Source: Nannochloris sp. 'desiccata' (taxonomy: Eukaryota > Chlorophyta > Trebouxiophyceae > Chlorellales > Chlorellaceae). Taken from it: a stretch of DNA of 64,000 nt. Positions 1-64,000 of this stretch are shown here, piece after piece. The notes beneath the pieces are model-generated. The model was not told where the DNA came from and did no database searches. It saw only the letters and a program-made list of their open reading frames with translations. The position numbers and the translations under genes are program-made. The number at the start of each line of letters is the position of its first letter. The first letter of the stretch is position 1. Where the stretch lies: NCBI GenBank assembly GCA_019044685.2, contig JAGTXX020000017.1, forward strand, positions 310,001-374,000, given 5' to 3'.

Positions 1-338
1 TAGATGGTATTGGAGCAATGGCTGATTATATCGGAAGACCAAATAGCAGGGAACGTAGCGACACAGAGAAGCTTTTACAGACAAGTAGATGAAGAGCGTC
101 GGCTTGCTTATGTCGGTATCATCACGGGTTTTTAGGCAACCCGTCTCTAGCGAATTATATCTATGAGTATACTGCTTATTTGAGAAAACGATTTGATACT
201 ATGAGGACTCATACGTGCTTTATAAAGATTGGGTCACTAGACACCATTTAGCTATGATTTTGTTACATCTGGTAGGCATTGTGCTACACCTCTAGAAAAT
301 TAGGAGCATCACGCCCCAGTTAAAATTTTTATTTTTAT

Positions 339-1153
339 TTAAGCCACAAGCTGAACTACACCGCCAGCCTCGTTGATCTTCTTCTCTGCGAGCTTGGATA
401 CAAACTTGGCACGCACGACCACGGGCTGAGCAGGGAGCTGTCCCTTGCCAAGCACCTTGAAATATCCGTGCTGAGTAACGTCAATGACGGGAGCAGCAGC
501 AGTGTCCTTAGCAGCCTCAAGGCGACCCTCCTCACCGACGAGAGTCCAGAGCTTATCAAGATTAATAACGGGGCAGAAATACTTGTTCATACTCTTATGG
601 AAGTAACGCATACCAACCTTTCCGAAGTAACCAGGATGATATTTGTCCATGAGAATTCTGTAAGGAAAACCAATAAAGAACGGGTTAGTTATCGTGCATA
701 TAGGTCATACCGTGTATTGATTGTGTAACATTGTGCCAGGAATGACACACCCCAAAGCAAGATGCAATAAATAGCCAATAAACTATACTTGCCTGTGATG
801 ATGCTGGCCACCAGCGTTACCGCGGCCACCAGGATGCTTCCTGTGCTTTCCGATACGGCCATGACCGGCACTAACGTGTCCCCTCTTCTTTCTATGTTTC
901 CTCAAGCCTGCAAATACAAAATGAGGGCGGCCATCAGTTCATTAATTCAATTCATAGACAAAGTCTCCTCCAGAGCTGGCAATAATGCTGTCCGCTGCTA
1001 TAGAATAGTTAACGCTGGCTAAGTATCCAAATACCCATTGCAGGACTAACAGCAGACAGCTTTCGCCGTCTAAACATGCAGTCCTCTCTGGGCATTGCTG
1101 CTGGTTTAAAAAGGCCGCTTTTAAAATTCCCCCTGCAACTTACGGGTCGTCAT
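339..1153 (-). CDS. RPL27A: 60S ribosomal protein L27a (uL15), left-arm copy
   Basis: Cytosolic large-subunit ribosomal protein uL15. Three exons read on the minus strand: 1144-1153 (10 nt, giving MTT plus one base), 793-907 and 339-657. Together they give 147 residues, the usual length for eukaryotic L27a. Exon 2 encodes the basic Gly/His-rich start ([18 protein letters not shown]) and exon 3 encodes the [14 protein letters not shown] block and the C-terminus. The second intron has a GC donor (AG|GCAAGT) with a normal AG acceptor; no GT donor keeps the frame. Codon choice is C-rich at third positions, as expected for high expression. It is divergent from mS34 (about 300 bp between starts). 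AATAAA-like A/T-rich sequence follows the stop. An identical copy lies at 39285-40099. Confidence 0.95.
1030..1096 (-). ncRNA. Candidate structured RNA (H/ACA-like hairpin) in RPL27A intron 1
   Basis: On the gene's sense strand this 67-nt stretch folds into an extended hairpin. It has an 8-bp basal stem (AATGCCCA with TGGGTATT, one G-U), a 6-bp stem (AGGACT with AGTCCT), a two-sided internal loop of 9 and 7 nt, and an apical stem GACGGC/GCTGTC closed by a GAAA tetraloop. The internal loop resembles a pseudouridylation pocket, and ribosomal-protein introns (including vertebrate RPL27A) commonly host H/ACA snoRNAs. However, no convincing H box or terminal ACA with normal spacing was found, so the class is uncertain. 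The same hairpin is in the right arm at 39342-39408. Confidence 0.4.
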
Positions 1154-1454
1154 CTTGAATAAATGCTCCCGAAGCCGACGATAAGGCTAATAAGAGGACG
1201 ATTTTGATGCAGGAAGTGGCCTAAATGGGCAGCATTGAGCTTGAAGCCGACTGCCAGGGTCAAAGAAACAATTTCACGACGCTATTTTGGGTCTTAACTC
1301 TTGCATTAAAGTTTCTCCTGATTGTGTTCATCAATTCGGAGTGGGCAATAAAGTAATGTGTAGTTAATTTCTAGACTAGACTCCTCGAACGATTTTAAAG
1401 TTGTTTATACCCGATCAAATTTTGTGCCTCAGTTTGAGGAAATTTACCTGAAAA

Positions 1455-2078
1455 ATGCGGCAAACACTCCCAAAGCTAGCTAAAAATGGTGAGAATAGAT
1501 GTAGATTTTCGGCAACAATGCGGCATAAGAAACATCCATTGAGAAATATCGTTATAAAGAATCTGAACGAAGCTTCAATTTTCACCGCCACTGACGCTAT
1601 TGCTCTTTTTCTTGTTTGCAGCTTATGAAGTGTTGAGTAGCTTACCAAAACATGGTATGGGAACAAAAATTACACGTAGCACATGGCAGGATAGTTCATT
1701 TTGGACGGTCACACAGATTAAAACTGAGATGGTACGTTGATTTTTCCTCTCTCCCCGAGAACCTCACTCTAGCGTTACTTATTCTAATTGTACTTGCTTG
1801 CATTCATTTAGCAGGATGGAAAAAGAGGGAAAGCATATGGTCTACTGACATGGCGAGGGGAGCAGCAAGGTGAGCAACCTTCCCGCATTAGAGGTGCATC
1901 TAAAAAACTATGGAGACCACTCGGGGCAGCAGCAGGAGCAGTAGGACCGGAGCCAACACCGGTATGGCCATCATTAGCAGCGTCTGCAATGGAAGAAGCA
2001 GAAGTAAAACGACAAGAGCCTGAAGCAACAGAGAGTGTAGAAGCAGATAGTCAAAGTGAAGATGCCCCACCATCGTAG
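1455..2078 (+). CDS. MRPS34: Mitochondrial small ribosomal subunit protein mS34, left-arm copy
   Basis: Component of the mitochondrial ribosome small subunit. Three exons: 1455-1488, 1622-1731 and 1812-2078, with GT donors (GTGAGA, GTACGT) and AG acceptors, all in frame, giving about 136 residues. The family core is clear: LPKHGMGTKITRSTW, then SFWTVTQIK, then KRGKAYGLLTWRG, which matches the conserved G-x-G-x-x-(V/I)-T-R...FW-x-V-(T)...G-K-x-x-G-x-x-T-W-R-G pattern of mS34. The C-terminal third is acidic and Ala/Pro-rich and looks lineage-specific. The acceptor of exon 3 could also be 3 nt downstream (1815), which would drop one residue. Its promoter is shared head to head with RPL27A. A duplicate is at 38360-38983. 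Confidence 0.85.
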
Positions 2079-2287
2079 CTGGCGTCTATGGTGTCCTAGT
2101 AAAAACTTTCTTTATTCTCTGTTCTTTCTTTCTTTACCAACTACATATCTCTATGTATTATTTTCTTTATTTCGCACGTAATAATAACTGTTTAACTTCA
2201 TAGAGTTTAATACCTTGTTTGATTCACTACACATTATGTAAAAGTAAATTTATTCTCTTATCATGATAAAGAATAATAAAACATAGA

Positions 2288-4493
2288 CTACTTTCTTCTC
2301 CTCCTCTTCAAGGCAACATACCCGGTCTGCAATTCGTCCCCCGGCACCGGCGCCTCCTCCTCCTCCGGCTTCGCCTCCTCCTCCGGCTCTATACTTCCTT
2401 TGCTCCTCTCCCTTGCCACTTCTTTACTTCCCCCACCACCATTAGTAGGAGCTTTCGCAGACTTCTTCGTCGTTTTCGATTCATAAAATGCAATCAGCGT
2501 ATACATACAATGGATCAATTTCGGTCCCAGGAGCCATTTTGAAGGGAAATTTTCTTTAAAGCCATCGTTCCACACAACAAACAGCTCAAGATGCTGCCCA
2601 GTATGTTTAGCGCCTGTTAATTTGGCATCAGCCCACATCTCTGGTTGTAAACGGATCCTTAAAGTTTTCCTTCTTTCTTTTTCTTCATCAGAGAGGTAGG
2701 TCTCTTTTTCAAAGTCGGCCAGCTCCTCCTCCTCCTCTTCTTTTTTTTCTTCTGTATCCTCTGTCTTTTCTTCTTCCAACTCTTCTCCTCCTTCATCTTC
2801 AGTATCAGGAAGAGGCATCGGGGCATGAATGATCTCTACATCATCTTCTTCTTCTTCCTCCTCCTCAGCGATCGGCTGGGTGGGGGCCGCTGCTGCCGCA
2901 GTAATGCGGATTGGGGTAGCTCCTTCAGGCTCTCTCGATTTAGGATCTCGAGAAGGCCCTGGCATCACTTTCCTCCTTCGTTTTCTTTCTTCTACTTCTT
3001 CGTTTGTTTCTCTACGATTTAAGGTCTCCAGTGCTGCAATTGCTGCCGCTTCGCCCGCTGCCTGCACCGCATTTCTGGCTGCTGCAGAGACTCCTTCGAC
3101 AGTTCTCCTAGGAGGAGGCTTCTTAGGATGCCTCGCTTGATTGGCTTGCTGTTTTTGAGCATACTCTACATTATTTCTAAGAAGAGGGTGAACTCTAACG
3201 CCATTTACAAGAGGAAGAGGGGCACGGGTACCATGAGCAACTTTGTTGACAGCTGCAACGACAGAAGGGGCCAATGGCCTCCTCGCATTACCATACGCTC
3301 GAGGTCTCTTACTTATATAACCAGCACCAGACGCAGCACCAGTAGCACCGAGTGGTAATAAATGAGAGACTCTAGGCACGGAACCCGGTGGCTCTTTCAT
3401 TAATTCATTATTTTGCAGCTGCTCTGCGGCTAGCCATTGCAAGTGCCCACTCGGGGAAATCGCAGCAGCAGCAGCCGGCAAGAAAACTCCACCATCTCCA
3501 CTTGGTAAAGGCAACAAGCGTACGTGTTCTTCAGGTTGTGAGTACAGCTGTACACGCTGTGCTAATTGATCATCTCTCGTTACTCGTCCTTGGTGACTTC
3601 CCCTCAAGGGCACTTTGGGCTCCGGAAGCAGCAGCGGTGATGGTAACCTATCTGGCACCTGCTGACGTTGCAGCTGATGCTGCTGTTGATCTTGTATATG
3701 CATATTTTCAGGATTATAGAATTCCCCTTGAATAACTGAAGCTTGATGTTCACCACCACCATCACCATCGATATAGATACCGTCAGCAGCAGCGCCACCT
3801 GCTTGCACACTGCCTCCTACAGTCGTTGTATCTTCCTCTCCGCTGGGGATAGCACCACCTCCTTTCTTTAACTTCCAAGTATCAAGCATCGATTTCCACG
3901 TACTTGCAAAATTTGTTTTTAGTTGTCCTTTAGAAAACCACTCGCCCTGTTCTTGACTTTGCCCAAGAAACATCACTAAATAGTTATACTCGGAGCGTTT
4001 TCCACGCCGTTTCTGCTCATCTAAGACGATAATAGGTGCAACCCGTTGTTGTTCGTGCTCCATTTGCTGTGTATTAGGCAGTTGAGTGGCAGGCACATCA
4101 CCCGACAAGATGGCAACAATAGCAGCGTCGATGTCAATTGAGTTTATGATTCTGCCTTTGATATTGTCTTCGGAAGCTTGTAGAGCAATCTTGACAGCCT
4201 GACGAGCGCGAAAAGCAGGAAAATCGGAAGCTATGGCCATGTCTTCTGCAATATTTGCCCATCCTTGCCACGAGCGGTAGGGGAATGCGTTCTTGTCTTG
4301 TTGTTCCTCGGGTAAGTCAACGGTGGCCCGGCGAACGTCGTAGCAATCCTGACTCAGATGGTAGTAAAGGTTGATTTAAGAGGGCGAAAGGATAAGGTGG
4401 TAGGGGATTATAGGAAACACCATTTCAGTTGAAGGGTACAAATCTCACCATGAGGCCTTCCCATATGTAAATGGGCTCTTCAGGGCCGTTCAT
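2288..4493 (-). CDS. Chromo shadow domain protein, left-arm copy
   Basis: Two exons on the minus strand, 4449-4493 (15 codons starting MNGPEEPIYIWEGLM) and 2288-4348, separated by a 100-bp intron, giving about 701 residues. I recognise a chromo-shadow-like domain near the C-terminus (about residues 590-655): LTGAKHTGQHLELFVVW, then FPSKWLLGPKL, then LIAFYES, closely paralleling the HP1 pattern of (I/L)-x-GA...L-x-F-x-x-x-W...P...FYE. No N-terminal chromodomain is visible. Before it lie a low-complexity acidic tract (about 530-570), basic patches and Q-, A- and G-rich linkers. It is likely nuclear and chromatin-associated, with dimerisation through the shadow domain (inference). The N-terminal block (RSWQGWANIAEDM) was not recognised. 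A hAT element sits about 170 bp upstream of the start. Identical copy at 35945-38150. Confidence 0.75.
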
Positions 4494-4651
4494 TCCGACC
4501 CCTTTATTTTTTTATTACCGAGATACAGTTGCTGGGGAATTTTCAAAGACTGCGAGTGTGCAACAATTTCCGTTGAAGTTATCAATTCTGTCAAGATTAC
4601 ACACATGAGCACGCACACCCGCTTTCAGCAGAGCCGATACTTGTATTAACT

Positions 4652-5169
4652 ACTGAGATCAGGGTTGCACTTAAGGATTTGGCCTGGCCCCAAATCCCGG
4701 CTATTTTCGGCGTTTCCAGCGATTTTTTGGCCATTTTCCACGGCTATTTTTGAGCCGATCTGCAGCTCCCGGCCATTTTTCTATAATTTCAATTGTGCGT
4801 TATATTACATTGAGAAGGCTCTTCATCGTCTTTGGTACCAAGGTCAAGCATCTCCACATCGGAGGCGGAATCAGGTTGATCAACCAAGTCGATCACCTCA
4901 TCAGAGATGGGTTGTTCATGATCATGATCGGGTTGCTGAACACTCTGAAGCTCGGCTGGGGTGCTCATAGTGAATAAATGGGTCCAGAAATGAATTCTGT
5001 ATGCGTATGTAAGCAAAATTTGTTGTATTTACAAATAGAATTTCAAATTTTATGTTCTGAAGTTCGGCTATTTTTGGCTGTTGTGGCCTCGGTCCCGGCC
5101 AAAATTTTCGGCTATTTTTTTGGGGCCGAAATGGCCGAATAGCCGGCTAAGTGCAACCCTGACTGAGAT
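4652..5169. mobile_element. Non-autonomous hAT transposon with 8-bp target duplication (left arm)
   Basis: The 502-bp element (4660-5161) is bounded by 14-bp perfect terminal inverted repeats CAGGGTTGCACTTA and flanked on both sides by the 8-bp direct repeat ACTGAGAT (4652-4659 and 5162-5169). An 8-bp duplication and a CAG-starting TIR are hallmarks of the hAT superfamily. Both ends carry several subterminal repeats of GGCTATTTT/GGCCATTTT, as expected for transposase-binding sites. The interior has a short acidic reading frame on the minus strand (4789-4967) but no zinc finger or hAT dimerisation domain, so it cannot move by itself. It lies between the GH92 3' end and the chromo-shadow gene. 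Confidence 0.93.
4789..4967 (-). pseudogene. Short acidic ORF inside the hAT element, possible transposase N-terminal remnant
   Basis: A reading frame of about 58 residues starting MSTPAELQSVQQPD, rich in Asp/Glu and containing VIDLVDQP and DVEMLDLG. It sits 5' to the middle of the deletion-type hAT element, where an autonomous relative would begin its transposase, and its acidic start resembles the region that often precedes a BED finger in hAT transposases. No BED Cys/His pattern or catalytic region remains. Interpretation as a transposase 5' remnant is inference; chance coding is possible. Confidence 0.4.
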
Positions 5170-5449
5170 AATAAGGCTTCGCGATTTAACTAGCTGAAAT
5201 CATTTTAGAACAAGAAATTTGGCCTCCTGCTCTGCCTGCTGAGTGGCACTGTGGCACATCTGGCCTCCTCTCCTCCAGTCTGCTGGTATCACTCTGCTCC
5301 GGTGTTTAACACGCGTTCCTGGAATAAACGAAATATATAAACAGTAATATATATAACTACCATAAAAAGAGTACCTAAATATAAACAGTACTAGCATCCC
5401 CACACTGCCGCCAAGCGGCCAGCAAACTTTCATAAAAATAAACAAAATT

Positions 5450-8134
5450 TCAATCGATTTTCGAGCTCATTTCCAGCTCCAACACCCCTCCATTCATTAT
5501 TTCATCATGCGTTATATACAATCTTCTTAAAAGTTCTCCATTTAAGCTAACGTTCTTCACAAATACATCTCCTCTCGTTCCCGCCCCCTGAGCCTTCACT
5601 TCAAATTTCCTTCCCTGTCCTACATCTATTACAGCGTGATCAAATATCGGACTCCCAAGCTGATATTTGGCTTCAGCGGGGTTGACGGGATAGAATCCTA
5701 GCGCGCTAAATATATACCAAGCACTCATCTGGCCACAATCTTCGTTTCCCACATAACCCTCCGGCTCTGCTCGATAAAATTGTTTTACTATTTCGCGTGC
5801 TCTAGCTTGTGTTTTATGTGGAGAACCTAGATAATTGTATAAATATGCGACGTGATGGCTTGGTTCGTTGCCATGGGCGTATTGGCCAATCATTCCCGAG
5901 ATATCCTCGCTTGTCCACAAACCCACAACGGCCGGATTTTCTTGAAAAAGTGCATCGAGCTTGGCTTCAAAGTTAGCTGATCCATTAAATAATTTAATTA
6001 ATCCTGGTATATCATGTGGAACAAACCACAGATGCTGCCAGGCAGTTCCTTCAGTGTAATCCCCTCCTTCGTGCTCAGACTGCCGGGGATTAAACCGGGT
6101 TTTCCAAGTATTATTTTTAAATTTCGCTCTCATAAACTGTGTTTCAGGGTCAAATACTCGTTTATACCCTTGGGAACGTTTATAAAAATACGCTGCATCT
6201 TTGTGACGTCCCAATATTTCAGCTATTTGGGCAATACACCAGTCATCGTACGACAATTCCAATGTGACGGTCACTGATTCATCTTTCTTTCCTGCTGGTA
6301 TAAATCCAAATCTATGCATTAAAGCACCACCACGTTCAACATCCATCGCAGTCCCTTTCATAGCTTTATATGCACGCTTAATATCTTGTTTACTTAATAG
6401 ATTTTTCTTTGCCGCTTCTGTGAGCATCACCGCCGCATGATAGCCCGGCATTGTTCTTGTTTCGACTCCAGCTAATGGCCAGAACGGCAGTAATCCGCCT
6501 TGGTGATCCGCATGGGCTAAGAAAGTACGCATCATATCTTTAACTCGGTCTGGGTTAAGAATGGTAAGGAGAGGGTGGGCGGCTCGGAAAGTGTCCCAAA
6601 TAGAAAACGTTGAATAATAGTCAGGCGAGAAAGAAGTATTAGCATCATAACTGTTATCATTTTCACTCTCAGAGGCACTAGTAACAAGGTTTCCACTCCT
6701 GATATTACTACCAGAAAGCACTCTATGTATCTGCGAATCAGGTCCCCTGTAAGCGCCACTTATATCTGAAAGTATTGTCGGTGCGAGCTTTGTATGATAT
6801 AAACTAGTATAAAACACAGATTTAGCCTCTTCAGTACCCCCTTGAACCACAATTTTTCTTAATTCAGATTCCCATGCTGCAGCAGCTGCTTGTCTGACGG
6901 AATCAAAATCCCAATTAGGGTTTTCAAGACGGAGATTGTCCTTTGCGCCTTCAACGCTCACAGAGGATATGCCAATTTTTAATAATACAAGTAAAGGCTC
7001 TTCCTCATTTTCATCAGCAGAATCACCAGTGTTATTAGGATCTGTAGTAATATTATTATCACTGTTAATAGAGTTCTTTAAATTATCAAAGGTGAAGTAG
7101 GCGATGGTATACTCGCCCTCGGCAACGCCCTTCATCATCCCATGATTGTCGGCAACTACGGTTTCTACTTCGGCGCCTTGAATTAAAGTGACTGCGCTCA
7201 AGGGAACTGAAAACTCCATAGCAAAATAAACGTGATGGTTTTCTGCCCATCCAGTACTCTTACGATACCCTGTAATTGAGGTCGTCCATGTGCCATTAAT
7301 CAAGTCATCTGACGACGAGATGCTGGTCAGTTCAATCAGTGAGGCCTCCAACGCATCAGTATTAAGAGCAAAACATAGATTTAATACTATCCCGGGCAGA
7401 TATTCTGAAGAAGATGCAGAACTTTGTGGTTCAAAAGCTGCGGAATCTATAGGAGCAAATGGGTTTTTTGTAGCTGAAGGAGGATAAAAAGTGTAGCGAT
7501 GCATCCCAGTTCTTTCAGTTGCCGTCAACTCAACTTGCACTCCATGGTCCATAAACACTGAATAATAGCCGGGTTCAGCAACTTCATTGCTATGATTAAA
7601 ACTTTGCCGTAGATCCAAATCCCAAAATTCTTTCAATGACGTGCTATTAATAGGGGAGAGAGTTGGCTGGACGGAGATGTCAAGCAAGTCGCCAATGCCG
7701 GTACCACTCAAGTGGGTATGAGAGAAGCCAATGATAGTGGAAGCGTTGTAGTGATAGCCTGAAGAGTAAGCCCAACCTTCATTACCATTGTCAGGGCTAA
7801 GCTGAACCATGCCAAAAGGAACAGTAGCGCCAGGATAGGTATGGCCTTGGCCTCCGGTGCCGATGAAGGTATTTACATATTTGTTAAAGTGAGGCGGCGG
7901 CGGTGGTGGTGGTGGTAAAGCTGGTTTTTGTAGTTCTTCTTCATCTTTTCGTTGTTGCTCTTGCGCTTCAGGTACGCTATTGTGTACTCTATTCCAAACC
8001 TGTGCAGAATACGAGGTATTTAAAAGCGCAAAGAGGATGGTGGCGAACAGAGGCAGAAGAAAAAATTTCAAAAGTCGTGCGGAGAGTCGCCGCTGTCTTT
8101 TTTGTTTTCTTGTGTGCCACATTTGCCAAGGCAT
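5450..8134 (-). CDS. GH92 alpha-mannosidase, membrane-anchored, complete copy
   Basis: Single-exon gene of 894 codons, starting at the ATG at 8132-8134 (MPWQMWHTRKQ). An upstream in-frame TTG is not a credible start. A basic cytoplasmic head (KQKRQRR) precedes one hydrophobic segment at about residues 24-38, typical of a type II Golgi/ER anchor, followed by a stalk with an eight-proline run. The GH92 domain fills about residue 85 to the end: YVNTFIGTGGQGHTYPGATVPFG, GFSHTHLSGTG, HADHQGGLLPFWPL, GNEPSHHVAYLYNY and GNEDCGQMSAWYIFSALGFYP are all family signatures. GH92 enzymes are Ca2+-dependent exo-alpha-mannosidases on N-glycan or related mannose chains; they are best known in bacteria and fungi. 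A 5'-truncated duplicate is at 32751-34988. Confidence 0.93.
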   Translation of the reverse strand: MPWQMWHTRKQKRQRRLSARLLKFFLLPLFATILFALLNTSYSAQVWNRVHNSVPEAQEQQRKDEEELQKPALPPPPPPPPHFNKYVNTFIGTGGQGHTYPGATVPFGMVQLSPDNGNEGWAYSSGYHYNASTIIGFSHTHLSGTGIGDLLDISVQPTLSPINSTSLKEFWDLDLRQSFNHSNEVAEPGYYSVFMDHGVQVELTATERTGMHRYTFYPPSATKNPFAPIDSAAFEPQSSASSSEYLPGIVLNLCFALNTDALEASLIELTSISSSDDLINGTWTTSITGYRKSTGWAENHHVYFAMEFSVPLSAVTLIQGAEVETVVADNHGMMKGVAEGEYTIAYFTFDNLKNSINSDNNITTDPNNTGDSADENEEEPLLVLLKIGISSVSVEGAKDNLRLENPNWDFDSVRQAAAAAWESELRKIVVQGGTEEAKSVFYTSLYHTKLAPTILSDISGAYRGPDSQIHRVLSGSNIRSGNLVTSASESENDNSYDANTSFSPDYYSTFSIWDTFRAAHPLLTILNPDRVKDMMRTFLAHADHQGGLLPFWPLAGVETRTMPGYHAAVMLTEAAKKNLLSKQDIKRAYKAMKGTAMDVERGGALMHRFGFIPAGKKDESVTVTLELSYDDWCIAQIAEILGRHKDAAYFYKRSQGYKRVFDPETQFMRAKFKNNTWKTRFNPRQSEHEGGDYTEGTAWQHLWFVPHDIPGLIKLFNGSANFEAKLDALFQENPAVVGLWTSEDISGMIGQYAHGNEPSHHVAYLYNYLGSPHKTQARAREIVKQFYRAEPEGYVGNEDCGQMSAWYIFSALGFYPVNPAEAKYQLGSPIFDHAVIDVGQGRKFEVKAQGAGTRGDVFVKNVSLNGELLRRLYITHDEIMNGGVLELEMSSKID

Positions 8135-9805
8135 TCCTTCTCTCGCAATCAAGTACGCATCTCTATGTTCGTGTATCCTCCTATGGGGAGCAGGATGGGT
8201 CTATTTGGTAAAATTTGAGTTGCAATGGCAGAATTAAGTGGATTTGTCCAGCCACAATTGAGAGAAAGGTTTTAAAAGGTGACGAATATAATTAGCTGCG
8301 CCGCCTCATTTGTGTCTATCTATTTTAATATATATATATGGATCGGAAGGTTGCGTGCGCCAGAAATCAAGCTCAAGATAGCCATCCTATGCAAATTGGT
8401 GGAGCTTAAATGTAGCAATTTCCAGACTGCAAGCTAAATTCTCCCATACTCTCCTGTAAAAATCGGACCATTATACCTGCCACATTTCATTAGATCGAAA
8501 AGAACTGTTCATTCTGCCATATTTATTGAAAATTTCCCAAGATCTGTTCTCCAAAGCTATATCTATTTTCTAATCTGTACTTCAAGTTGCGCACTAAATA
8601 CTAATACTTACAGGGTCATTCTTTCGAAAATTCTTTACATTAGTACAAGGCTCTGCGGTTGTAGAAGAGTAAGAAAGTTCTGCTAAATACGTCAATCACA
8701 TATGAAAGGAGAAGAGAGAGAAAAAAAACGGTCACCGTCAATTTTAGAAAAGTCAACTGTCAAAAAGGACATAAATCGTACTAGTAAGAGACATGAGGCT
8801 CAAGGAAAGACGCTCTCAACACCACAACGACAAAACAAAAGCCACAATGGAATATTAAAATAATCATAACCAGCAAAATCAATATTTAGAAAACTACGAT
8901 GAAAAAGAAAACACAAGAGCTCTGTTTGTCATTCTTTACTTGTGGTGTTCCGTAGAGGGGCGAATAGAGAGAACAATCATCCATGGCCACGCACATATCA
9001 TATCGAATCGAACAAGGAGACAAAATTAAGAAAGAATTGAGAGACATTGCGTTGGGGGAGGGGGGGGGGGGGGGGGGGGGGGTACTTGTGCCACCGACAC
9101 AAACGCCTTTGAAATTTTTGATAAAGAGAAAAGTAGGAAAAGGAGACGTTCATCTATCATTAATTCATTCATTCATTAATTGGAACATTGGTTGACGAGT
9201 GTGCTTGGTAAAAAAGAACGCACACAGGACAAGAAAAGAGCGAGAAAAAGAAAGAAAAGAAGCCGAGCAAGCAGAAAAAACAGAAAGACGTTGGGACAAA
9301 TTTCTAGGTTTCATTCTCATTTATTAATATAATAAATCAACTCATACCAGGGAAAGAAATGGGGGAAAGAAAAGGGAGAAAATAAAGATGAAAAGGAATC
9401 ATTCGTTAAACGGGTTTGATTGCGTTAGGGGGAAAACGGGGGAGGGGGGCCCACAGCGTCCTGTTGGCGGCACTATTTTGATTGGATTGATTTAGTTTTC
9501 ATAAAAGACGATATAAAAGAATTCAAAACTACTCTTTTTTAAATTATCTGCTTGGAAAAAGCACCTCTATGGACAAATAAGAGGGTAGGAGACGGATAGA
9601 GAAGAAAAAGGACAAAGAAGAACCTGGCTCTTTGGTAATTAATTCATTTTCAGAGGGTACGTTCGCCCTTTTGAAATTAATTTGACTAGGAGGAAAGGGA
9701 AAAAGAAAACACAATATGAGGGGGAGGGTAGTTTAAATAAAAGGGCTACCCCGAAAAACACACACCTAATCAAATGGGCAAAATAAGTAGAGATAGAGAG
9801 GATAT
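8135..9805. other. 1.67-kb intergenic region with purine-rich low complexity
   Basis: No convincing gene. The left part is the GH92 promoter and 5' leader, with an alternating TA tract near 8325. From about 8700 to 9770 the plus strand is strongly purine-rich (A/G runs) and holds a 23-base G homopolymer at 9060-9082. The right part probably includes the 3' UTR of the PLATZ gene. Short open frames here are low complexity and not supported. Confidence 0.7.
9060..9082 (+). repeat. 23-nt poly-G tract
   Basis: An uninterrupted run of 23 G, preceded by GGGGGA, in intergenic DNA. A tract this long could form intramolecular G-quadruplexes and is a length-unstable microsatellite. It is also a place where sequencing length is unreliable. 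Confidence 0.95.
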
Positions 9806-10675
9806 CTATTGGACAGGAGCACGTTGAGGAAGGCTTTTTCTGCGCTTGGCGAGCTGGGAGGATTCACCGCTGCAAAGAGAAGATGAAAGAAAAAAGTAAG
9901 TTTTCGGAGAGAGATTTTTACATCAAAGGGAAGCTTAAGATACAAAGAGCTCTATAAAATAGATAACTTACCCAGAGTCGCTATCACTGCCATCCATCAA
10001 GGATCGCAAGTGAAGTCCATGAGGTGTTTCCGGCCCGACACGAGTGGCGGAGCTAACAGAATCTGTTCCAGAATTGAGATTTTTCAAAGAAACGTGCTTG
10101 ACTCCGGCGTGGGAGTCTAATTTGCATTGAATGGAGCAGTAGAGAGAGACATCCTGTAGGTGGCGTGTGCAGACAGTGCACATCGAGGCACCTACAGCGC
10201 CTTTTGGGGGTCGTGGTTGAGGTCTACGTTTAATGAAAAGCACCTTGGATCCATTGATGACATAAGACTGAATGCCTGAAATGTCAGCTAGGCGTCCCAT
10301 ATCGCCTACCTTGACGACGTCATGGTATGAAGAACGCCGGACCTGTGGGCAATTAGGAGGGAAAAGCAACAAGGAGTTAGAAGGACGCAAAAAGAGCCGA
10401 CGGCGGCCATACATTCTTTTAAATGATTGTTTATAGCACAATGCGGGTGGTCGCTTAAGGAATGAGCCTAGTTCAAGCCATGTCTCACTCACTTGGATTA
10501 CCGAGTCGCGGGGTTTTTCTGTCACACAGACACTACAAAGGCCTTCATGAGAATCACAATCCCAGTAATTGATTGTTGCCTCCCTAGAGCTGTGGCTTGG
10601 TGCACAACGGCCGCAAGGGCCGAAGAAATTTGATTGTATTAATGGGCTTAGAAAGCTCGTGGTTGGCCCGCTCAT
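9806..10675 (-). CDS. PLATZ-family zinc-dependent DNA-binding protein
   Basis: Three exons on the minus strand: 10493-10675, 9972-10342 and 9806-9869, giving 205 residues. PLATZ proteins are plant-lineage zinc-dependent DNA-binding factors, generally repressors at A/T-rich sites. The signature is clear: CGRC...CDSHEGLCSVC, then VIQ joined by splicing to VRRSSYHDVVKV, DISGIQSYVINGSKVLFI, RPQPRP, C-x2-C...CSIQC, and the terminal RRKSLPQRAP motif supplied by the 64-nt last exon. Intron 1 (10343-10492, 150 nt) is a multiple of three and free of stops, so an unspliced frame reads through it. Its GTGAGT/CACAG borders and the rejoined VIQ-VRRSSYHD motif show it is an intron. Conserved Cys/His pairs imply nuclear zinc binding. 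Confidence 0.9.
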
Positions 10676-11132
10676 TGTGCCAGCCGACCACTTAGAATAG
10701 AAGAAGTGTTGATGCTGAACAAAAAGAAATGTAATTTGATATCAATTAGGCAAGATCGGCTAGGGTCGAGCAAGGTTTCAGCGGCGGAGCGTTCGCCAGA
10801 CCTGGGTTAAAAAATCTAAAAAGAAGATACGGCGTGATTGAAATCTAAGATTTACTTTTAGAGAAGCTTGCTTGCTGGAGAAGAAGAATGCTGAAGTTAA
10901 ATTTAAATTTCATCCGCAAAACTCAAGCGCGTTGCATTTGTGGTTGTTTAATATTCAAGTCCTCATCTGCGGCAGCAAATGTGCTGCATTGTTGTTAAAC
11001 CAGATCGGCATCTTGCATTGTTGGTGATCACCACTTTTGTCAATTTTTAAATAAAAAGCCTTGATAGGTAAGTGAACCCCCTTTATTAGTTCAGATATGC
11101 TATTTGTATTTGGAAGATGCGCCTGATTAGTT

Positions 11133-11366
11133 TTAAAAATCCATAACTTGCAGTGCATACGTTTGCTGCGCCACCGCCAAAGCCACAACCTCGTCAACAA
11201 TTGTCTTATTCACAGAATCTCCCACCTTAACATGAATTTCTCGCCCAAAATCACCACTGCAATGTCTTTCTTCATATAATTTCAGACCAATTACCTTAAC
11301 GTAGAAATGATCTCTTGCATACATTTTTTTTCCGCCGCCAAGAAAGCCTAAATGCTCTCCAGACAT
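11133..11366 (-). CDS. Small orphan protein, 77 residues
   Basis: An ATG-initiated frame without recognisable domain: MSGEHLGFLGGGKK, then a mixed charged/hydrophobic body ending AQQTYALQVMDF. Composition looks protein-like (balanced, no low complexity), and it lies head to head with the phosphatase gene starting at 11509, an arrangement common in this window. It might be complete or one exon of a longer gene continuing toward 10700; I could not find a clear downstream splice partner. No signal peptide or membrane segment. Function unknown. Confidence 0.4.
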   Translation of the reverse strand: MSGEHLGFLGGGKKMYARDHFYVKVIGLKLYEERHCSGDFGREIHVKVGDSVNKTIVDEVVALAVAQQTYALQVMDF

Positions 11367-11508
11367 GAAAACCCGTGTATTGCGTAGGTCAAAATTATTT
11401 TAAAAACTTTTAAATTGGCAAAACACTGAGAATAGGAATATGCGATTGAATTCTTAATAACCCCTCTGAGCAGGAAAATTTCTCTACATACACAATTCAA
11501 AAATTAAA

Positions 11509-12588
11509 ATGAAGCAAAAACGCGAAAGAGAGGAGCCGTGCCCAATATGTCAGCATTATCACGACGTAAGTTCAAATAACATGAAATCTGGCCTTGTATA
11601 AGGTGGCGGAACATAAATTCAGTCCTCGTTTCGCGAGTGATCACTCATCCAACATTTTTTCAAATTCCTTTTGCTTTTACCTCCCTAAAGTACCTAGGCG
11701 GCGAGCGCTGCAATATATGTGGTCACATGCTAGAAAGTGCTGACATACACACCCCTAGTGCCTTGCCTACTGAGGTTATTCCAGGCTTTCTATTTATCGG
11801 CAGCTTCGACCATGCAAGCCGAGCAGACCTTCTGAAGACGCTAGGTATTACGCACATTCTAAACGTAAGTAGGAGAGACTTTTGCACTGGAGAATAAAGA
11901 CAAAACAGCGCTGTTTGGAACAAAAAAAGCCCTGCAGTTGCAACATTAATTAAGATCAAAGCCGATATACTAACCCCGCCGCCCCTTTTTTTCCTTGTCA
12001 AATCTGTAGACTGTTCCTACATGTCCTTGCCTATACAAGAACTCCTTCACTTATTACGAAACCTCCAGCAGCAACCCTCCATCTTTCGAAGAATGCGCTG
12101 CTTTCCTAGATCCAATCCAAGCTGCAGGCGCTAAGGTACTCATTCACTGTATGAGTGGTAATTCCCGCTCTCCTAGTATAGCTTTATTTTATCTAATGAG
12201 AACATATCAACAGACACTTGAACAGTCATATACCTATTTAAAGGCAAAGAGACCGTCGATTTCTTTCAATGAAAAGGATGCGTGCAGAACAATGGAAGTA
12301 GAAAGGCACATTTTAGGCGCCAGAGCGAGTAGATTTCAATTACCGACAGGCAAAATACAGAATACTATTGGTGGTGGAGGAGGAGCAACAGCTGGAGGAG
12401 GAGCAACAGGAATGTGTGCAAGTTTTGCTTCATTTATTCATCAACAACAACCACAGCAGCAGCAGCAACAGCAACATAGTGCAATGCCGATGGATCCTAG
12501 CAGTACAAATGGCAGTGGTGGTGGTGGTTTTGGGGGCCGTCTTCCGCCACCTGGGCAAGGCTTCACCTTTGGCGCGCCGCGTCAGTAA
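11509..12588 (+). CDS. IBR5-like dual-specificity protein phosphatase
   Basis: Three exons: 11509-11565, 11691-11864 and 12010-12588, all splicing in phase 0, giving 269 residues. The N-terminus has two CxxC zinc-ribbon pairs (PCPICQHYHD and CNICGHM) as in Arabidopsis IBR5, followed by a DSP domain: PGFLFIGSFDHASRADLLKTLGITHILN and the catalytic loop HCMSGNSRSPS (HCx5R, nucleophile Cys and binding Arg present). Such enzymes dephosphorylate MAP kinases. The C-terminal about 80 residues form a Gly/Gln-rich tail absent from the plant protein. Exon 1 (MKQKREREEPCPICQ) closely follows the plant start. AATAAA-like motifs follow the stop. Confidence 0.92.
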
Positions 12589-12852
12589 TATTGCCTTCCT
12601 TGCTCAGTCAAAATAACTAACTAAATAAAATAAAGTACTTGCAGTGATCGTTTGAATATCTGTTTTACCCTCTCTTCTGTTTTATTATTTGACTCTTTGG
12701 TAAAAGATGAAATCTCTTCACTACTTCTCATAAAAATACGTATAATTCTTTGGATATACTATCTCAAAACAGACCTGTGATCCAGAACAAACAAACCCGA
12801 AATAGCCACCTAGGGAGCAAACAAATGAAATAAATGAAGAAAAAAATATCTT

Positions 12853-14286
12853 TTAATCAAGGGTTGAAAGAAGATCGGCTTGGCGCTGAAGCCTCAAAGC
12901 GTCTATAAACGAATCTAGCTTCTCTCCATTAAGCACAGCGTCCATTCCATGCTCCGTCACGCCTACCCTATGATCTGTAACGCGCCCTTGAGGAAAATTA
13001 TATGTCCGTACCCTCTCAGAACGATCTCCAGACCCGATGAGCTGTTTTCGAGCGTTAGACTCTGCACTCGCCACCCGCCTCCGTTCTGCATCAAACAGCC
13101 TCGCACGCAGCACACTCAACGCTTTGGCCTTATTCTTATGCTGTGACCGTTCATCTTGAATAGCAACACTAAGCCCAGTAGGCAGATGCGTCACTCTAAC
13201 CGCACTATTTGTGGTGTTCACATGTTGCCCTCCCGCTCCGCCAGCTCGGTACACGTCGATCCTAAGGTCATCGTCTTTAATTTCTATATCTACGTCTTCT
13301 GCTTGAGGTAGTACAGCGACAGAAGCAGCGCTGGTATGCACACGCCCTCCAGATTCAGTGGCAGGGACTCGCTGTACTCGATGGACCCCACTCTCAAATT
13401 TGAGCCGACCATAGATCCCGCCACCCCCCCCTGAAACAGTAGCACTCGCAAGCTTACACCCACCTACATCACTTGACGAATATTCTGCAACTTCGAATTT
13501 CCAATTTTGTAAAGAAGCATAGCGTTCGTACATTCTAAAGAGCTCACCGGCGAAGAGACACGCCTCATCACCGCCTGTACCAGCTCGTACTTCCAATACG
13601 ACCCCTCGTTCATCAGCTGAATCACGTGGAAGCAAGCTTAATAGCAGCGCACGTTCAAGTGCTGGGACTTTTATAGCAGCTAGGGCCCGTTCTTCTCGTG
13701 CCAGCTCTCGCATTGCTTCATCTTCATTGCTATCCTCTGCCAAGGCCTCAAGGCTGGCAAGCTCATTTTTCAATTCTCTCCACTGTTCCACTGCCCGTAC
13801 GACGCTTTCTAGGTCAGATTCTTCTTTGTTTAGCTTTGCCATGTCTTGATGGGAGAGGTTGGCAGCGTCTTGGCCACCGAGTTGGGTGACAAGCTGGGCA
13901 TGGCGATCACAAATGTGCTGCAACCGAGCTTCAATGGCGGGAGTGACAGAAGGGGTCCCAGCCAAGGAGCTATATGAAGAACGCTGGTGTTTTAGAGGAT
14001 ACGTATTGGTATACCATGATGCTAAAGATGTTAGAGCGGAAGGAGCTGTCCGAAAAAGAGGGTTGGAAGGGCCTACTAGGCTGGCTGGAGTCGAGGCTGC
14101 CGCCACCTCCGCTAATTTGGAATTAGTGAATGTTCTGGTTAAAGACCTGCATATATGCCATTTGCGGACGTTAATCATTGACGTATCAAGTTCATGAAAA
14201 TTAAAGGGACACCAGTATTGAAAGTTAACTTTCCTGGCCAGCTTTTGCAAGGCTTGGCTCTTTGCATGTTTCATGCCAAATGCCAT
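12853..14286 (-). CDS. prfA-like: Organellar peptide chain release factor 1
   Basis: Uninterrupted 477-residue class I release factor of bacterial type. The catalytic GGQ is at residues 352-354 within RAGGAGGQHVN, and the codon-recognition tripeptide is PAT at 308-310, the RF1 type that reads UAA and UAG. The conserved VRAGTGGDEA and RTYNFPQGRVTDHR blocks are intact. About 110 residues precede the bacterial-like domain, consistent with an organelle presequence. Mitochondrion versus plastid cannot be decided from sequence alone. Divergent from TMEM208, with 349 bp between starts. Confidence 0.93.
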   Translation of the reverse strand: MAFGMKHAKSQALQKLARKVNFQYWCPFNFHELDTSMINVRKWHICRSLTRTFTNSKLAEVAAASTPASLVGPSNPLFRTAPSALTSLASWYTNTYPLKHQRSSYSSLAGTPSVTPAIEARLQHICDRHAQLVTQLGGQDAANLSHQDMAKLNKEESDLESVVRAVEQWRELKNELASLEALAEDSNEDEAMRELAREERALAAIKVPALERALLLSLLPRDSADERGVVLEVRAGTGGDEACLFAGELFRMYERYASLQNWKFEVAEYSSSDVGGCKLASATVSGGGGGIYGRLKFESGVHRVQRVPATESGGRVHTSAASVAVLPQAEDVDIEIKDDDLRIDVYRAGGAGGQHVNTTNSAVRVTHLPTGLSVAIQDERSQHKNKAKALSVLRARLFDAERRRVASAESNARKQLIGSGDRSERVRTYNFPQGRVTDHRVGVTEHGMDAVLNGEKLDSFIDALRLQRQADLLSTLD

Positions 14287-14635
14287 AAATGTGCCGGCAC
14301 AATACCCAGCTACGCAGCCAAGATCGAGTCTACCAGGTATATTGAATAGTAAATAAATGCTGCATTGTCTTTTATATTCTATAATTTATTTCATCTGCCA
14401 CAATTTTCAAAAAGACAATTTCTTCAATGTCACGAAACGGAACTTAACGCAGCAAGAACAACATATTCTGCTGTTTAATTCGTTGTTATCAACCAACTCT
14501 TTAGTTGAGTTACTGCCGCTCATTGCTTGAACTCTTGACTTGAGATCAAAAGCTATTTTGATCGCTTTTTCAGTTCAAAGCCTCCCTGCTCCTCGCCCTT
14601 GGTACCTTAATAATCCCCGTCGATAGACCCGTATA
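14287..14635. promoter_or_regulatory. Shared divergent promoter region, RF1 / TMEM208
   Basis: The 349 bp between two opposing ATG codons hold no frame of their own and must contain both promoters and 5' leaders. No element was identified beyond general A/T richness in the first half. Confidence 0.5.
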
Positions 14636-15281
14636 ATGGCGAAAGGTGGTGACAAGCGCAGAATCCAAGAGAACGGCGCCCACGTGCAAAAACTCAAATT
14701 CCTAATTGCCTTTGCCAATGTAGGTGTCGTCCCATCTCTCTCATTTCCTTCAAAAGCAGCACATACTACTCTGTCCGCTGCCCCTCAAATTCTTTAGCTA
14801 CACTGCCGACTTCTTAATTACCATAGTATCCCTCTTTTCGCACTCCCAGGTTGTCTATATTGGTTCTAGATTCTTCATTTACAAAAACTCCGCCATTAGT
14901 TGGCACGGGGGCGCTCTTCTCCTCACCAGTCTTGCATACACATTCTGCTTCTCTGGCATCATAGCTGCACTTGCCCCTCACTACTCTGCCAATGGGGATA
15001 TCATCTTCTCTGGTGCAGACCTTAAAACAGGTGGTGTGCTGTCGTATTATCATGATATAGTATATCTTTCTTTGTTTTCTCAAATTTTAGGCGCTTGGAC
15101 CAACTACGCTTGGCTGGCGATGGCTGCTATACCAGCCTACGCACTGCACGCGTTGATTACCAAGGTGTTGTTACCGTCGTGGAAGACTCCAGAGGAAATG
15201 CCGGAGAGTGAGCTGGATAGAAAGAGAAGGGAAAAGAGGGAGAGGCAATCAGCCCGAGCTGAGAAATTTGCCCGGAGGTAG
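14636..15281 (+). CDS. TMEM208: TMEM208 / SND2-like ER membrane protein
   Basis: Two exons, 14636-14719 and 14850-15281 (phase 0), giving 171 residues. The family is ER-resident and acts in SRP-independent targeting of tail-anchored and other membrane proteins. The start MAKGGDKRRIQEN, hydrophobic helices around FLIAFANVVYIGSRF, ALLLTSLAYTFCF and the hairpin YAWLAMAAIPAYALHALI, and the final charged ERxxRRKREKRE-type tail match the family's length and layout. An unspliced frame exists through part of the intron but includes no conserved sequence. AATAAA follows the stop within 15 nt. Confidence 0.9.
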
Positions 15282-15512
15282 AGAATAATAAAGTTCTCTA
15301 CTTTTATTTATGCTTGCTAGAAAACCTTCAACTTGTGTAACTTTACAACGTACAACCGAAGAGAGTTTTCAAAAAATAATCAAGAAAACAGCAAAGATCA
15401 AAGAAAAGAGTAAACCTTCTTCATATGGATAAAAGTAAAGGCCGTTCAAAAGGAAAGAGTTTCTGAAATGTTTTGCCAACGCCGTCCAATAAAAAGTTTA
15501 ATTTGTTGCTAT

Positions 15513-17048
15513 CTACCGTTCCGATTCTATACCAAGTTTGGGATGAATATCAGGATATTCCCAAGGGGAAAATCCTTTACCCTGTACTTCCTCTGGTTTA
15601 CACGCTGGCTTGGGCTCTAACGCTAAGAACTCGCCATTGAATTCCCATTGAGGACATTCTTCATTGCCAAATTCACCTGGAAGCACCTCGGCATTTTCAT
15701 CCAACGCATTAAACCACCTTGGTTTCCACGTTTCTTTCTTTTCTTCTTCACGTTTACGACGCTCAGCGCGCTGCATTTCCTCCAAATGATGCTTTGCAAC
15801 AGCAGATTCGCTGGATTTTCCAAGCTCTAATAAAGCTCGATCAGGCCGGCGGCGGGAATCAGAAGCCATCGGATTTACTCCCTCACAGCTATTGAGCTCA
15901 TGAGCGAAATGGGTAAAGCTATATGGATCATTTTCAGGTTTTTCCCTGCATGTCCAGACTCGAACAGTCTCTGCTCCTTCTACAGGATCCCCATTTTCAT
16001 CGCATTTCACCGCATCCATATGAGAATTCCATTTTCCCGACAAGGCAATCATAGGTACACCCTCGGCGTTTTTAATCGTTCCAGAAACTTCATAGCGTCC
16101 AGCTCCAAACCATCCACACGGTTGGAAGAATAAGTGCGCCTTTGCACCAGTTGTGGCGTTCAGTAAGGTATAATCACCGAATGTATCGATCCATATGGAC
16201 CCCACGATGAGATTGTGTGCCTTTGTGGGTGGGGGAACGAGTGAATATACCTCATCTGTTCCCTTTAATTTGATCCTGGTACGTCCAATAGGGTATACTT
16301 CTACGCTATTACCCAAAAACTTGGTTTTTACTGCAGAAACCAAGTCATACGTCCACAAATCGTTCTCTCCATGCGACACGCCCACAGGAGGATGATGGCT
16401 TACCTGCTCAGCCAAGTACTTGACACCCCTTTCAGGCTGGTAATATTCAAATGTTTCACCGAGGATAGGGTTGAAAGGTTTCCAGGGCCGTTCTATAGCG
16501 GCAAAGGGACCCATTGTGAAGCCTACTACCCATGCCATTCGCATGTAAGGATCTTCGCAGGTGGCTGCTTTATCGAGGGCAGCTGAGTACTCCATAATTT
16601 CAGCCATGTTTTGAAGCATAGTAAACGGCTGCATAATCCAAACGGGTAATATGACAAGGCTGGTGATATCCTTGCCGAGATATTCTTTGTAGCCTGTGAA
16701 TGCCTTTTGACGTTCGTCTGAAAGGTCGGTTTCAGCTGCCTTGGCTTCACCGCTGGTGGGATCAACGACATTCAAATCTTCATAACCCATAAAACTGCAT
16801 AATTTCAAAAGTATAGGGTACACATGAAAAGGGAATAGTGTGGAGTATAGTACTGTTGGTGTTTTGATGCGGAACAAAGCCTGGGTGTGGCACATTGTTC
16901 AGTCAGCAATTCATGCACAGCTATCTTGACACGAAATTTGAGGGCAGCGCACTGACCTATTCACTGTATCCGCAGCATAGTTCCATGCAGCAGCACCAAT
17001 TGACCATGCCGAGGCCATCCAGCCATTGCCCTCTTCTTGGTCAGCCAT
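15513..17048 (-). CDS. Oxysterol-binding protein-related protein (ORD only)
   Basis: Two exons, 16957-17048 and 15513-16794, giving 457 residues. The oxysterol-binding domain carries the family fingerprint EQVSHHPPVGVSH and the upstream RPWKPFNPILGETFE block; lysine and histidine residues for PI4P exchange are present. There is no PH or ankyrin region, so this is a short ORP like the plant ORP3 group, transferring sterols/phosphoinositides at membrane contact sites. The N-terminal exon encodes MADQEEGNGWMASAWSIGAA, spliced through AG|T into FMGYED. A longer unspliced frame begins at 16895 within the intron and is not the true start. Confidence 0.93.
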
Positions 17049-17422
17049 CGCTTTGGTTTGTTGTCAAATGATGCGAGCTATTAGCTTACGAAACAAGTGA
17101 TAATAGGCCTTAAAACAGTCCTAATGTGCAAATTAAAATTACACGCCCCCTCCTTGCCCTTGGACAGCAAGATTATGTCATTATTGCTCGAGCAAGGGCG
17201 GCTATCTCAACTGAATGAATTTCAAAAGTCAAGTTGGGTGATCATCTTCTTTCTCTCTCTTCTCACCGAGCTAGGAGAAAAGCTTTCCATCAAATTAACA
17301 TATTAAACCTTTCGTAGTACTTGTAAGCTACACATGGACGGTCTATTTACACAAAAACAAGTTGTATCTATAAGAACTATCAGAAAAATCAAAAAAGAAA
17401 GAAAGAAATCCGTCGTCGTCGC
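17049..17422. other. Intergenic, no gene seen
   Basis: 374 bp between the OSBP start and the bZIP stop. It includes the OSBP promoter and bZIP 3' UTR. The small plus-strand open frame is not supported by composition or neighbours. Confidence 0.6.
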
Positions 17423-18392
17423 TCACACCATCAACAGCACCTCTTCTCCTCCCTGGATACCCACATTGTTATTATTGGCGCGCGACGCATCACCCCTGGT
17501 TATGAGATGAAATTCTTGCAGTGCAGATCCACTGCGTTCCACCTCAGCTTTCCTGCAGGAATAGAAATATGAAGTTTTAGCAGAGGGCGGCGGTGAAAAT
17601 ATAGACAGCACAGCAACTTGAATTAAAAGAAATCAGTACCAACGTTGGACACTGGATGTCAATAAATACAAAATATTTACTGATATTACCTGATAGCTTT
17701 GGCCATGGTGAGCTGTGCTTGAATTTCGCAGTTTTCTCTTGAGATTTGATGCCACTGAGCGGTGATTGCACCGACATCAAGAAGTAGCTGGGAATTTCTG
17801 CGCTGTAAATCCTCGTAGTTCAGAGTCAAAGTATTAAGAAGGTCCTGCAAAATTTTATTAAAAGAATATTAGGGTTTATTATGATTAAATAAAGTAAATA
17901 ATCAATCGACCCTCCGCCCAACTGGCAGCCTTGCCCTCGAGCCTTGAATTCAATGCTGTTTGCTAAAACTAATCACTCACCAGCTTCTTCTGCCTGATTC
18001 TCCTGGCACACTCTCGGTTAGCTTGTCTCCTGCATCAAGAGAGCCATAAACACAGGGTTAGAAAAACACAAAACTATCAATGCTTATACTGGCCAAATTT
18101 AACAAAAATTTTACGAAACGTGCCTTTTAGCCCTTTTGTGGGACTCTGAAGTCGCTCTACCAAACTCTACGTCATCATCATACTCATCACCATCGTCTCC
18201 GCTGCTAATCAGGTCGCTATATCGTCTTCGAGCAGCAGACCTTCTCCTCCTGACGGCATTGAATGCTTGCTGACCACCTCTAGAAGGCCTGCCCTGCCCG
18301 CAAGTGCTGCCTCTTCTATTTAAAACATAATCCTCTTCAGATCCAGAGGAGTACTGGTCCTCCAAATTCCCTTGAACCTCACGAATTCTCAT
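17423..18392 (-). CDS. bZIP transcription factor
   Basis: Four exons: 18124-18392, 17981-18029, 17690-17844 and 17423-17552, giving 200 residues. Exons 1 and 2 join to make the basic region KRAKRRQANRECARRIRQKK, the N-x7-R hallmark of bZIP DNA binding. Exon 3 continues as a leucine zipper/coiled coil (LLNTLTLNYEDLQRRNSQLLLDV). The first intron uses a GC donor (AG|GCACGT); no GT donor keeps the basic region in frame. The N-terminus is Ser/Asp-rich and acidic, possibly activating. The final exon, after RKAEVERSGS, is Asn/Gly-rich. It is a nuclear sequence-specific factor; the target is unknown. Confidence 0.87.
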
Positions 18393-18821
18393 ATTGCTTT
18401 CTGCAGAAAACCACCAAACTGCTCAACACGGAGGTTGCTGCAGCCCACAGGGAGCCTTCAACCTAAGCTAATAAATATTTAGATTAGATGAGAGCAATGC
18501 GAGCCCTTAAAATTTGAATAACGCCGAAACAGGTTTTAAACTTTTGAATTTTCGTGAAAGTCACCTGGTTTGAAACGTCACTGCAAATGTGTTTCAATTC
18601 TCTGCTCTCTAGAAAAATGCACTTACCCGCACTTGTAGAAGCACCCGTTAGCACTCTGCGAAACTCTAATCTGCCACTTACGAAGCATTTGTTACATGTT
18701 TTAGCAAACCAACAATTGCAAAATTTGTAATTTTGTTTCAAAGGGAGCCCAGGCCTTGAGGGCGGTACCGGTGCCCCGCCCATCCTGCAGGGTTAATTAA
18801 TCAACCAAGTAGATTCCTACC
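18393..18821. other. Intergenic, bZIP upstream region
   Basis: 429 bp between the bZIP start and the stop of the secreted Cys-rich gene, both on the minus strand. One 99-codon frame on the minus strand (from 18783) was examined but ends in non-conserved sequence. No feature beyond the probable promoter. Confidence 0.5.
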
Positions 18822-19318
18822 TTATTTGCAACGAGACATCCTCTCAAGCCTGTATTTGGATTTGGTATACCCCTATAAGACAACAAAAGAGGAAGATTTG
18901 TCAGGAAACCCAGATATTTAATATAGAAAATTGTAGTTGAATAGTTTATCTTCTGGTGCGCTGGCGACCGGCCTTGAAGATGTGTTACTTACCTTTCTGT
19001 TGCAGTTGTAAATGCATTTGTTGTCGTATTTTTTATACATACGAGGGGTTGAGGAAGTAACGACGCAATTGGGGGCGTAGTGATTGCAATCTAAATAAAA
19101 GTAGGAGCCACAGACAGGTTTTGACTGTGTTGGGCAAGCAGAGATACAGTGTGACACACCAGGGCTAGCTCTGCAAAAGACAAGTTCCAATACAAAAAGG
19201 TTACAGCCACTCATTTAATATTCAAAAATCCTTTGGTGGTTGTACCTTACCTGGCGATAGGGTTAAGCAGCGCAACCCAAAACAAAGCACCAATGACAAT
19301 GGCTTTCAAAGCAGACAT
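18822..19318 (-). CDS. Small secreted cysteine-rich (Kazal-like) protein
   Basis: Three exons: 19251-19318, 18993-19170 and 18822-18872, giving 98 residues. Exon 1 encodes a textbook signal peptide (MSALKAIVIGALFWVALLNPIA). The mature part has about eight cysteines in the order C-x3-C-x7-C...C...C...C-x4-C...C, with ISACPTQSKPVCG resembling the P1-region spacing C-P-x-x-x-x-P-V-C-G of Kazal serine-protease inhibitor domains. Later spacing departs from canonical Kazal, so this is a Kazal-like or unknown disulfide-rich fold, probably extracellular or vacuolar. It ends with a basic tail (KYRLERMSRCK). Confidence 0.7.
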
Positions 19319-19552
19319 CTTTCTCAAAACAAACTGCTACAGAGCGTTATGAAAGCAGGTATTCCGGGCGTGTTCAAACCACACAGCAAATAATAAATGG
19401 TGACATGTAGTGGAAGCATAGTGTGTATAGTGAATATTCTTATGGGCTTCCAGAAATTGGGATACTTCCGAATACAGTATACTTTTTTACAAAGGTACTT
19501 ATCTAAGACATAGCTGCTACCAAATTGCACTAAATTACCCTAAAACGATATT

Positions 19553-22500
19553 CTATATACTCAACAACAATCTCTGAAGAATACCAAATACCATAATCAG
19601 TACAATCAACCCAGGGAACGCTGGCTGTTCTATAGCAATTCTCGCCTCGGGCGACATTGGCGGCGCAGGGGAAGGAGACGCTGAAGGCAATTGCTGCTGG
19701 AAAGCAACAGCAGACACTACTCCATTGTCCGGGGGAGTCGCTGCAACATTACCAGAAGAAGAAGATACTGGGGATGAGGAAGAACAACCACTACCAGCAG
19801 CACTGGTACTAGCAGCTGACGCTCCCGTCCCCGCTTCGGCACCCCTGGAGGGAGTTGAATAAATCTCTTTCACAGTAGTTAAAACCTCCGACCACGATAC
19901 AGAAGACTGTCTTCTCAAGGGAAAACTGAATAATCTACCTGTACCTGCCTTTTTCACAGTTTCTGGGCGACGTAAACTTGACTTGGCAGGTGTTTTGCGC
20001 GTAGAGCTGGGTCGGGGCGGTAGGGTGGTCAACCCTCCCTTTCTTGCTGAAGGCACTGCTGCTGTTGTTGCAGAGGGAGTTTCAGCGAGACTGCCAAGTG
20101 AGTTTTCAGAGGACAAGTTTCCGAGACGATAAGGACGCAGTCTAGGACTACGCAATGACGTGGCAATGGTAGGGCTAGTACGGCTCAGAGCGGTAGCCGT
20201 GCCTGTTCCTCCTGTTGCTGTTGCTGCTTTTGTTGTTGGCGGGAGACCAAGTCTATTTCGATTGGCAGCTACAGAAGGAAGCATACTCCTCAACATCGCA
20301 GAAGCTCCTGCTAAAGGACCAACCGTATTAGCAGGCAACCATGCTGCAGCACCACCAGGGGTTGACCCTGCGGGACCAGGATGCTTTTGCAGCTGCTGCT
20401 GTTGTTGTGCAGGCGGAATTGAAGGGGAATCAAGGTGATCTTGAATAGAGTTTGCGCCTTGAGACGATTGAGGTGACAACGTACTTGGAGTCCCAGCGGA
20501 AATAAGGTAATGAGAAGTTGGAGCCAATCCAGCAGAGCCTGTTTCGGGTGGAGGTAACTCTACCGGAATACAGCTAACATTCGCTTTATTGTTGGTGCTA
20601 CCACTATGAATACTGCTTGTCGCTTCTTGGTTGTTGCTGTTGTGTCCGTTTCCATTCTTTTCAGTGGCTGAATCAGCAGCTTCGTCTAAAGCTTCCAACA
20701 GATTTGTTGCCACATCCGTTGCAGGACTATCTGTTGGGACTTGACCTTCTGGTATCACTATTACGACATTCGTAGAATCTGCCGAGTCTCCTATTGCAGG
20801 TGGTGGTGCATTCACCGACCGCTTCTGTGCTTCTACACCCCCTCCAGCTGCCTCTATTACCGAGTAGTAGTTGTCCGACATAGCCGCAGCTTGAGGAACT
20901 TCAATTTCATTCGAACTCGACGTCTCTCTCCCACTGCTTCCAAAGTCAGTTTCAGTTAATTCAGCACGCGGAGAGGTATACGCAGAAGAGCCCCCGCCAT
21001 CTGCATCTGCTTCTGCATCTACCACCGCCAGTGCGGGTGCTTCCAAATCTTGGAGATGGCCATTTTCACTGCCGTCTCCTTCACCCTCTACCACCCTTTC
21101 TTCCTCATTTTCCTCAATTTCATCTTCACGTGGTGTATCAGCTCCATCTTCTGTAGTAGCTAAACTATGATCCGACATGGTTCGACCTAACCCACGAGCA
21201 TAAGAGCGTCTTTTCTGTAACAAAGCGACCGTTACTGGTAAGCTATCGTCGTCAATCGAGGCTGGAACGATTTTCTCACGTGTAGCAGATACTAATGGAG
21301 TTAATACAGATTGCAAAGCCATGCGTGCAAGCAAGGGAAGCTCAAGAACGTGGACCCGCTGCAGCCGGCCAGGGTAGTGGGCGGATAACTCTGTATTAAG
21401 TTTTTTAATTAAGCTTACTATATGGCGAGATCGTGTTAGTGCTTCCCAATTGGAAGTCTCTCTGCAATCCAGAACAGCGACAATGCGTTCTGCTCCTCCA
21501 GGGTAATTGCTAAGTCGGCTTGCAACGCCTGCTGCAACCTGAGCGGCAATCGCATCAGCAAAGGCCTCTAGTCTGCCATGTTTAGCACATAACTGCAACG
21601 CTCTACCGAAACGAATCAACAACATAGGGTGCCCAGTTGCATCTGAACCACGCCATGCTACTAACCTCTCCCATCTACGAAGTTTCGCTTCATCTACTTT
21701 TTCTTTTTGGTCCAGCGTCCACTCTACTGTGGCAATCACCCTTCTTACTGCTTTCTCAATAGCAGCACCACGATCACCAGGCGTTTCTGCTTCTTTTAAT
21801 CCGCATGCTTCTGCGAAACGCATCAATTCTGCGTTTGTTTCGTCCCAGCGAGGGGGAGCAAGTCCAATGCCACATTCGGTTAACATTCTTCTCATCTCGC
21901 TCATCTCTACTGAAAAGACAGCTGCCCATTCAGCTGCTGTCTCTGGCGGTTTATCTGGGTCTGGAATCGACATGGACCGTTCTAAAGCGGAGATGTCTAC
22001 TCCACTGACTAACCGGGCGACAAAACGGCGAGGTCTTGCAGTGGCAGAAACAGCATGCTCTCGAGTTTGTTGCGCTACTCGGATAAAAACTGCGAGTGCT
22101 GCTGCTTTGCCAAGATCTACTGCATGGAATTGGGCACATGCTACCCGGGTTGAGAGCTCATTTCCACGGTATCGTGCTCTGCGATCAACTAGGGCGCCTG
22201 CTGCTCCGAATACAAGAGCCGAAGCTTCAACTGCATTTCCAGCACTGCTGTTGATGTTGCGCAAAGCCATCATAGCTACAGTCTTAAGTACTATTGATGG
22301 TGTCAGCTGTCGTGCACATTGGCTTATAATACCACTAACAGCAGCAGCGAGGCGGTTTAATGTTCGACCGGAATCAGAAGCCTTTATTTGAGCTAGACGT
22401 TCTTCTTCGGCAGCTGCCTCTTCTGCTGCAATTGCTTCTGCGGATTTCGCTTCTTCTTCTTCGTTGTGAGGTAGTAGATGTTCTTTTACTCGTTGGACTA

Positions 22501-22894
22501 CGTGTTCGTTTAAGTCCTCATCGCTGTCTGAATAGGCGAGAACACGGAGCTTGTGATTAGCTTCAATAGGCGCCCGGGGCGGCTTGGCGGGTTTTGCTGG
22601 CTCTGCTGCTTGGGTGTTCTTTTCAGACTGTGAAGTCTCCTCAGTTTTCTCAGAATCGCCATGCTTAATCTTGTCTTCATCATCGTCCTCTCGGTCGACT
22701 TTCTCGGGCTTCTCCTTCTTCAAATTTCGCAACAGCCTGCATGTGAGCATTGCAATTTGGAAGAGAGAGAAATGTCAGTATTCCAGACTCAATATCCCTT
22801 TGAGGGATCTATTACTATTACTATGGGAACATTGAATCCCTTTCTACCTAGGTACTTACCAGGAGCTGCCCATATCATTTCGACGATCGTCCAT
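19553..22894 (-). CDS. Tail-anchored CRAL-TRIO (SEC14-like) domain protein
   Basis: Two exons, 22860-22894 (MDDRRNDMGSS) and 19553-22736, giving 1,072 residues. After a Lys/Glu-rich region, about residues 300-520 read as a CRAL-TRIO lipid-binding fold: an N-terminal helical part, HPMLLIRFGRALQL, then IVAVLDCRETSNWE, LIKKLNTELSAHYPGRLQRVHVLELPLLAR and SATREKIV, matching the NYPERL-like core. About 500 residues of Ser/Pro/Gln-rich disorder follow, ending in one hydrophobic helix (LIVLIMVFGILQRLLLSI) at the extreme C-terminus, suggesting tail anchoring. Likely role: binding or transfer of a phosphoinositide or other lipid at a membrane. Family assignment is good; ligand unknown. Confidence 0.8.
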
Positions 22895-23609
22895 GATAAC
22901 AACAAAATATATCTTAAGTCAGAGCCCAGCTGTCCCTTGTCGCAACGACGGCTTCTTTTATACTGTTGTTGCTGACGCATGAGACATTGGTACTCCGTAT
23001 TAAGTATTTATTGAAGTTCACCTGATCACTGTGTGGCGATCAAATTAATCTAACTATTAAGGGCTTTTGGAGTCCCTTTGCTTCACTAAAATTAATAAAT
23101 CTGGCGACAAAGGCCAGCAAACCTAGATTTTTAAATTAAAGCGCGTTGGAGAAGCTTGCAAAGTAGACCTCACAGCAAACACAGCATGAGCGTTGGAGGT
23201 AGTACCACCGAGCTCCCATTAAAGGCAAAGCAATTCCTTCTCGCTGTCTTTTACGCTTGACGGACATACTTGCCCAGAAACAACCCCACAGCCAAGAAGT
23301 CATGTGATCAATTCCTAGATAAAAAGATAGAGACCGGGACCGCGTGGCGGCGGTGGTTTTGGCGGCTCTTGGGTATGTATACTAAGCGAGGAAAAGGAGG
23401 AGTCTAATGAAGAAGTGTTACATAATCTACGATTTTGAGTCGATAACCATAGCAAGACTGCTTATAATATCAGTATTTAGGAGTGTTCCTTTTACTGCCC
23501 TCGTCAGTGTCTTTTTCCTGGGACCTTACCTCTGTCAAATATGCTACAATATGCACCGAGACGCATTATTTTCCATATTGATTTTGATATTTATACTAAT
23601 TTGGGAGAA
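22895..23609. promoter_or_regulatory. 715-bp divergent intergenic region, CRAL-TRIO / RBFA
   Basis: No gene seen. The region holds both promoters. A short ORF on the plus strand from 23407 overlaps the RbfA leader and is hydrophobic without recognisable identity; it is probably fortuitous. Confidence 0.5.
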
Positions 23610-24631
23610 ATGGCTGGATTTGCTGGCGCTATGCTTGGCATGCAGTCTTCAAGATTTACAAATAATATTTCTACACGTAAGTCTGAAACCTTTTGCTACA
23701 ATATCGAATAAAGTTATGGTGCATTTATCACATTGCATATCTAAAATCGATTACCGCTTCTGAATTTGCATCATATGTCTGAGATAAAATCTGACATTCC
23801 CCGCTTTAATTTTTTTATTCACTTTTTGCAGAGGTGCTTCTTCCACGAAGCAAAAGCTCTGCAGTATCGAGAGAGGTCCTTTGCATGGCACATCCGCGTC
23901 GTGTAGCCCGTGTAGCAAAACAAATCGAGCGTGAGGTTGGCTCTTTGCTTATTTACGACAAAGTCCTTCAGCAAGCAATCTGCCCTGAACGCAAAAGAGG
24001 CATGGACGGAGCTCTTTCCGCCCTGGCTTCCGTCACAGATGTCCAAATTTCAAATGATTTACAAGTAGCAAAGGTCTATCTCTCCATTTATAGCGATGAC
24101 GCAGGCAAGGAAGCCGCTATTGTCGGTCTTCAACGCCTCGAAGGCTATGTACGCAAGCACGTTGGCAAAGCAGTCAGACTGAGATTAACACCTGAAATTC
24201 GATTTATAATGGATGAATCTATTGAACGCACTGAACGGATGTTTAAATTGCTGGAACAAGTAAAGGCAATCGAGGCCGGTGAAGCACCGCCACCTCCAAT
24301 TGCGATCGCAACTCAGTTTGGCGATGCAGAGGATGACGTTAACCCTTTTACTACAGTAGATTTAGGTATGTTTGATGACGGGGAAGATAGCGACGACGAC
24401 GAAGATGATGAATCTATGAGCAGAAGAGGAGGTGCTTTCAATTTAGTGGACGTTGGCAATTCGTCAAAATCTGGAAAAGAATTTGATTTAAATAATGAGG
24501 AAGTTGAGGAAATGATGGCGCTGTTTCGACAAGAGAGTAATAAAGCAGGAAATATTGGTGGTAGGGGGAGAGGAGGAAATAGGCGAGGTGGTGGTGGAGG
24601 GGGCCGGGGAGGGGGCAGCAGACGGAAGTAG
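23610..24631 (+). CDS. RBFA: Organellar ribosome-binding factor A with acidic/RGG tail
   Basis: Two exons, 23610-23676 and 23832-24631, giving 288 residues. The N-terminal about 45 residues (MAGFAGAMLGMQSSRF...) are Ser/Arg-rich with few acids, consistent with an organelle transit peptide. The RbfA KH-like domain follows: RVARVAKQIEREVGSLL, VTDVQISNDLQVAKVYLSIY and GYVRKHVGKAVRLRLTPEIRFIMDESIERTERM, all highly conserved. RbfA matures the 5' end of 16S-type rRNA in 30S assembly. After the domain comes an unusual about 130-residue extension with an acidic block (DDGEDSDDDEDDE) and a terminal Gly/Arg-rich tail (RGRGGNRRGGGGG). Confidence 0.9.
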
Positions 24632-24819
24632 TCGGCATTTGTTTGCTACATTCATATTTTTTTATCTAGAGTGTTTCTAAATGTAATTCACTAGCGTATG
24701 TAGTAAGTTATATAATAGTTACATTTGTGGCACGATTATATAATAAGATAGTACTGGTGTTGGGAGTTATGAATGAAGATTTCCCGTCAGAGGATGAAGA
24801 GAATTTAGAATATTTCTAT

Positions 24820-25349
24820 CTATTTGCTAGCAGCTACTGAATCTTTAAACGCCTTTCCGGCCTTGAAAACAGGTACAGCCTTTTCAGGGATATCTATTTC
24901 AGCACCGGTAGCAGGGTTTCTGCCCTTCCTAGCAGAGCGGAGGTTTTTCTCAAAACTGCCAAACCCGACAATCGTCACTTTTTGATCTGCAAAATTAAAA
25001 AGAACCCATTATCAGCACCCGCCTAAACACATTAACCTGGTCTCCATAATATCCATCAATCCGTAGTATAGATCATAGGTCACGTGATAATTATTAATAA
25101 TATTTTGATCAAATTACCTTGAGCAACAGCGTTAACAATTGAGTCTGTAAGACTCTCTAAGACGCTTTTAACGCTTTCCTTCTTGACACCGCTTTTAGTA
25201 CTAACGATGTCAATAAGCTCTTGCTTGGTGAGAGAAGAGTTGGCTTGAGCAGACATGTGCACGCCTCTCAACCCGATCCTAGCCTTTGTAGGGGAAAAGG
25301 TAGGTCCAAGGGCAGCGCGACCAAGCATCGTGAGTCGGAGTGAAGTCAT
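24820..25349 (-). CDS. Nucleus-encoded HU/IHF-type organelle DNA-binding protein
   Basis: Two exons, 25118-25349 and 24820-24986, giving 132 residues. About 40 N-terminal residues ([15 protein letters not shown]...) look like a transit peptide. The mature part is a complete [30 protein letters not shown], then [28 protein letters not shown] (the histone-like bacterial signature) and the C-terminal [12 protein letters not shown]. It would bend and compact plastid (or mitochondrial) nucleoid DNA. An upstream in-frame extension to 25451 exists, but the internal Met gives a better presequence. Confidence 0.92.
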
Positions 25350-25571
25350 TGTGATATCTAATTGTAAGGAAATACCCTTGGAGGCTCTCCAACAGCCTCT
25401 AAATTTGAAAAAATTCTCGCTTGCCCCCACCTTGATCAAATCCGACAGCAAAATTTGACAATTTGCCCCTTTATCAAATCGATTTTAGGATTTCAATCCT
25501 CTAGATCTACAAAAACGCTAGCGCTTATAATATACAACAAAGAATATACAAAAAAGTATCAAATTCAATCT

Positions 25572-27478
25572 CTAAACAGGGGTCATAGCAAGGCCAGATC
25601 GTCCCAACGCCATCGGTGCACAATTCCGCCATTTGCCTGCAGTTATTGAAAAACATTCCACTCCATCATACGCGGCCCCCTCCCCTACACTCCCTCCTGC
25701 CACAAACACTTCTCCATGAAGCACGCCTACCCCACAACTAGATCTGGGCACACTTAATGAAGGTAACGCCCTCCATCTGCCTTCTCGGAGATCCATCGCC
25801 TCCACTGAGGCCAGCCTCTGTCGTGCTGCTGTCATCCCTCCAATGGCAATAACTTGCCCGCCGACAGCTGCTGCACCAAGGTACTTACGTGGGAACTCTA
25901 ATTTTGCGTCTAGAGTATACCATTCATTCTTACCAGGGTCGAATAGTTCAGCAGAATCATGAGTTGATCGATCATTTTGACCTCCAATCGCAACGATATG
26001 TTGACCATTGACTGTACACGCAGCGAGAGAGGTACGCGGTGCTCTCATAAATGCACTTTCATCCCAAAGACCCGTTGCAGGGTTGTATCTATCTACAGAA
26101 CGCTGACTTATACCAGCTCTCCCAGTGCCAACACGACCTCCAAGAACGAAAACACCGCAATTAGGTAAGGCTGCTGCTGCCATGTTGACACGAGCACTAC
26201 AAGGTTTAGGAAGTAATTTCCATGTCTGTTTTTTACGGTCGTATACTTGTGCAACGGACAGGTGGGCAGAGCCTTCGATGGCAAATGCTTTGGTGCCGAG
26301 AGTGCAAGCAGCAGCAAAACTACAAGGAGAAGGCATTCCAGGGCCCATTTCCCAACAATCTGTACGTGGGTCGTACAATTCTACAGTTTTTAAACTTCTC
26401 CAACCTTCATCAACCCCTCCTACAGCCATTAATTGCGTAGGAGAACCTTGCCGTGGTGTGTTTAGACCGGTAAGAGAATGAGTAGCAAAGTTTTTATTGT
26501 GTTGATATACTGCATTATTAAATGCTTCACACAAGCTAGAAAACGCATCTGGGGAGTAGGAATTATACAATGGCTGTGCTGCATTGGAAGCAGAAGAAGC
26601 AGAGCTATGAAGAATAGCTGCTGCAGAGTGTACTGCAGCCGCACCAGCATCTCCAGCCAGGGAAGAGCGTACGGTGGTACACAGGAGGGTCTCTACATGC
26701 TGGAATCTCTCTTCTACGCTGCCTAATACCCATAGTGCTGCTGCTTGAGCTACATCACACTCTCCAGAAACTTCTAATTCGTCGCTCCTGAGTAGGTTTT
26801 CTAAGAGGGAAAGCGGGAGGAGTTGGAGAGAGGGGGCTGCGGTAGATGATTGCATTAGCGGGACTAAATGAGCTTGCAAATATCGCATCTGTAAACAAGA
26901 TAACAGGTAAATTCAGAGTACATTATATGCATTATAGTTTAAAATCAAAACTAACTGAGGAAAACTAATTCAGATATTAAATAGTATAACCAACTGGAAA
27001 TACGCCTAAAAATTGAGCTTACCGCATCGTCTAGAAGGTCAGCGCAATCAAATCTTTCTGCCAGCACCAAGGTTTCTACCACAGTTTCCAAACTTAACAA
27101 TCTATTTAAATACTGATTGCATGCATCTCTGACAGATTCGACTGATAAATACGACGCTGCTGCTAAAAGGGGCAAGACGGTGTCGTTGTTTAATTGGTCG
27201 GAGGTGACGGGATTACTATAAACAGCTTTTAGTAAAGCGCGTAAAGATGCCTCATCAACACCTGTCAAGCAAATGGGTTTAGAGTCTTCTGCTCCTTCAC
27301 GCATTTGCCTGCCAGAACCGATAAATAGAGCTCGGAAAAATCCTGAGGATGCTGCCAGCACCACTCGATGCGCAGGGACGATTGCTCCATCCACGGTGCG
27401 AAGTTGGACATCGCATAGACTGCCATCTTCCCATAGATCTAGAAAATTGTTGTTACTGCTTGACTCTGTGAGATTCAT
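25572..27478 (-). CDS. BTB-BACK-Kelch protein, putative CUL3 substrate adaptor
   Basis: Two exons, 27023-27478 and 25572-26888, giving 590 residues. The start is taken at the ATG of MNLTESSSNNN; an in-frame TTG three codons upstream is not a start. Domains: BTB (about 15-120: GSLCDVQLRTVDGAIVPAHRVVLAASSGFFRALF), BACK (about 125-240, spanning the splice at LLDDA-MRYLQAHLV), then six Kelch-type blades with the GG motifs in MAVGGVDEG, VLGGRVG, AIGGQND, AIGGMTA and VAGGSVG. The architecture matches KLHL-like CUL3 ubiquitin-ligase adaptors. The substrate is unknown. It is divergent from the metallophosphoesterase. Confidence 0.9.
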
Positions 27479-27772
27479 TGTATTCAAATAATATTATTCA
27501 AAGATCACCTGCGGTGTTTTGTGATCATACTCTCCTTTGTTGGAGACTCTTGCAGGGTCCATCTTAGCCATGGAAAGGAATTGGAAAATAAACCCTTTAC
27601 AGAAACCAAGGCCAGAAAATGTTTGCTGTTGATGAGAACCTCGAAACATAGCACCAGCTACCACCTAGGTTGGGGAGCTGTGGCCGAGAACCCAAACTAC
27701 CCAAGACCGAAAGGGCTCGGTGAAACTTTTCATGGGGGCGAGGAAGGCCATCTTTTTAATGTTCGAACGGCC

Positions 27773-29236
27773 ATGATTCCCTTCTTGCTCACTCTAGGGC
27801 TCGCACAAGGCTTGCTCTGTACGGCTCTTCCTCTTCAGCCCCTTAGGTTCAACGATGACGGCGCCTTTAAAATAGCCTTGTTTACTGATTTACACTATGG
27901 CGAGTCCTCTGAATTGGACTTGAAGTCAGATGAGGTATTATACGCATCGTAATTAGTGGCCTTGGAGGCTTGAATTGACAGTTTAGACCTCCAATAGCGA
28001 TTTTCTGTCAACAGCCCACCGGGCTTGGGACGCCGAGTTTCTTATTATTCTTTTGCTCAGAAATATGTCTTTTCTACTTTGCAGGCTCAGCGTATGGTGC
28101 TTGAACAGGAGAAACCTGATTTCATCGTCTTTGGCGGAGATATGGTCAGCGGATGGCACGCAAAGGGAAAAGATGGGTGGTTTCAAAACAGGTGGCATCA
28201 ACTTACAGCCCCAGCTCGCGAATTTTCAATTCCTTATGCCCTTGTATTAGGCAACCACGATGACGAAGGAAACTTAGATAGACGACAAATACTTCAACAT
28301 GATATAGATACAAGTGATGGATTATCCTATACAAAACAAGGACCATATCGGGTCGGCGGAGCTTCAAATTATTATATTGATATTTTTCCAAACCCAAACG
28401 CTGACACAGCTCCCGTAGAAGCTCCTAGTGGAACTGGCATTACTAATCTACTACATCCAAGTAAAGAAACGAAAAACGTCTCTTCATTTTCTGCAAATAA
28501 CGTACCAGTACCACTATTTAGTCAAAATCTCGCTCCTACTGAACCAGAGCCAGCTGCTCGTCTTTGGTTCTTCGACTCCATGAACCGCGGCTGTTTAATT
28601 CAAAGAAACTCATGGGGGTGTATAGCACCAACAGCTATTCAATGGGCTTCGACCATCTCAAAAACGATTCCTCTGGTTCCTACTGCTATGGCATTTGCCC
28701 ACATACCTATTCCTGAAGTAGTAAACGTCTGGGAACAAAGTACAGAGCCTGTTTATGGCCGGAAAAGAGAGTTTTCCAACTGCCAGGGTATTAATACAGG
28801 GCTTCACAAATTTGCAAAAGAGAATGGAGTTCAGGCGGTATGGAGCGGCCACGACCATGTTAATGATTTTGTAGGGGTGTGGGAAGGGGTGAGGATAGGA
28901 TATGGAAGAAAAAGTGGCTATGGAAGCTATTTTTATGGGGAAACTGTTGATCCAGTTGATAGCAAGAAGAGTTTTACTGATCAGCGTAGTTCAGCAGTAG
29001 TACCGGTGCAGCGTGGAGCGAGGATCATAGAGTTACGGCAAGGCGAGAGTGCAAATAATGCTAAGAATTGGATTGCATTAGAGTCTGGAGTAAGAGAATA
29101 CCAGAGAGTGATAGATAAATGGTTGTTTTCAGGGCCTTCGGAGCAAACTGTGTGCCGGTCTGGAGCGGTGGCGGTGTCAACTGGGGTATTTTGTAATATA
29201 ATGCTTGCGATCCTAGCTTTTTACGTGATTAATTGA
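27773..29236 (+). CDS. Calcineurin-like metallophosphoesterase (purple acid phosphatase 28/DCR2 type)
   Basis: Two exons, 27773-27934 and 28061-29236, giving 445 residues. The start MIPFLLTLGLAQGLLCTALP is a signal peptide; a longer in-frame extension to 27521 is not needed. All five metal-binding motifs are present in order: DLHYG, GGDMVSG, GNHDD, AHIPIPE and GHDHVND. The acceptor at 28060 (TTTTGCTCAG) joins KSDE to KYVFSTLQAQRMVLEQEKPDF, giving the normal DxH-to-GD spacing. A hydrophobic C-terminus (GVFCNIMLAILAFYVIN) suggests membrane retention or GPI processing. Predicted secretory-pathway phosphohydrolase; substrate unknown. Confidence 0.87.
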
Positions 29237-29334
29237 ATGAAATTATTTATTTCGGTGAAGGATAGCATAATAGCATGATCAAGTGTGCTCTTCTAAATGA
29301 AAAAATGTTGAAAACTAAACTAAAAAAATTGATT

Positions 29335-32300
29335 TTACTTGCTTCCGTTGAGCCATTCCACAACAGTTTTATGCGGCAATTTCCTCAAGGCTTCTCGAAC
29401 AAGCAACGATCCTGCCCCAAATCCAATACACAGCGCCCATTGCACGGGATCTAACGCTACAGTACTAAACGCTTCCCCACCAAATTGTACAATCACCGCC
29501 TGGAGTACCGCCTCCGCACCCAACACCCCTAAAAATAAATGCGCTGTAGATAACCCGTCAGCGACATAAGATTCATCACTAACTTTCCGTGCATTCAGCT
29601 GATTAAACAACTGCATCATAACAAAGGCGTTGAACACCATGGTATGGTGAATAGAGGGACCATCACCGGGGATGTGGGCGGGGAAATTTAAAACTGTTGG
29701 AGCTGCGACTAACAACCAAACTAAAGCACCGAGTTGGTAAGTCGCTTGCCCAACAACGTGCTTCAACATAGGCGCTTTAGGGTCTAAAAATTGATGATTT
29801 GCAGTGAACGGAGGGATATCAAGCAATGTCGGGTGTGGCGCCTCTGTCGCTAATGCTAACGAGGCCAAAGAATCCATAATAAGATTCACCCAGAGCATTT
29901 GAACAGCAGATAAAGGCGACTCGGAGACGCCTAATGCCCCCCCAACAGCAATAATCACAGCGACGACGTTGATTGTGAGCTGAAATTGAAGAAAACGTGC
30001 CACATTGGCGTACACGTTCCTCCCCCAAAGAGCCGCAACAACTATCGATTGGAAATTATCATCCAGCAAAACAATGTCTGCTGCATCTTTTGCTACTTGA
30101 GTACCAGAGTTCATAGCAAAGCCTACATCAGCAGCACGGAGTGCAGGCGCGTCGTTTGTACCGTCACCCGTCATCGCAACGCGATCAGTAGTAAGAGAGC
30201 GGACAGCCGTGACGATGGTAAATTTGTCCGCTGGCGTACATCGTGCTAAAACACGTAATTGGGGCCAGATTTCTAAAAAAGCCTCGCGATTGATACTACC
30301 ATCGGGAGCGACGACCATGTCTCTAAACTGCTGGCCTTCCATCACCTCGTATGGCTTCTTCGAAGTTTCGTTGTTACCACCGTATTTGTCGCAATCATTA
30401 TCGTCAAGAGGTGATGTTAATATATTAGCAGCCCTGGCAATGTTTGCTGCAGTTCCTGCATTATCCCCCGTCAGCATTTTCACACTAATTCCAGCGTGCT
30501 GGCATTTCAAAATTGCATCTGCAGCTTCTGGGCGCAATGGGTCTTCAAGGCCGACGACAGAAATTAAAGTTAAATCTTGTTCAAGCGCCTCGACATCTTT
30601 TAATTGGAAAGACCTCGCATCGTTATTAGCACTACTAGTATTATTCATAGTAAAACCATTAGTACCATTGTTCGTTTCATACTCAGCACTTAAAGTCCTG
30701 TTATCACCAATAGAGCTACCAGGAAGATTGATAGTACTACCAACATTCACAGTCCCTTTTCCACTCGTACTATCAGCTGTCGTACTTTCTCTACCAATAC
30801 TTCCTAGGGAAATGTCGCGGTACGCTAGAGCAAGTAATCGTAAACCATTCCCAGAAAATAATTCCAACAGCTGTGTTCGATCAGCAGTTGTAAGAGGTAT
30901 TCGTTCCCCGTATGAATTAAGACGCCAGGTGCAATGTTCTAGAATAATCTCAGCAGCTCCTTTGACAAACAGCCTACCATCATCACTAGATCTAGTAGTA
31001 GCAGTAGCAGCAGCGGCAGCAGCAGTAGAAGAAAGAGAAGAAGACGGGAGTGCAAGAAGAGAAGACATCCTTTTTCTTTCAGACGTGAACGGGGTTTGCA
31101 CAAGCAGCTTTGCTTCAGTTGCACCCAACCCATTAGTCTCATTATTGTGCGCCGCCGTCTGTAAAGCTCTAGAAAGCTGTAATAAAGCAATTTCCGTTCG
31201 ACTTCCACTTTCTTGGAGCCTTCCTTGTCTATCAACAAAAACATTCGCAGTGCTATTCACAGCCACGCTGTGGCACAGCAGGCCCAGCACGCGATCATCA
31301 ACCTTATCTAAAACACATTGGCGTAATTCGGGGCACTGGAGTCGTTCTAAGACATCATCATCGTCAAAGGTCCTACTCCACGACGCTGCCTCTTTTAAGA
31401 CATCACCAATACCATTACAATTATCGGTTTCTAGGAACATTCCCGATGCCCCTGCCACCTCCACCTCCTCCTCTCCCCCTGCTTCTCCACCAGCAATCAA
31501 CAACACCGGTGCTGGTTCTTGCGTCGACATAAATTCCCCTACATTGGGTATAACTTCACCTGCCAGCCACATTCTGGTAACTGCCATACGGTTTTGGGTG
31601 AGTGTGCCGGTCTTGTCGGTACAAATAACGGTTGCAGTGGCCATGGTCTCTGCCGCTCCTAGGTGGCGGACGAGATTGTTCTCTTCGAGCATTTTCATGA
31701 CAGAGTAAGCGAGAGAGATGGTGACTGCTAAAGGGAGACCTTCTGGCACAGCGACGACCTGTATGGATTGGAGACAACACAATGATATATTAAGTATAAG
31801 TTTTTTTTTTTTTTGTTCAGCGGTAATTATAGAAGAAAACACGCCATTCTCCTTCACTCACTAATATTGTGACTCCAGTGATGAAGAAACTAAGATAATT
31901 ATGTAAATACACCCAATCCCAAGGTTGCTGCGCTACAAAGAACGTATCGTAACTAAATCTAGAGGCAAGAGCAGCTGTCGCTAAAACCGCTGCTCCTAAA
32001 CCCAATTGACCGATGACAGTTGCATAGCCTTCAAGCTTCTTTTGAAGCGCAGTTTCCTCTCGTAACCTGCCAAGACCTTCTGTATTATACGTCAGCTCAG
32101 AAGAAGCGCTGCTGCTGCTGGGAATAGAAGAAGAAATAGAAGAAGAAGAGCCAGATACTTCTTTGTCTTCTGTTTTGTTATTGCTATTAGTTTCTGTTGC
32201 TATCCTTGCTGCCCATCGTCCTTCTCCAGCAGCAGCAATCATGTTAGCCACAGCTCCAGATTGTGATCTCTTCCCCACAGCTGTCACAATCATCCGTCCA

Positions 32301-32761
32301 AAACCAGAGACCACTTTACTTCCACTATAAAGCGCTTGCGCCTTTTCAGAATCTTTTCCGACGTCATCTGCTTCCCCAGTTAAATGGGATTCATCCACTT
32401 TAATATCAGTTCCAGCTACCAAAACACCATCGACACACAAAATATCTCCAGTTTCGACTAATAAAAGGTCTCCTACAAGAACATCTAACGTAGAAAGTTG
32501 TACCTCCCTGCCGCCGCGTAGGGCTCGTACGCTGTCCTCTCGTTGGATGTCTTGTAGAGCTTTAAATTGTTGTTCTTTTTGGTAATTATTCCCTGCAGTG
32601 ACTAGGGTCACAACGGCTACAGCGGCGAGAATGCTGACTCCTTCGATCCAGTTTGGGGAAGAGCCATCGTTGCCAGCAAGCCAGTATTCTAGGGCAAGAG
32701 ATGCAGAACCGGCACCTAGCAAGATCTTCACTGTAAAGTCATCAATTGAATTGCTTGACAT
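29335..32761 (-). CDS. P-type IIB Ca2+-ATPase, N-terminus lost at repeat junction
   Basis: Two exons remain, 31862-32761 and 29335-31758, joined as FFITGVTIL-VVAVPEGLPLAV. Visible motifs: the phosphorylation site ICTDKTGTLTQN, MLTGDN, the hinge TGDGTNDAPALRAADVG and the C-terminal multi-helix domain. ATPase-derived sequence begins only just upstream of TM1 (SIDDFTVKILLGAG) at 32750, so the cytosolic N-terminus, which holds the calmodulin-binding autoinhibitor in plant ACA pumps, is missing. Antisense GH92 sequence happens to supply an in-frame ATG at 32759-32761, which would give about 1,107 residues. No C-terminal calmodulin domain is apparent. Ser/Asn-rich insertions sit in the N domain. 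Whether the locus is expressed, or the junction is real, is open. Confidence 0.88.
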
Positions 32762-34988
32762 CTCCGTCCAGCCAACTCTCTCCCCTATTAATAGCACGTC
32801 ATTGAAAGAATTTTGGGATTTGGATCTACGGCAAAGTTTTAATCATAGCAATGAAGTTGCTGAACCCGGCTATTATTCAGTGTTTATGGACCATGGAGTG
32901 CAAGTTGAGTTGACGGCAACTGAAAGAACTGGGATGCATCGCTACACTTTTTATCCTCCTTCAGCTACAAAAAACCCATTTGCTCCTATAGATTCCGCAG
33001 CTTTTGAACCACAAAGTTCTGCATCTTCTTCAGAATATCTGCCCGGGATAGTATTAAATCTATGTTTTGCTCTTAATACTGATGCGTTGGAGGCCTCACT
33101 GATTGAACTGACCAGCATCTCGTCGTCAGATGACTTGATTAATGGCACATGGACGACCTCAATTACAGGGTATCGTAAGAGTACTGGATGGGCAGAAAAC
33201 CATCACGTTTATTTTGCTATGGAGTTTTCAGTTCCCTTGAGCGCAGTCACTTTAATTCAAGGCGCCGAAGTAGAAACCGTAGTTGCCGACAATCATGGGA
33301 TGATGAAGGGCGTTGCCGAGGGCGAGTATACCATCGCCTACTTCACCTTTGATAATTTAAAGAACTCTATTAACAGTGATAATAATATTACTACAGATCC
33401 TAATAACACTGGTGATTCTGCTGATGAAAATGAGGAAGAGCCTTTACTTGTATTATTAAAAATTGGCATATCCTCTGTGAGCGTTGAAGGCGCAAAGGAC
33501 AATCTCCGTCTTGAAAACCCTAATTGGGATTTTGATTCCGTCAGACAAGCAGCTGCTGCAGCATGGGAATCTGAATTAAGAAAAATTGTGGTTCAAGGGG
33601 GTACTGAAGAGGCTAAATCTGTGTTTTATACTAGTTTATATCATACAAAGCTCGCACCGACAATACTTTCAGATATAAGTGGCGCTTACAGGGGACCTGA
33701 TTCGCAGATACATAGAGTGCTTTCTGGTAGTAATATCAGGAGTGGAAACCTTGTTACTAGTGCCTCTGAGAGTGAAAATGATAACAGTTATGATGCTAAT
33801 ACTTCTTTCTCGCCTGACTATTATTCAACGTTTTCTATTTGGGACACTTTCCGAGCCGCCCACCCTCTCCTTACCATTCTTAACCCAGACCGAGTTAAAG
33901 ATATGATGCGTACTTTCTTAGCCCATGCGGATCACCAAGGCGGATTACTGCCGTTCTGGCCATTAGCTGGAGTCGAAACAAGAACAATGCCGGGCTATCA
34001 TGCGGCGGTGATGCTCACAGAAGCGGCAAAGAAAAATCTATTAAGTAAACAAGATATTAAGCGTGCATATAAAGCTATGAAAGGGACTGCGATGGATGTT
34101 GAACGTGGTGGTGCTTTAATGCATAGATTTGGATTTATACCAGCAGGAAAGAAAGATGAATCAGTGACCGTCACATTGGAATTGTCGTACGATGACTGGT
34201 GTATTGCCCAAATAGCTGAAATATTGGGACGTCACAAAGATGCAGCGTATTTTTATAAACGTTCCCAAGGGTATAAACGAGTATTTGACCCTGAAACACA
34301 GTTTATGAGAGCGAAATTTAAAAATAATACTTGGAAAACCCGGTTTAATCCCCGGCAGTCTGAGCACGAAGGAGGGGATTACACTGAAGGAACTGCCTGG
34401 CAGCATCTGTGGTTTGTTCCACATGATATACCAGGATTAATTAAATTATTTAATGGATCAGCTAACTTTGAAGCCAAGCTCGATGCACTTTTTCAAGAAA
34501 ATCCGGCCGTTGTGGGTTTGTGGACAAGCGAGGATATCTCGGGAATGATTGGCCAATACGCCCATGGCAACGAACCAAGCCATCACGTCGCATATTTATA
34601 CAATTATCTAGGTTCTCCACATAAAACACAAGCTAGAGCACGCGAAATAGTAAAACAATTTTATCGAGCAGAGCCGGAGGGTTATGTGGGAAACGAAGAT
34701 TGTGGCCAGATGAGTGCTTGGTATATATTTAGCGCGCTAGGATTCTATCCCGTCAACCCCGCTGAAGCCAAATATCAGCTTGGGAGTCCGATATTTGATC
34801 ACGCTGTAATAGATGTAGGACAGGGAAGGAAATTTGAAGTGAAGGCTCAGGGGGCGGGAACGAGAGGAGATGTATTTGTGAAGAACGTTAGCTTAAATGG
34901 AGAACTTTTAAGAAGATTGTATATAACGCATGATGAAATAATGAATGGAGGGGTGTTGGAGCTGGAAATGAGCTCGAAAATCGATTGA
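32751..34988 (+). pseudogene. 5'-truncated GH92 alpha-mannosidase copy
   Basis: Identical to codons 150-894 of the complete gene at 5450-8134, starting LLDISVQPTLSPINS. The membrane anchor, stalk and the N-terminal part of the catalytic fold with FIGTGGQGHTYPG are absent. The frame stays open to the normal stop, and an apparent 796-codon frame reaches back to 32598, but its first 51 codons are antisense Ca2+-ATPase, not mannosidase. Without the promoter, anchor and N-terminal domain it is presumably non-functional, although nothing else in it is damaged. Confidence 0.9.
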
Positions 34989-35268
34989 AATTTTGTTTAT
35001 TTTTATGAAAGTTTGCTGGCCGCTTGGCGGCAGTGTGGGGATGCTAGTACTGTTTATATTTAGGTACTCTTTTTATGGTAGTTATATATATTACTGTTTA
35101 TATATTTCGTTTATTCCAGGAACGCGTGTTAAACACCGGAGCAGAGTGATACCAGCAGACTGGAGGAGAGGAGGCCAGATGTGCCACAGTGCCACTCAGC
35201 AGGCAGAGCAGGAGGCCAAATTTCTTGTTCTAAAATGATTTCAGCTAGTTAAATCGCGAAGCCTTATT

Positions 35269-35786
35269 ATCTCAGTCAGGGTTGCACTTAGCCGGCTATT
35301 CGGCCATTTCGGCCCCAAAAAAATAGCCGAAAATTTTGGCCGGGACCGAGGCCACAACAGCCAAAAATAGCCGAACTTCAGAACATAAAATTTGAAATTC
35401 TATTTGTAAATACAACAAATTTTGCTTACATACGCATACAGAATTCATTTCTGGACCCATTTATTCACTATGAGCACCCCAGCCGAGCTTCAGAGTGTTC
35501 AGCAACCCGATCATGATCATGAACAACCCATCTCTGATGAGGTGATCGACTTGGTTGATCAACCTGATTCCGCCTCCGATGTGGAGATGCTTGACCTTGG
35601 TACCAAAGACGATGAAGAGCCTTCTCAATGTAATATAACGCACAATTGAAATTATAGAAAAATGGCCGGGAGCTGCAGATCGGCTCAAAAATAGCCGTGG
35701 AAAATGGCCAAAAAATCGCTGGAAACGCCGAAAATAGCCGGGATTTGGGGCCAGGCCAAATCCTTAAGTGCAACCCTGATCTCAGT
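35269..35786. mobile_element. Non-autonomous hAT transposon (right-arm copy)
   Basis: Same element as at 4652-5169, inverted: element body 35277-35778 with the same TIRs and flanking ATCTCAGT duplications (35269-35276 and 35779-35786). Because the target duplication is shared, insertion happened before the arms were duplicated. Confidence 0.93.
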
Positions 35787-35944
35787 AGTTAATACAAGTA
35801 TCGGCTCTGCTGAAAGCGGGTGTGCGTGCTCATGTGTGTAATCTTGACAGAATTGATAACTTCAACGGAAATTGTTGCACACTCGCAGTCTTTGAAAATT
35901 CCCCAGCAACTGTATCTCGGTAATAAAAAAATAAAGGGGTCGGA

Positions 35945-38150
35945 ATGAACGGCCCTGAAGAGCCCATTTACATATGGGAAGGCCTCATGGTGAGATTTGT
36001 ACCCTTCAACTGAAATGGTGTTTCCTATAATCCCCTACCACCTTATCCTTTCGCCCTCTTAAATCAACCTTTACTACCATCTGAGTCAGGATTGCTACGA
36101 CGTTCGCCGGGCCACCGTTGACTTACCCGAGGAACAACAAGACAAGAACGCATTCCCCTACCGCTCGTGGCAAGGATGGGCAAATATTGCAGAAGACATG
36201 GCCATAGCTTCCGATTTTCCTGCTTTTCGCGCTCGTCAGGCTGTCAAGATTGCTCTACAAGCTTCCGAAGACAATATCAAAGGCAGAATCATAAACTCAA
36301 TTGACATCGACGCTGCTATTGTTGCCATCTTGTCGGGTGATGTGCCTGCCACTCAACTGCCTAATACACAGCAAATGGAGCACGAACAACAACGGGTTGC
36401 ACCTATTATCGTCTTAGATGAGCAGAAACGGCGTGGAAAACGCTCCGAGTATAACTATTTAGTGATGTTTCTTGGGCAAAGTCAAGAACAGGGCGAGTGG
36501 TTTTCTAAAGGACAACTAAAAACAAATTTTGCAAGTACGTGGAAATCGATGCTTGATACTTGGAAGTTAAAGAAAGGAGGTGGTGCTATCCCCAGCGGAG
36601 AGGAAGATACAACGACTGTAGGAGGCAGTGTGCAAGCAGGTGGCGCTGCTGCTGACGGTATCTATATCGATGGTGATGGTGGTGGTGAACATCAAGCTTC
36701 AGTTATTCAAGGGGAATTCTATAATCCTGAAAATATGCATATACAAGATCAACAGCAGCATCAGCTGCAACGTCAGCAGGTGCCAGATAGGTTACCATCA
36801 CCGCTGCTGCTTCCGGAGCCCAAAGTGCCCTTGAGGGGAAGTCACCAAGGACGAGTAACGAGAGATGATCAATTAGCACAGCGTGTACAGCTGTACTCAC
36901 AACCTGAAGAACACGTACGCTTGTTGCCTTTACCAAGTGGAGATGGTGGAGTTTTCTTGCCGGCTGCTGCTGCTGCGATTTCCCCGAGTGGGCACTTGCA
37001 ATGGCTAGCCGCAGAGCAGCTGCAAAATAATGAATTAATGAAAGAGCCACCGGGTTCCGTGCCTAGAGTCTCTCATTTATTACCACTCGGTGCTACTGGT
37101 GCTGCGTCTGGTGCTGGTTATATAAGTAAGAGACCTCGAGCGTATGGTAATGCGAGGAGGCCATTGGCCCCTTCTGTCGTTGCAGCTGTCAACAAAGTTG
37201 CTCATGGTACCCGTGCCCCTCTTCCTCTTGTAAATGGCGTTAGAGTTCACCCTCTTCTTAGAAATAATGTAGAGTATGCTCAAAAACAGCAAGCCAATCA
37301 AGCGAGGCATCCTAAGAAGCCTCCTCCTAGGAGAACTGTCGAAGGAGTCTCTGCAGCAGCCAGAAATGCGGTGCAGGCAGCGGGCGAAGCGGCAGCAATT
37401 GCAGCACTGGAGACCTTAAATCGTAGAGAAACAAACGAAGAAGTAGAAGAAAGAAAACGAAGGAGGAAAGTGATGCCAGGGCCTTCTCGAGATCCTAAAT
37501 CGAGAGAGCCTGAAGGAGCTACCCCAATCCGCATTACTGCGGCAGCAGCGGCCCCCACCCAGCCGATCGCTGAGGAGGAGGAAGAAGAAGAAGATGATGT
37601 AGAGATCATTCATGCCCCGATGCCTCTTCCTGATACTGAAGATGAAGGAGGAGAAGAGTTGGAAGAAGAAAAGACAGAGGATACAGAAGAAAAAAAAGAA
37701 GAGGAGGAGGAGGAGCTGGCCGACTTTGAAAAAGAGACCTACCTCTCTGATGAAGAAAAAGAAAGAAGGAAAACTTTAAGGATCCGTTTACAACCAGAGA
37801 TGTGGGCTGATGCCAAATTAACAGGCGCTAAACATACTGGGCAGCATCTTGAGCTGTTTGTTGTGTGGAACGATGGCTTTAAAGAAAATTTCCCTTCAAA
37901 ATGGCTCCTGGGACCGAAATTGATCCATTGTATGTATACGCTGATTGCATTTTATGAATCGAAAACGACGAAGAAGTCTGCGAAAGCTCCTACTAATGGT
38001 GGTGGGGGAAGTAAAGAAGTGGCAAGGGAGAGGAGCAAAGGAAGTATAGAGCCGGAGGAGGAGGCGAAGCCGGAGGAGGAGGAGGCGCCGGTGCCGGGGG
38101 ACGAATTGCAGACCGGGTATGTTGCCTTGAAGAGGAGGAGAAGAAAGTAG
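35945..38150 (+). CDS. Chromo shadow domain protein, right-arm copy
   Basis: Exons 35945-35989 and 36090-38150, 701 residues, identical to the left-arm copy at 2288-4493. The first exon (MNGPEEPIYIWEGLM) ends at ATG|GTGAGA and joins at GAGTCAG|GATTGC; without it the frame would start late at MAIASDFP. The promoter is bounded by the hAT element ending at 35778. Confidence 0.75.
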
Positions 38151-38359
38151 TCTATGTTTTATTATTCTTTATCATGATAAGAGAATAAATTTACTTTTAC
38201 ATAATGTGTAGTGAATCAAACAAGGTATTAAACTCTATGAAGTTAAACAGTTATTATTACGTGCGAAATAAAGAAAATAATACATAGAGATATGTAGTTG
38301 GTAAAGAAAGAAAGAACAGAGAATAAAGAAAGTTTTTACTAGGACACCATAGACGCCAG

Positions 38360-38983
38360 CTACGATGGTGGGGCATCTTCACTTTGACTATCTGCTTCTA
38401 CACTCTCTGTTGCTTCAGGCTCTTGTCGTTTTACTTCTGCTTCTTCCATTGCAGACGCTGCTAATGATGGCCATACCGGTGTTGGCTCCGGTCCTACTGC
38501 TCCTGCTGCTGCCCCGAGTGGTCTCCATAGTTTTTTAGATGCACCTCTAATGCGGGAAGGTTGCTCACCTTGCTGCTCCCCTCGCCATGTCAGTAGACCA
38601 TATGCTTTCCCTCTTTTTCCATCCTGCTAAATGAATGCAAGCAAGTACAATTAGAATAAGTAACGCTAGAGTGAGGTTCTCGGGGAGAGAGGAAAAATCA
38701 ACGTACCATCTCAGTTTTAATCTGTGTGACCGTCCAAAATGAACTATCCTGCCATGTGCTACGTGTAATTTTTGTTCCCATACCATGTTTTGGTAAGCTA
38801 CTCAACACTTCATAAGCTGCAAACAAGAAAAAGAGCAATAGCGTCAGTGGCGGTGAAAATTGAAGCTTCGTTCAGATTCTTTATAACGATATTTCTCAAT
38901 GGATGTTTCTTATGCCGCATTGTTGCCGAAAATCTACATCTATTCTCACCATTTTTAGCTAGCTTTGGGAGTGTTTGCCGCAT
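38360..38983 (-). CDS. MRPS34: Mitochondrial ribosomal protein mS34, right-arm copy
   Basis: Exons 38950-38983, 38707-38816 and 38360-38626, identical to the gene at 1455-2078. Its promoter and head-to-head partner RPL27A are also preserved, so this copy should be expressible if the duplication is real. Confidence 0.85.
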
Positions 38984-39284
38984 TTTTCAGGTAAATTTCC
39001 TCAAACTGAGGCACAAAATTTGATCGGGTATAAACAACTTTAAAATCGTTCGAGGAGTCTAGTCTAGAAATTAACTACACATTACTTTATTGCCCACTCC
39101 GAATTGATGAACACAATCAGGAGAAACTTTAATGCAAGAGTTAAGACCCAAAATAGCGTCGTGAAATTGTTTCTTTGACCCTGGCAGTCGGCTTCAAGCT
39201 CAATGCTGCCCATTTAGGCCACTTCCTGCATCAAAATCGTCCTCTTATTAGCCTTATCGTCGGCTTCGGGAGCATTTATTCAAG

Positions 39285-40099
39285 ATGACGACCCGTAAGT
39301 TGCAGGGGGAATTTTAAAAGCGGCCTTTTTAAACCAGCAGCAATGCCCAGAGAGGACTGCATGTTTAGACGGCGAAAGCTGTCTGCTGTTAGTCCTGCAA
39401 TGGGTATTTGGATACTTAGCCAGCGTTAACTATTCTATAGCAGCGGACAGCATTATTGCCAGCTCTGGAGGAGACTTTGTCTATGAATTGAATTAATGAA
39501 CTGATGGCCGCCCTCATTTTGTATTTGCAGGCTTGAGGAAACATAGAAAGAAGAGGGGACACGTTAGTGCCGGTCATGGCCGTATCGGAAAGCACAGGAA
39601 GCATCCTGGTGGCCGCGGTAACGCTGGTGGCCAGCATCATCACAGGCAAGTATAGTTTATTGGCTATTTATTGCATCTTGCTTTGGGGTGTGTCATTCCT
39701 GGCACAATGTTACACAATCAATACACGGTATGACCTATATGCACGATAACTAACCCGTTCTTTATTGGTTTTCCTTACAGAATTCTCATGGACAAATATC
39801 ATCCTGGTTACTTCGGAAAGGTTGGTATGCGTTACTTCCATAAGAGTATGAACAAGTATTTCTGCCCCGTTATTAATCTTGATAAGCTCTGGACTCTCGT
39901 CGGTGAGGAGGGTCGCCTTGAGGCTGCTAAGGACACTGCTGCTGCTCCCGTCATTGACGTTACTCAGCACGGATATTTCAAGGTGCTTGGCAAGGGACAG
40001 CTCCCTGCTCAGCCCGTGGTCGTGCGTGCCAAGTTTGTATCCAAGCTCGCAGAGAAGAAGATCAACGAGGCTGGCGGTGTAGTTCAGCTTGTGGCTTAA
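39285..40099 (+). CDS. RPL27A: 60S ribosomal protein L27a, right-arm copy
   Basis: Exons 39285-39294, 39531-39645 and 39781-40099, 147 residues, identical to the gene at 339-1153, including the 10-nt first exon and the GC-AG second intron (donor at 39646-39647). Confidence 0.95.
39342..39408 (+). ncRNA. Candidate H/ACA-like hairpin in RPL27A intron 1 (right-arm copy)
   Basis: Same 67-nt structure as at 1030-1096: nested stems AATGCCCA/TGGGTATT, AGGACT/AGTCCT and GACGGC/GCTGTC around a GAAA loop. Boxes defining the class were not found with confidence. Confidence 0.4.
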
Positions 40100-40756
40100 A
40101 TAAAAATAAAAATTTTAACTGGGGCGTGATGCTCCTAATTTTCTAGAGGTGTAGCACAATGCCTACCAGATGTAACAAAATCATAGCTAAATGGTGTCTA
40201 GTGACCCAATCTTTATAAAGCACGTATGAGTCCTCATAGTATCAAATCGTTTTCTCAAATAAGCAGTATACTCATAGATATAATTCGCTAGAGACGGGTT
40301 GCCTAAAAACCCGTGATGATACCGACATAAGCAAGCCGACGCTCTTCATCTACTTGTCTGTAAAAGCTTCTCTGTGTCGCTACGTTCCCTGCTATTTGGT
40401 CTTCCGATATAATCAGCCATTGCTCCAATACCATCTACAAACCACCACCACCGCCAGCATGTTCTACTTGAGTGCAGTCGTTTCTTATGAGTGGTGTTAG
40501 TTGATTCAGATTCTGCTAGAATTCTAGTAAGATAGAATGATGTTGCATGAACCAGGTCATTTCTTTACTCATTTTTATATTCACATAAAACAGAATGCAT
40601 CCAAAAGCTTAATCGGTAAATATTAACGGCAATGCAGGGTTTTATGTTAAAAAAAAGCCTAAAACTAAAGGTGCAATTGCCAGGTCAGCCTTTTCCAAAA
40701 AAGTTTTCGTGACCCTTCATTGAACCACAACTTGAAACTTTTTACCGCCAAATGAC
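40100..40756. other. Convergent intergenic region crossing the visible edge of the repeat
   Basis: 657 bp between the RPL27A and selenium-binding protein stops. The first 338 bp match bases 1-338. The remaining 319 bp show no gene and contain no Ca2+-ATPase N-terminal coding sequence. Confidence 0.6.
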
Positions 40757-42368
40757 TCAAACCCAGATATCGCTACTGCAATCCCCGCCGGGATACCTCA
40801 CTTCATGCACCAAAGCAGGACCATCAGGCTCTTTTGAAAAATCAACAAAGAAATCTTGATCCAAACTCAACCCGCCCTTTTCGGTGTCCACATTCACCCG
40901 CAGCAAATAGGAGCCATTTTTGGCCATATCGGGGTAGAACTGCTTATCCCATGCACTGTACAGAGAATTTGTCACGTATAAACGCTTGCCATCAAGGCTC
41001 AATTGAATCATCTGAGGACCTCCTCGTAAGACCGCTCCTTTTACGGTCGGCACCTCGGGCAGCTCCGTGCCGACATCCTCAGGCAAACCCCCAGTGACTT
41101 TGATAGAGTCATCCCCACGGCGTGCAACCCCACCCAGCCAAATCCTTCCTGCTAATTTTGGGTGGCCAGGGTCTGAAATATCATATTGAACGAGATCGCC
41201 ACGGAGCCAATTTGAAAAATAGAGATATTTATCATCCAATGAGATTAAAATATCGGTAATGAGGGGAGGTACTTGGGGTAATAACCAGCCTTCAACATCC
41301 ATCCAGGGTTGTTTGATCACAGCCGAGGCTGTCCAGTCCTTTGAAAGGGTACCATTGCCATCTGAGGCGGTGGCAGTAGAGTTGGTAAAGTGAATGATAT
41401 TTGAACTTAATGCAGCCCCAACAAAGCCATGGGGAGCAGTAGGTTCGTGTAAAAAACGCACTTCCAAAGGAATAAGGCCTTCAGCACCCAAATCAATCTC
41501 TTGAATAACTTTCTTGGTGGTCCAATCCCAAACATATAATTGTCGGTTATAGAGGGTTTCTACCTCGGCGGGGTTGAAGCCTTTAGTAAAGGCCTTTGGA
41601 GCACCCCATCCAGTAGAGATCATGACATTCAAGCGAGGTTGGTACCAGTAATCATAGCCATAGGGTAACGTAGGGTGATCGCTCCACAATTTGACGCTGT
41701 TTAATTTTTCATCAAGAACAAGAAAGCCGCCTTTAGCCTCGCCTTCAGTGTCACCCATGGCCGAAATCATAATTTCCCCAGTAGCCAAACAGTGAGTAGA
41801 GTGCAAATAGGTCAATCCAGTGGCAGCAACGATCTCTTTTTGCTCCACCGTCTTGGCAAGACGAGGAGCTCGGGGGTCCGTTGCCACATCGACAGCATGG
41901 ACCCTGCCAGAGCCCAATGCAGGTAGAATTAGCAGAGAACGGGCCTTGGAGGAGTCATCGAAGCAGGAGGAGCATGCATTCCAGCCTGAATGATGGAGCT
42001 CGTCAGCGGTCCCGAGAGGTAAGCGGTGAATCACTTGAGAGTAGGTGGAAGAATCGGGGTTTGCATCGACAGTAACAAGATAATCGGGACGAGAATGATC
42101 TGGAACAACAGCGGGGAGGTATAGAAGCTTCTCACGGTCGCCAGAATTGAACGCTTCCTGCAAAGGGGTGATGATGGAAAGATGACATTGGGTGGGTTTA
42201 TTGGGTGTCGAGATGAAACAAGTAGTTTTGGAAAGATTTTGGCACAGAGAACACTGATGGGTAGGATACGAGAGTCTGTGCGTTGGGTAGTTGACTTACA
42301 AGGGGACTTGCGTATCCAGGGCCGTGTTGGCAGCAAGTCGTTGTAGTCTGGACAGCAGATTCAGTCAT
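40757..42368 (-). CDS. SBP: Selenium-binding protein / methanethiol oxidase family (SBP56)
   Basis: Two exons, 42300-42368 and 40757-42157, joined in phase 0 as GPGYASPL-EAFNSGDREKLLYL, giving 489 residues, close to the usual about 470-490. Family blocks are extensive: HRLPLGTADELHHSGWNACSSC, HSTHCLATGEIMISAMGD, GGFLVLDE, DYWYQPRLNVMISTGWGAP, RFLHEP and GGPQMIQLSLDGKRLYVTNSLYS. The start carries CCQHGPGYASPL, the conserved Cys-x-x-GPGYA motif. Relatives are seven-bladed beta-propellers; the human and bacterial enzymes oxidise methanethiol to H2S, H2O2 and formaldehyde, using metal ligands in the conserved His positions. It is divergent from the first VIT gene. Confidence 0.94.
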
Positions 42369-42651
42369 TGAGCGCTTTGGATTAGTTCTAAGCTCAGTTT
42401 TGACCAACAATATATGTAAAGACCTACAGAAGACCATCGTGGGTATGTGCAGACAAATTTTTTGCAGGCAACTTTTGTGCACGGCCCTGGGGCGCAACTT
42501 GCAACTTGCCTCACCGCGACGAATTCTATTGAAGTTCGCAATTGGGGCCAAGCCACGTCAAAAACAGTGGGATTTCCATTAGACATAATTTAAAGCTTAC
42601 AATAGCACAATGGGTTTCAAATATTGAAAAAGACAGTAAAAGCTTGCAACC

Positions 42652-43665
42652 ATGAAATCAAAGAACCTAGGTGATGTAACGATTCAAGAGATACATCACA
42701 TTTCCGAAAATATTTCTGCGCAGGTCAGAAGCTGAAAAACTACTTCTCCCACCTTGGATACACCACGCAAATATGCTCGTAAAACAATGTTCTTCTTTTC
42801 GCAGGGTCGATGAAAAGTAATTAAAAACTGATTAATCTGTTCCCCGTTTGTCGTTAATTTTTTGCAGCGTGTCTCCGCTATAGAAAATGGCATCATCCCT
42901 TCTCTAGCCACAGAAGGCCGTGAAAGTACGGCAGAAATAGGTACCAAAGACGCAGAAAAAAAACTACGTGACCATGTGCATCACTCGAATCGTGCACCCT
43001 GGCTTCGAGCCCTTGTCCTAGGCGCCAACGACGGCTTGGTCTCTGTTGCTGCCTTAATTATGGGCGTAGGATCTGGTTCTCAGGACCTCTCTATTCTACG
43101 CTTATCAGGTGTAGCTGCTCTCATTTCAGGAGCACTCAGCATGGCTGCGGGAGAGTATGTTTCAGTTTCGTCTCAACGAGATGCCGAGAAAGTTGATATT
43201 GAATTAGAGGTATTAGAACAGTCAAAAGGGTCTGAAGCACAAGAACGTGAACTTGAAGAACTGACACAAATCTACGTTGAACGCGGTGTACCCGTAGACC
43301 TCGCCAGACAAGTTGCAGTGGCACTGACAGAACGGGATGTGATTAGAGCTCACGCTCGAGATGAGTTGGGCATTGATGTGGATGAGCTGGCCAATCCTCT
43401 CCAAGCAGCAGTCGTATCAGCTCTGTGCTTTAGCTTTGGAGCTGCCATACCTCTTTTATCTGCCATTTTCATTTCAGATCAGACCTATAGGCTTATTGCG
43501 GTTGCTCTTTCCACGACTGCTGGGTTGCTTGTTTTCGGTATTTTAGGTGCTTACTTGGGTGGTGCTGGCTTACTTAAGGGTGGTATGCGCGTGATTCTGG
43601 GTGGTTGGCTGGCGCTTGGTGTCTCATATGGCGTGGGTCAAGCTTTTAATGTCGAAGTAGCGTAG
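42652..43665 (+). CDS. VIT/CCC1-family iron (manganese) transporter, copy 1
   Basis: Two exons, 42652-42723 and 42868-43665, giving 289 residues. The VTL/nodulin-21-type pattern is clear: HHSNRAPWLRALVLGANDGLVSVAALIMGVGSG (helix 1), ALISGALSMAAGEYVSVSSQRDAE (helix 2), an acidic cytosolic loop, AHARDELGIDVDELANPLQAAVVSAL (helix 3), ISDQTYRLIAVALSTTAGLLVFGILGAYLGGA and GGMRVILGGWLALGVSYGVG (helices 4-5). Such proteins move Fe2+ (or Mn2+) from cytosol into vacuoles or plastids. It is the first of two tandem genes about 1.32 kb apart. Confidence 0.92.
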
Positions 43666-43973
43666 TGACTATCTCCCATGTTCTAGGAAGAGTTTTGGAT
43701 TCTGAAATCCAGTTCAACGAAAAAGAATATATTACACAACCTACGCAGGCAGCTGCGTCAATCTACAGCAAGCTGCTTCCTGTAAGCTCATCTGTAGGAA
43801 AAACTAAAGTAAAATCGACTCCCCCTATCAGCAGCTAGTAATTTCCACACAACGATGGCGCTTTGAATTCCACGCCCTCCGAGGCTCTTCACCACTACCA
43901 CACATAAATTTGAACCTGTAACATTCTACATTGCAATCTTAAATACCCAAGGAATAAAGACAAGGTTGCGATA
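43666..43973. other. Spacer between tandem VIT genes
   Basis: 308 bp holding the 3' UTR of copy 1 and promoter of copy 2. It shows no obvious similarity to the upstream region of copy 1, so the tandem unit's flanks have diverged. Confidence 0.5.
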
Positions 43974-44984
43974 ATGGATCCAAAGAACCCAAACACCAGC
44001 AATGGTATATTTACGACTGAAGATCAGATTTCGGAAAATACTTGTAACCAGGTTAGTAGCTTTTCTCCTAGCTTGCATATCGCGCAAAATATCCACATTA
44101 TTTGATGCGGTGCCATGACCCATATTTTTCTCTTTTACCCCATGTCTTCGTTCCGCCATCAAATTATTTAAATACTGCAGCGTCTCTCCGCTATAGAAGA
44201 TGGCATCATTCCTTTATTAGCCGCAGACAACCGCCAAAGCAGTAGTATGGCAGAAATAGCCACCACAGCTGGAGAAGAAGAATTCTGTGATCATGTGCAT
44301 CACTCGAATCGTGCACCCTGGCTTCGAGCCCTTGTCCTAGGCGCCAACGACGGCTTGGTCTCTGTTGCTGCCTTACTTATGGGCGTAGGCTCAGGATCTT
44401 CGGACCTTGCTACCCTCCGTCTCTCTGGTGTAGCTGCTCTCATTTCAGGAGCACTCAGCATGGCATTAGGAGAGTATGTTTCAGTGTCTTCTCAAAGAGA
44501 TGCGGAGAAGGCGGATATTGAAAAAGAAATTTTAGAACAATTAAAAGGCCCCGAAGCACAAGAGCGGGAACTTCAAGAGCTTGCTCAAATCTACGTTGAA
44601 CGCGGTGTACCCGTAGACCTCGCCAGACAAGTTGCAGTGGCACTGACAGAACGGGATGTGATTAGAGCTCACGCTCGAGATGAGTTGGGCATTGATGTGG
44701 ATGAGCTGGCCAATCCTCTCCAAGCAGCAGTCGTATCAGCTCTGTGCTTTAGCTTTGGAGCTGCCATACCTCTTTTATCTGCCATTTTCATTTCAGATCA
44801 GGCTTACAGGCTTATTGCAATTGCTCTTTCCACGACTGCTGGGCTGCTTGTTTTTGGTATTTTAGGTGCTTACTTGGGTGGTGCTGGCTTACTTAAGGGT
44901 GGTATGCGCGTGATTCTGGGTGGTTGGCTGGCACTTGGTGTCTCATACGGCGTGGGGCGAGCTTTTAATGTAGAAGTAGCGTAG
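43974..44984 (+). CDS. VIT/CCC1-family iron (manganese) transporter, copy 2
   Basis: Two exons, 43974-44051 and 44181-44984, giving 293 residues, with the intron at the same place as copy 1 (after the Gln before R-x-SAIE). The five-helix VTL layout is the same, and the C-terminal half is almost identical to copy 1, including a 216-bp stretch with no differences. The first exon (MDPKNPNTSNGIF) and the acidic loop (EKADIEKEILEQLKG) differ. Probably a tandem paralogue with possibly different regulation. Confidence 0.92.
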
Positions 44985-45360
44985 TTTTCAAACAGAGGTG
45001 TTGGTGGCGGTGGAGCTTGTGGAATTTTGCTTGCATCTTCGGAACACCAGTAGTCTATATGATGAAAGCTTATGTTTAGTGTATACTTCGTTGTAGTGAT
45101 GTTGTCTTGGTTTGTAATGTAGAAGCTGAGGGATACCCTTCCCAGTCCCAGCAGGCCTGGATGGTCTTAAATTTGAAAGGTTGGAGGAATTAAAAAGGCC
45201 ACGTCTCTCGAAATCGTGTGGAATAAGAGTAAATTTTCAAGCAAATTACACCATAACTTTGTCTATTTTCTTTTCAACCTTTTCTAACAAGGTATCTTGG
45301 ATAGGTTAATTGTGAAGAATTTTGAGAATCTGAGCCCATTGCGTCCAAACCCATGATAAC
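44985..45360. other. Intergenic, no gene seen
   Basis: 376 bp between VIT copy 2 and the CBS-DCC gene; both are on the plus strand, so it holds a 3' UTR and a promoter. No structured feature noticed. Confidence 0.5.
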
Positions 45361-46560
45361 ATGAGCGTTCAAATTATGAGATCATCTTTGCTTAGCAAAC
45401 AAACGAGCGCAGCCAAGAGTACTCGGGTAGCCTTTCCCACGCCGGCATATACATTGCATGCCCTAGGTGGTATCACCGCACCCTTGGCTCTCCATAGACG
45501 TGATCGCCAGCTCATCAACCCTCGGCGCCTGGTCCTTGCCGAATCTATTGTCTCTCCAGATGGCAACTTTGACGTAGACAAGCTTGATGTGGACACTTTA
45601 CAACTTGACGACCCATTTGGCATGGTCCAAGACGTCATGACTTCCAACAACTTGCGCTGTGCCATCCCTGAACAGCCGCTCTCATCTGCAGCCAGCAAAC
45701 TTGACAAGATTACTGGTTTAGCTGTCGTCGACGCAGAAAACGTTGTCGTAGGTGTAGTCAGTATCAAAGATATCAACCGGCTTAAGAAACAAGGCGTTGA
45801 TCTTGAAGCTGTGAAGGTTTCTCAGCACATGTCCACCCCGCCGATTGTTGTTCGCCAACAAACTCGCATTGGCGAGGCAGCTGCCCTTATGCTCTCGCGC
45901 AACATCCACCGTTTACCTGTCGTCGACAAAGAAGGCAAACTGATCGGCATCGTCAGTCGCACTGACATTTTCAGCCCGCTTCTCAACGAAAAAGCCGATG
46001 TTTTCCAAGCATTAACCGTCCTCCCGGACTTTGAGGGTAAATCCACTTTAACTGATGCGTTTCAACGCAGCATGGATGAAGACGCAGCTGACAGCCAATC
46101 GTCTATGGATGTTGAATCCACCTGGACGGTTAAATACCTCTATGATGGAGAATGCGATATGTGCAAACAACTCATGTCTACATTAAAATCTAAAGACGCT
46201 GGACAAGGTAGGATTAAATTTGTGAATATTGCCTCGATGTCGTACAACCCACGTGAACACGAGGGTATTACGTATGAAGAAGCGATGGAATCGTTACACG
46301 CTATTAAGAGAGATGGTACCATCATGACTGGTCCTGCTGCGTTACAGCAATTGTATTATGCAGTGGGGTGGGGATGGGTTTCCACGTTGATGGCGCTTCC
46401 GCTGGTCGATAAGCTGGTGGATATTTTTTACAAGTTTATTGCCAAGTATAGGTTGCCTATGTCTGGAGCGTTGACTGCGATGAGGCGAGTGACGCTGACG
46501 AATGAAGGGGTGGAGCATTGTGTAGATGATGAAGAAGAATGCGGGGCAGTAGATTGGTAG
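45361..46560 (+). CDS. CBS-pair fused to DCC-type thiol-disulfide oxidoreductase domain
   Basis: Single exon, 399 residues. The first about 60 residues are basic and Ser/Thr/Ala-rich, resembling a plastid transit peptide. Residues about 85-210 hold two CBS motifs (VQDVMTSNNLRCAIPEQ...GVVSIKDINRL and VSQHMSTPPIVVRQQTRIGEAAALMLSRNIHRLPVVDKEGKLIGIVSRTDIF), which typically bind adenine nucleotides. Residues about 260-375 are DUF393/DCC: YDGECDMCKQLMSTLK with the DxxCxxC-type redox site, HEGITYEEAMESLHAIKRDGTIMTGPAAL and a C-terminal Trp-rich amphipathic part. A sensor of adenylate status coupled to a thioredoxin-like enzyme is inferred; no substrate is known. Confidence 0.85.
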   Translation: MSVQIMRSSLLSKQTSAAKSTRVAFPTPAYTLHALGGITAPLALHRRDRQLINPRRLVLAESIVSPDGNFDVDKLDVDTLQLDDPFGMVQDVMTSNNLRCAIPEQPLSSAASKLDKITGLAVVDAENVVVGVVSIKDINRLKKQGVDLEAVKVSQHMSTPPIVVRQQTRIGEAAALMLSRNIHRLPVVDKEGKLIGIVSRTDIFSPLLNEKADVFQALTVLPDFEGKSTLTDAFQRSMDEDAADSQSSMDVESTWTVKYLYDGECDMCKQLMSTLKSKDAGQGRIKFVNIASMSYNPREHEGITYEEAMESLHAIKRDGTIMTGPAALQQLYYAVGWGWVSTLMALPLVDKLVDIFYKFIAKYRLPMSGALTAMRRVTLTNEGVEHCVDDEEECGAVDW

Positions 46561-47202
46561 TAGATTTAAAACTGTAATGCCGTCGTCTTTTTTTTCTTTT
46601 TTTTTTTCCTCGAGCATATTTTCTCTTCTTAGGGGAAAGTTGCCTTCTCTTCTTTGGCCCTCCTCTTGTTGTTCCCAGAGTTTTTAAGGGCTTAGAGATA
46701 TAAAGGTGTACGTCTAGTTCTAAATGAATCTATAATGATGGTTTGAGTGTGACGGTTTGTGTGGGAAAAGAGCTATCGACAGTTTGAGAGTATACGAGAG
46801 CACACCCTCGAAAGCAGTGACGATTTTTATTTTTACTTTTTATCCTACTATTATTTGGCACTTCCTTTTTGTTAGAAATAGTACTATTTCAGGCAGCGAA
46901 GAAAGCTTACATCAAGAGTGTCCTGTAGCACTGACAAATCAAATCAAGAAAACAGAAAAAGCACAACTTTTTTTGAAGAAATAAAAACACATTTCATCGC
47001 CCCCTTTAGAAATAAGGAAATAAAAGGAGAATCCACGGCAATCTACATTAATTAAAAATCAAGTCCCTTTGCTATATGCTCCCTTTGTGGGTTATATAAA
47101 AAGGGGAAAAGCATAGATACAGAGAGAGAGAGAGATTGTGAAAAAGCAGACATCCTTGGAGGCAAAGCAACACTTGATTTTTCTTTCTTTCTTTTTCTTC
47201 AA
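46561..47202. other. Convergent intergenic region, no gene seen
   Basis: 642 bp between two converging stops. It contains T- and A-rich tracts, AATAAA-like motifs on both strands and a short GA microsatellite near 47120-47135. It is probably two 3' UTRs. Confidence 0.6.
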
Positions 47203-49442
47203 TTAACGGCCATAGCTCTGCTGAGTGTACCCACCCTGCTGTCCATACCCTTGCTGTCCATAGCCACCTTGCTGACCATATCCACCTTGTTGGTAGACAC
47301 CAGCACCAGTCTCATCATAGAAGCCAGCACCGCCACGAGGAGGCTGTCCTCCTTGAGTTTGGGGCACACCGCCGTAGGCATAGGCTTGAGGGGGATAGTA
47401 GCCGGCACCATACCCATAAGCCTGGGGAGGGTAGTAGTGTCCATACTGAGGGTATTGTCCATATCCAGGCATAGCAGCGGGATTGCCATAAGGCAATTGC
47501 TGTTGCTGCATGGCAGCCTGCTGGGCCTGCTGTGCGGTTTGTTGCTGAATGCCACCAGCGACGGCGCCAGTCGTGTCTTGCTTTGGCTGCTGTTGTTGTT
47601 GCTGCTGTCCTTGTTGAGGCTGGCCATACGTGGGTTTTGGTGCACTCATACCTTGCTGTTGCTGATGTTGTTGTTGCTGCTGCTGGTGATGGTGAGGAGC
47701 GACAGCGGTTGCATGTTGCTGCTGTGCAGCGGGAGGAGCAGCAGCAGTCTGTTGTCCTTGAGGGGCATTCCAATGAGCAGCATTGTACCCAGCATTGCTG
47801 TATCCTGCATAGTACTGCTGCTGCATAGCTGCTGCAGCTTGAGAAGCAGCCGCATCGAGTCCTGCAGGCTTGGACGTACCAGGAACAGGTGCCTGTTGAT
47901 AAGAATTAAAGGCGGCAGCGGCAGCAGCCTGAGTGTTATCTTGAGGTTTCGGTGCAGTAGATGCAGCTGTGTATTGAGCTTCAGCAGGCTTTGTTCCTGC
48001 ATCAAATCCAGCACCGAAACCAGCTCCAAAGTCACCACCAGCGCTTAATCCGAAATTTCCAAATTGAAGATTGAGTCCTGTGACATCTGAAGTTTGAGTA
48101 GAGGCGGCAGGTTGTTGCTGCTGTGGTACAGGTACCTGTTGTTGCTGTTTTTCCACAGGTTTAGGCTGTGTTCCAGCTCCAAGGGCAGACATTAGAGACT
48201 GGGCGGAAAGACCTTGAGGGGCTGCAGGAGGGGTTGCAGTTGTGGTAGTGGCAGGGCCCGCCTGTCCAGCAGTGGAAGGTTTACCCCATGCGTTTGGCTG
48301 AGATGCGGTTTGTGCAGCAGGTGGTTGATAGACAGATCCGAGATCAAGTCCCTGCTGTCCAGATGCAGGTAGACCGGTCAATGATGCAGAGGGCTGAGTT
48401 GTAGGGGGGGCAGGGGCAGGGGCAGGTGCAGGGGCGGCAGCAGCAGGAGCAGGAGGAGAAGGGCGGCGAGGGGCAACAGGGACAGGGACAGGCTTTGGCT
48501 TGAAAAGATCTGCCATAGTCCCGGTTCTGCCTCCGGCTGGTGCTGCGGGCGCTGCTGCTGCTGGGGCTGCGGGAGGAGGTGCAGGGGCTGCTGCTGGCTC
48601 GCTGGAGTATGCAGGCTGTTCTTCTGTCTGTGTAGGTTCTGCCGCAGATGATCCATTTGTGTCTGCAGGTTTGGCAGCTGAAATTACTCGTCCTGGAATC
48701 GGAAGAAAGGAAAGTGTAATTACGCTAGGAAGCATCACAAATTTTCTAAAAAGCAAGCTACTACACAAAAATTCAGGCAACACGAGCAATTCAAATTTAT
48801 TTCATCAAACTTACCTCGGCCAGGGCCATTTCCTCGTCCACCACCTCCGCGCCCGCCTCGTCCAGATGGGCCTGATGAAGGTGCAGAGCGGCGGGGTTCC
48901 CGCTTGGGAGGATGATCATCCTTCTGCAATAATTTAAAGTATTAAAGGAGTCAGCAGCCATTAGAGATCTTGCTCTGGCAAAGTCCAACGAAGCGATTAT
49001 ATCGCTATGTAAACCCAAACCCCATATTCATAAACCATTCTAAAAGAACGTGGGTACACCCATCTCCTCAACCCCACAGAACAGGGAGACAAGCGTCTTA
49101 AATGCTTCAATCCACATCATCACCCCCTCTAGGACTCACCTTTTTGGTTTTATCCTTCTTGGATACCACTACTGAGAAAGGACCTGCAGAATAAGCAAGT
49201 TGTTCAAGTATGTTAATACCAGATGCAGCCAGTAAACGCCTCGCAAGTCTCATCGCAAACCAAAAGTTTGGTTACTTACTGTCAATAAGTCTGCTAGTGG
49301 CTTCGTTTACGTCGTAGTTGCACTCAGCAAGCATGGCGCTTATATCATCATCACTTGCGCCAGTGGCTTCCCTGATTGCTTCCACGATCTTTTTAGGAGG
49401 GGCGGATTTCTTGCCGCTATCGGCGGTCCTTGCGGGCGCCAT
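47203..49442 (-). CDS. GIP1/UBA-like protein with long Q/P-rich low-complexity tail
   Basis: Four exons: 49280-49442, 49140-49183, 48815-48923 and 47203-48692, giving 601 residues. Exons 1-2 form a UBA-like GIP1 N-terminal domain: KKIVEAIREATGASDDDISAMLAECNYDVNEATSRLIDS then PFSVVVSKKDKTKK. This resembles plant GBF-interacting protein 1 and animal UBAP2/lingerer. Exon 3 encodes an RGG-like stretch (GRGGRGGGGRGNGPGRG). The last exon is almost wholly Ala/Pro/Gln with repeats such as QQGGYGQQGGYGQQ and YYPPQAYGYG, typical of condensate-forming RNA-binding proteins. Role in RNA granules or transcription is inference. Confidence 0.82.
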
Positions 49443-49685
49443 CGCTGCTGTTTATGCGGCCTTTAAAGGGCAGAGAAAATAAGTATAGTAGAGGTTTTGA
49501 AGAAAAATAGCTTATGAGGAACTCAACTGAAAGACAGCACCTACTAGCCCACAATGCAATTGCGGCATTCGATTAGAAAGTTCTCCGATTGATTTGAGCA
49601 ATCTAGCGAAAAGTCCAGATCGTTTTTCATCGAGTTCTAATTCATAAATTACACGATAGGTATACAAATTAGATATATCTAATGA

Positions 49686-52273
49686 TCAAGAAACTGCTGC
49701 TTGGGCCTGCCCTGCTCCAAGACCGTTGCCCCCAGCAGCCATGTCTTTCGCGAGCACCGCATCTCGATACCGCTCTTGCAACTCGCTTTCTTTCTTCGCT
49801 TGAGCAGCAACCAAGGCGTGGAATGCTTCCATACGGTCCGGAGCAGCACGTTGCTCCTGTTCATGCAAGGCTTGGAAGCATTTAAGCTCTATTTCTGCAG
49901 CAACAAGCTCCTTCATTGTCCCTTCGACTTCACCGCTCAACCGCTGTTGCCTGGTCATTAAACCACCACTGACCACCCCGACTTTCTGCTCTAATTTCGC
50001 AGCACGTTTGGCTTCGCGTTCCATTTCTTTACGGACGCCTTCAAAATCAGCTTGCAGAGCTGCAGCACGATCTGAGACTGGCAACGCTGCACCTCGCATG
50101 TATCGTTGTTGTGATGGCACAAACACTATATCTCTTATCAGGGTCTCCCATGTTGATGCATATTCTTCTGTAGGCGTCGATTCATGGCCCATAAAGGAAC
50201 GAATAGCAGCAATCTCTTGGTTTAATAACTCAGATGATGCTTTTAATTCTTTATCACTGAATCTCTCCAACCGACTTGCTGCTGCTTGGCCTCCTCCTCC
50301 TCCCATAGCAGTTTTTTGACCGTCTCCTAATGGATATGTCGTAGCATCATGATGCAATAGAGCTAAAACTTCTCTATTCACCAACTCCTCTGCTAATTCA
50401 ACAACCCCAAGCCCAACTAATTCTGAATCTGTTCTAATTGACGGCAACATATCCAACGCAACTGGACGAGGCAAATTCCTCTGTAATGCTTGCGATCTTC
50501 TTTTTAAATCCGCTTCAACCACAGCTGCACGTGCTGCTTTAAGCTTCGCATCACGCTCAGCAGCATCTTCTATAAAACCACCCATCAACTCATCACCATC
50601 ATCAACACTGACCCCTTCAGGGAGGTCAGGGACAGCGATTTGATATTCATTTTTCGGTGCAGGTAATTGCCCTAGACCTGAACGGAGTTCATTGCGGGCT
50701 AATGAAGCACGTAATTTCTCTTCTTGTCGAGTAGCTGCTTCGTATATCATGGCGTCTTTATCATTAAGACCTAGGGCGTCTCTCATGGGTGTTGGGGTAG
50801 CACCGGGAGCAAGAGGAAGTCCACCGCGCCCAGGCGTAGGTGCAATACCAGCAATAGAACGACCACTACCACTACCACCACCATAAGCAGGAGTCGGTCC
50901 ACTTCCACCGCCTGCTGCAGCTGCGGCAGCAGCTGCTGCTGCTAATGGGTTTGGAGTTGCATTCGCTGCTACTCTTGGTACAACTCCAGAGAAGTCTGAA
51001 GGGTGCAGTTCAGGGTTCTCGCCGCCTAATAACGGTGTTTGTCCTGCTTGGAGTCTTGCTAAATTTTGAGCATCTTGAATAATTTTATTAACTCCCCCAG
51101 CGACAGCTGGTGTCCTAGCTGGTGTCTGCATTGGAGTCGCAAACCGTGCTGGTGTGGCATAATCACCAATTAAAGCACGTGTCGCTTCACTTCCACCTTC
51201 TAAACCATCAACATCCATGGCGCCGGCGCCTTGACGGGCGATCATTTCCAATTCAGCGTCGCTCACTTGTGGTGCTGGCAACATCATTTTTCCACGACGT
51301 ACACTCATTTGAGCTTCATTTGCCGCCATCGCCCGTGCTACTGCTGCAGGCACGTTTTTTCTTTCATTCATTTTAGCCTTCTGCATGTCATTTTTCATCA
51401 AGTCCGCTTCAATATCTTTCCGTTTCTTGCCTTCAAGCTCTTCTTTTGTTACTGGCCTAAAATGTTCCTGAATTTCACGGGTGATTTTATCCTCTTCGGC
51501 GACATCAAAGAATCCAGCAGCAGGACGACGTTCAAATGCGACTTCTCTGCTATAATCAACTCCCCGCTTTTTTATTTTTTCACGAACATCAATGCCCGCG
51601 GCCTTTAATTCGCGTTTTTTCTGCAAAGCTGCTAATCTACGCGCTTCTTCGAGCTGTTTCTCACGTGCTTTCCGTTTGGCCTTCTTTCCGCGGGTATTAG
51701 CTAGACGTGCTCTTGCTTCACTAAGCATTTCTTTTTCGTCTTCATCCATGTCGACTGGATCAGGGCGAGCTGGCTTCGCTTCAGGATGGGGGTCTATTTC
51801 ACCTGGACGCAATCTACGAGGATCATCACGTGCGTCATAGCCACCTTCCTTGCCAGCTGCCATATCTAGAAGTTTTTCATATCGTTCAAGGCACTGGGTT
51901 GGGGTGCGGCCGACAATTGGAGCAATAGTGCGCCATTGTGTGGGCATGAGCTTTGCTAGATGGAGGAGTTTTTCATCTTCTTCTCTCGTCCATTCCGTCT
52001 TTTTAATAGCAGGGTCTAACCATTCGTACCAGCGAGCTTTGCACTGTTTTGCAGACTTGCGCACAAGGAGGGATGAAATTCGTGACCACTGATTGAGGCC
52101 ATATTTCATCACCGCCGCTTTCAGGATCTCATCCTCGGTGTTCTTCCAAACACCGCCCTTGATTAAGACTGCAAAATAAAAAAGAGAGGCAAGAAATTAA
52201 TTGCATGTTCAAGCAATATTAAATATAGCGAGCTGAGAAAGCAAGATAAAATGCTAGAATACTTACTTCTCAT
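49686..52273 (-). CDS. CDC5: CDC5 / CEF1 Myb-domain spliceosome component
   Basis: Two exons, 52267-52273 (7 nt: ATGAGAA) and 49686-52168, giving 829 residues. The 7-nt first exon is required to make the conserved start MRILIKGGVWKNTEDEIL. Two Myb repeats follow (about 8-105), including KQCKARWYEWLDPAIKKTEWTREED and WRTIAPIVGRTPTQCLERYE, then a basic nuclear-localisation region (RGKKAKRKAREKQLEEARRLAALQKKRELKAAGI) and the long PRP19-binding C-terminus. CDC5 is a core subunit of the PRP19/NineTeen complex in splicing and is needed for G2/M. Length matches plant orthologues. Divergent from the FHA-RING gene. Confidence 0.95.
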
Positions 52274-52624
52274 TGTTTAAAGACTGCTGATTATAATTTC
52301 CAAAGCCTTTTGTTTAAGTAAAAGGGCAATCTATTTATAAAAATGCCTAAAAATCAGGCTTGAATGCTCAGGAGCTGTGCGCCCATGCCACGCGTGCTGA
52401 ATGGAATACTTTGAGTCGGGTGAGAATTTGAAAATCAGCCAAAGTGGTGTAGACCAAGCTTCTTATTTTCAAAGTTTCTTCTCAGAAGAAACTAGGCTAG
52501 CACCGACAGAAACGACAGGAAAGCATTCTGTGTTCTTAAACTCAGTTAATTTTTTCATTCTTTGAAACTGTAGACTCTTTATAACAAGACGTATTATAGG
52601 AAGCCGGCGCTTCCTCCAAATACA
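52274..52624. promoter_or_regulatory. Shared divergent promoter region, CDC5 / FHA-RING
   Basis: 351 bp between opposing start codons with no frame of its own; it contains A/T-rich stretches but no element I can name. Confidence 0.5.
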
Positions 52625-55336
52625 ATGGAAGGGGACGCAATTGACCTTCAAAATCCCATCTCCATGTCAAACATTGGTGATCAGGCGCTTTCCCAGTCAG
52701 TCGGGGCGCCTACACCCTTAAATTCCCAGATGGCAGAACCAATGACATCATCATCGCGCCCTTTGACAGTACGTACCCACGTCTCAGACGCTGCAGCAAC
52801 TACACATGGCATTAATTCTTGTGACGACAGCTGTTGGGGGTGGTTACAACCTGCCCCTGAATGCTCTAAATACGCTCTCCCCCACGTCATGTTGCGTGGA
52901 AGTCTCATAGGTATCGGTCGAGGTGCAGACGCGTTTGATCTCGCAATGCGGCGACAGGTTCCAGAACCGCTTCAAAACGCAGGAAGGAGTGATGACGGTA
53001 GCGGGCCACTCCCTTTCATCAACTCCATGATGGGTTCTATATTTCCTGCCACTGCTCCAGGAAGCACTGATGAAGCTATTTTTGGTACTGGAGAGGGTGA
53101 ATTAGCACAGGTTCCTGGATTATTTGTAGAGATTCCTGATGGTCGAATATCTAGAGTTCATTGCTTATTATATACAACAACAATAACAACCACAGCGGCA
53201 GCAGACGACAGCAACAAATCTTTTTCTCTTTCTTCTTCTTCTTCTTTGCCTACTTTGCGTGACATCAGTCGTAATGGGACTTTTCTCAATGGGAGAAAGA
53301 TCTCACGAGGGGAAGAAGCACCTCTTATAGATGGAGATAGGATTTCTCTTGTGCTATCAGTAGCTCCTTTATCTGAGCAGGCGTTTATTTTCCATCTGGG
53401 CCACCCGCTTGCAGCATTATTAGAAGGACCGCCCCCAGCTCAATGGATAGGGTGGAAAGGCTGTAGTTTCAGTGGTGAAAGAGAGAGAACTGGGGTGATC
53501 ATCCCAGGAAAGGAAGGAATATGCAGCTCGCCAACTTCCCCAGCAAGTCTTAGTAGTCCGAGCCCAAAAAGTTTTCCGCCGCCACTGCGTTCTAGTTCCG
53601 CTTCCTCCTCTTTCCCTTCCTCCCCTGTCCCCTACTCCCCTTCTGTATCTCTAACACGTGTTCTTTCTCATACGACAGCGTTGAAAAGGAGTGCTACGTC
53701 TTTGTATACGACCCCCCAAGCAGCACTGGCGGAACCATCCACCTTACACTGTCAAATCTGTCTAGACACATTGAATAATGCAGTCGCATTGGAACCATGT
53801 GGACATTCGTACTGTGCTACATGCTTATCACAGCATTTTGGGTCGTGTTTAGAGCATGGTCAAGCATTGGCGTGTCCTTTGAGGTGTTCATTGCCACAGC
53901 GGGTGGTGGTGAATGCTGCTGTGAGAGAGTTGGTTGAAGAACTCAAACTATTGCAGTTAGAGGCAGAAAAGAAGGATGCATTAGAAAACGAGAGAGTAGT
54001 AGAAGAAGGTACTGTAAAAAACGAAGCAGCATCAATTGAAGCAGCGGCGGCGGCGGCAGCAGCGGCGGCTTGTATAATGCATCCAGCAGCCCCCCTCGAC
54101 GATTCCCGTCTCCCTCTTTCCCTGAGCTCCCTCAAAGATGATAAACTGGTCTCTATTCTCGCCAGTATTTCCCACTCTACCGCCCTTGCTACCACCACCA
54201 GTGGTTCACCATCACTTGATTTCAATATCGGGGTGGCTGCTGCAGTTGAAGCTTTAGAGCTCCTTGCCAGGCTATGCTGGAGCGACAAAGAATCCCGAAG
54301 CATTGTTAGTACCCACGGCGGTGTTGAAACTGTAGTGAAATGTATTAACGCATGGATAGAAAGTGAGGTCGCGCTGTGTAGCGGGTGTTTGGCGCTTATG
54401 GCGTTGTTACGAGGTGATAGTCCTGGTTCTTCGGCGAATAGATGGCAATTAGGCACGTGTGGAGGACTGGAGATGTTGATACAGGCTATGGAAATATATA
54501 AAAATCAGTCCATGGTGCAGCTGTCTTGTCTCCTTTGTTTGGTCGCACTCGCTCTCGAGGGATCCTATTTCCAAAAAGAAATAACAAAATTAGGGATTAC
54601 AACAATTTTGTCTGCTATGAAACGGCATATGGATTGTGCAGAAGTCGTGGCAAAGGCATTACTAGCGGTCGGAGCACTGGCTCAAGGAGGCAGCGCTGAC
54701 GCCATCTGGATTGGGGACCGAATTGTCGCTGCTGGAGCGGTTGAGCTGATTGCAATGGTGTTGAAAAAATACGAAGGATTAAATGAGGATGTCTTATGGG
54801 CGTGCGTGTTTGTTTTAGCTATATTAGCACGACAGAAAGAAGAACAAGTACCTTCTGGTAGTACTATTGGCGGTGATAATGATGGTGACGGTTCTCATGG
54901 AGAACATGATGTTCTATATGAAAACCGAGGATTTATAGAAAGGATCCTCCGTATGGCATCTGCAGGTGTCCTACCTGCATTACGCAGAGCAGCCACTCAA
55001 TACCGTCTTAACCGTATTATCAACGATTCAAATTCTTATAACGATAGTGATGGGGTCGGCGGTGACAATGGCCAAGTGATTGGACAAGAAGATGAAACTA
55101 TCCTTGTTGCTGCTGCGTATTTAGAACAACTGCTTGAACGTGCTTCTGCGTTAATATGGTTGAGGAGGTTACGTCGTGCGACTCAGGCTGCATGTGCAGG
55201 GGTACTGCTCTGGATGGGGTACAAATCGTACGTCGGGAGAAATTCAACTAAAAGCGGTACACATCGTACTGGCAATTCAAGACATACTCTGTCTGTATTT
55301 CGGCGGCATTTTCCTTGGTTTAGATTGAGTTTTTAG
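52625..55336 (+). CDS. FHA-RING protein with armadillo-like repeats, putative E3 ubiquitin ligase
   Basis: Single exon, 903 residues. An FHA domain lies at about 90-260: LRGSLIGIGRG, then FVEIPDGRISRVHCLLYT and LRDISRNGTFLNGRKISRGEEAPLIDGDRISLV, with a Ser-rich insertion. A C3HC4 RING is at about 376-420: CQICLDTLNNAVALEPCGHSYCATC and CPLRC. From about 530 to 780, helical repeats of armadillo character follow (ALELLARLCWSDKESRSIVSTHGGVETVV, LLCLVALALEG). FHA plus RING is the CHFR/RNF8 combination of phosphothreonine-guided ubiquitin ligases; the added ARM-like region is unusual. A hydrophobic stretch near 855-870 is weak for a membrane anchor. Confidence 0.82.
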   Translation: MEGDAIDLQNPISMSNIGDQALSQSVGAPTPLNSQMAEPMTSSSRPLTVRTHVSDAAATTHGINSCDDSCWGWLQPAPECSKYALPHVMLRGSLIGIGRGADAFDLAMRRQVPEPLQNAGRSDDGSGPLPFINSMMGSIFPATAPGSTDEAIFGTGEGELAQVPGLFVEIPDGRISRVHCLLYTTTITTTAAADDSNKSFSLSSSSSLPTLRDISRNGTFLNGRKISRGEEAPLIDGDRISLVLSVAPLSEQAFIFHLGHPLAALLEGPPPAQWIGWKGCSFSGERERTGVIIPGKEGICSSPTSPASLSSPSPKSFPPPLRSSSASSSFPSSPVPYSPSVSLTRVLSHTTALKRSATSLYTTPQAALAEPSTLHCQICLDTLNNAVALEPCGHSYCATCLSQHFGSCLEHGQALACPLRCSLPQRVVVNAAVRELVEELKLLQLEAEKKDALENERVVEEGTVKNEAASIEAAAAAAAAAACIMHPAAPLDDSRLPLSLSSLKDDKLVSILASISHSTALATTTSGSPSLDFNIGVAAAVEALELLARLCWSDKESRSIVSTHGGVETVVKCINAWIESEVALCSGCLALMALLRGDSPGSSANRWQLGTCGGLEMLIQAMEIYKNQSMVQLSCLLCLVALALEGSYFQKEITKLGITTILSAMKRHMDCAEVVAKALLAVGALAQGGSADAIWIGDRIVAAGAVELIAMVLKKYEGLNEDVLWACVFVLAILARQKEEQVPSGSTIGGDNDGDGSHGEHDVLYENRGFIERILRMASAGVLPALRRAATQYRLNRIINDSNSYNDSDGVGGDNGQVIGQEDETILVAAAYLEQLLERASALIWLRRLRRATQAACAGVLLWMGYKSYVGRNSTKSGTHRTGNSRHTLSVFRRHFPWFRLSF

Positions 55337-55572
55337 AAAGATGGTTAGTTACTTTATGATGTAGAAAGTAAGACCTCTGTTTAAAGCAAGAATACAGTGC
55401 AGAAAAGTAGAAAGTGAATTAAATTTCAAGTTACCGGCAAGTGACGAGCCGCAAGTCAAGCCAAGTCAGAAGGTTTATTCATTATTTAGTAAAGGTGAAA
55501 ATTGTCAGAGTAAATAAACAACAAAAGTAAGTAATTCCCTAGTATTTTTCTAATCTTTCTTGTTTCTCTCCT

Positions 55573-56108
55573 CTAAAATAGCCACTTGAGGAATCTGTGC
55601 ACTCTAATCCAAAAGTAGGCCACAAAGAATAACGTGATACCAAATAAAAAGACATATAAAACATGATTACTCTTTGTTTTTCTGGCTACTCTATCTAATC
55701 TCTTCACAGTCTGTTTCAGTGTCAGTCGTGCTGTTTCCATGGCGCTTTCTAGACCGTCCATGATTTGTTTTGTGAGTTGATTTTCTTCTTGAATTGCAGA
55801 TGAAACTTGCTTTAAGCGGCCGACAGAATTTCGAAGATCCATTATATCGTCGTCTAGATCGTAGGCGTTGCCTGATTCCATGTTGATAGCTAGTTGATCA
55901 TTAGGAGGGGGATTGGATGCGCCAAAGAGAGGCTGACGAGCGCTGAGGCCAGGCCTGATAGCAAAGAAGTTAACAGGGGAGCGGCGGGATTAGAAGAATA
56001 GTTGAATTAAAAGATTGGAGATACATCGTGTGTAAAAATGGGACAGCTAGTGAATCAATGTATACTATACCTGCTTGCAAAGCCTGAACCGCCTTGATAA
56101 TGCGCCAT
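55573..56108 (-). CDS. BET1: BET1-type Qc-SNARE
   Basis: Two exons, 56071-56108 (MAHYQGGSGFAS) and 55573-55954, giving 139 residues. The SNARE helix (about 45-105: DLDDDIMDLRNSVGRLKQVSSAIQEENQLTKQIMDGLE) is followed by a C-terminal membrane anchor (VLYVFLFGITLFFVAYFWI). The zero-layer Gln (IQEEN) fits a Q-SNARE. BET1 proteins act in ER-to-Golgi and intra-Golgi vesicle fusion. Length and layout fit the family. Divergent from MNS1. Confidence 0.88.
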
Positions 56109-56434
56109 TTCCAGGTAGATGTTTGACTTGCTAACCTGTTCAAACGAATTAATTTAACTCAATTTGTTTGTGTACTGAAATTCTTGGAGCAACAGGCGCG
56201 GTATCAACGTTGTTATAGTTTCAGGTATTTGTAGTAATTTTTATTATGGGCATGCAGTGAACTGGAAACTTCTTCATAACCAACTTTTGGCACCAGCTTA
56301 AAGCTGGGCTTTGGTCGTGAAGGCGCCAGAGTTGACTGACCAGTTACTCACTATAGAAACGACCCAGTTGAATACCCCCAATCATCCTCGATAAGGAGTA
56401 TTCAACTATCTATTTGTATTTAAAAAACGAAAGC
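56109..56434. promoter_or_regulatory. Shared divergent promoter region, BET1 / MNS1
   Basis: 326 bp between opposing starts; no gene seen. An upstream in-frame ATG at 56414 adds seven residues to MNS1 but is not favoured. Confidence 0.45.
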
Positions 56435-57919
56435 ATGGGTCGCGGGGACTTGGCTAGAAATCAAGAACGTAAAGTTCATCGTGAACGTGAGCACCACTTC
56501 AATATTCAATCAAGTAAAGACTTCTATTCTGAAGCGAAATTCTACGAAACAAACAGTAAATCAGTACAACGAGCAACTGAGCGGGCTGCGGCGAATGAAA
56601 AAGCTGCAGCTGAGTATGACCGCTCTCAGCAGGAAGCAGCCGAGGCTGGCCGAGCAGCTCAGCTCGAGGCTCAGCGCAAAGCTGAAGAGGACAGGGCAGC
56701 TGCTGAAGAACACAGACTAGTTGAAGAACAGGAAATAAGAAAACGTAGGCAGCGACAAGCTATTATTAATGCAAGCCCAGAGCTTGTGAAAGTCAAAGCA
56801 AAAATTGAGGCGGCAAAAGTAGCTCACGAACAGCACGGCCAACTGAAATCAGCGTTGTTTGACGCTGAATTGGAAGAACAAAATGATGCATTATATAGCT
56901 TTAGTGAAGCTCAGCAGCGTGCACTGGCATCTCGTCAAGAGGATAAGCAAGCACGGTCTCAAAAGGCCAAAGAGCTGGAAGCTCGGCTGGCTCTCCAAGC
57001 CCAACTGCGAGAGCGAGATGCTCTTAGAGCAGCTGCTAAAGAGGAGGCTTTAAAAGACAGAGCTACAATTCAGCAGATGATCGAGAGAGAGAAACAGCAA
57101 GCAGCATTCCAACGTTTAGCCCAGGCACAGCGTCAGAGAGACCTTGCTGCTGAAGCCCAAACATTTATGGCCTTGCAAAGGGAGCTCAGAGAGCGACAAC
57201 GCGCTGTCGAAGCAGAAGAGGAACGGAAAATACAGGAGTATCTACGCATTAGAAAAGAAAGGCACGACCAAATTTCCCAGCAGCGAGCTCAGCGCAAAGC
57301 AGCTGTGGATGAAGACTTTGAAAAAGCTCGACTGGCAGCAGAAGAGGAGAGGTTTCGAATTGAAGAAGAGGAAGCATTACTCGACATGCTGTGCGCTGAA
57401 ATGGATGTACAACGTGCCCGAGAAGAAGCGGCAGAAGCTGCTAGTCGGCGCGCAAATCAGAAGAAAGAGCTATTGGAAGCGAGAGACCTGGCAGCAAAAC
57501 TAAAACAGCAACGAGAAGCGACTGACTCTTCCCGGGAAGCAGAATACCGCCAAAAGTTAATCGAAAGAATGGCTGAGGAGGATAAAATTGGTAAAATGAA
57601 TGCAGTATCACGACGCCTTGCTGTTGCAGAGCATCTGAAAGAAGCAGCGAGATGTGTTGCCTACAAGAAAAAACTTGCCGAGGCTATAATAGAAGAAGAA
57701 GCTGCAGCAGCCTTGCGTTTAACAGAAAAAGAAGCCGAAAGACAAGGTATCATTGAAGAAGAGAGATTACGGTTGCTTGCAGAAGCAGCAAAGTCGTTGA
57801 ATGGCGATTGCAGACACATGCCTCGAGGACTCCTAGAGCGGCCAGAAGATTTAAAAATTGTTTCTACATATATCAACGATGCAGCAAGTGATGAGGGACA
57901 AGCGAGTTTTATTACATAA
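56435..57919 (+). CDS. MNS1: MNS1-like ciliary coiled-coil protein (TPH domain)
   Basis: Single exon, 494 residues, nearly all charged coiled coil. It has the trichohyalin-plectin-homology layout of MNS1, and the closing block IIEEERLRLLAEAAKSL...MPRGLLERPEDLKI parallels the conserved end of animal and algal MNS1. MNS1 is a microtubule inner protein of motile axonemal doublets. Its presence implies that this alga builds, or recently built, flagella. Coiled-coil similarity can mislead, but the conserved C-terminal motif supports the call over CFAP45 or CFAP53. Confidence 0.75.
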   Translation: MGRGDLARNQERKVHREREHHFNIQSSKDFYSEAKFYETNSKSVQRATERAAANEKAAAEYDRSQQEAAEAGRAAQLEAQRKAEEDRAAAEEHRLVEEQEIRKRRQRQAIINASPELVKVKAKIEAAKVAHEQHGQLKSALFDAELEEQNDALYSFSEAQQRALASRQEDKQARSQKAKELEARLALQAQLRERDALRAAAKEEALKDRATIQQMIEREKQQAAFQRLAQAQRQRDLAAEAQTFMALQRELRERQRAVEAEEERKIQEYLRIRKERHDQISQQRAQRKAAVDEDFEKARLAAEEERFRIEEEEALLDMLCAEMDVQRAREEAAEAASRRANQKKELLEARDLAAKLKQQREATDSSREAEYRQKLIERMAEEDKIGKMNAVSRRLAVAEHLKEAARCVAYKKKLAEAIIEEEAAAALRLTEKEAERQGIIEEERLRLLAEAAKSLNGDCRHMPRGLLERPEDLKIVSTYINDAASDEGQASFIT

Positions 57920-58034
57920 CAGGGGGTCTAAAAGAGCGTATAATACGATATGTATTGTAAAACGTACATGTATTCAACTAGAAGAAACACTACGATATAG
58001 ACAGAGTATATTGACCTCTTAAGCCATTTACTGA

Positions 58035-59540
58035 CTACCTAGGCCGCTCCCACTGGGTTGCCTGGGTTTCTATGTTCCCGTAATACACCCCACCGGTGTT
58101 AGCGTCATAGATTGCCCTCCATTCAGGTGGTAGACCCACAGATAAAGCATCTACATCAAATGTAGCAGCAGCGACAAGAAGAGCAGGATCAGGAGCGGGA
58201 ATTTGCTCTTCCTTTTGTAAAGTTGTATTTCCCCCTTGGTTAACGCCGTCTTCTTCATTCTCTTCTTCTATTTCTCCTTCATGAACGCTAGTGTTCTTCA
58301 CTTTATTTCTCCAATCACCCATAACAGGAGCAAAGTTAGGGTTACCGTCAACTGCGCCACTACGAATCTGTTCAGTTCTCCATGCTTCAGCTTGTTTCAA
58401 TCTTTTTTTTTCTCGGATCGCAGCGAGCGCCTCCACATCATCGCCAAAGTCATCTTCACAGAGGTCACTCTGAATATCTTCTTTAAGTTCTTTTTGTACA
58501 GAAGCCCATTTAGTCATCATAGCTGAAGCTCCTCTACTTCCTGATACTCTAGAAAAAGGCTTAATTTTCGTTTTTTTTGTTAATTTAACCCCCGCAAGCG
58601 ATGGCGGTACTTTTGAAATAGATGCTGTCTGGCCTGTTGCTCGTTTCTGGCCGTTATCTGGTCCTAAATTTCCCTCGTCTTTCTCTTCTTCTATGTCCAT
58701 ATCATCGTCGCTTTTCCCCCCTACTACAGCAGCAGCAGCTTCTTTGATGGCCTTTCCACCATCAACCACTTCTGTTTCCACTCGTGTCTGCAGCGCTCCT
58801 TGGGTTTCCAATGGAGCCACTGAAGCCGGTGCTGGTGCCCCGATTTCTGCAACTGCTGCTGCTATACAAGCGTGCACTGTACACCAAACTCTACTCGCAT
58901 GAATCCCCATTTGCTCCGATGGGTTGCTTTTATGCTGCTCTTTAGAGAGGCTATCTAATAGATTTAAAAGAGCCGAAGCTTGAATGGCTTTCTGGGCAGC
59001 TATTGGGATTTCAGTCTGCAGTTCCGTATTCGCTGCTGCATTCTGGAGTCTTTCTACTGCGTCTGAGATGATGGTACGTGTCATCTCCATAGATTTCAAA
59101 GCATCTTGGCCTTCTGGAGAGGTCCAAGAAAGTTGGCCAGTAGCCGGGTGCCAGTAATAATGTGTTGGGGCGGTGGGAGGGGAGGAAAACCCTGGTCTAG
59201 AGACGCGCACCCAGCCTGGTGCGTTGTTAACCTCATCTAGTACAACTTGATCTAACGAAGGGGTAGCGCCTGCTTTTATTCGCTCAATATCTTCGACAAG
59301 TTTTGAAAACTGCAGTCGACATACATGATTAGGTGGCGGTGAAATTGATGAAATTTAAAAAAGTATATGTGACTGTAAAATTAGGCTGTTTGGATCTCAT
59401 CTGGGCACTGATTATGAAAATGCAGCTTATTCAAGTACCTGTTCTTGAATATTTCCTTGGTCCTGAGCAGAGAAAGGCTCTTCATCCAAGTTGGTATTCA
59501 GATCAAGAGCTAATCTCTGCCGTCGTTCTCTGCGCGCCAT
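58035..59540 (-). CDS. Two-WW-domain protein, FNBP4-like
   Basis: Two exons, 59439-59540 (MARRERRQRLALDL) and 58035-59309, giving 458 residues. The first WW domain begins GWVRVSRPGFSS and continues HYYWHPATGQLSWTSP. The second closes the protein: LPPEWRAIYDANTGGVYYGNIETQATQWERP. The wide spacing, with an intervening acidic region and the KTKIKPFSRVSG...MMTKWASVQKEL segment, matches formin-binding protein 4. WW domains bind proline-rich ligands such as formin FH1 or splicing factors. Divergent from LHCA. Confidence 0.8.
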
Positions 59541-59786
59541 TGTTGCCTGACCCACTATAGCTTCATCCCAATGGTATTCTTCTATGCAGACAAGCTCTCT
59601 AGGCACGATTTTAGCAAAATTTGTGGGTTTCGGTCATGAAGGAAGAAAGGAAATGTTTTTTAGCTATCGACAAAATCTGTAAATATTGCGATGTTTTCAG
59701 CACATATAAGCGCATCAGACCCTCGCTACAGCTTTAACTATTTTCAATTCGACTTCTGGGAGTAAATTATTAGTAATCTTGTCACT

Positions 59787-60631
59787 ATGTCTGCCGCTAT
59801 TCAGGCAAATGCCTTCGTTGCCAAGCCCGCAGCTGTGAAGCCTCGCGCTGCTCGCAGGGTTGTTACCCAGGCTGCTAAAGCTACCTGGTACCCTGGTGCA
59901 ACCAACACCCCCAAATACCTCGATGGCTCTATGCCCGGTGGTGAGTTTGCTCAATCTTATAAAATCGATTATTTATACATTTCTCTCTAAATTGGCTCCT
60001 TTTCGTCAAGTTTCCGTTGTCAAGTTTGCTGACCACGTATTAAACATCATTATTTTTATTACCTGCAGACTACGGATTCGATCCCCTCGGCTTAGGTGCC
60101 AAGAAGGATTTGTTGAAGTATTATCAGAATGCCGAGATCATCAACGGACGCTGGGCTATGGCTGCCGTTGCTGGTATCTTGGCTGAGGATCTCCTTGGAC
60201 GCGGTGACTGGTGGACTGCCGGTGCCCAGGAATACGCTGTCGATATCAAGACTCAGCTCCTCGTCGGCATCCCCACTTTCATCGTCCTTGAGGGCCTCCG
60301 CGCCAGGGGCTTTGAGAAGACTGGTGACTTCAAATTTCAGGACCCCGCAGGCATGGACTCTCCTGAGACCCGCCTCAAGGAGGTTAAGAACGCTCGTCTT
60401 GCTATGGTTGCTTTCCTCGGATTCTCTTCTCAGGCTGCCGTTCAGGGCATGGGACCCATTGAGTGCCTTCAAAAACATCTTGAGAACCCTGGAATGAACA
60501 ACATCTACACTTCTGCTGTCGGTAATGAAGCCACGGTTGGTGTCATGGCTCTCTCTATCCTCCCTATCATTATTGAGGCCCGTAAGGCTCTCGGTGATGA
60601 CGATGATGAGTTCAAGGCTATCCCCTGGTAA
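59787..60631 (+). CDS. LHCA: Light-harvesting chlorophyll a/b-binding protein, photosystem I type
   Basis: Two exons, 59787-59940 and 60069-60631, giving 238 residues. A plastid transit peptide (MSAAIQANAFVAKPAAVKPRAARR) precedes the LHCI-style start [28 protein letters not shown]. Helix A carries EIINGRWAMAAVAG and helix C carries LKEVKNARLAMVAFLGF, the Glu-Arg ion pairs and chlorophyll ligands of the family; helix B is TQLLVGIPTFIVLEGL. A further hydrophobic C-terminal segment (VGVMALSILPIIIEARKAL) recalls green algal Lhca1-group proteins. Third positions are markedly C-rich compared with neighbours, as expected for a very highly expressed gene. Confidence 0.95.
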
Positions 60632-60893
60632 ATATAGTATTTTGTGTATTAGTGCTGTGTATTTCCATAGATTTTCGAGATTTTAGTAAGGAATAAGCAT
60701 CATTAGGTGTCGAAATTTGTAAGAATAATTCTGTTCAGATGAAATTTTGAGAAGACAAAATCAGAAGCTTTCTGAGAAAGGCGACAAAATGTCAAGGCCA
60801 GGCACCCTTAAAGGGTCTTTCGTCTTCTCACGATCACATGGATTTTTTCAGATAGTTTACATCTTCACAGTGTTGGATTTATTTGGATGGAAT

Positions 60894-61801
60894 ATGAGTG
60901 AGGAAGGTGGCCTTGGAGCCCTCTTGGGTGCATATATTTCCGATTCTGATGTGGAAGATCAAAATTCAGCAGATAGTTAGTTTTATCAATTTAATATGCA
61001 TTCTGATATCTGTGTTATAGCTACAACTCAAATTAACTACGCTTACTCCTCGATTAAATAACAGGTGAAGAGAAAAGAGAAACTAGAGATGCCCATCCCG
61101 CTTCAGAAGAACCCCAAGCACCACTGCAAGAGGAGAATCCTGCAACAGAGGCTATGCTACTAGATAATGAAGCAACAGGAATATTAGATGAAGCCCCTGA
61201 ACAAGGTCCACAACGACCACCTCCTAATGACCCAGAAGCTGTGTATGCTTACCCCAGTGGCGGTGACATTGACACCATCGTAGATAATGAGAATGAAGTT
61301 GACATTGAAGATAAAGTAGGGTTTAGTTCACTAAGCTTCGACGCTCTACCGCCAAGATTAGCTTCCGCTCCATCTGGAGAATCCAACCCTGAAGTTCAAG
61401 CCCGAATAGCACGATGGTTGGAGCTACAACGAGATGGTCGTCGCCTGACCGACACATTACGCTCTTCAAGAGATTATAGAAACCCAGAATTTTTTAAGAA
61501 AATGGTCGAATACTGGGAAATAGATGAATATGGGACTGCATTTGCACCAGAATTGTTTAACCCTGGGTCTTTACCGGTAGAAGATAGTATAGAAGCGCTT
61601 AAAAAAGAATTGACAATAGAGGATGAAAGGAAGAAAGCGAGGAGAATAGCTGGCACAACCAAAATAGAATTCACTCAAGGTAGTGGAGCTGGTGGTGGTG
61701 GTGGTGCGAGAGGTGGCGCAGCGACGGCTACAGCGACGGCAGCTGCGATTAAAGCGGCGCAAGCTATGGCTCAGAAACTGGCGGCAAATAGAGGCCGATA
61801 G
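60894..61801 (+). CDS. SAP30BP: SAP30BP / HCNGP-like nuclear protein
   Basis: Two exons, 60894-60975 and 61065-61801, joined as AGT (Ser) before GEEK-type acidic sequence, giving 272 residues. The first residues MSEEGGLGALLGAYISDSDVED match the family's LxxLxxYxSDSD start. The HCNGP domain is NPEVQARIARWLELQRDGRRLTDTLRSSRDYRNPEFFKKMVEYWEIDEYGTAF (about 130-185), then ELFNPGSLPVEDSIEALKKE. SAP30BP associates with the spliceosome and promotes splicing of short introns in animals. A Gly/Ala-rich tail ends the protein. Confidence 0.9.
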
Positions 61802-62221
61802 AGACAATAAAGCATTTGTTTGTTTTAAAATTTGCGGTTTTAAATTTAATTCGCTTGATAATATATCTAATTACATTGCTCTTTAGAGATCTCTTTATTA
61901 TTCAAAATATTAATACTAGTAAGCAAGTATTTATACAAAAGAATCGAAGTTTATACCAAAAATGGGGGAGAAGGGGCCGGTCGGCTGCGGCATTACCACG
62001 ACACCGCAGGAGGAAAAAATAAAGAGAGAGAGAAAAAATAAAAAGAATTAAAACATAGATGGACTTTAACAGTACACATATACGCACATGAACGCATTAG
62101 AAAGAATCAAAAAAAATGGCATTATAGTATAGATTTATATAAGCAAAAAGAATTGTCTATATAATTATCGAGCAGCACAAACCCCGACACTACTCATAGA
62201 ACCGACGGAAAAAAATTTAAA
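61802..62221. other. Convergent intergenic region, no gene seen
   Basis: 420 bp, A/T- and purine-rich, between converging stops. An AATAAA motif lies a few bases after the SAP30BP stop. The small open frames are low complexity. Confidence 0.6.
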
Positions 62222-64000
62222 TCAGTTTTGCTTCCTAGGATCTCCCTGCTTTGTACGAACATCACTACGACGAACAAACGAGACAGCATGCTTCACATTT
62301 GCAGCATTCATATACACCATCCCTGCTACAGCCATGCAATGCGTTCCATGCGAAGGGAATGCTTGAGGATTGACAAAGACGGTAGTTGCCAGAGCGGCAT
62401 GAGCGATCAAGCGAAAGAGCACAAAAGTTAAGAAATTCACTACACCGAGCATTTTCACAAATGCAGATGATTCTTTACCCTTAAAATTACCAATAGAACT
62501 AGAATTAACAGTTTCAGAGCCCGTGGAAATAGCAGCTTGGCTTCTCAACATGAGAAACACTGTGTTAAACTCTGACAGCAGGGTGACTGCCAAGAAAGGT
62601 GTGTTGATATTTTTATACGCTGCGCTACTAAACATAACTAAAAGCACGGTATAATGCAGTACAGCCCAATAATTACGTCGGTAAAGCTTAGAACCCACTT
62701 CAGTCCAGAGAGCAAAACCGAAGAAGCCAGCAGAAGCTGCAGCGAGAGCTAGATCGAGGGGGGTGCCCGTTTGAGGCGCGACTAAAGAAAGTGCATCTGG
62801 GTGAGTCATCACCTGCCATGCTGCGCATGCTGCGGCAATAGGGGAGTACATGAGATGCACAGCTTGTAAGTTCCAAAGGGTAGCACGATCTGGAGTCAGA
62901 GACGGGTAAAAGGGTAAAAGCCATCGGGAGATGGCAGCGTTGATGGAGAAGAGAAAAGCAGACAGGGCAGTGACCAACGGCAAAAGCCAGAGAACATGAG
63001 AGGTAGACACTGCGACTCCAGCTAGGAAGAAATATACAGACATGATAATCTGCGTCAGAGCATCGTTTCTAGGCGAGGTGGAAGAGATAGAGCCATCATC
63101 CTTTGAGAAAAGTGATCTGGCTGTGGCGCCAACACCACTGTTCAGAGCAACCTCCACAGGCAGACCAGCTTTACTCCTTTCCATAGCAATTCTCACATCA
63201 CCTTCGGTTAAACTTGGTACCTGGTCTTTGACCCAGGTCATCTGGAAAGTATGAATGTATTTTGCATCAAAAGCACCTTCACAGTACGCGAAATAAAATC
63301 GATATTTCCTCCAAAACCATTCTGAATACCCAAGATTTAAAACATCATTCTTCTTTTCTTCCCAGGTTTTTCGCCAAGCTCGTAACGTGACAGCATAATC
63401 GGGTCCAATATCTTCGCACCCATGAACTGTAAGGCCAGTTCCTCTCGCGGATTCTACACAAGCTCCGACAGAAGGCAAATGCCCTCCAGGAAAAATGTGT
63501 TCTCGAATAAAATCTGAAGAAATGCAGTAGGCTTCATATCGTTCATCAGGCTCTGCGATAACTTGGATAACAGCCCTACCACCGGGTTTCAGCGCAGCGC
63601 CCACCGTCATGAAATACGCACGTAAATGTTCATGTCCTACTGCTTCGATCATTTCGCAAGAAACAACTCGATCATAGGTGCCAAGACCAGGAACATCGCG
63701 ATAATCACAGAATAATAACGTGATCTTATCTTCAAGACCAGCTGCTTTGACCCGCATGTTGGCTTCAGCGAGCTGTTCTTTGGATAAAGTAAGCCCAGTG
63801 ACGCGGCATCCTGTAGTAGAAGCAGCGCGCATAGCGAAAGAACCCCAGCCACAGCCGATTTCTAAGACATGGTGCTCAGGTTTCAAGTCAGCTTTCGCGA
63901 TGAGCGCGTCGAGTTTGTTGTATTGGGAGGTTTTTAAATCAGGTGCCACCACGGTGCCACCACCACCTCCTGTGGTAGTGTCAGCAGTCCATATGCCACA
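62222..64000 (-). CDS. Cyclopropane-fatty-acid synthase methyltransferase fused to TLC-like membrane domain (5' end beyond window)
   Basis: Reading frame open from 64000 to the stop at 62222; the first visible residues CGIWTADTTT belong to the CFA synthase YSCGIW motif, so the start lies beyond the edge. The methyltransferase has the SAM site VLEIGCGWGSFAMRAA, then CDYRDVPG, SCEMIEAVGHEHL, SDFIREHIFPGGHLPS and DIGPDYAVTLRAWRKTW, closing with FAYCEGAFDAKYIHTFQMTW. It transfers a methylene group from SAM to an unsaturated phospholipid acyl chain. After about residue 300, multiple membrane helices follow, including NYWAVLHYTVLLVMFSSAAYKN and LLSEFNTVFLMLR, the TLC (TRAM-LAG1-CLN8) pattern. The methyltransferase call is very secure, the TLC call moderate. 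Confidence 0.87.
   Translation of the reverse strand, partial: CGIWTADTTTGGGGGTVVAPDLKTSQYNKLDALIAKADLKPEHHVLEIGCGWGSFAMRAASTTGCRVTGLTLSKEQLAEANMRVKAAGLEDKITLLFCDYRDVPGLGTYDRVVSCEMIEAVGHEHLRAYFMTVGAALKPGGRAVIQVIAEPDERYEAYCISSDFIREHIFPGGHLPSVGACVESARGTGLTVHGCEDIGPDYAVTLRAWRKTWEEKKNDVLNLGYSEWFWRKYRFYFAYCEGAFDAKYIHTFQMTWVKDQVPSLTEGDVRIAMERSKAGLPVEVALNSGVGATARSLFSKDDGSISSTSPRNDALTQIIMSVYFFLAGVAVSTSHVLWLLPLVTALSAFLFSINAAISRWLLPFYPSLTPDRATLWNLQAVHLMYSPIAAACAAWQVMTHPDALSLVAPQTGTPLDLALAAASAGFFGFALWTEVGSKLYRRNYWAVLHYTVLLVMFSSAAYKNINTPFLAVTLLSEFNTVFLMLRSQAAISTGSETVNSSSIGNFKGKESSAFVKMLGVVNFLTFVLFRLIAHAALATTVFVNPQAFPSHGTHCMAVAGMVYMNAANVKHAVSFVRRSDVRTKQGDPRKQN

Follow-up and report, generated by a model that had tools for sequence, protein, structure and literature searches.

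Contig C17 of the green alga Nannochloris sp. 'desiccata' (653,437 bp) is organised as a forward, an inverted and a second forward stretch of the same chromosomal sequence, joined at two folds. We consider it probable, judging from the sequence, that this arrangement represents a real and recent inverted triplication of the DUP-TRP/INV-DUP type, located in a single homologue of the chromosome to which contig C9 corresponds in a diploid alga. The three stretches occupy C17:1-342743 (forward), 342751-642775 (inverted) and 642771-653437 (forward). The inverted stretch corresponds to C17:15263-317687 read in reverse complement, while the third, entered after the second fold (J2), repeats C17 13681 to 24347 in forward orientation for 10,667 bp, at which point the contig ends. 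When the chromosome is divided into consecutive segments a-b-c-d, the lengths are ~302 kb (302,425 positions) for c, 25,056 bp for d and 1,582 bp for b; on C17 itself, d is seen once, b twice, and c twice together with a further 9,085 bp of a third copy (15263-24347). One segment thus lies in forward-inverted-forward order and is accompanied by two novel junctions, as is characteristic of DUP-TRP/INV-DUP. No telomere repeat was present in the outer 250 bp of either end of C17. The contig ends rule out a palindrome of the whole contig or an isochromosome, since the arms do not run to telomeres: a second fold precedes the contig end, and the C17 region is internal in C9.

The stretch of DNA analysed here (the window; 64,000 bp, with a G+C content of 45.2%, in an assembly of 21.55 Mb) covers the first fold, J1. 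An earlier note had described an apparently identical inverted repeat in it, and this was borne out: positions 1-7687 of the window (forward strand; C17:310001-317687), which form the inner end of the left arm, are matched without a single mismatch by the reverse complement of 32751-40437, and on the inner side the match ends immediately. A perfect match of 7.7 kb is far beyond chance. A scan of the window for repeats (20-base seeds, minimum 200 nt) listed this as the sole inverted pair, extended by 3 bases inward through one tolerated mismatch. The arm length of at least 7,687 bp given in the note is exact for the part shown but describes only a fragment, since the start of the window cuts the arm. 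With flanking sequence added, the perfect match grew to 31,250 bp and reached the last base of the window, so that the right arm (inverted c, reverse strand) takes up window 32751-64000; sampled pairs extend the arms to C17:15263 on the left and C17:642775 on the right, or ~300 kb. Similarly, the proposed spacer of 25,063 bp was found to consist of 25,056 bp of ordinary chromosome, segment d (forward strand; window 7688-32743), and a 7-bp filler at the fold (window 32744-32750). The single inverted pair of the earlier note therefore exists, but is an incomplete description of a contig that is forward-inverted-forward and that has a single-copy version on C9. A search with bacterial settings found no tRNA genes in the window.

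C9 (1,932,830 bp) carries the region once, uninterrupted through both fold sites. Summed over eight selected blocks, without gaps and with overlapping repeat blocks left out, C9 and C17 are 0.35% different (144 mismatches in 41,027 aligned bases); this sum omits stretches printed as 100%, whose scores imply few mismatches, and the genome-wide C9-C17 difference is probably lower. Segment d is colinear with C9 in its aligned parts, which run to C17:330360 and then from C17:338571 to 342743, the latter block being 99.88% identical to C9:1424001-1428174. The left arm contains a 502-bp MITE-like repeat element (window 4660-5161) that is absent from C9, where the matches to window 1-4659 and 5162-7687 overlap by 8 bp (C9:1400546-1400553), likely a target-site duplication; pieces related to this element are found on C3, C4, C6, C11, C12 and C14. 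Its mirror lies in the right arm at window 35277-35778, within the perfect repeat, implying that the insertion is older than the fold. Near J2, all three copies share a 758-bp insertion that C9 lacks. Taken together with the C17 base carried by the right arm at six of six C9/C17 differences beside a deletion in that arm (see below), these shared insertions indicate that the copies derive from one haplotype, in the parts seen. Outside the C17 match, no second copy was found for any of three stretches examined (C9 sequence just past each side of the match, where no second contig turned up, and one stretch on C4), repeat matches in these being at most 126 bp, which indicates that the assembly represents the genome mainly in haploid form.

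The arms showed 0 substitutions across 67,035 of their 302,425 positions compared, 8,000 of the 67,035 resting on equal scores, whereas ~235 would be expected had the arms diverged to the extent that C9 and C17 have in the counted blocks. This fits the very recent duplication suggested in the earlier note. Sampling included 10 mirrored pairs of 800 bp, of which eight were exact at the first offset; for the pair at 30001 the offset had to be moved by 2,400 to obtain the match, and that at 60001 was partnerless, lying inside a deleted stretch. This is the one difference between the arms among the parts compared: 2,400 bp of a DDB1 gene (left-arm C17:59504-61903, outside the window) are missing from the right arm, with blunt edges, but are present in both the left arm and C9. 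Three alleles are therefore found at this site, namely that of C9, that of the left arm (3 differences from C9) and the deleted right-arm form, which is more than a plain diploid can supply. A blunt deletion of exactly 2,400 bp is a round number that could reflect a consensus error, in which case the three-allele argument falls.

We then considered the sequences at the folds. At J1, the right end of d is joined to the right end of inverted c through the 7-bp filler, which matches neither C9 flank when the flank letters are compared; the breakpoints lie 25,056 bp apart and share 0 bases, and the junction sequence occurs once in the assembly. The filler is an ordinary end-joining scar; a templated origin from within 200 bp was rejected, as just two 6-mer matches, both unconvincing, were found. 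At J2, the breakpoints are 1,582 bp apart and share a 5-bp microhomology (inverted match), for which the chance in a random join is ~0.005. The longest exact inverted match was 10 nt at J1 and 11 nt at J2, which is not above shuffle level (1-kb windows, 100 shuffles each; means 9.74 and 9.77, maxima 13 and 14). Neither fold therefore looks repeat-driven, and both repeat-mediated recombination (NAHR) and a repeat-driven misjoin were rejected. The 758-bp insertion was likewise discounted as the cause of J2: it is found in three copies, at distances from J2 of 397 bp on one side and 1,979 bp on the other.

Two genes are cut at J1. In the forward copy, an intact open reading frame for a glycoside hydrolase of family 92 (GH92; window 5450-8152, reverse strand; PF07971 5.9e-166, PF17678 9e-65) runs across the boundary between c and d. 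In its junction copy (window 32598-34988, forward strand; PF07971 4.1e-166), the N-terminus is replaced at J1 and the N-domain truncated, GH92N being matched only from profile position 63, while the catalytic domain is retained. The N-terminal part of a P-type (E1-E2) ATPase (window 31817-32797, reverse strand; PF00122 1.4e-22) is also cut at J1; the copy on C9 has an open frame of 506 codons that reaches further upstream than the junction frame. A cation-ATPase C-terminal part in d (window 29335-31857, reverse strand; PF00689 2e-35) is probably the remainder of this gene. A search with the GH92 protein gave no indication of how other assemblies of the species read the junction.

Under an inverted triplication, one homologue would have the order a-b-c-d / c-inverted / b-c..., the likely outcome of two events of end joining, or of template switching at microhomology, in which sister copies of a single haplotype took part. 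These events may have produced the order directly, or a tighter palindrome may have been eroded to it, the route proposed for inverted triplications in yeast and human. That the event was recent is suggested by arms in which no substitution was seen, and the blunt 2,400-bp deletion in one arm would have come after it. We infer that a single molecule carries both J1 and J2, and that the third copy continues beyond 10.7 kb through c, d and the remaining chromosome, giving copy numbers of 2 for b, 3 for c and 2 for d on the affected homologue. Against a triplication, C17 ends 10.7 kb past J2, short of the far side of the structure, and shows no telomere repeat at either end. Moreover, the arms are longer than any usual read length, so the linkage from J1 through the arm to J2 is the assembler's. 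Recombination between the arms could in principle invert the 25-kb spacer.

Comparison with known systems places the structure close to several of them. Models of fold-back inverted duplication involve one fold, often with terminal loss, whereas C17 has two and resumes in forward orientation. Large inverted copies made by a fold are what it shares with the fold-back inverted duplications of PMC3907307 and PMC10622511. In human DUP-TRP/INV-DUP, as described in the portion of PMC10766186 available to us, a large segment in forward-inverted-forward order is likewise flanked by unequal shorter duplications, DUP segments vary in size between a few kb and thousands of kb, and many of the junctions listed share 0-4 bp. 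Set against the human cases in that portion, the present one concerns a diploid green alga, has a 7-bp filler at J1 and a later 2.4-kb deletion in one arm, and its third copy is visible for ~9 kb, the copy numbers being predicted ones. Yeast origin-dependent inverted-repeat amplification (ODIRA) at the SUL1 locus yields interstitial inverted triplications (excerpts of PMC10766186 and PMC4689423), and its eroded form has spacers of 1.1-34.9 kb made through microhomology (same part of PMC10766186). The spacers here, of 1.58 and 25.06 kb, fall within this yeast range, which fits ODIRA but does not single it out; the first has the 5-bp microhomology of J2, whereas J1 has none and carries the filler. 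Unlike primary ODIRA as excerpted, the folds here are without inverted repeats of 5-6 bp placed 40-80 bp apart, and unlike the yeast work described there no selection experiment is involved. In the related diploid trebouxiophyte Auxenochlorella, loss of heterozygosity is pervasive and aneuploidy occurs (available text of PMC12633428). There, too, extra copies of one haplotype are found, which change in culture, but they involve whole chromosomes rather than a segmental inverted rearrangement.

The earlier note had also raised an assembly error, and we regard it as unlikely, though still a rival, that the assembler, misled by two chimeric reads, folded a heterozygous haplotig of C9 onto itself. 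Several observations would suit such an artefact. C17 is an oddity in an assembly in which three of three other stretches tested lacked a second haplotype; the arms are substitution-free; and C17 lacks telomere repeats and has both ends in stretches matching C9 at a printed 100%, in keeping with the tendency of haplotigs to break where haplotypes match. The region's CDC5/CEF1 protein is, moreover, also listed, 100% identical over the query, on a contig of 1,925,892 bp, nearly as long as C9, which is probably another version of the C9 chromosome; another assembly of the species thus seems to hold this chromosome without the 629-kb gain, although strain or haplotype may differ. Yet an artefact requires that chimeras arose independently at both ends of a single 302-kb stretch, and it must account for fold offsets of 25 kb and 1.6 kb when fold-back reads have near-zero offset, and for folds at which no inverted repeat exceeds chance. 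One sequence walked twice would also give identical arms, whereas the right arm has a deletion matching neither the C9 nor the left-arm allele, barring a consensus error. A literature search for palindromic-contig artefacts gave none.

It is doubtful, but conceivable, that C17 derives from a ~629-kb extrachromosomal inverted dimer, or its integrated product, already changing by deletion in a diploid alga: a circle (or hairpin-capped line) in which c, d, inverted c and b are joined and which coexists with normal homologues. C17 would then correspond to a single linearisation of the circle, with 13.7 kb of normal left flank placed ahead of it. Such a molecule would explain why C17, once past J2, runs back into its own early part in unchanged orientation and ends 10,667 bp later, and why it lacks telomere repeats. 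The flank could be that of the normal homologue, the first 2.5 kb of C17 being printed as 100% identical to C9 (the score suggests ~1 mismatch). However, assemblers likewise halt when they meet a long repeat for a second time, a chromosomal triplication yields identical letters, and there is no sign of a free molecule or of variable copy number. A circle of this kind is the proposed intermediate in yeast (PMC10766186, in the part available). It is very improbable that J1 and J2 arose as two separate rearrangements on different molecules (breakage-fusion-bridge cycles or a mixed culture) and were merged by the assembler: ordinary reads cannot phase J1 with J2 across arms of this length and similarity, which leaves the co-linearity of the two folds unproven by sequence, but two independent large fold-backs would be needed in the same region and haplotype, whereas one triplication explains both.

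Whether real or an artefact, the contig should carry a warning, since gene counts and apparent 'duplicates' over ~300 kb depend on it. The affected region would contribute extra copies of ~130 genes (estimated, not counted, from a density of 9,123 genes per 21.6 Mb). GH92, the P-type ATPase and DDB1 would each gain one broken copy, while unbroken copies of all three are present elsewhere in the assembly. A narrow full-text search of open papers for 'inverted triplication' with 'alga' returned one paper, listed as dealing with chloroplast genomes, further literature searches gave nothing on this forward-inverted-forward structure, and we make no claim of a first report. If the dimer reading were true, a postulated intermediate of yeast amplification would have been caught in a sequenced culture. 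If instead the inverted triplication is real, as we favour, both junctions, the parental haplotype and the single-copy homologue can be read at base resolution, and a form of inverted amplification known from yeast selections, human disease and tumours would also occur in a vegetatively diploid alga.

As an earlier note had reported, positions 1-7687 and 32751-40437 are reverse complements without any mismatch, and they form the only inverted pair of at least 200 nt found in the window using 20-base seeds. The window corresponds to C17:310001-374000, C17 being one of the 18 contigs that make up an assembly of 21,550,525 bp. The stretch then described proved to be just the inner edge of the repeat, however: once the left flank was added, the perfect match spanned 31,250 bp and reached the window's right end. 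Ten mirrored pairs of 800 bp extended the comparison, and eight were exact at one common mirror offset, one became exact once the offset was shifted by 2,400 bp, and one had no partner because it lies inside a stretch deleted from the right arm. Further mirrored pairs were all exact (3/3 of 300 bp and 3/3 of 5 kb), and on its outer side the right arm ends at C17:642775, paired with C17:15263. In total, 0 substitutions were found in 67,035 positions compared, out of 302,425, giving a 95% upper bound on divergence of ~2.2e-5 per site per arm, a value compatible with an origin in culture but loose as a date.

Although free of substitutions in the positions compared, the arms differ in length: outside the window, a stretch of 2,400 bp (left-arm C17:59504-61903, blunt ends) is missing from the right arm. 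It falls within a gene with frames matching RSE1/DDB1/CPSF1 beta-propellers and a CPSF_A domain; the last piece matches DDB1 chains in the PDB (~1e-45). The left-arm version differs at three places from that on C9, the contig carrying the region once. For three alleles to exist here, there must be at least three DNA copies or a mixed culture, unless the right arm contains a consensus error; given the round length of 2,400 bp, the gap may be such an error.

C17 continues past the right arm. At C17:642771-642775 the sequence switches to C17:13681 and proceeds forward to 24347, where the contig ends, so that its segments are ordered + - +. At the first fold, J1, 7 extra bases (32744-32750) connect the right ends of a 25,056-bp spacer and of the inverted arm, and the J1 sequence occurs once in the assembly. 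The two sides of the second fold, J2, share 5 bases, and its loop measures 1,582 bp; a random join would share at least 5 bases with p=0.005 and none with p=0.56. No inverted repeat connecting the breakpoints rose above shuffle level at J1 or J2.

J1 brings two cut genes together head to head: a GH92 copy lacking the start of its N-domain (32598-34988, + strand) and a P-type cation ATPase lacking its upstream part (31817-32797, - strand). The unbroken GH92 frame is in the C17 forward copy, where it spans the boundary between arm and spacer (5450-8152, - strand), and the longer ATPase frame is on C9. This single-ORF GH92 has bacterial proteins as its named relatives among the matches listed and unnamed metagenomic proteins as its closest; it may have been acquired by horizontal transfer. 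Elsewhere in the amplified portion, the window contains ORFs with matches to a selenium-binding protein, a VIT-family transporter, CDC5/CEF1 and a cyclopropane-synthase-like protein. Two ~810-bp units, 89.5% alike, occupy 42863-44985, one over a VIT-family ORF; since C9 carries additional, rearranged units, their copy number differs between the two versions.

C9 (1,932,830 bp, with telomere repeats at its right end) has one copy of the region in the parts searched and is continuous through both fold sites. Eight aligned blocks contained 144 differences from C17 in 41,027 bases, while two further stretches, of 2.5 and 7.9 kb, were printed as 100% identical although their scores imply a few mismatches; divergence is therefore patchy. 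Three stretches were searched for a second copy: C9 just outside the C17 match on each side, and one on contig C4. As none had a second copy beyond repeat matches of up to 126 bp, the assembly is mainly a haploid representation, with C17 an extra. PMC12633428 mentions Nannochloris as a genus with a diploid assembly. The region's CDC5/CEF1 protein is also listed, 100% identical, on a 1,925,892-bp contig, which suggests that this chromosome is present at about C9's length in another assembly; that version may represent the second haplotype, a different strain, or the same haplotype without the rearrangement.

Shared insertions indicate that the C17 copies, in the parts seen, derive from one haplotype. 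A 502-bp MITE-like element is present in both arms (4660-5161 and 35277-35778) and absent from C9, where the flanking matches overlap by 8 bp, likely a target-site duplication. Pieces related to it (75-100% identity) occur on C3, C4, C6, C11, C12 and C14. Both arms and the third copy, which restarts after J2, carry a 758-bp insertion near J2 (C17:15660-16417) that is likewise missing from C9; the flanks of this insertion overlap in C9 by 7 bp, and stretches of 68-77 bp on C8 and C16 match its end. At 6/6 C9/C17 differences flanking the DDB1 deletion, the C17 base is present in each arm. The amplification is therefore younger than the haplotype split.

The simplest account, and in our view the probable one, places an inverted triplication on a single homologue, where it would arise via two joins between sister copies. 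According to PMC10766186, tight palindromic junctions are proposed to erode via end joining, break-induced replication or recombination, yeast spacers after microhomology-driven erosion measure 1.1-34.9 kb, and human DUP segments range from a few kb upward. The C17 spacers (1.58 and 25.06 kb) fall within that yeast range. ODIRA is a possible rather than a demonstrated origin, because the folds lack its primary signature (inverted repeats of 5-6 bp spaced 40-80 bp from each other) and J1 has no microhomology. The same sequence could also result from a breakage-and-fusion chain or from template switching during break-induced replication. We infer all sequence past the contig end and, because the arms far exceed ordinary reads, the linkage of J1 to J2. 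Misassembly is a less likely alternative. A free inverted dimer, whether a circle or a hairpin-capped line, is a still weaker candidate. The telomere heptamer lies in the first 250 bases of 11/18 contigs and is absent there from C5, C9, C10, C13, C15, C16 and C17 (7/18), which may be open ends; besides C17, all three far ends examined (C3, C6, C9) have telomere repeats. C18 (13,816 bp) starts with telomere repeats and is perhaps an unplaced chromosome end.

Read as an inverted triplication, C17 would be a well-resolved candidate example of a known rearrangement type in an unexpected organism.
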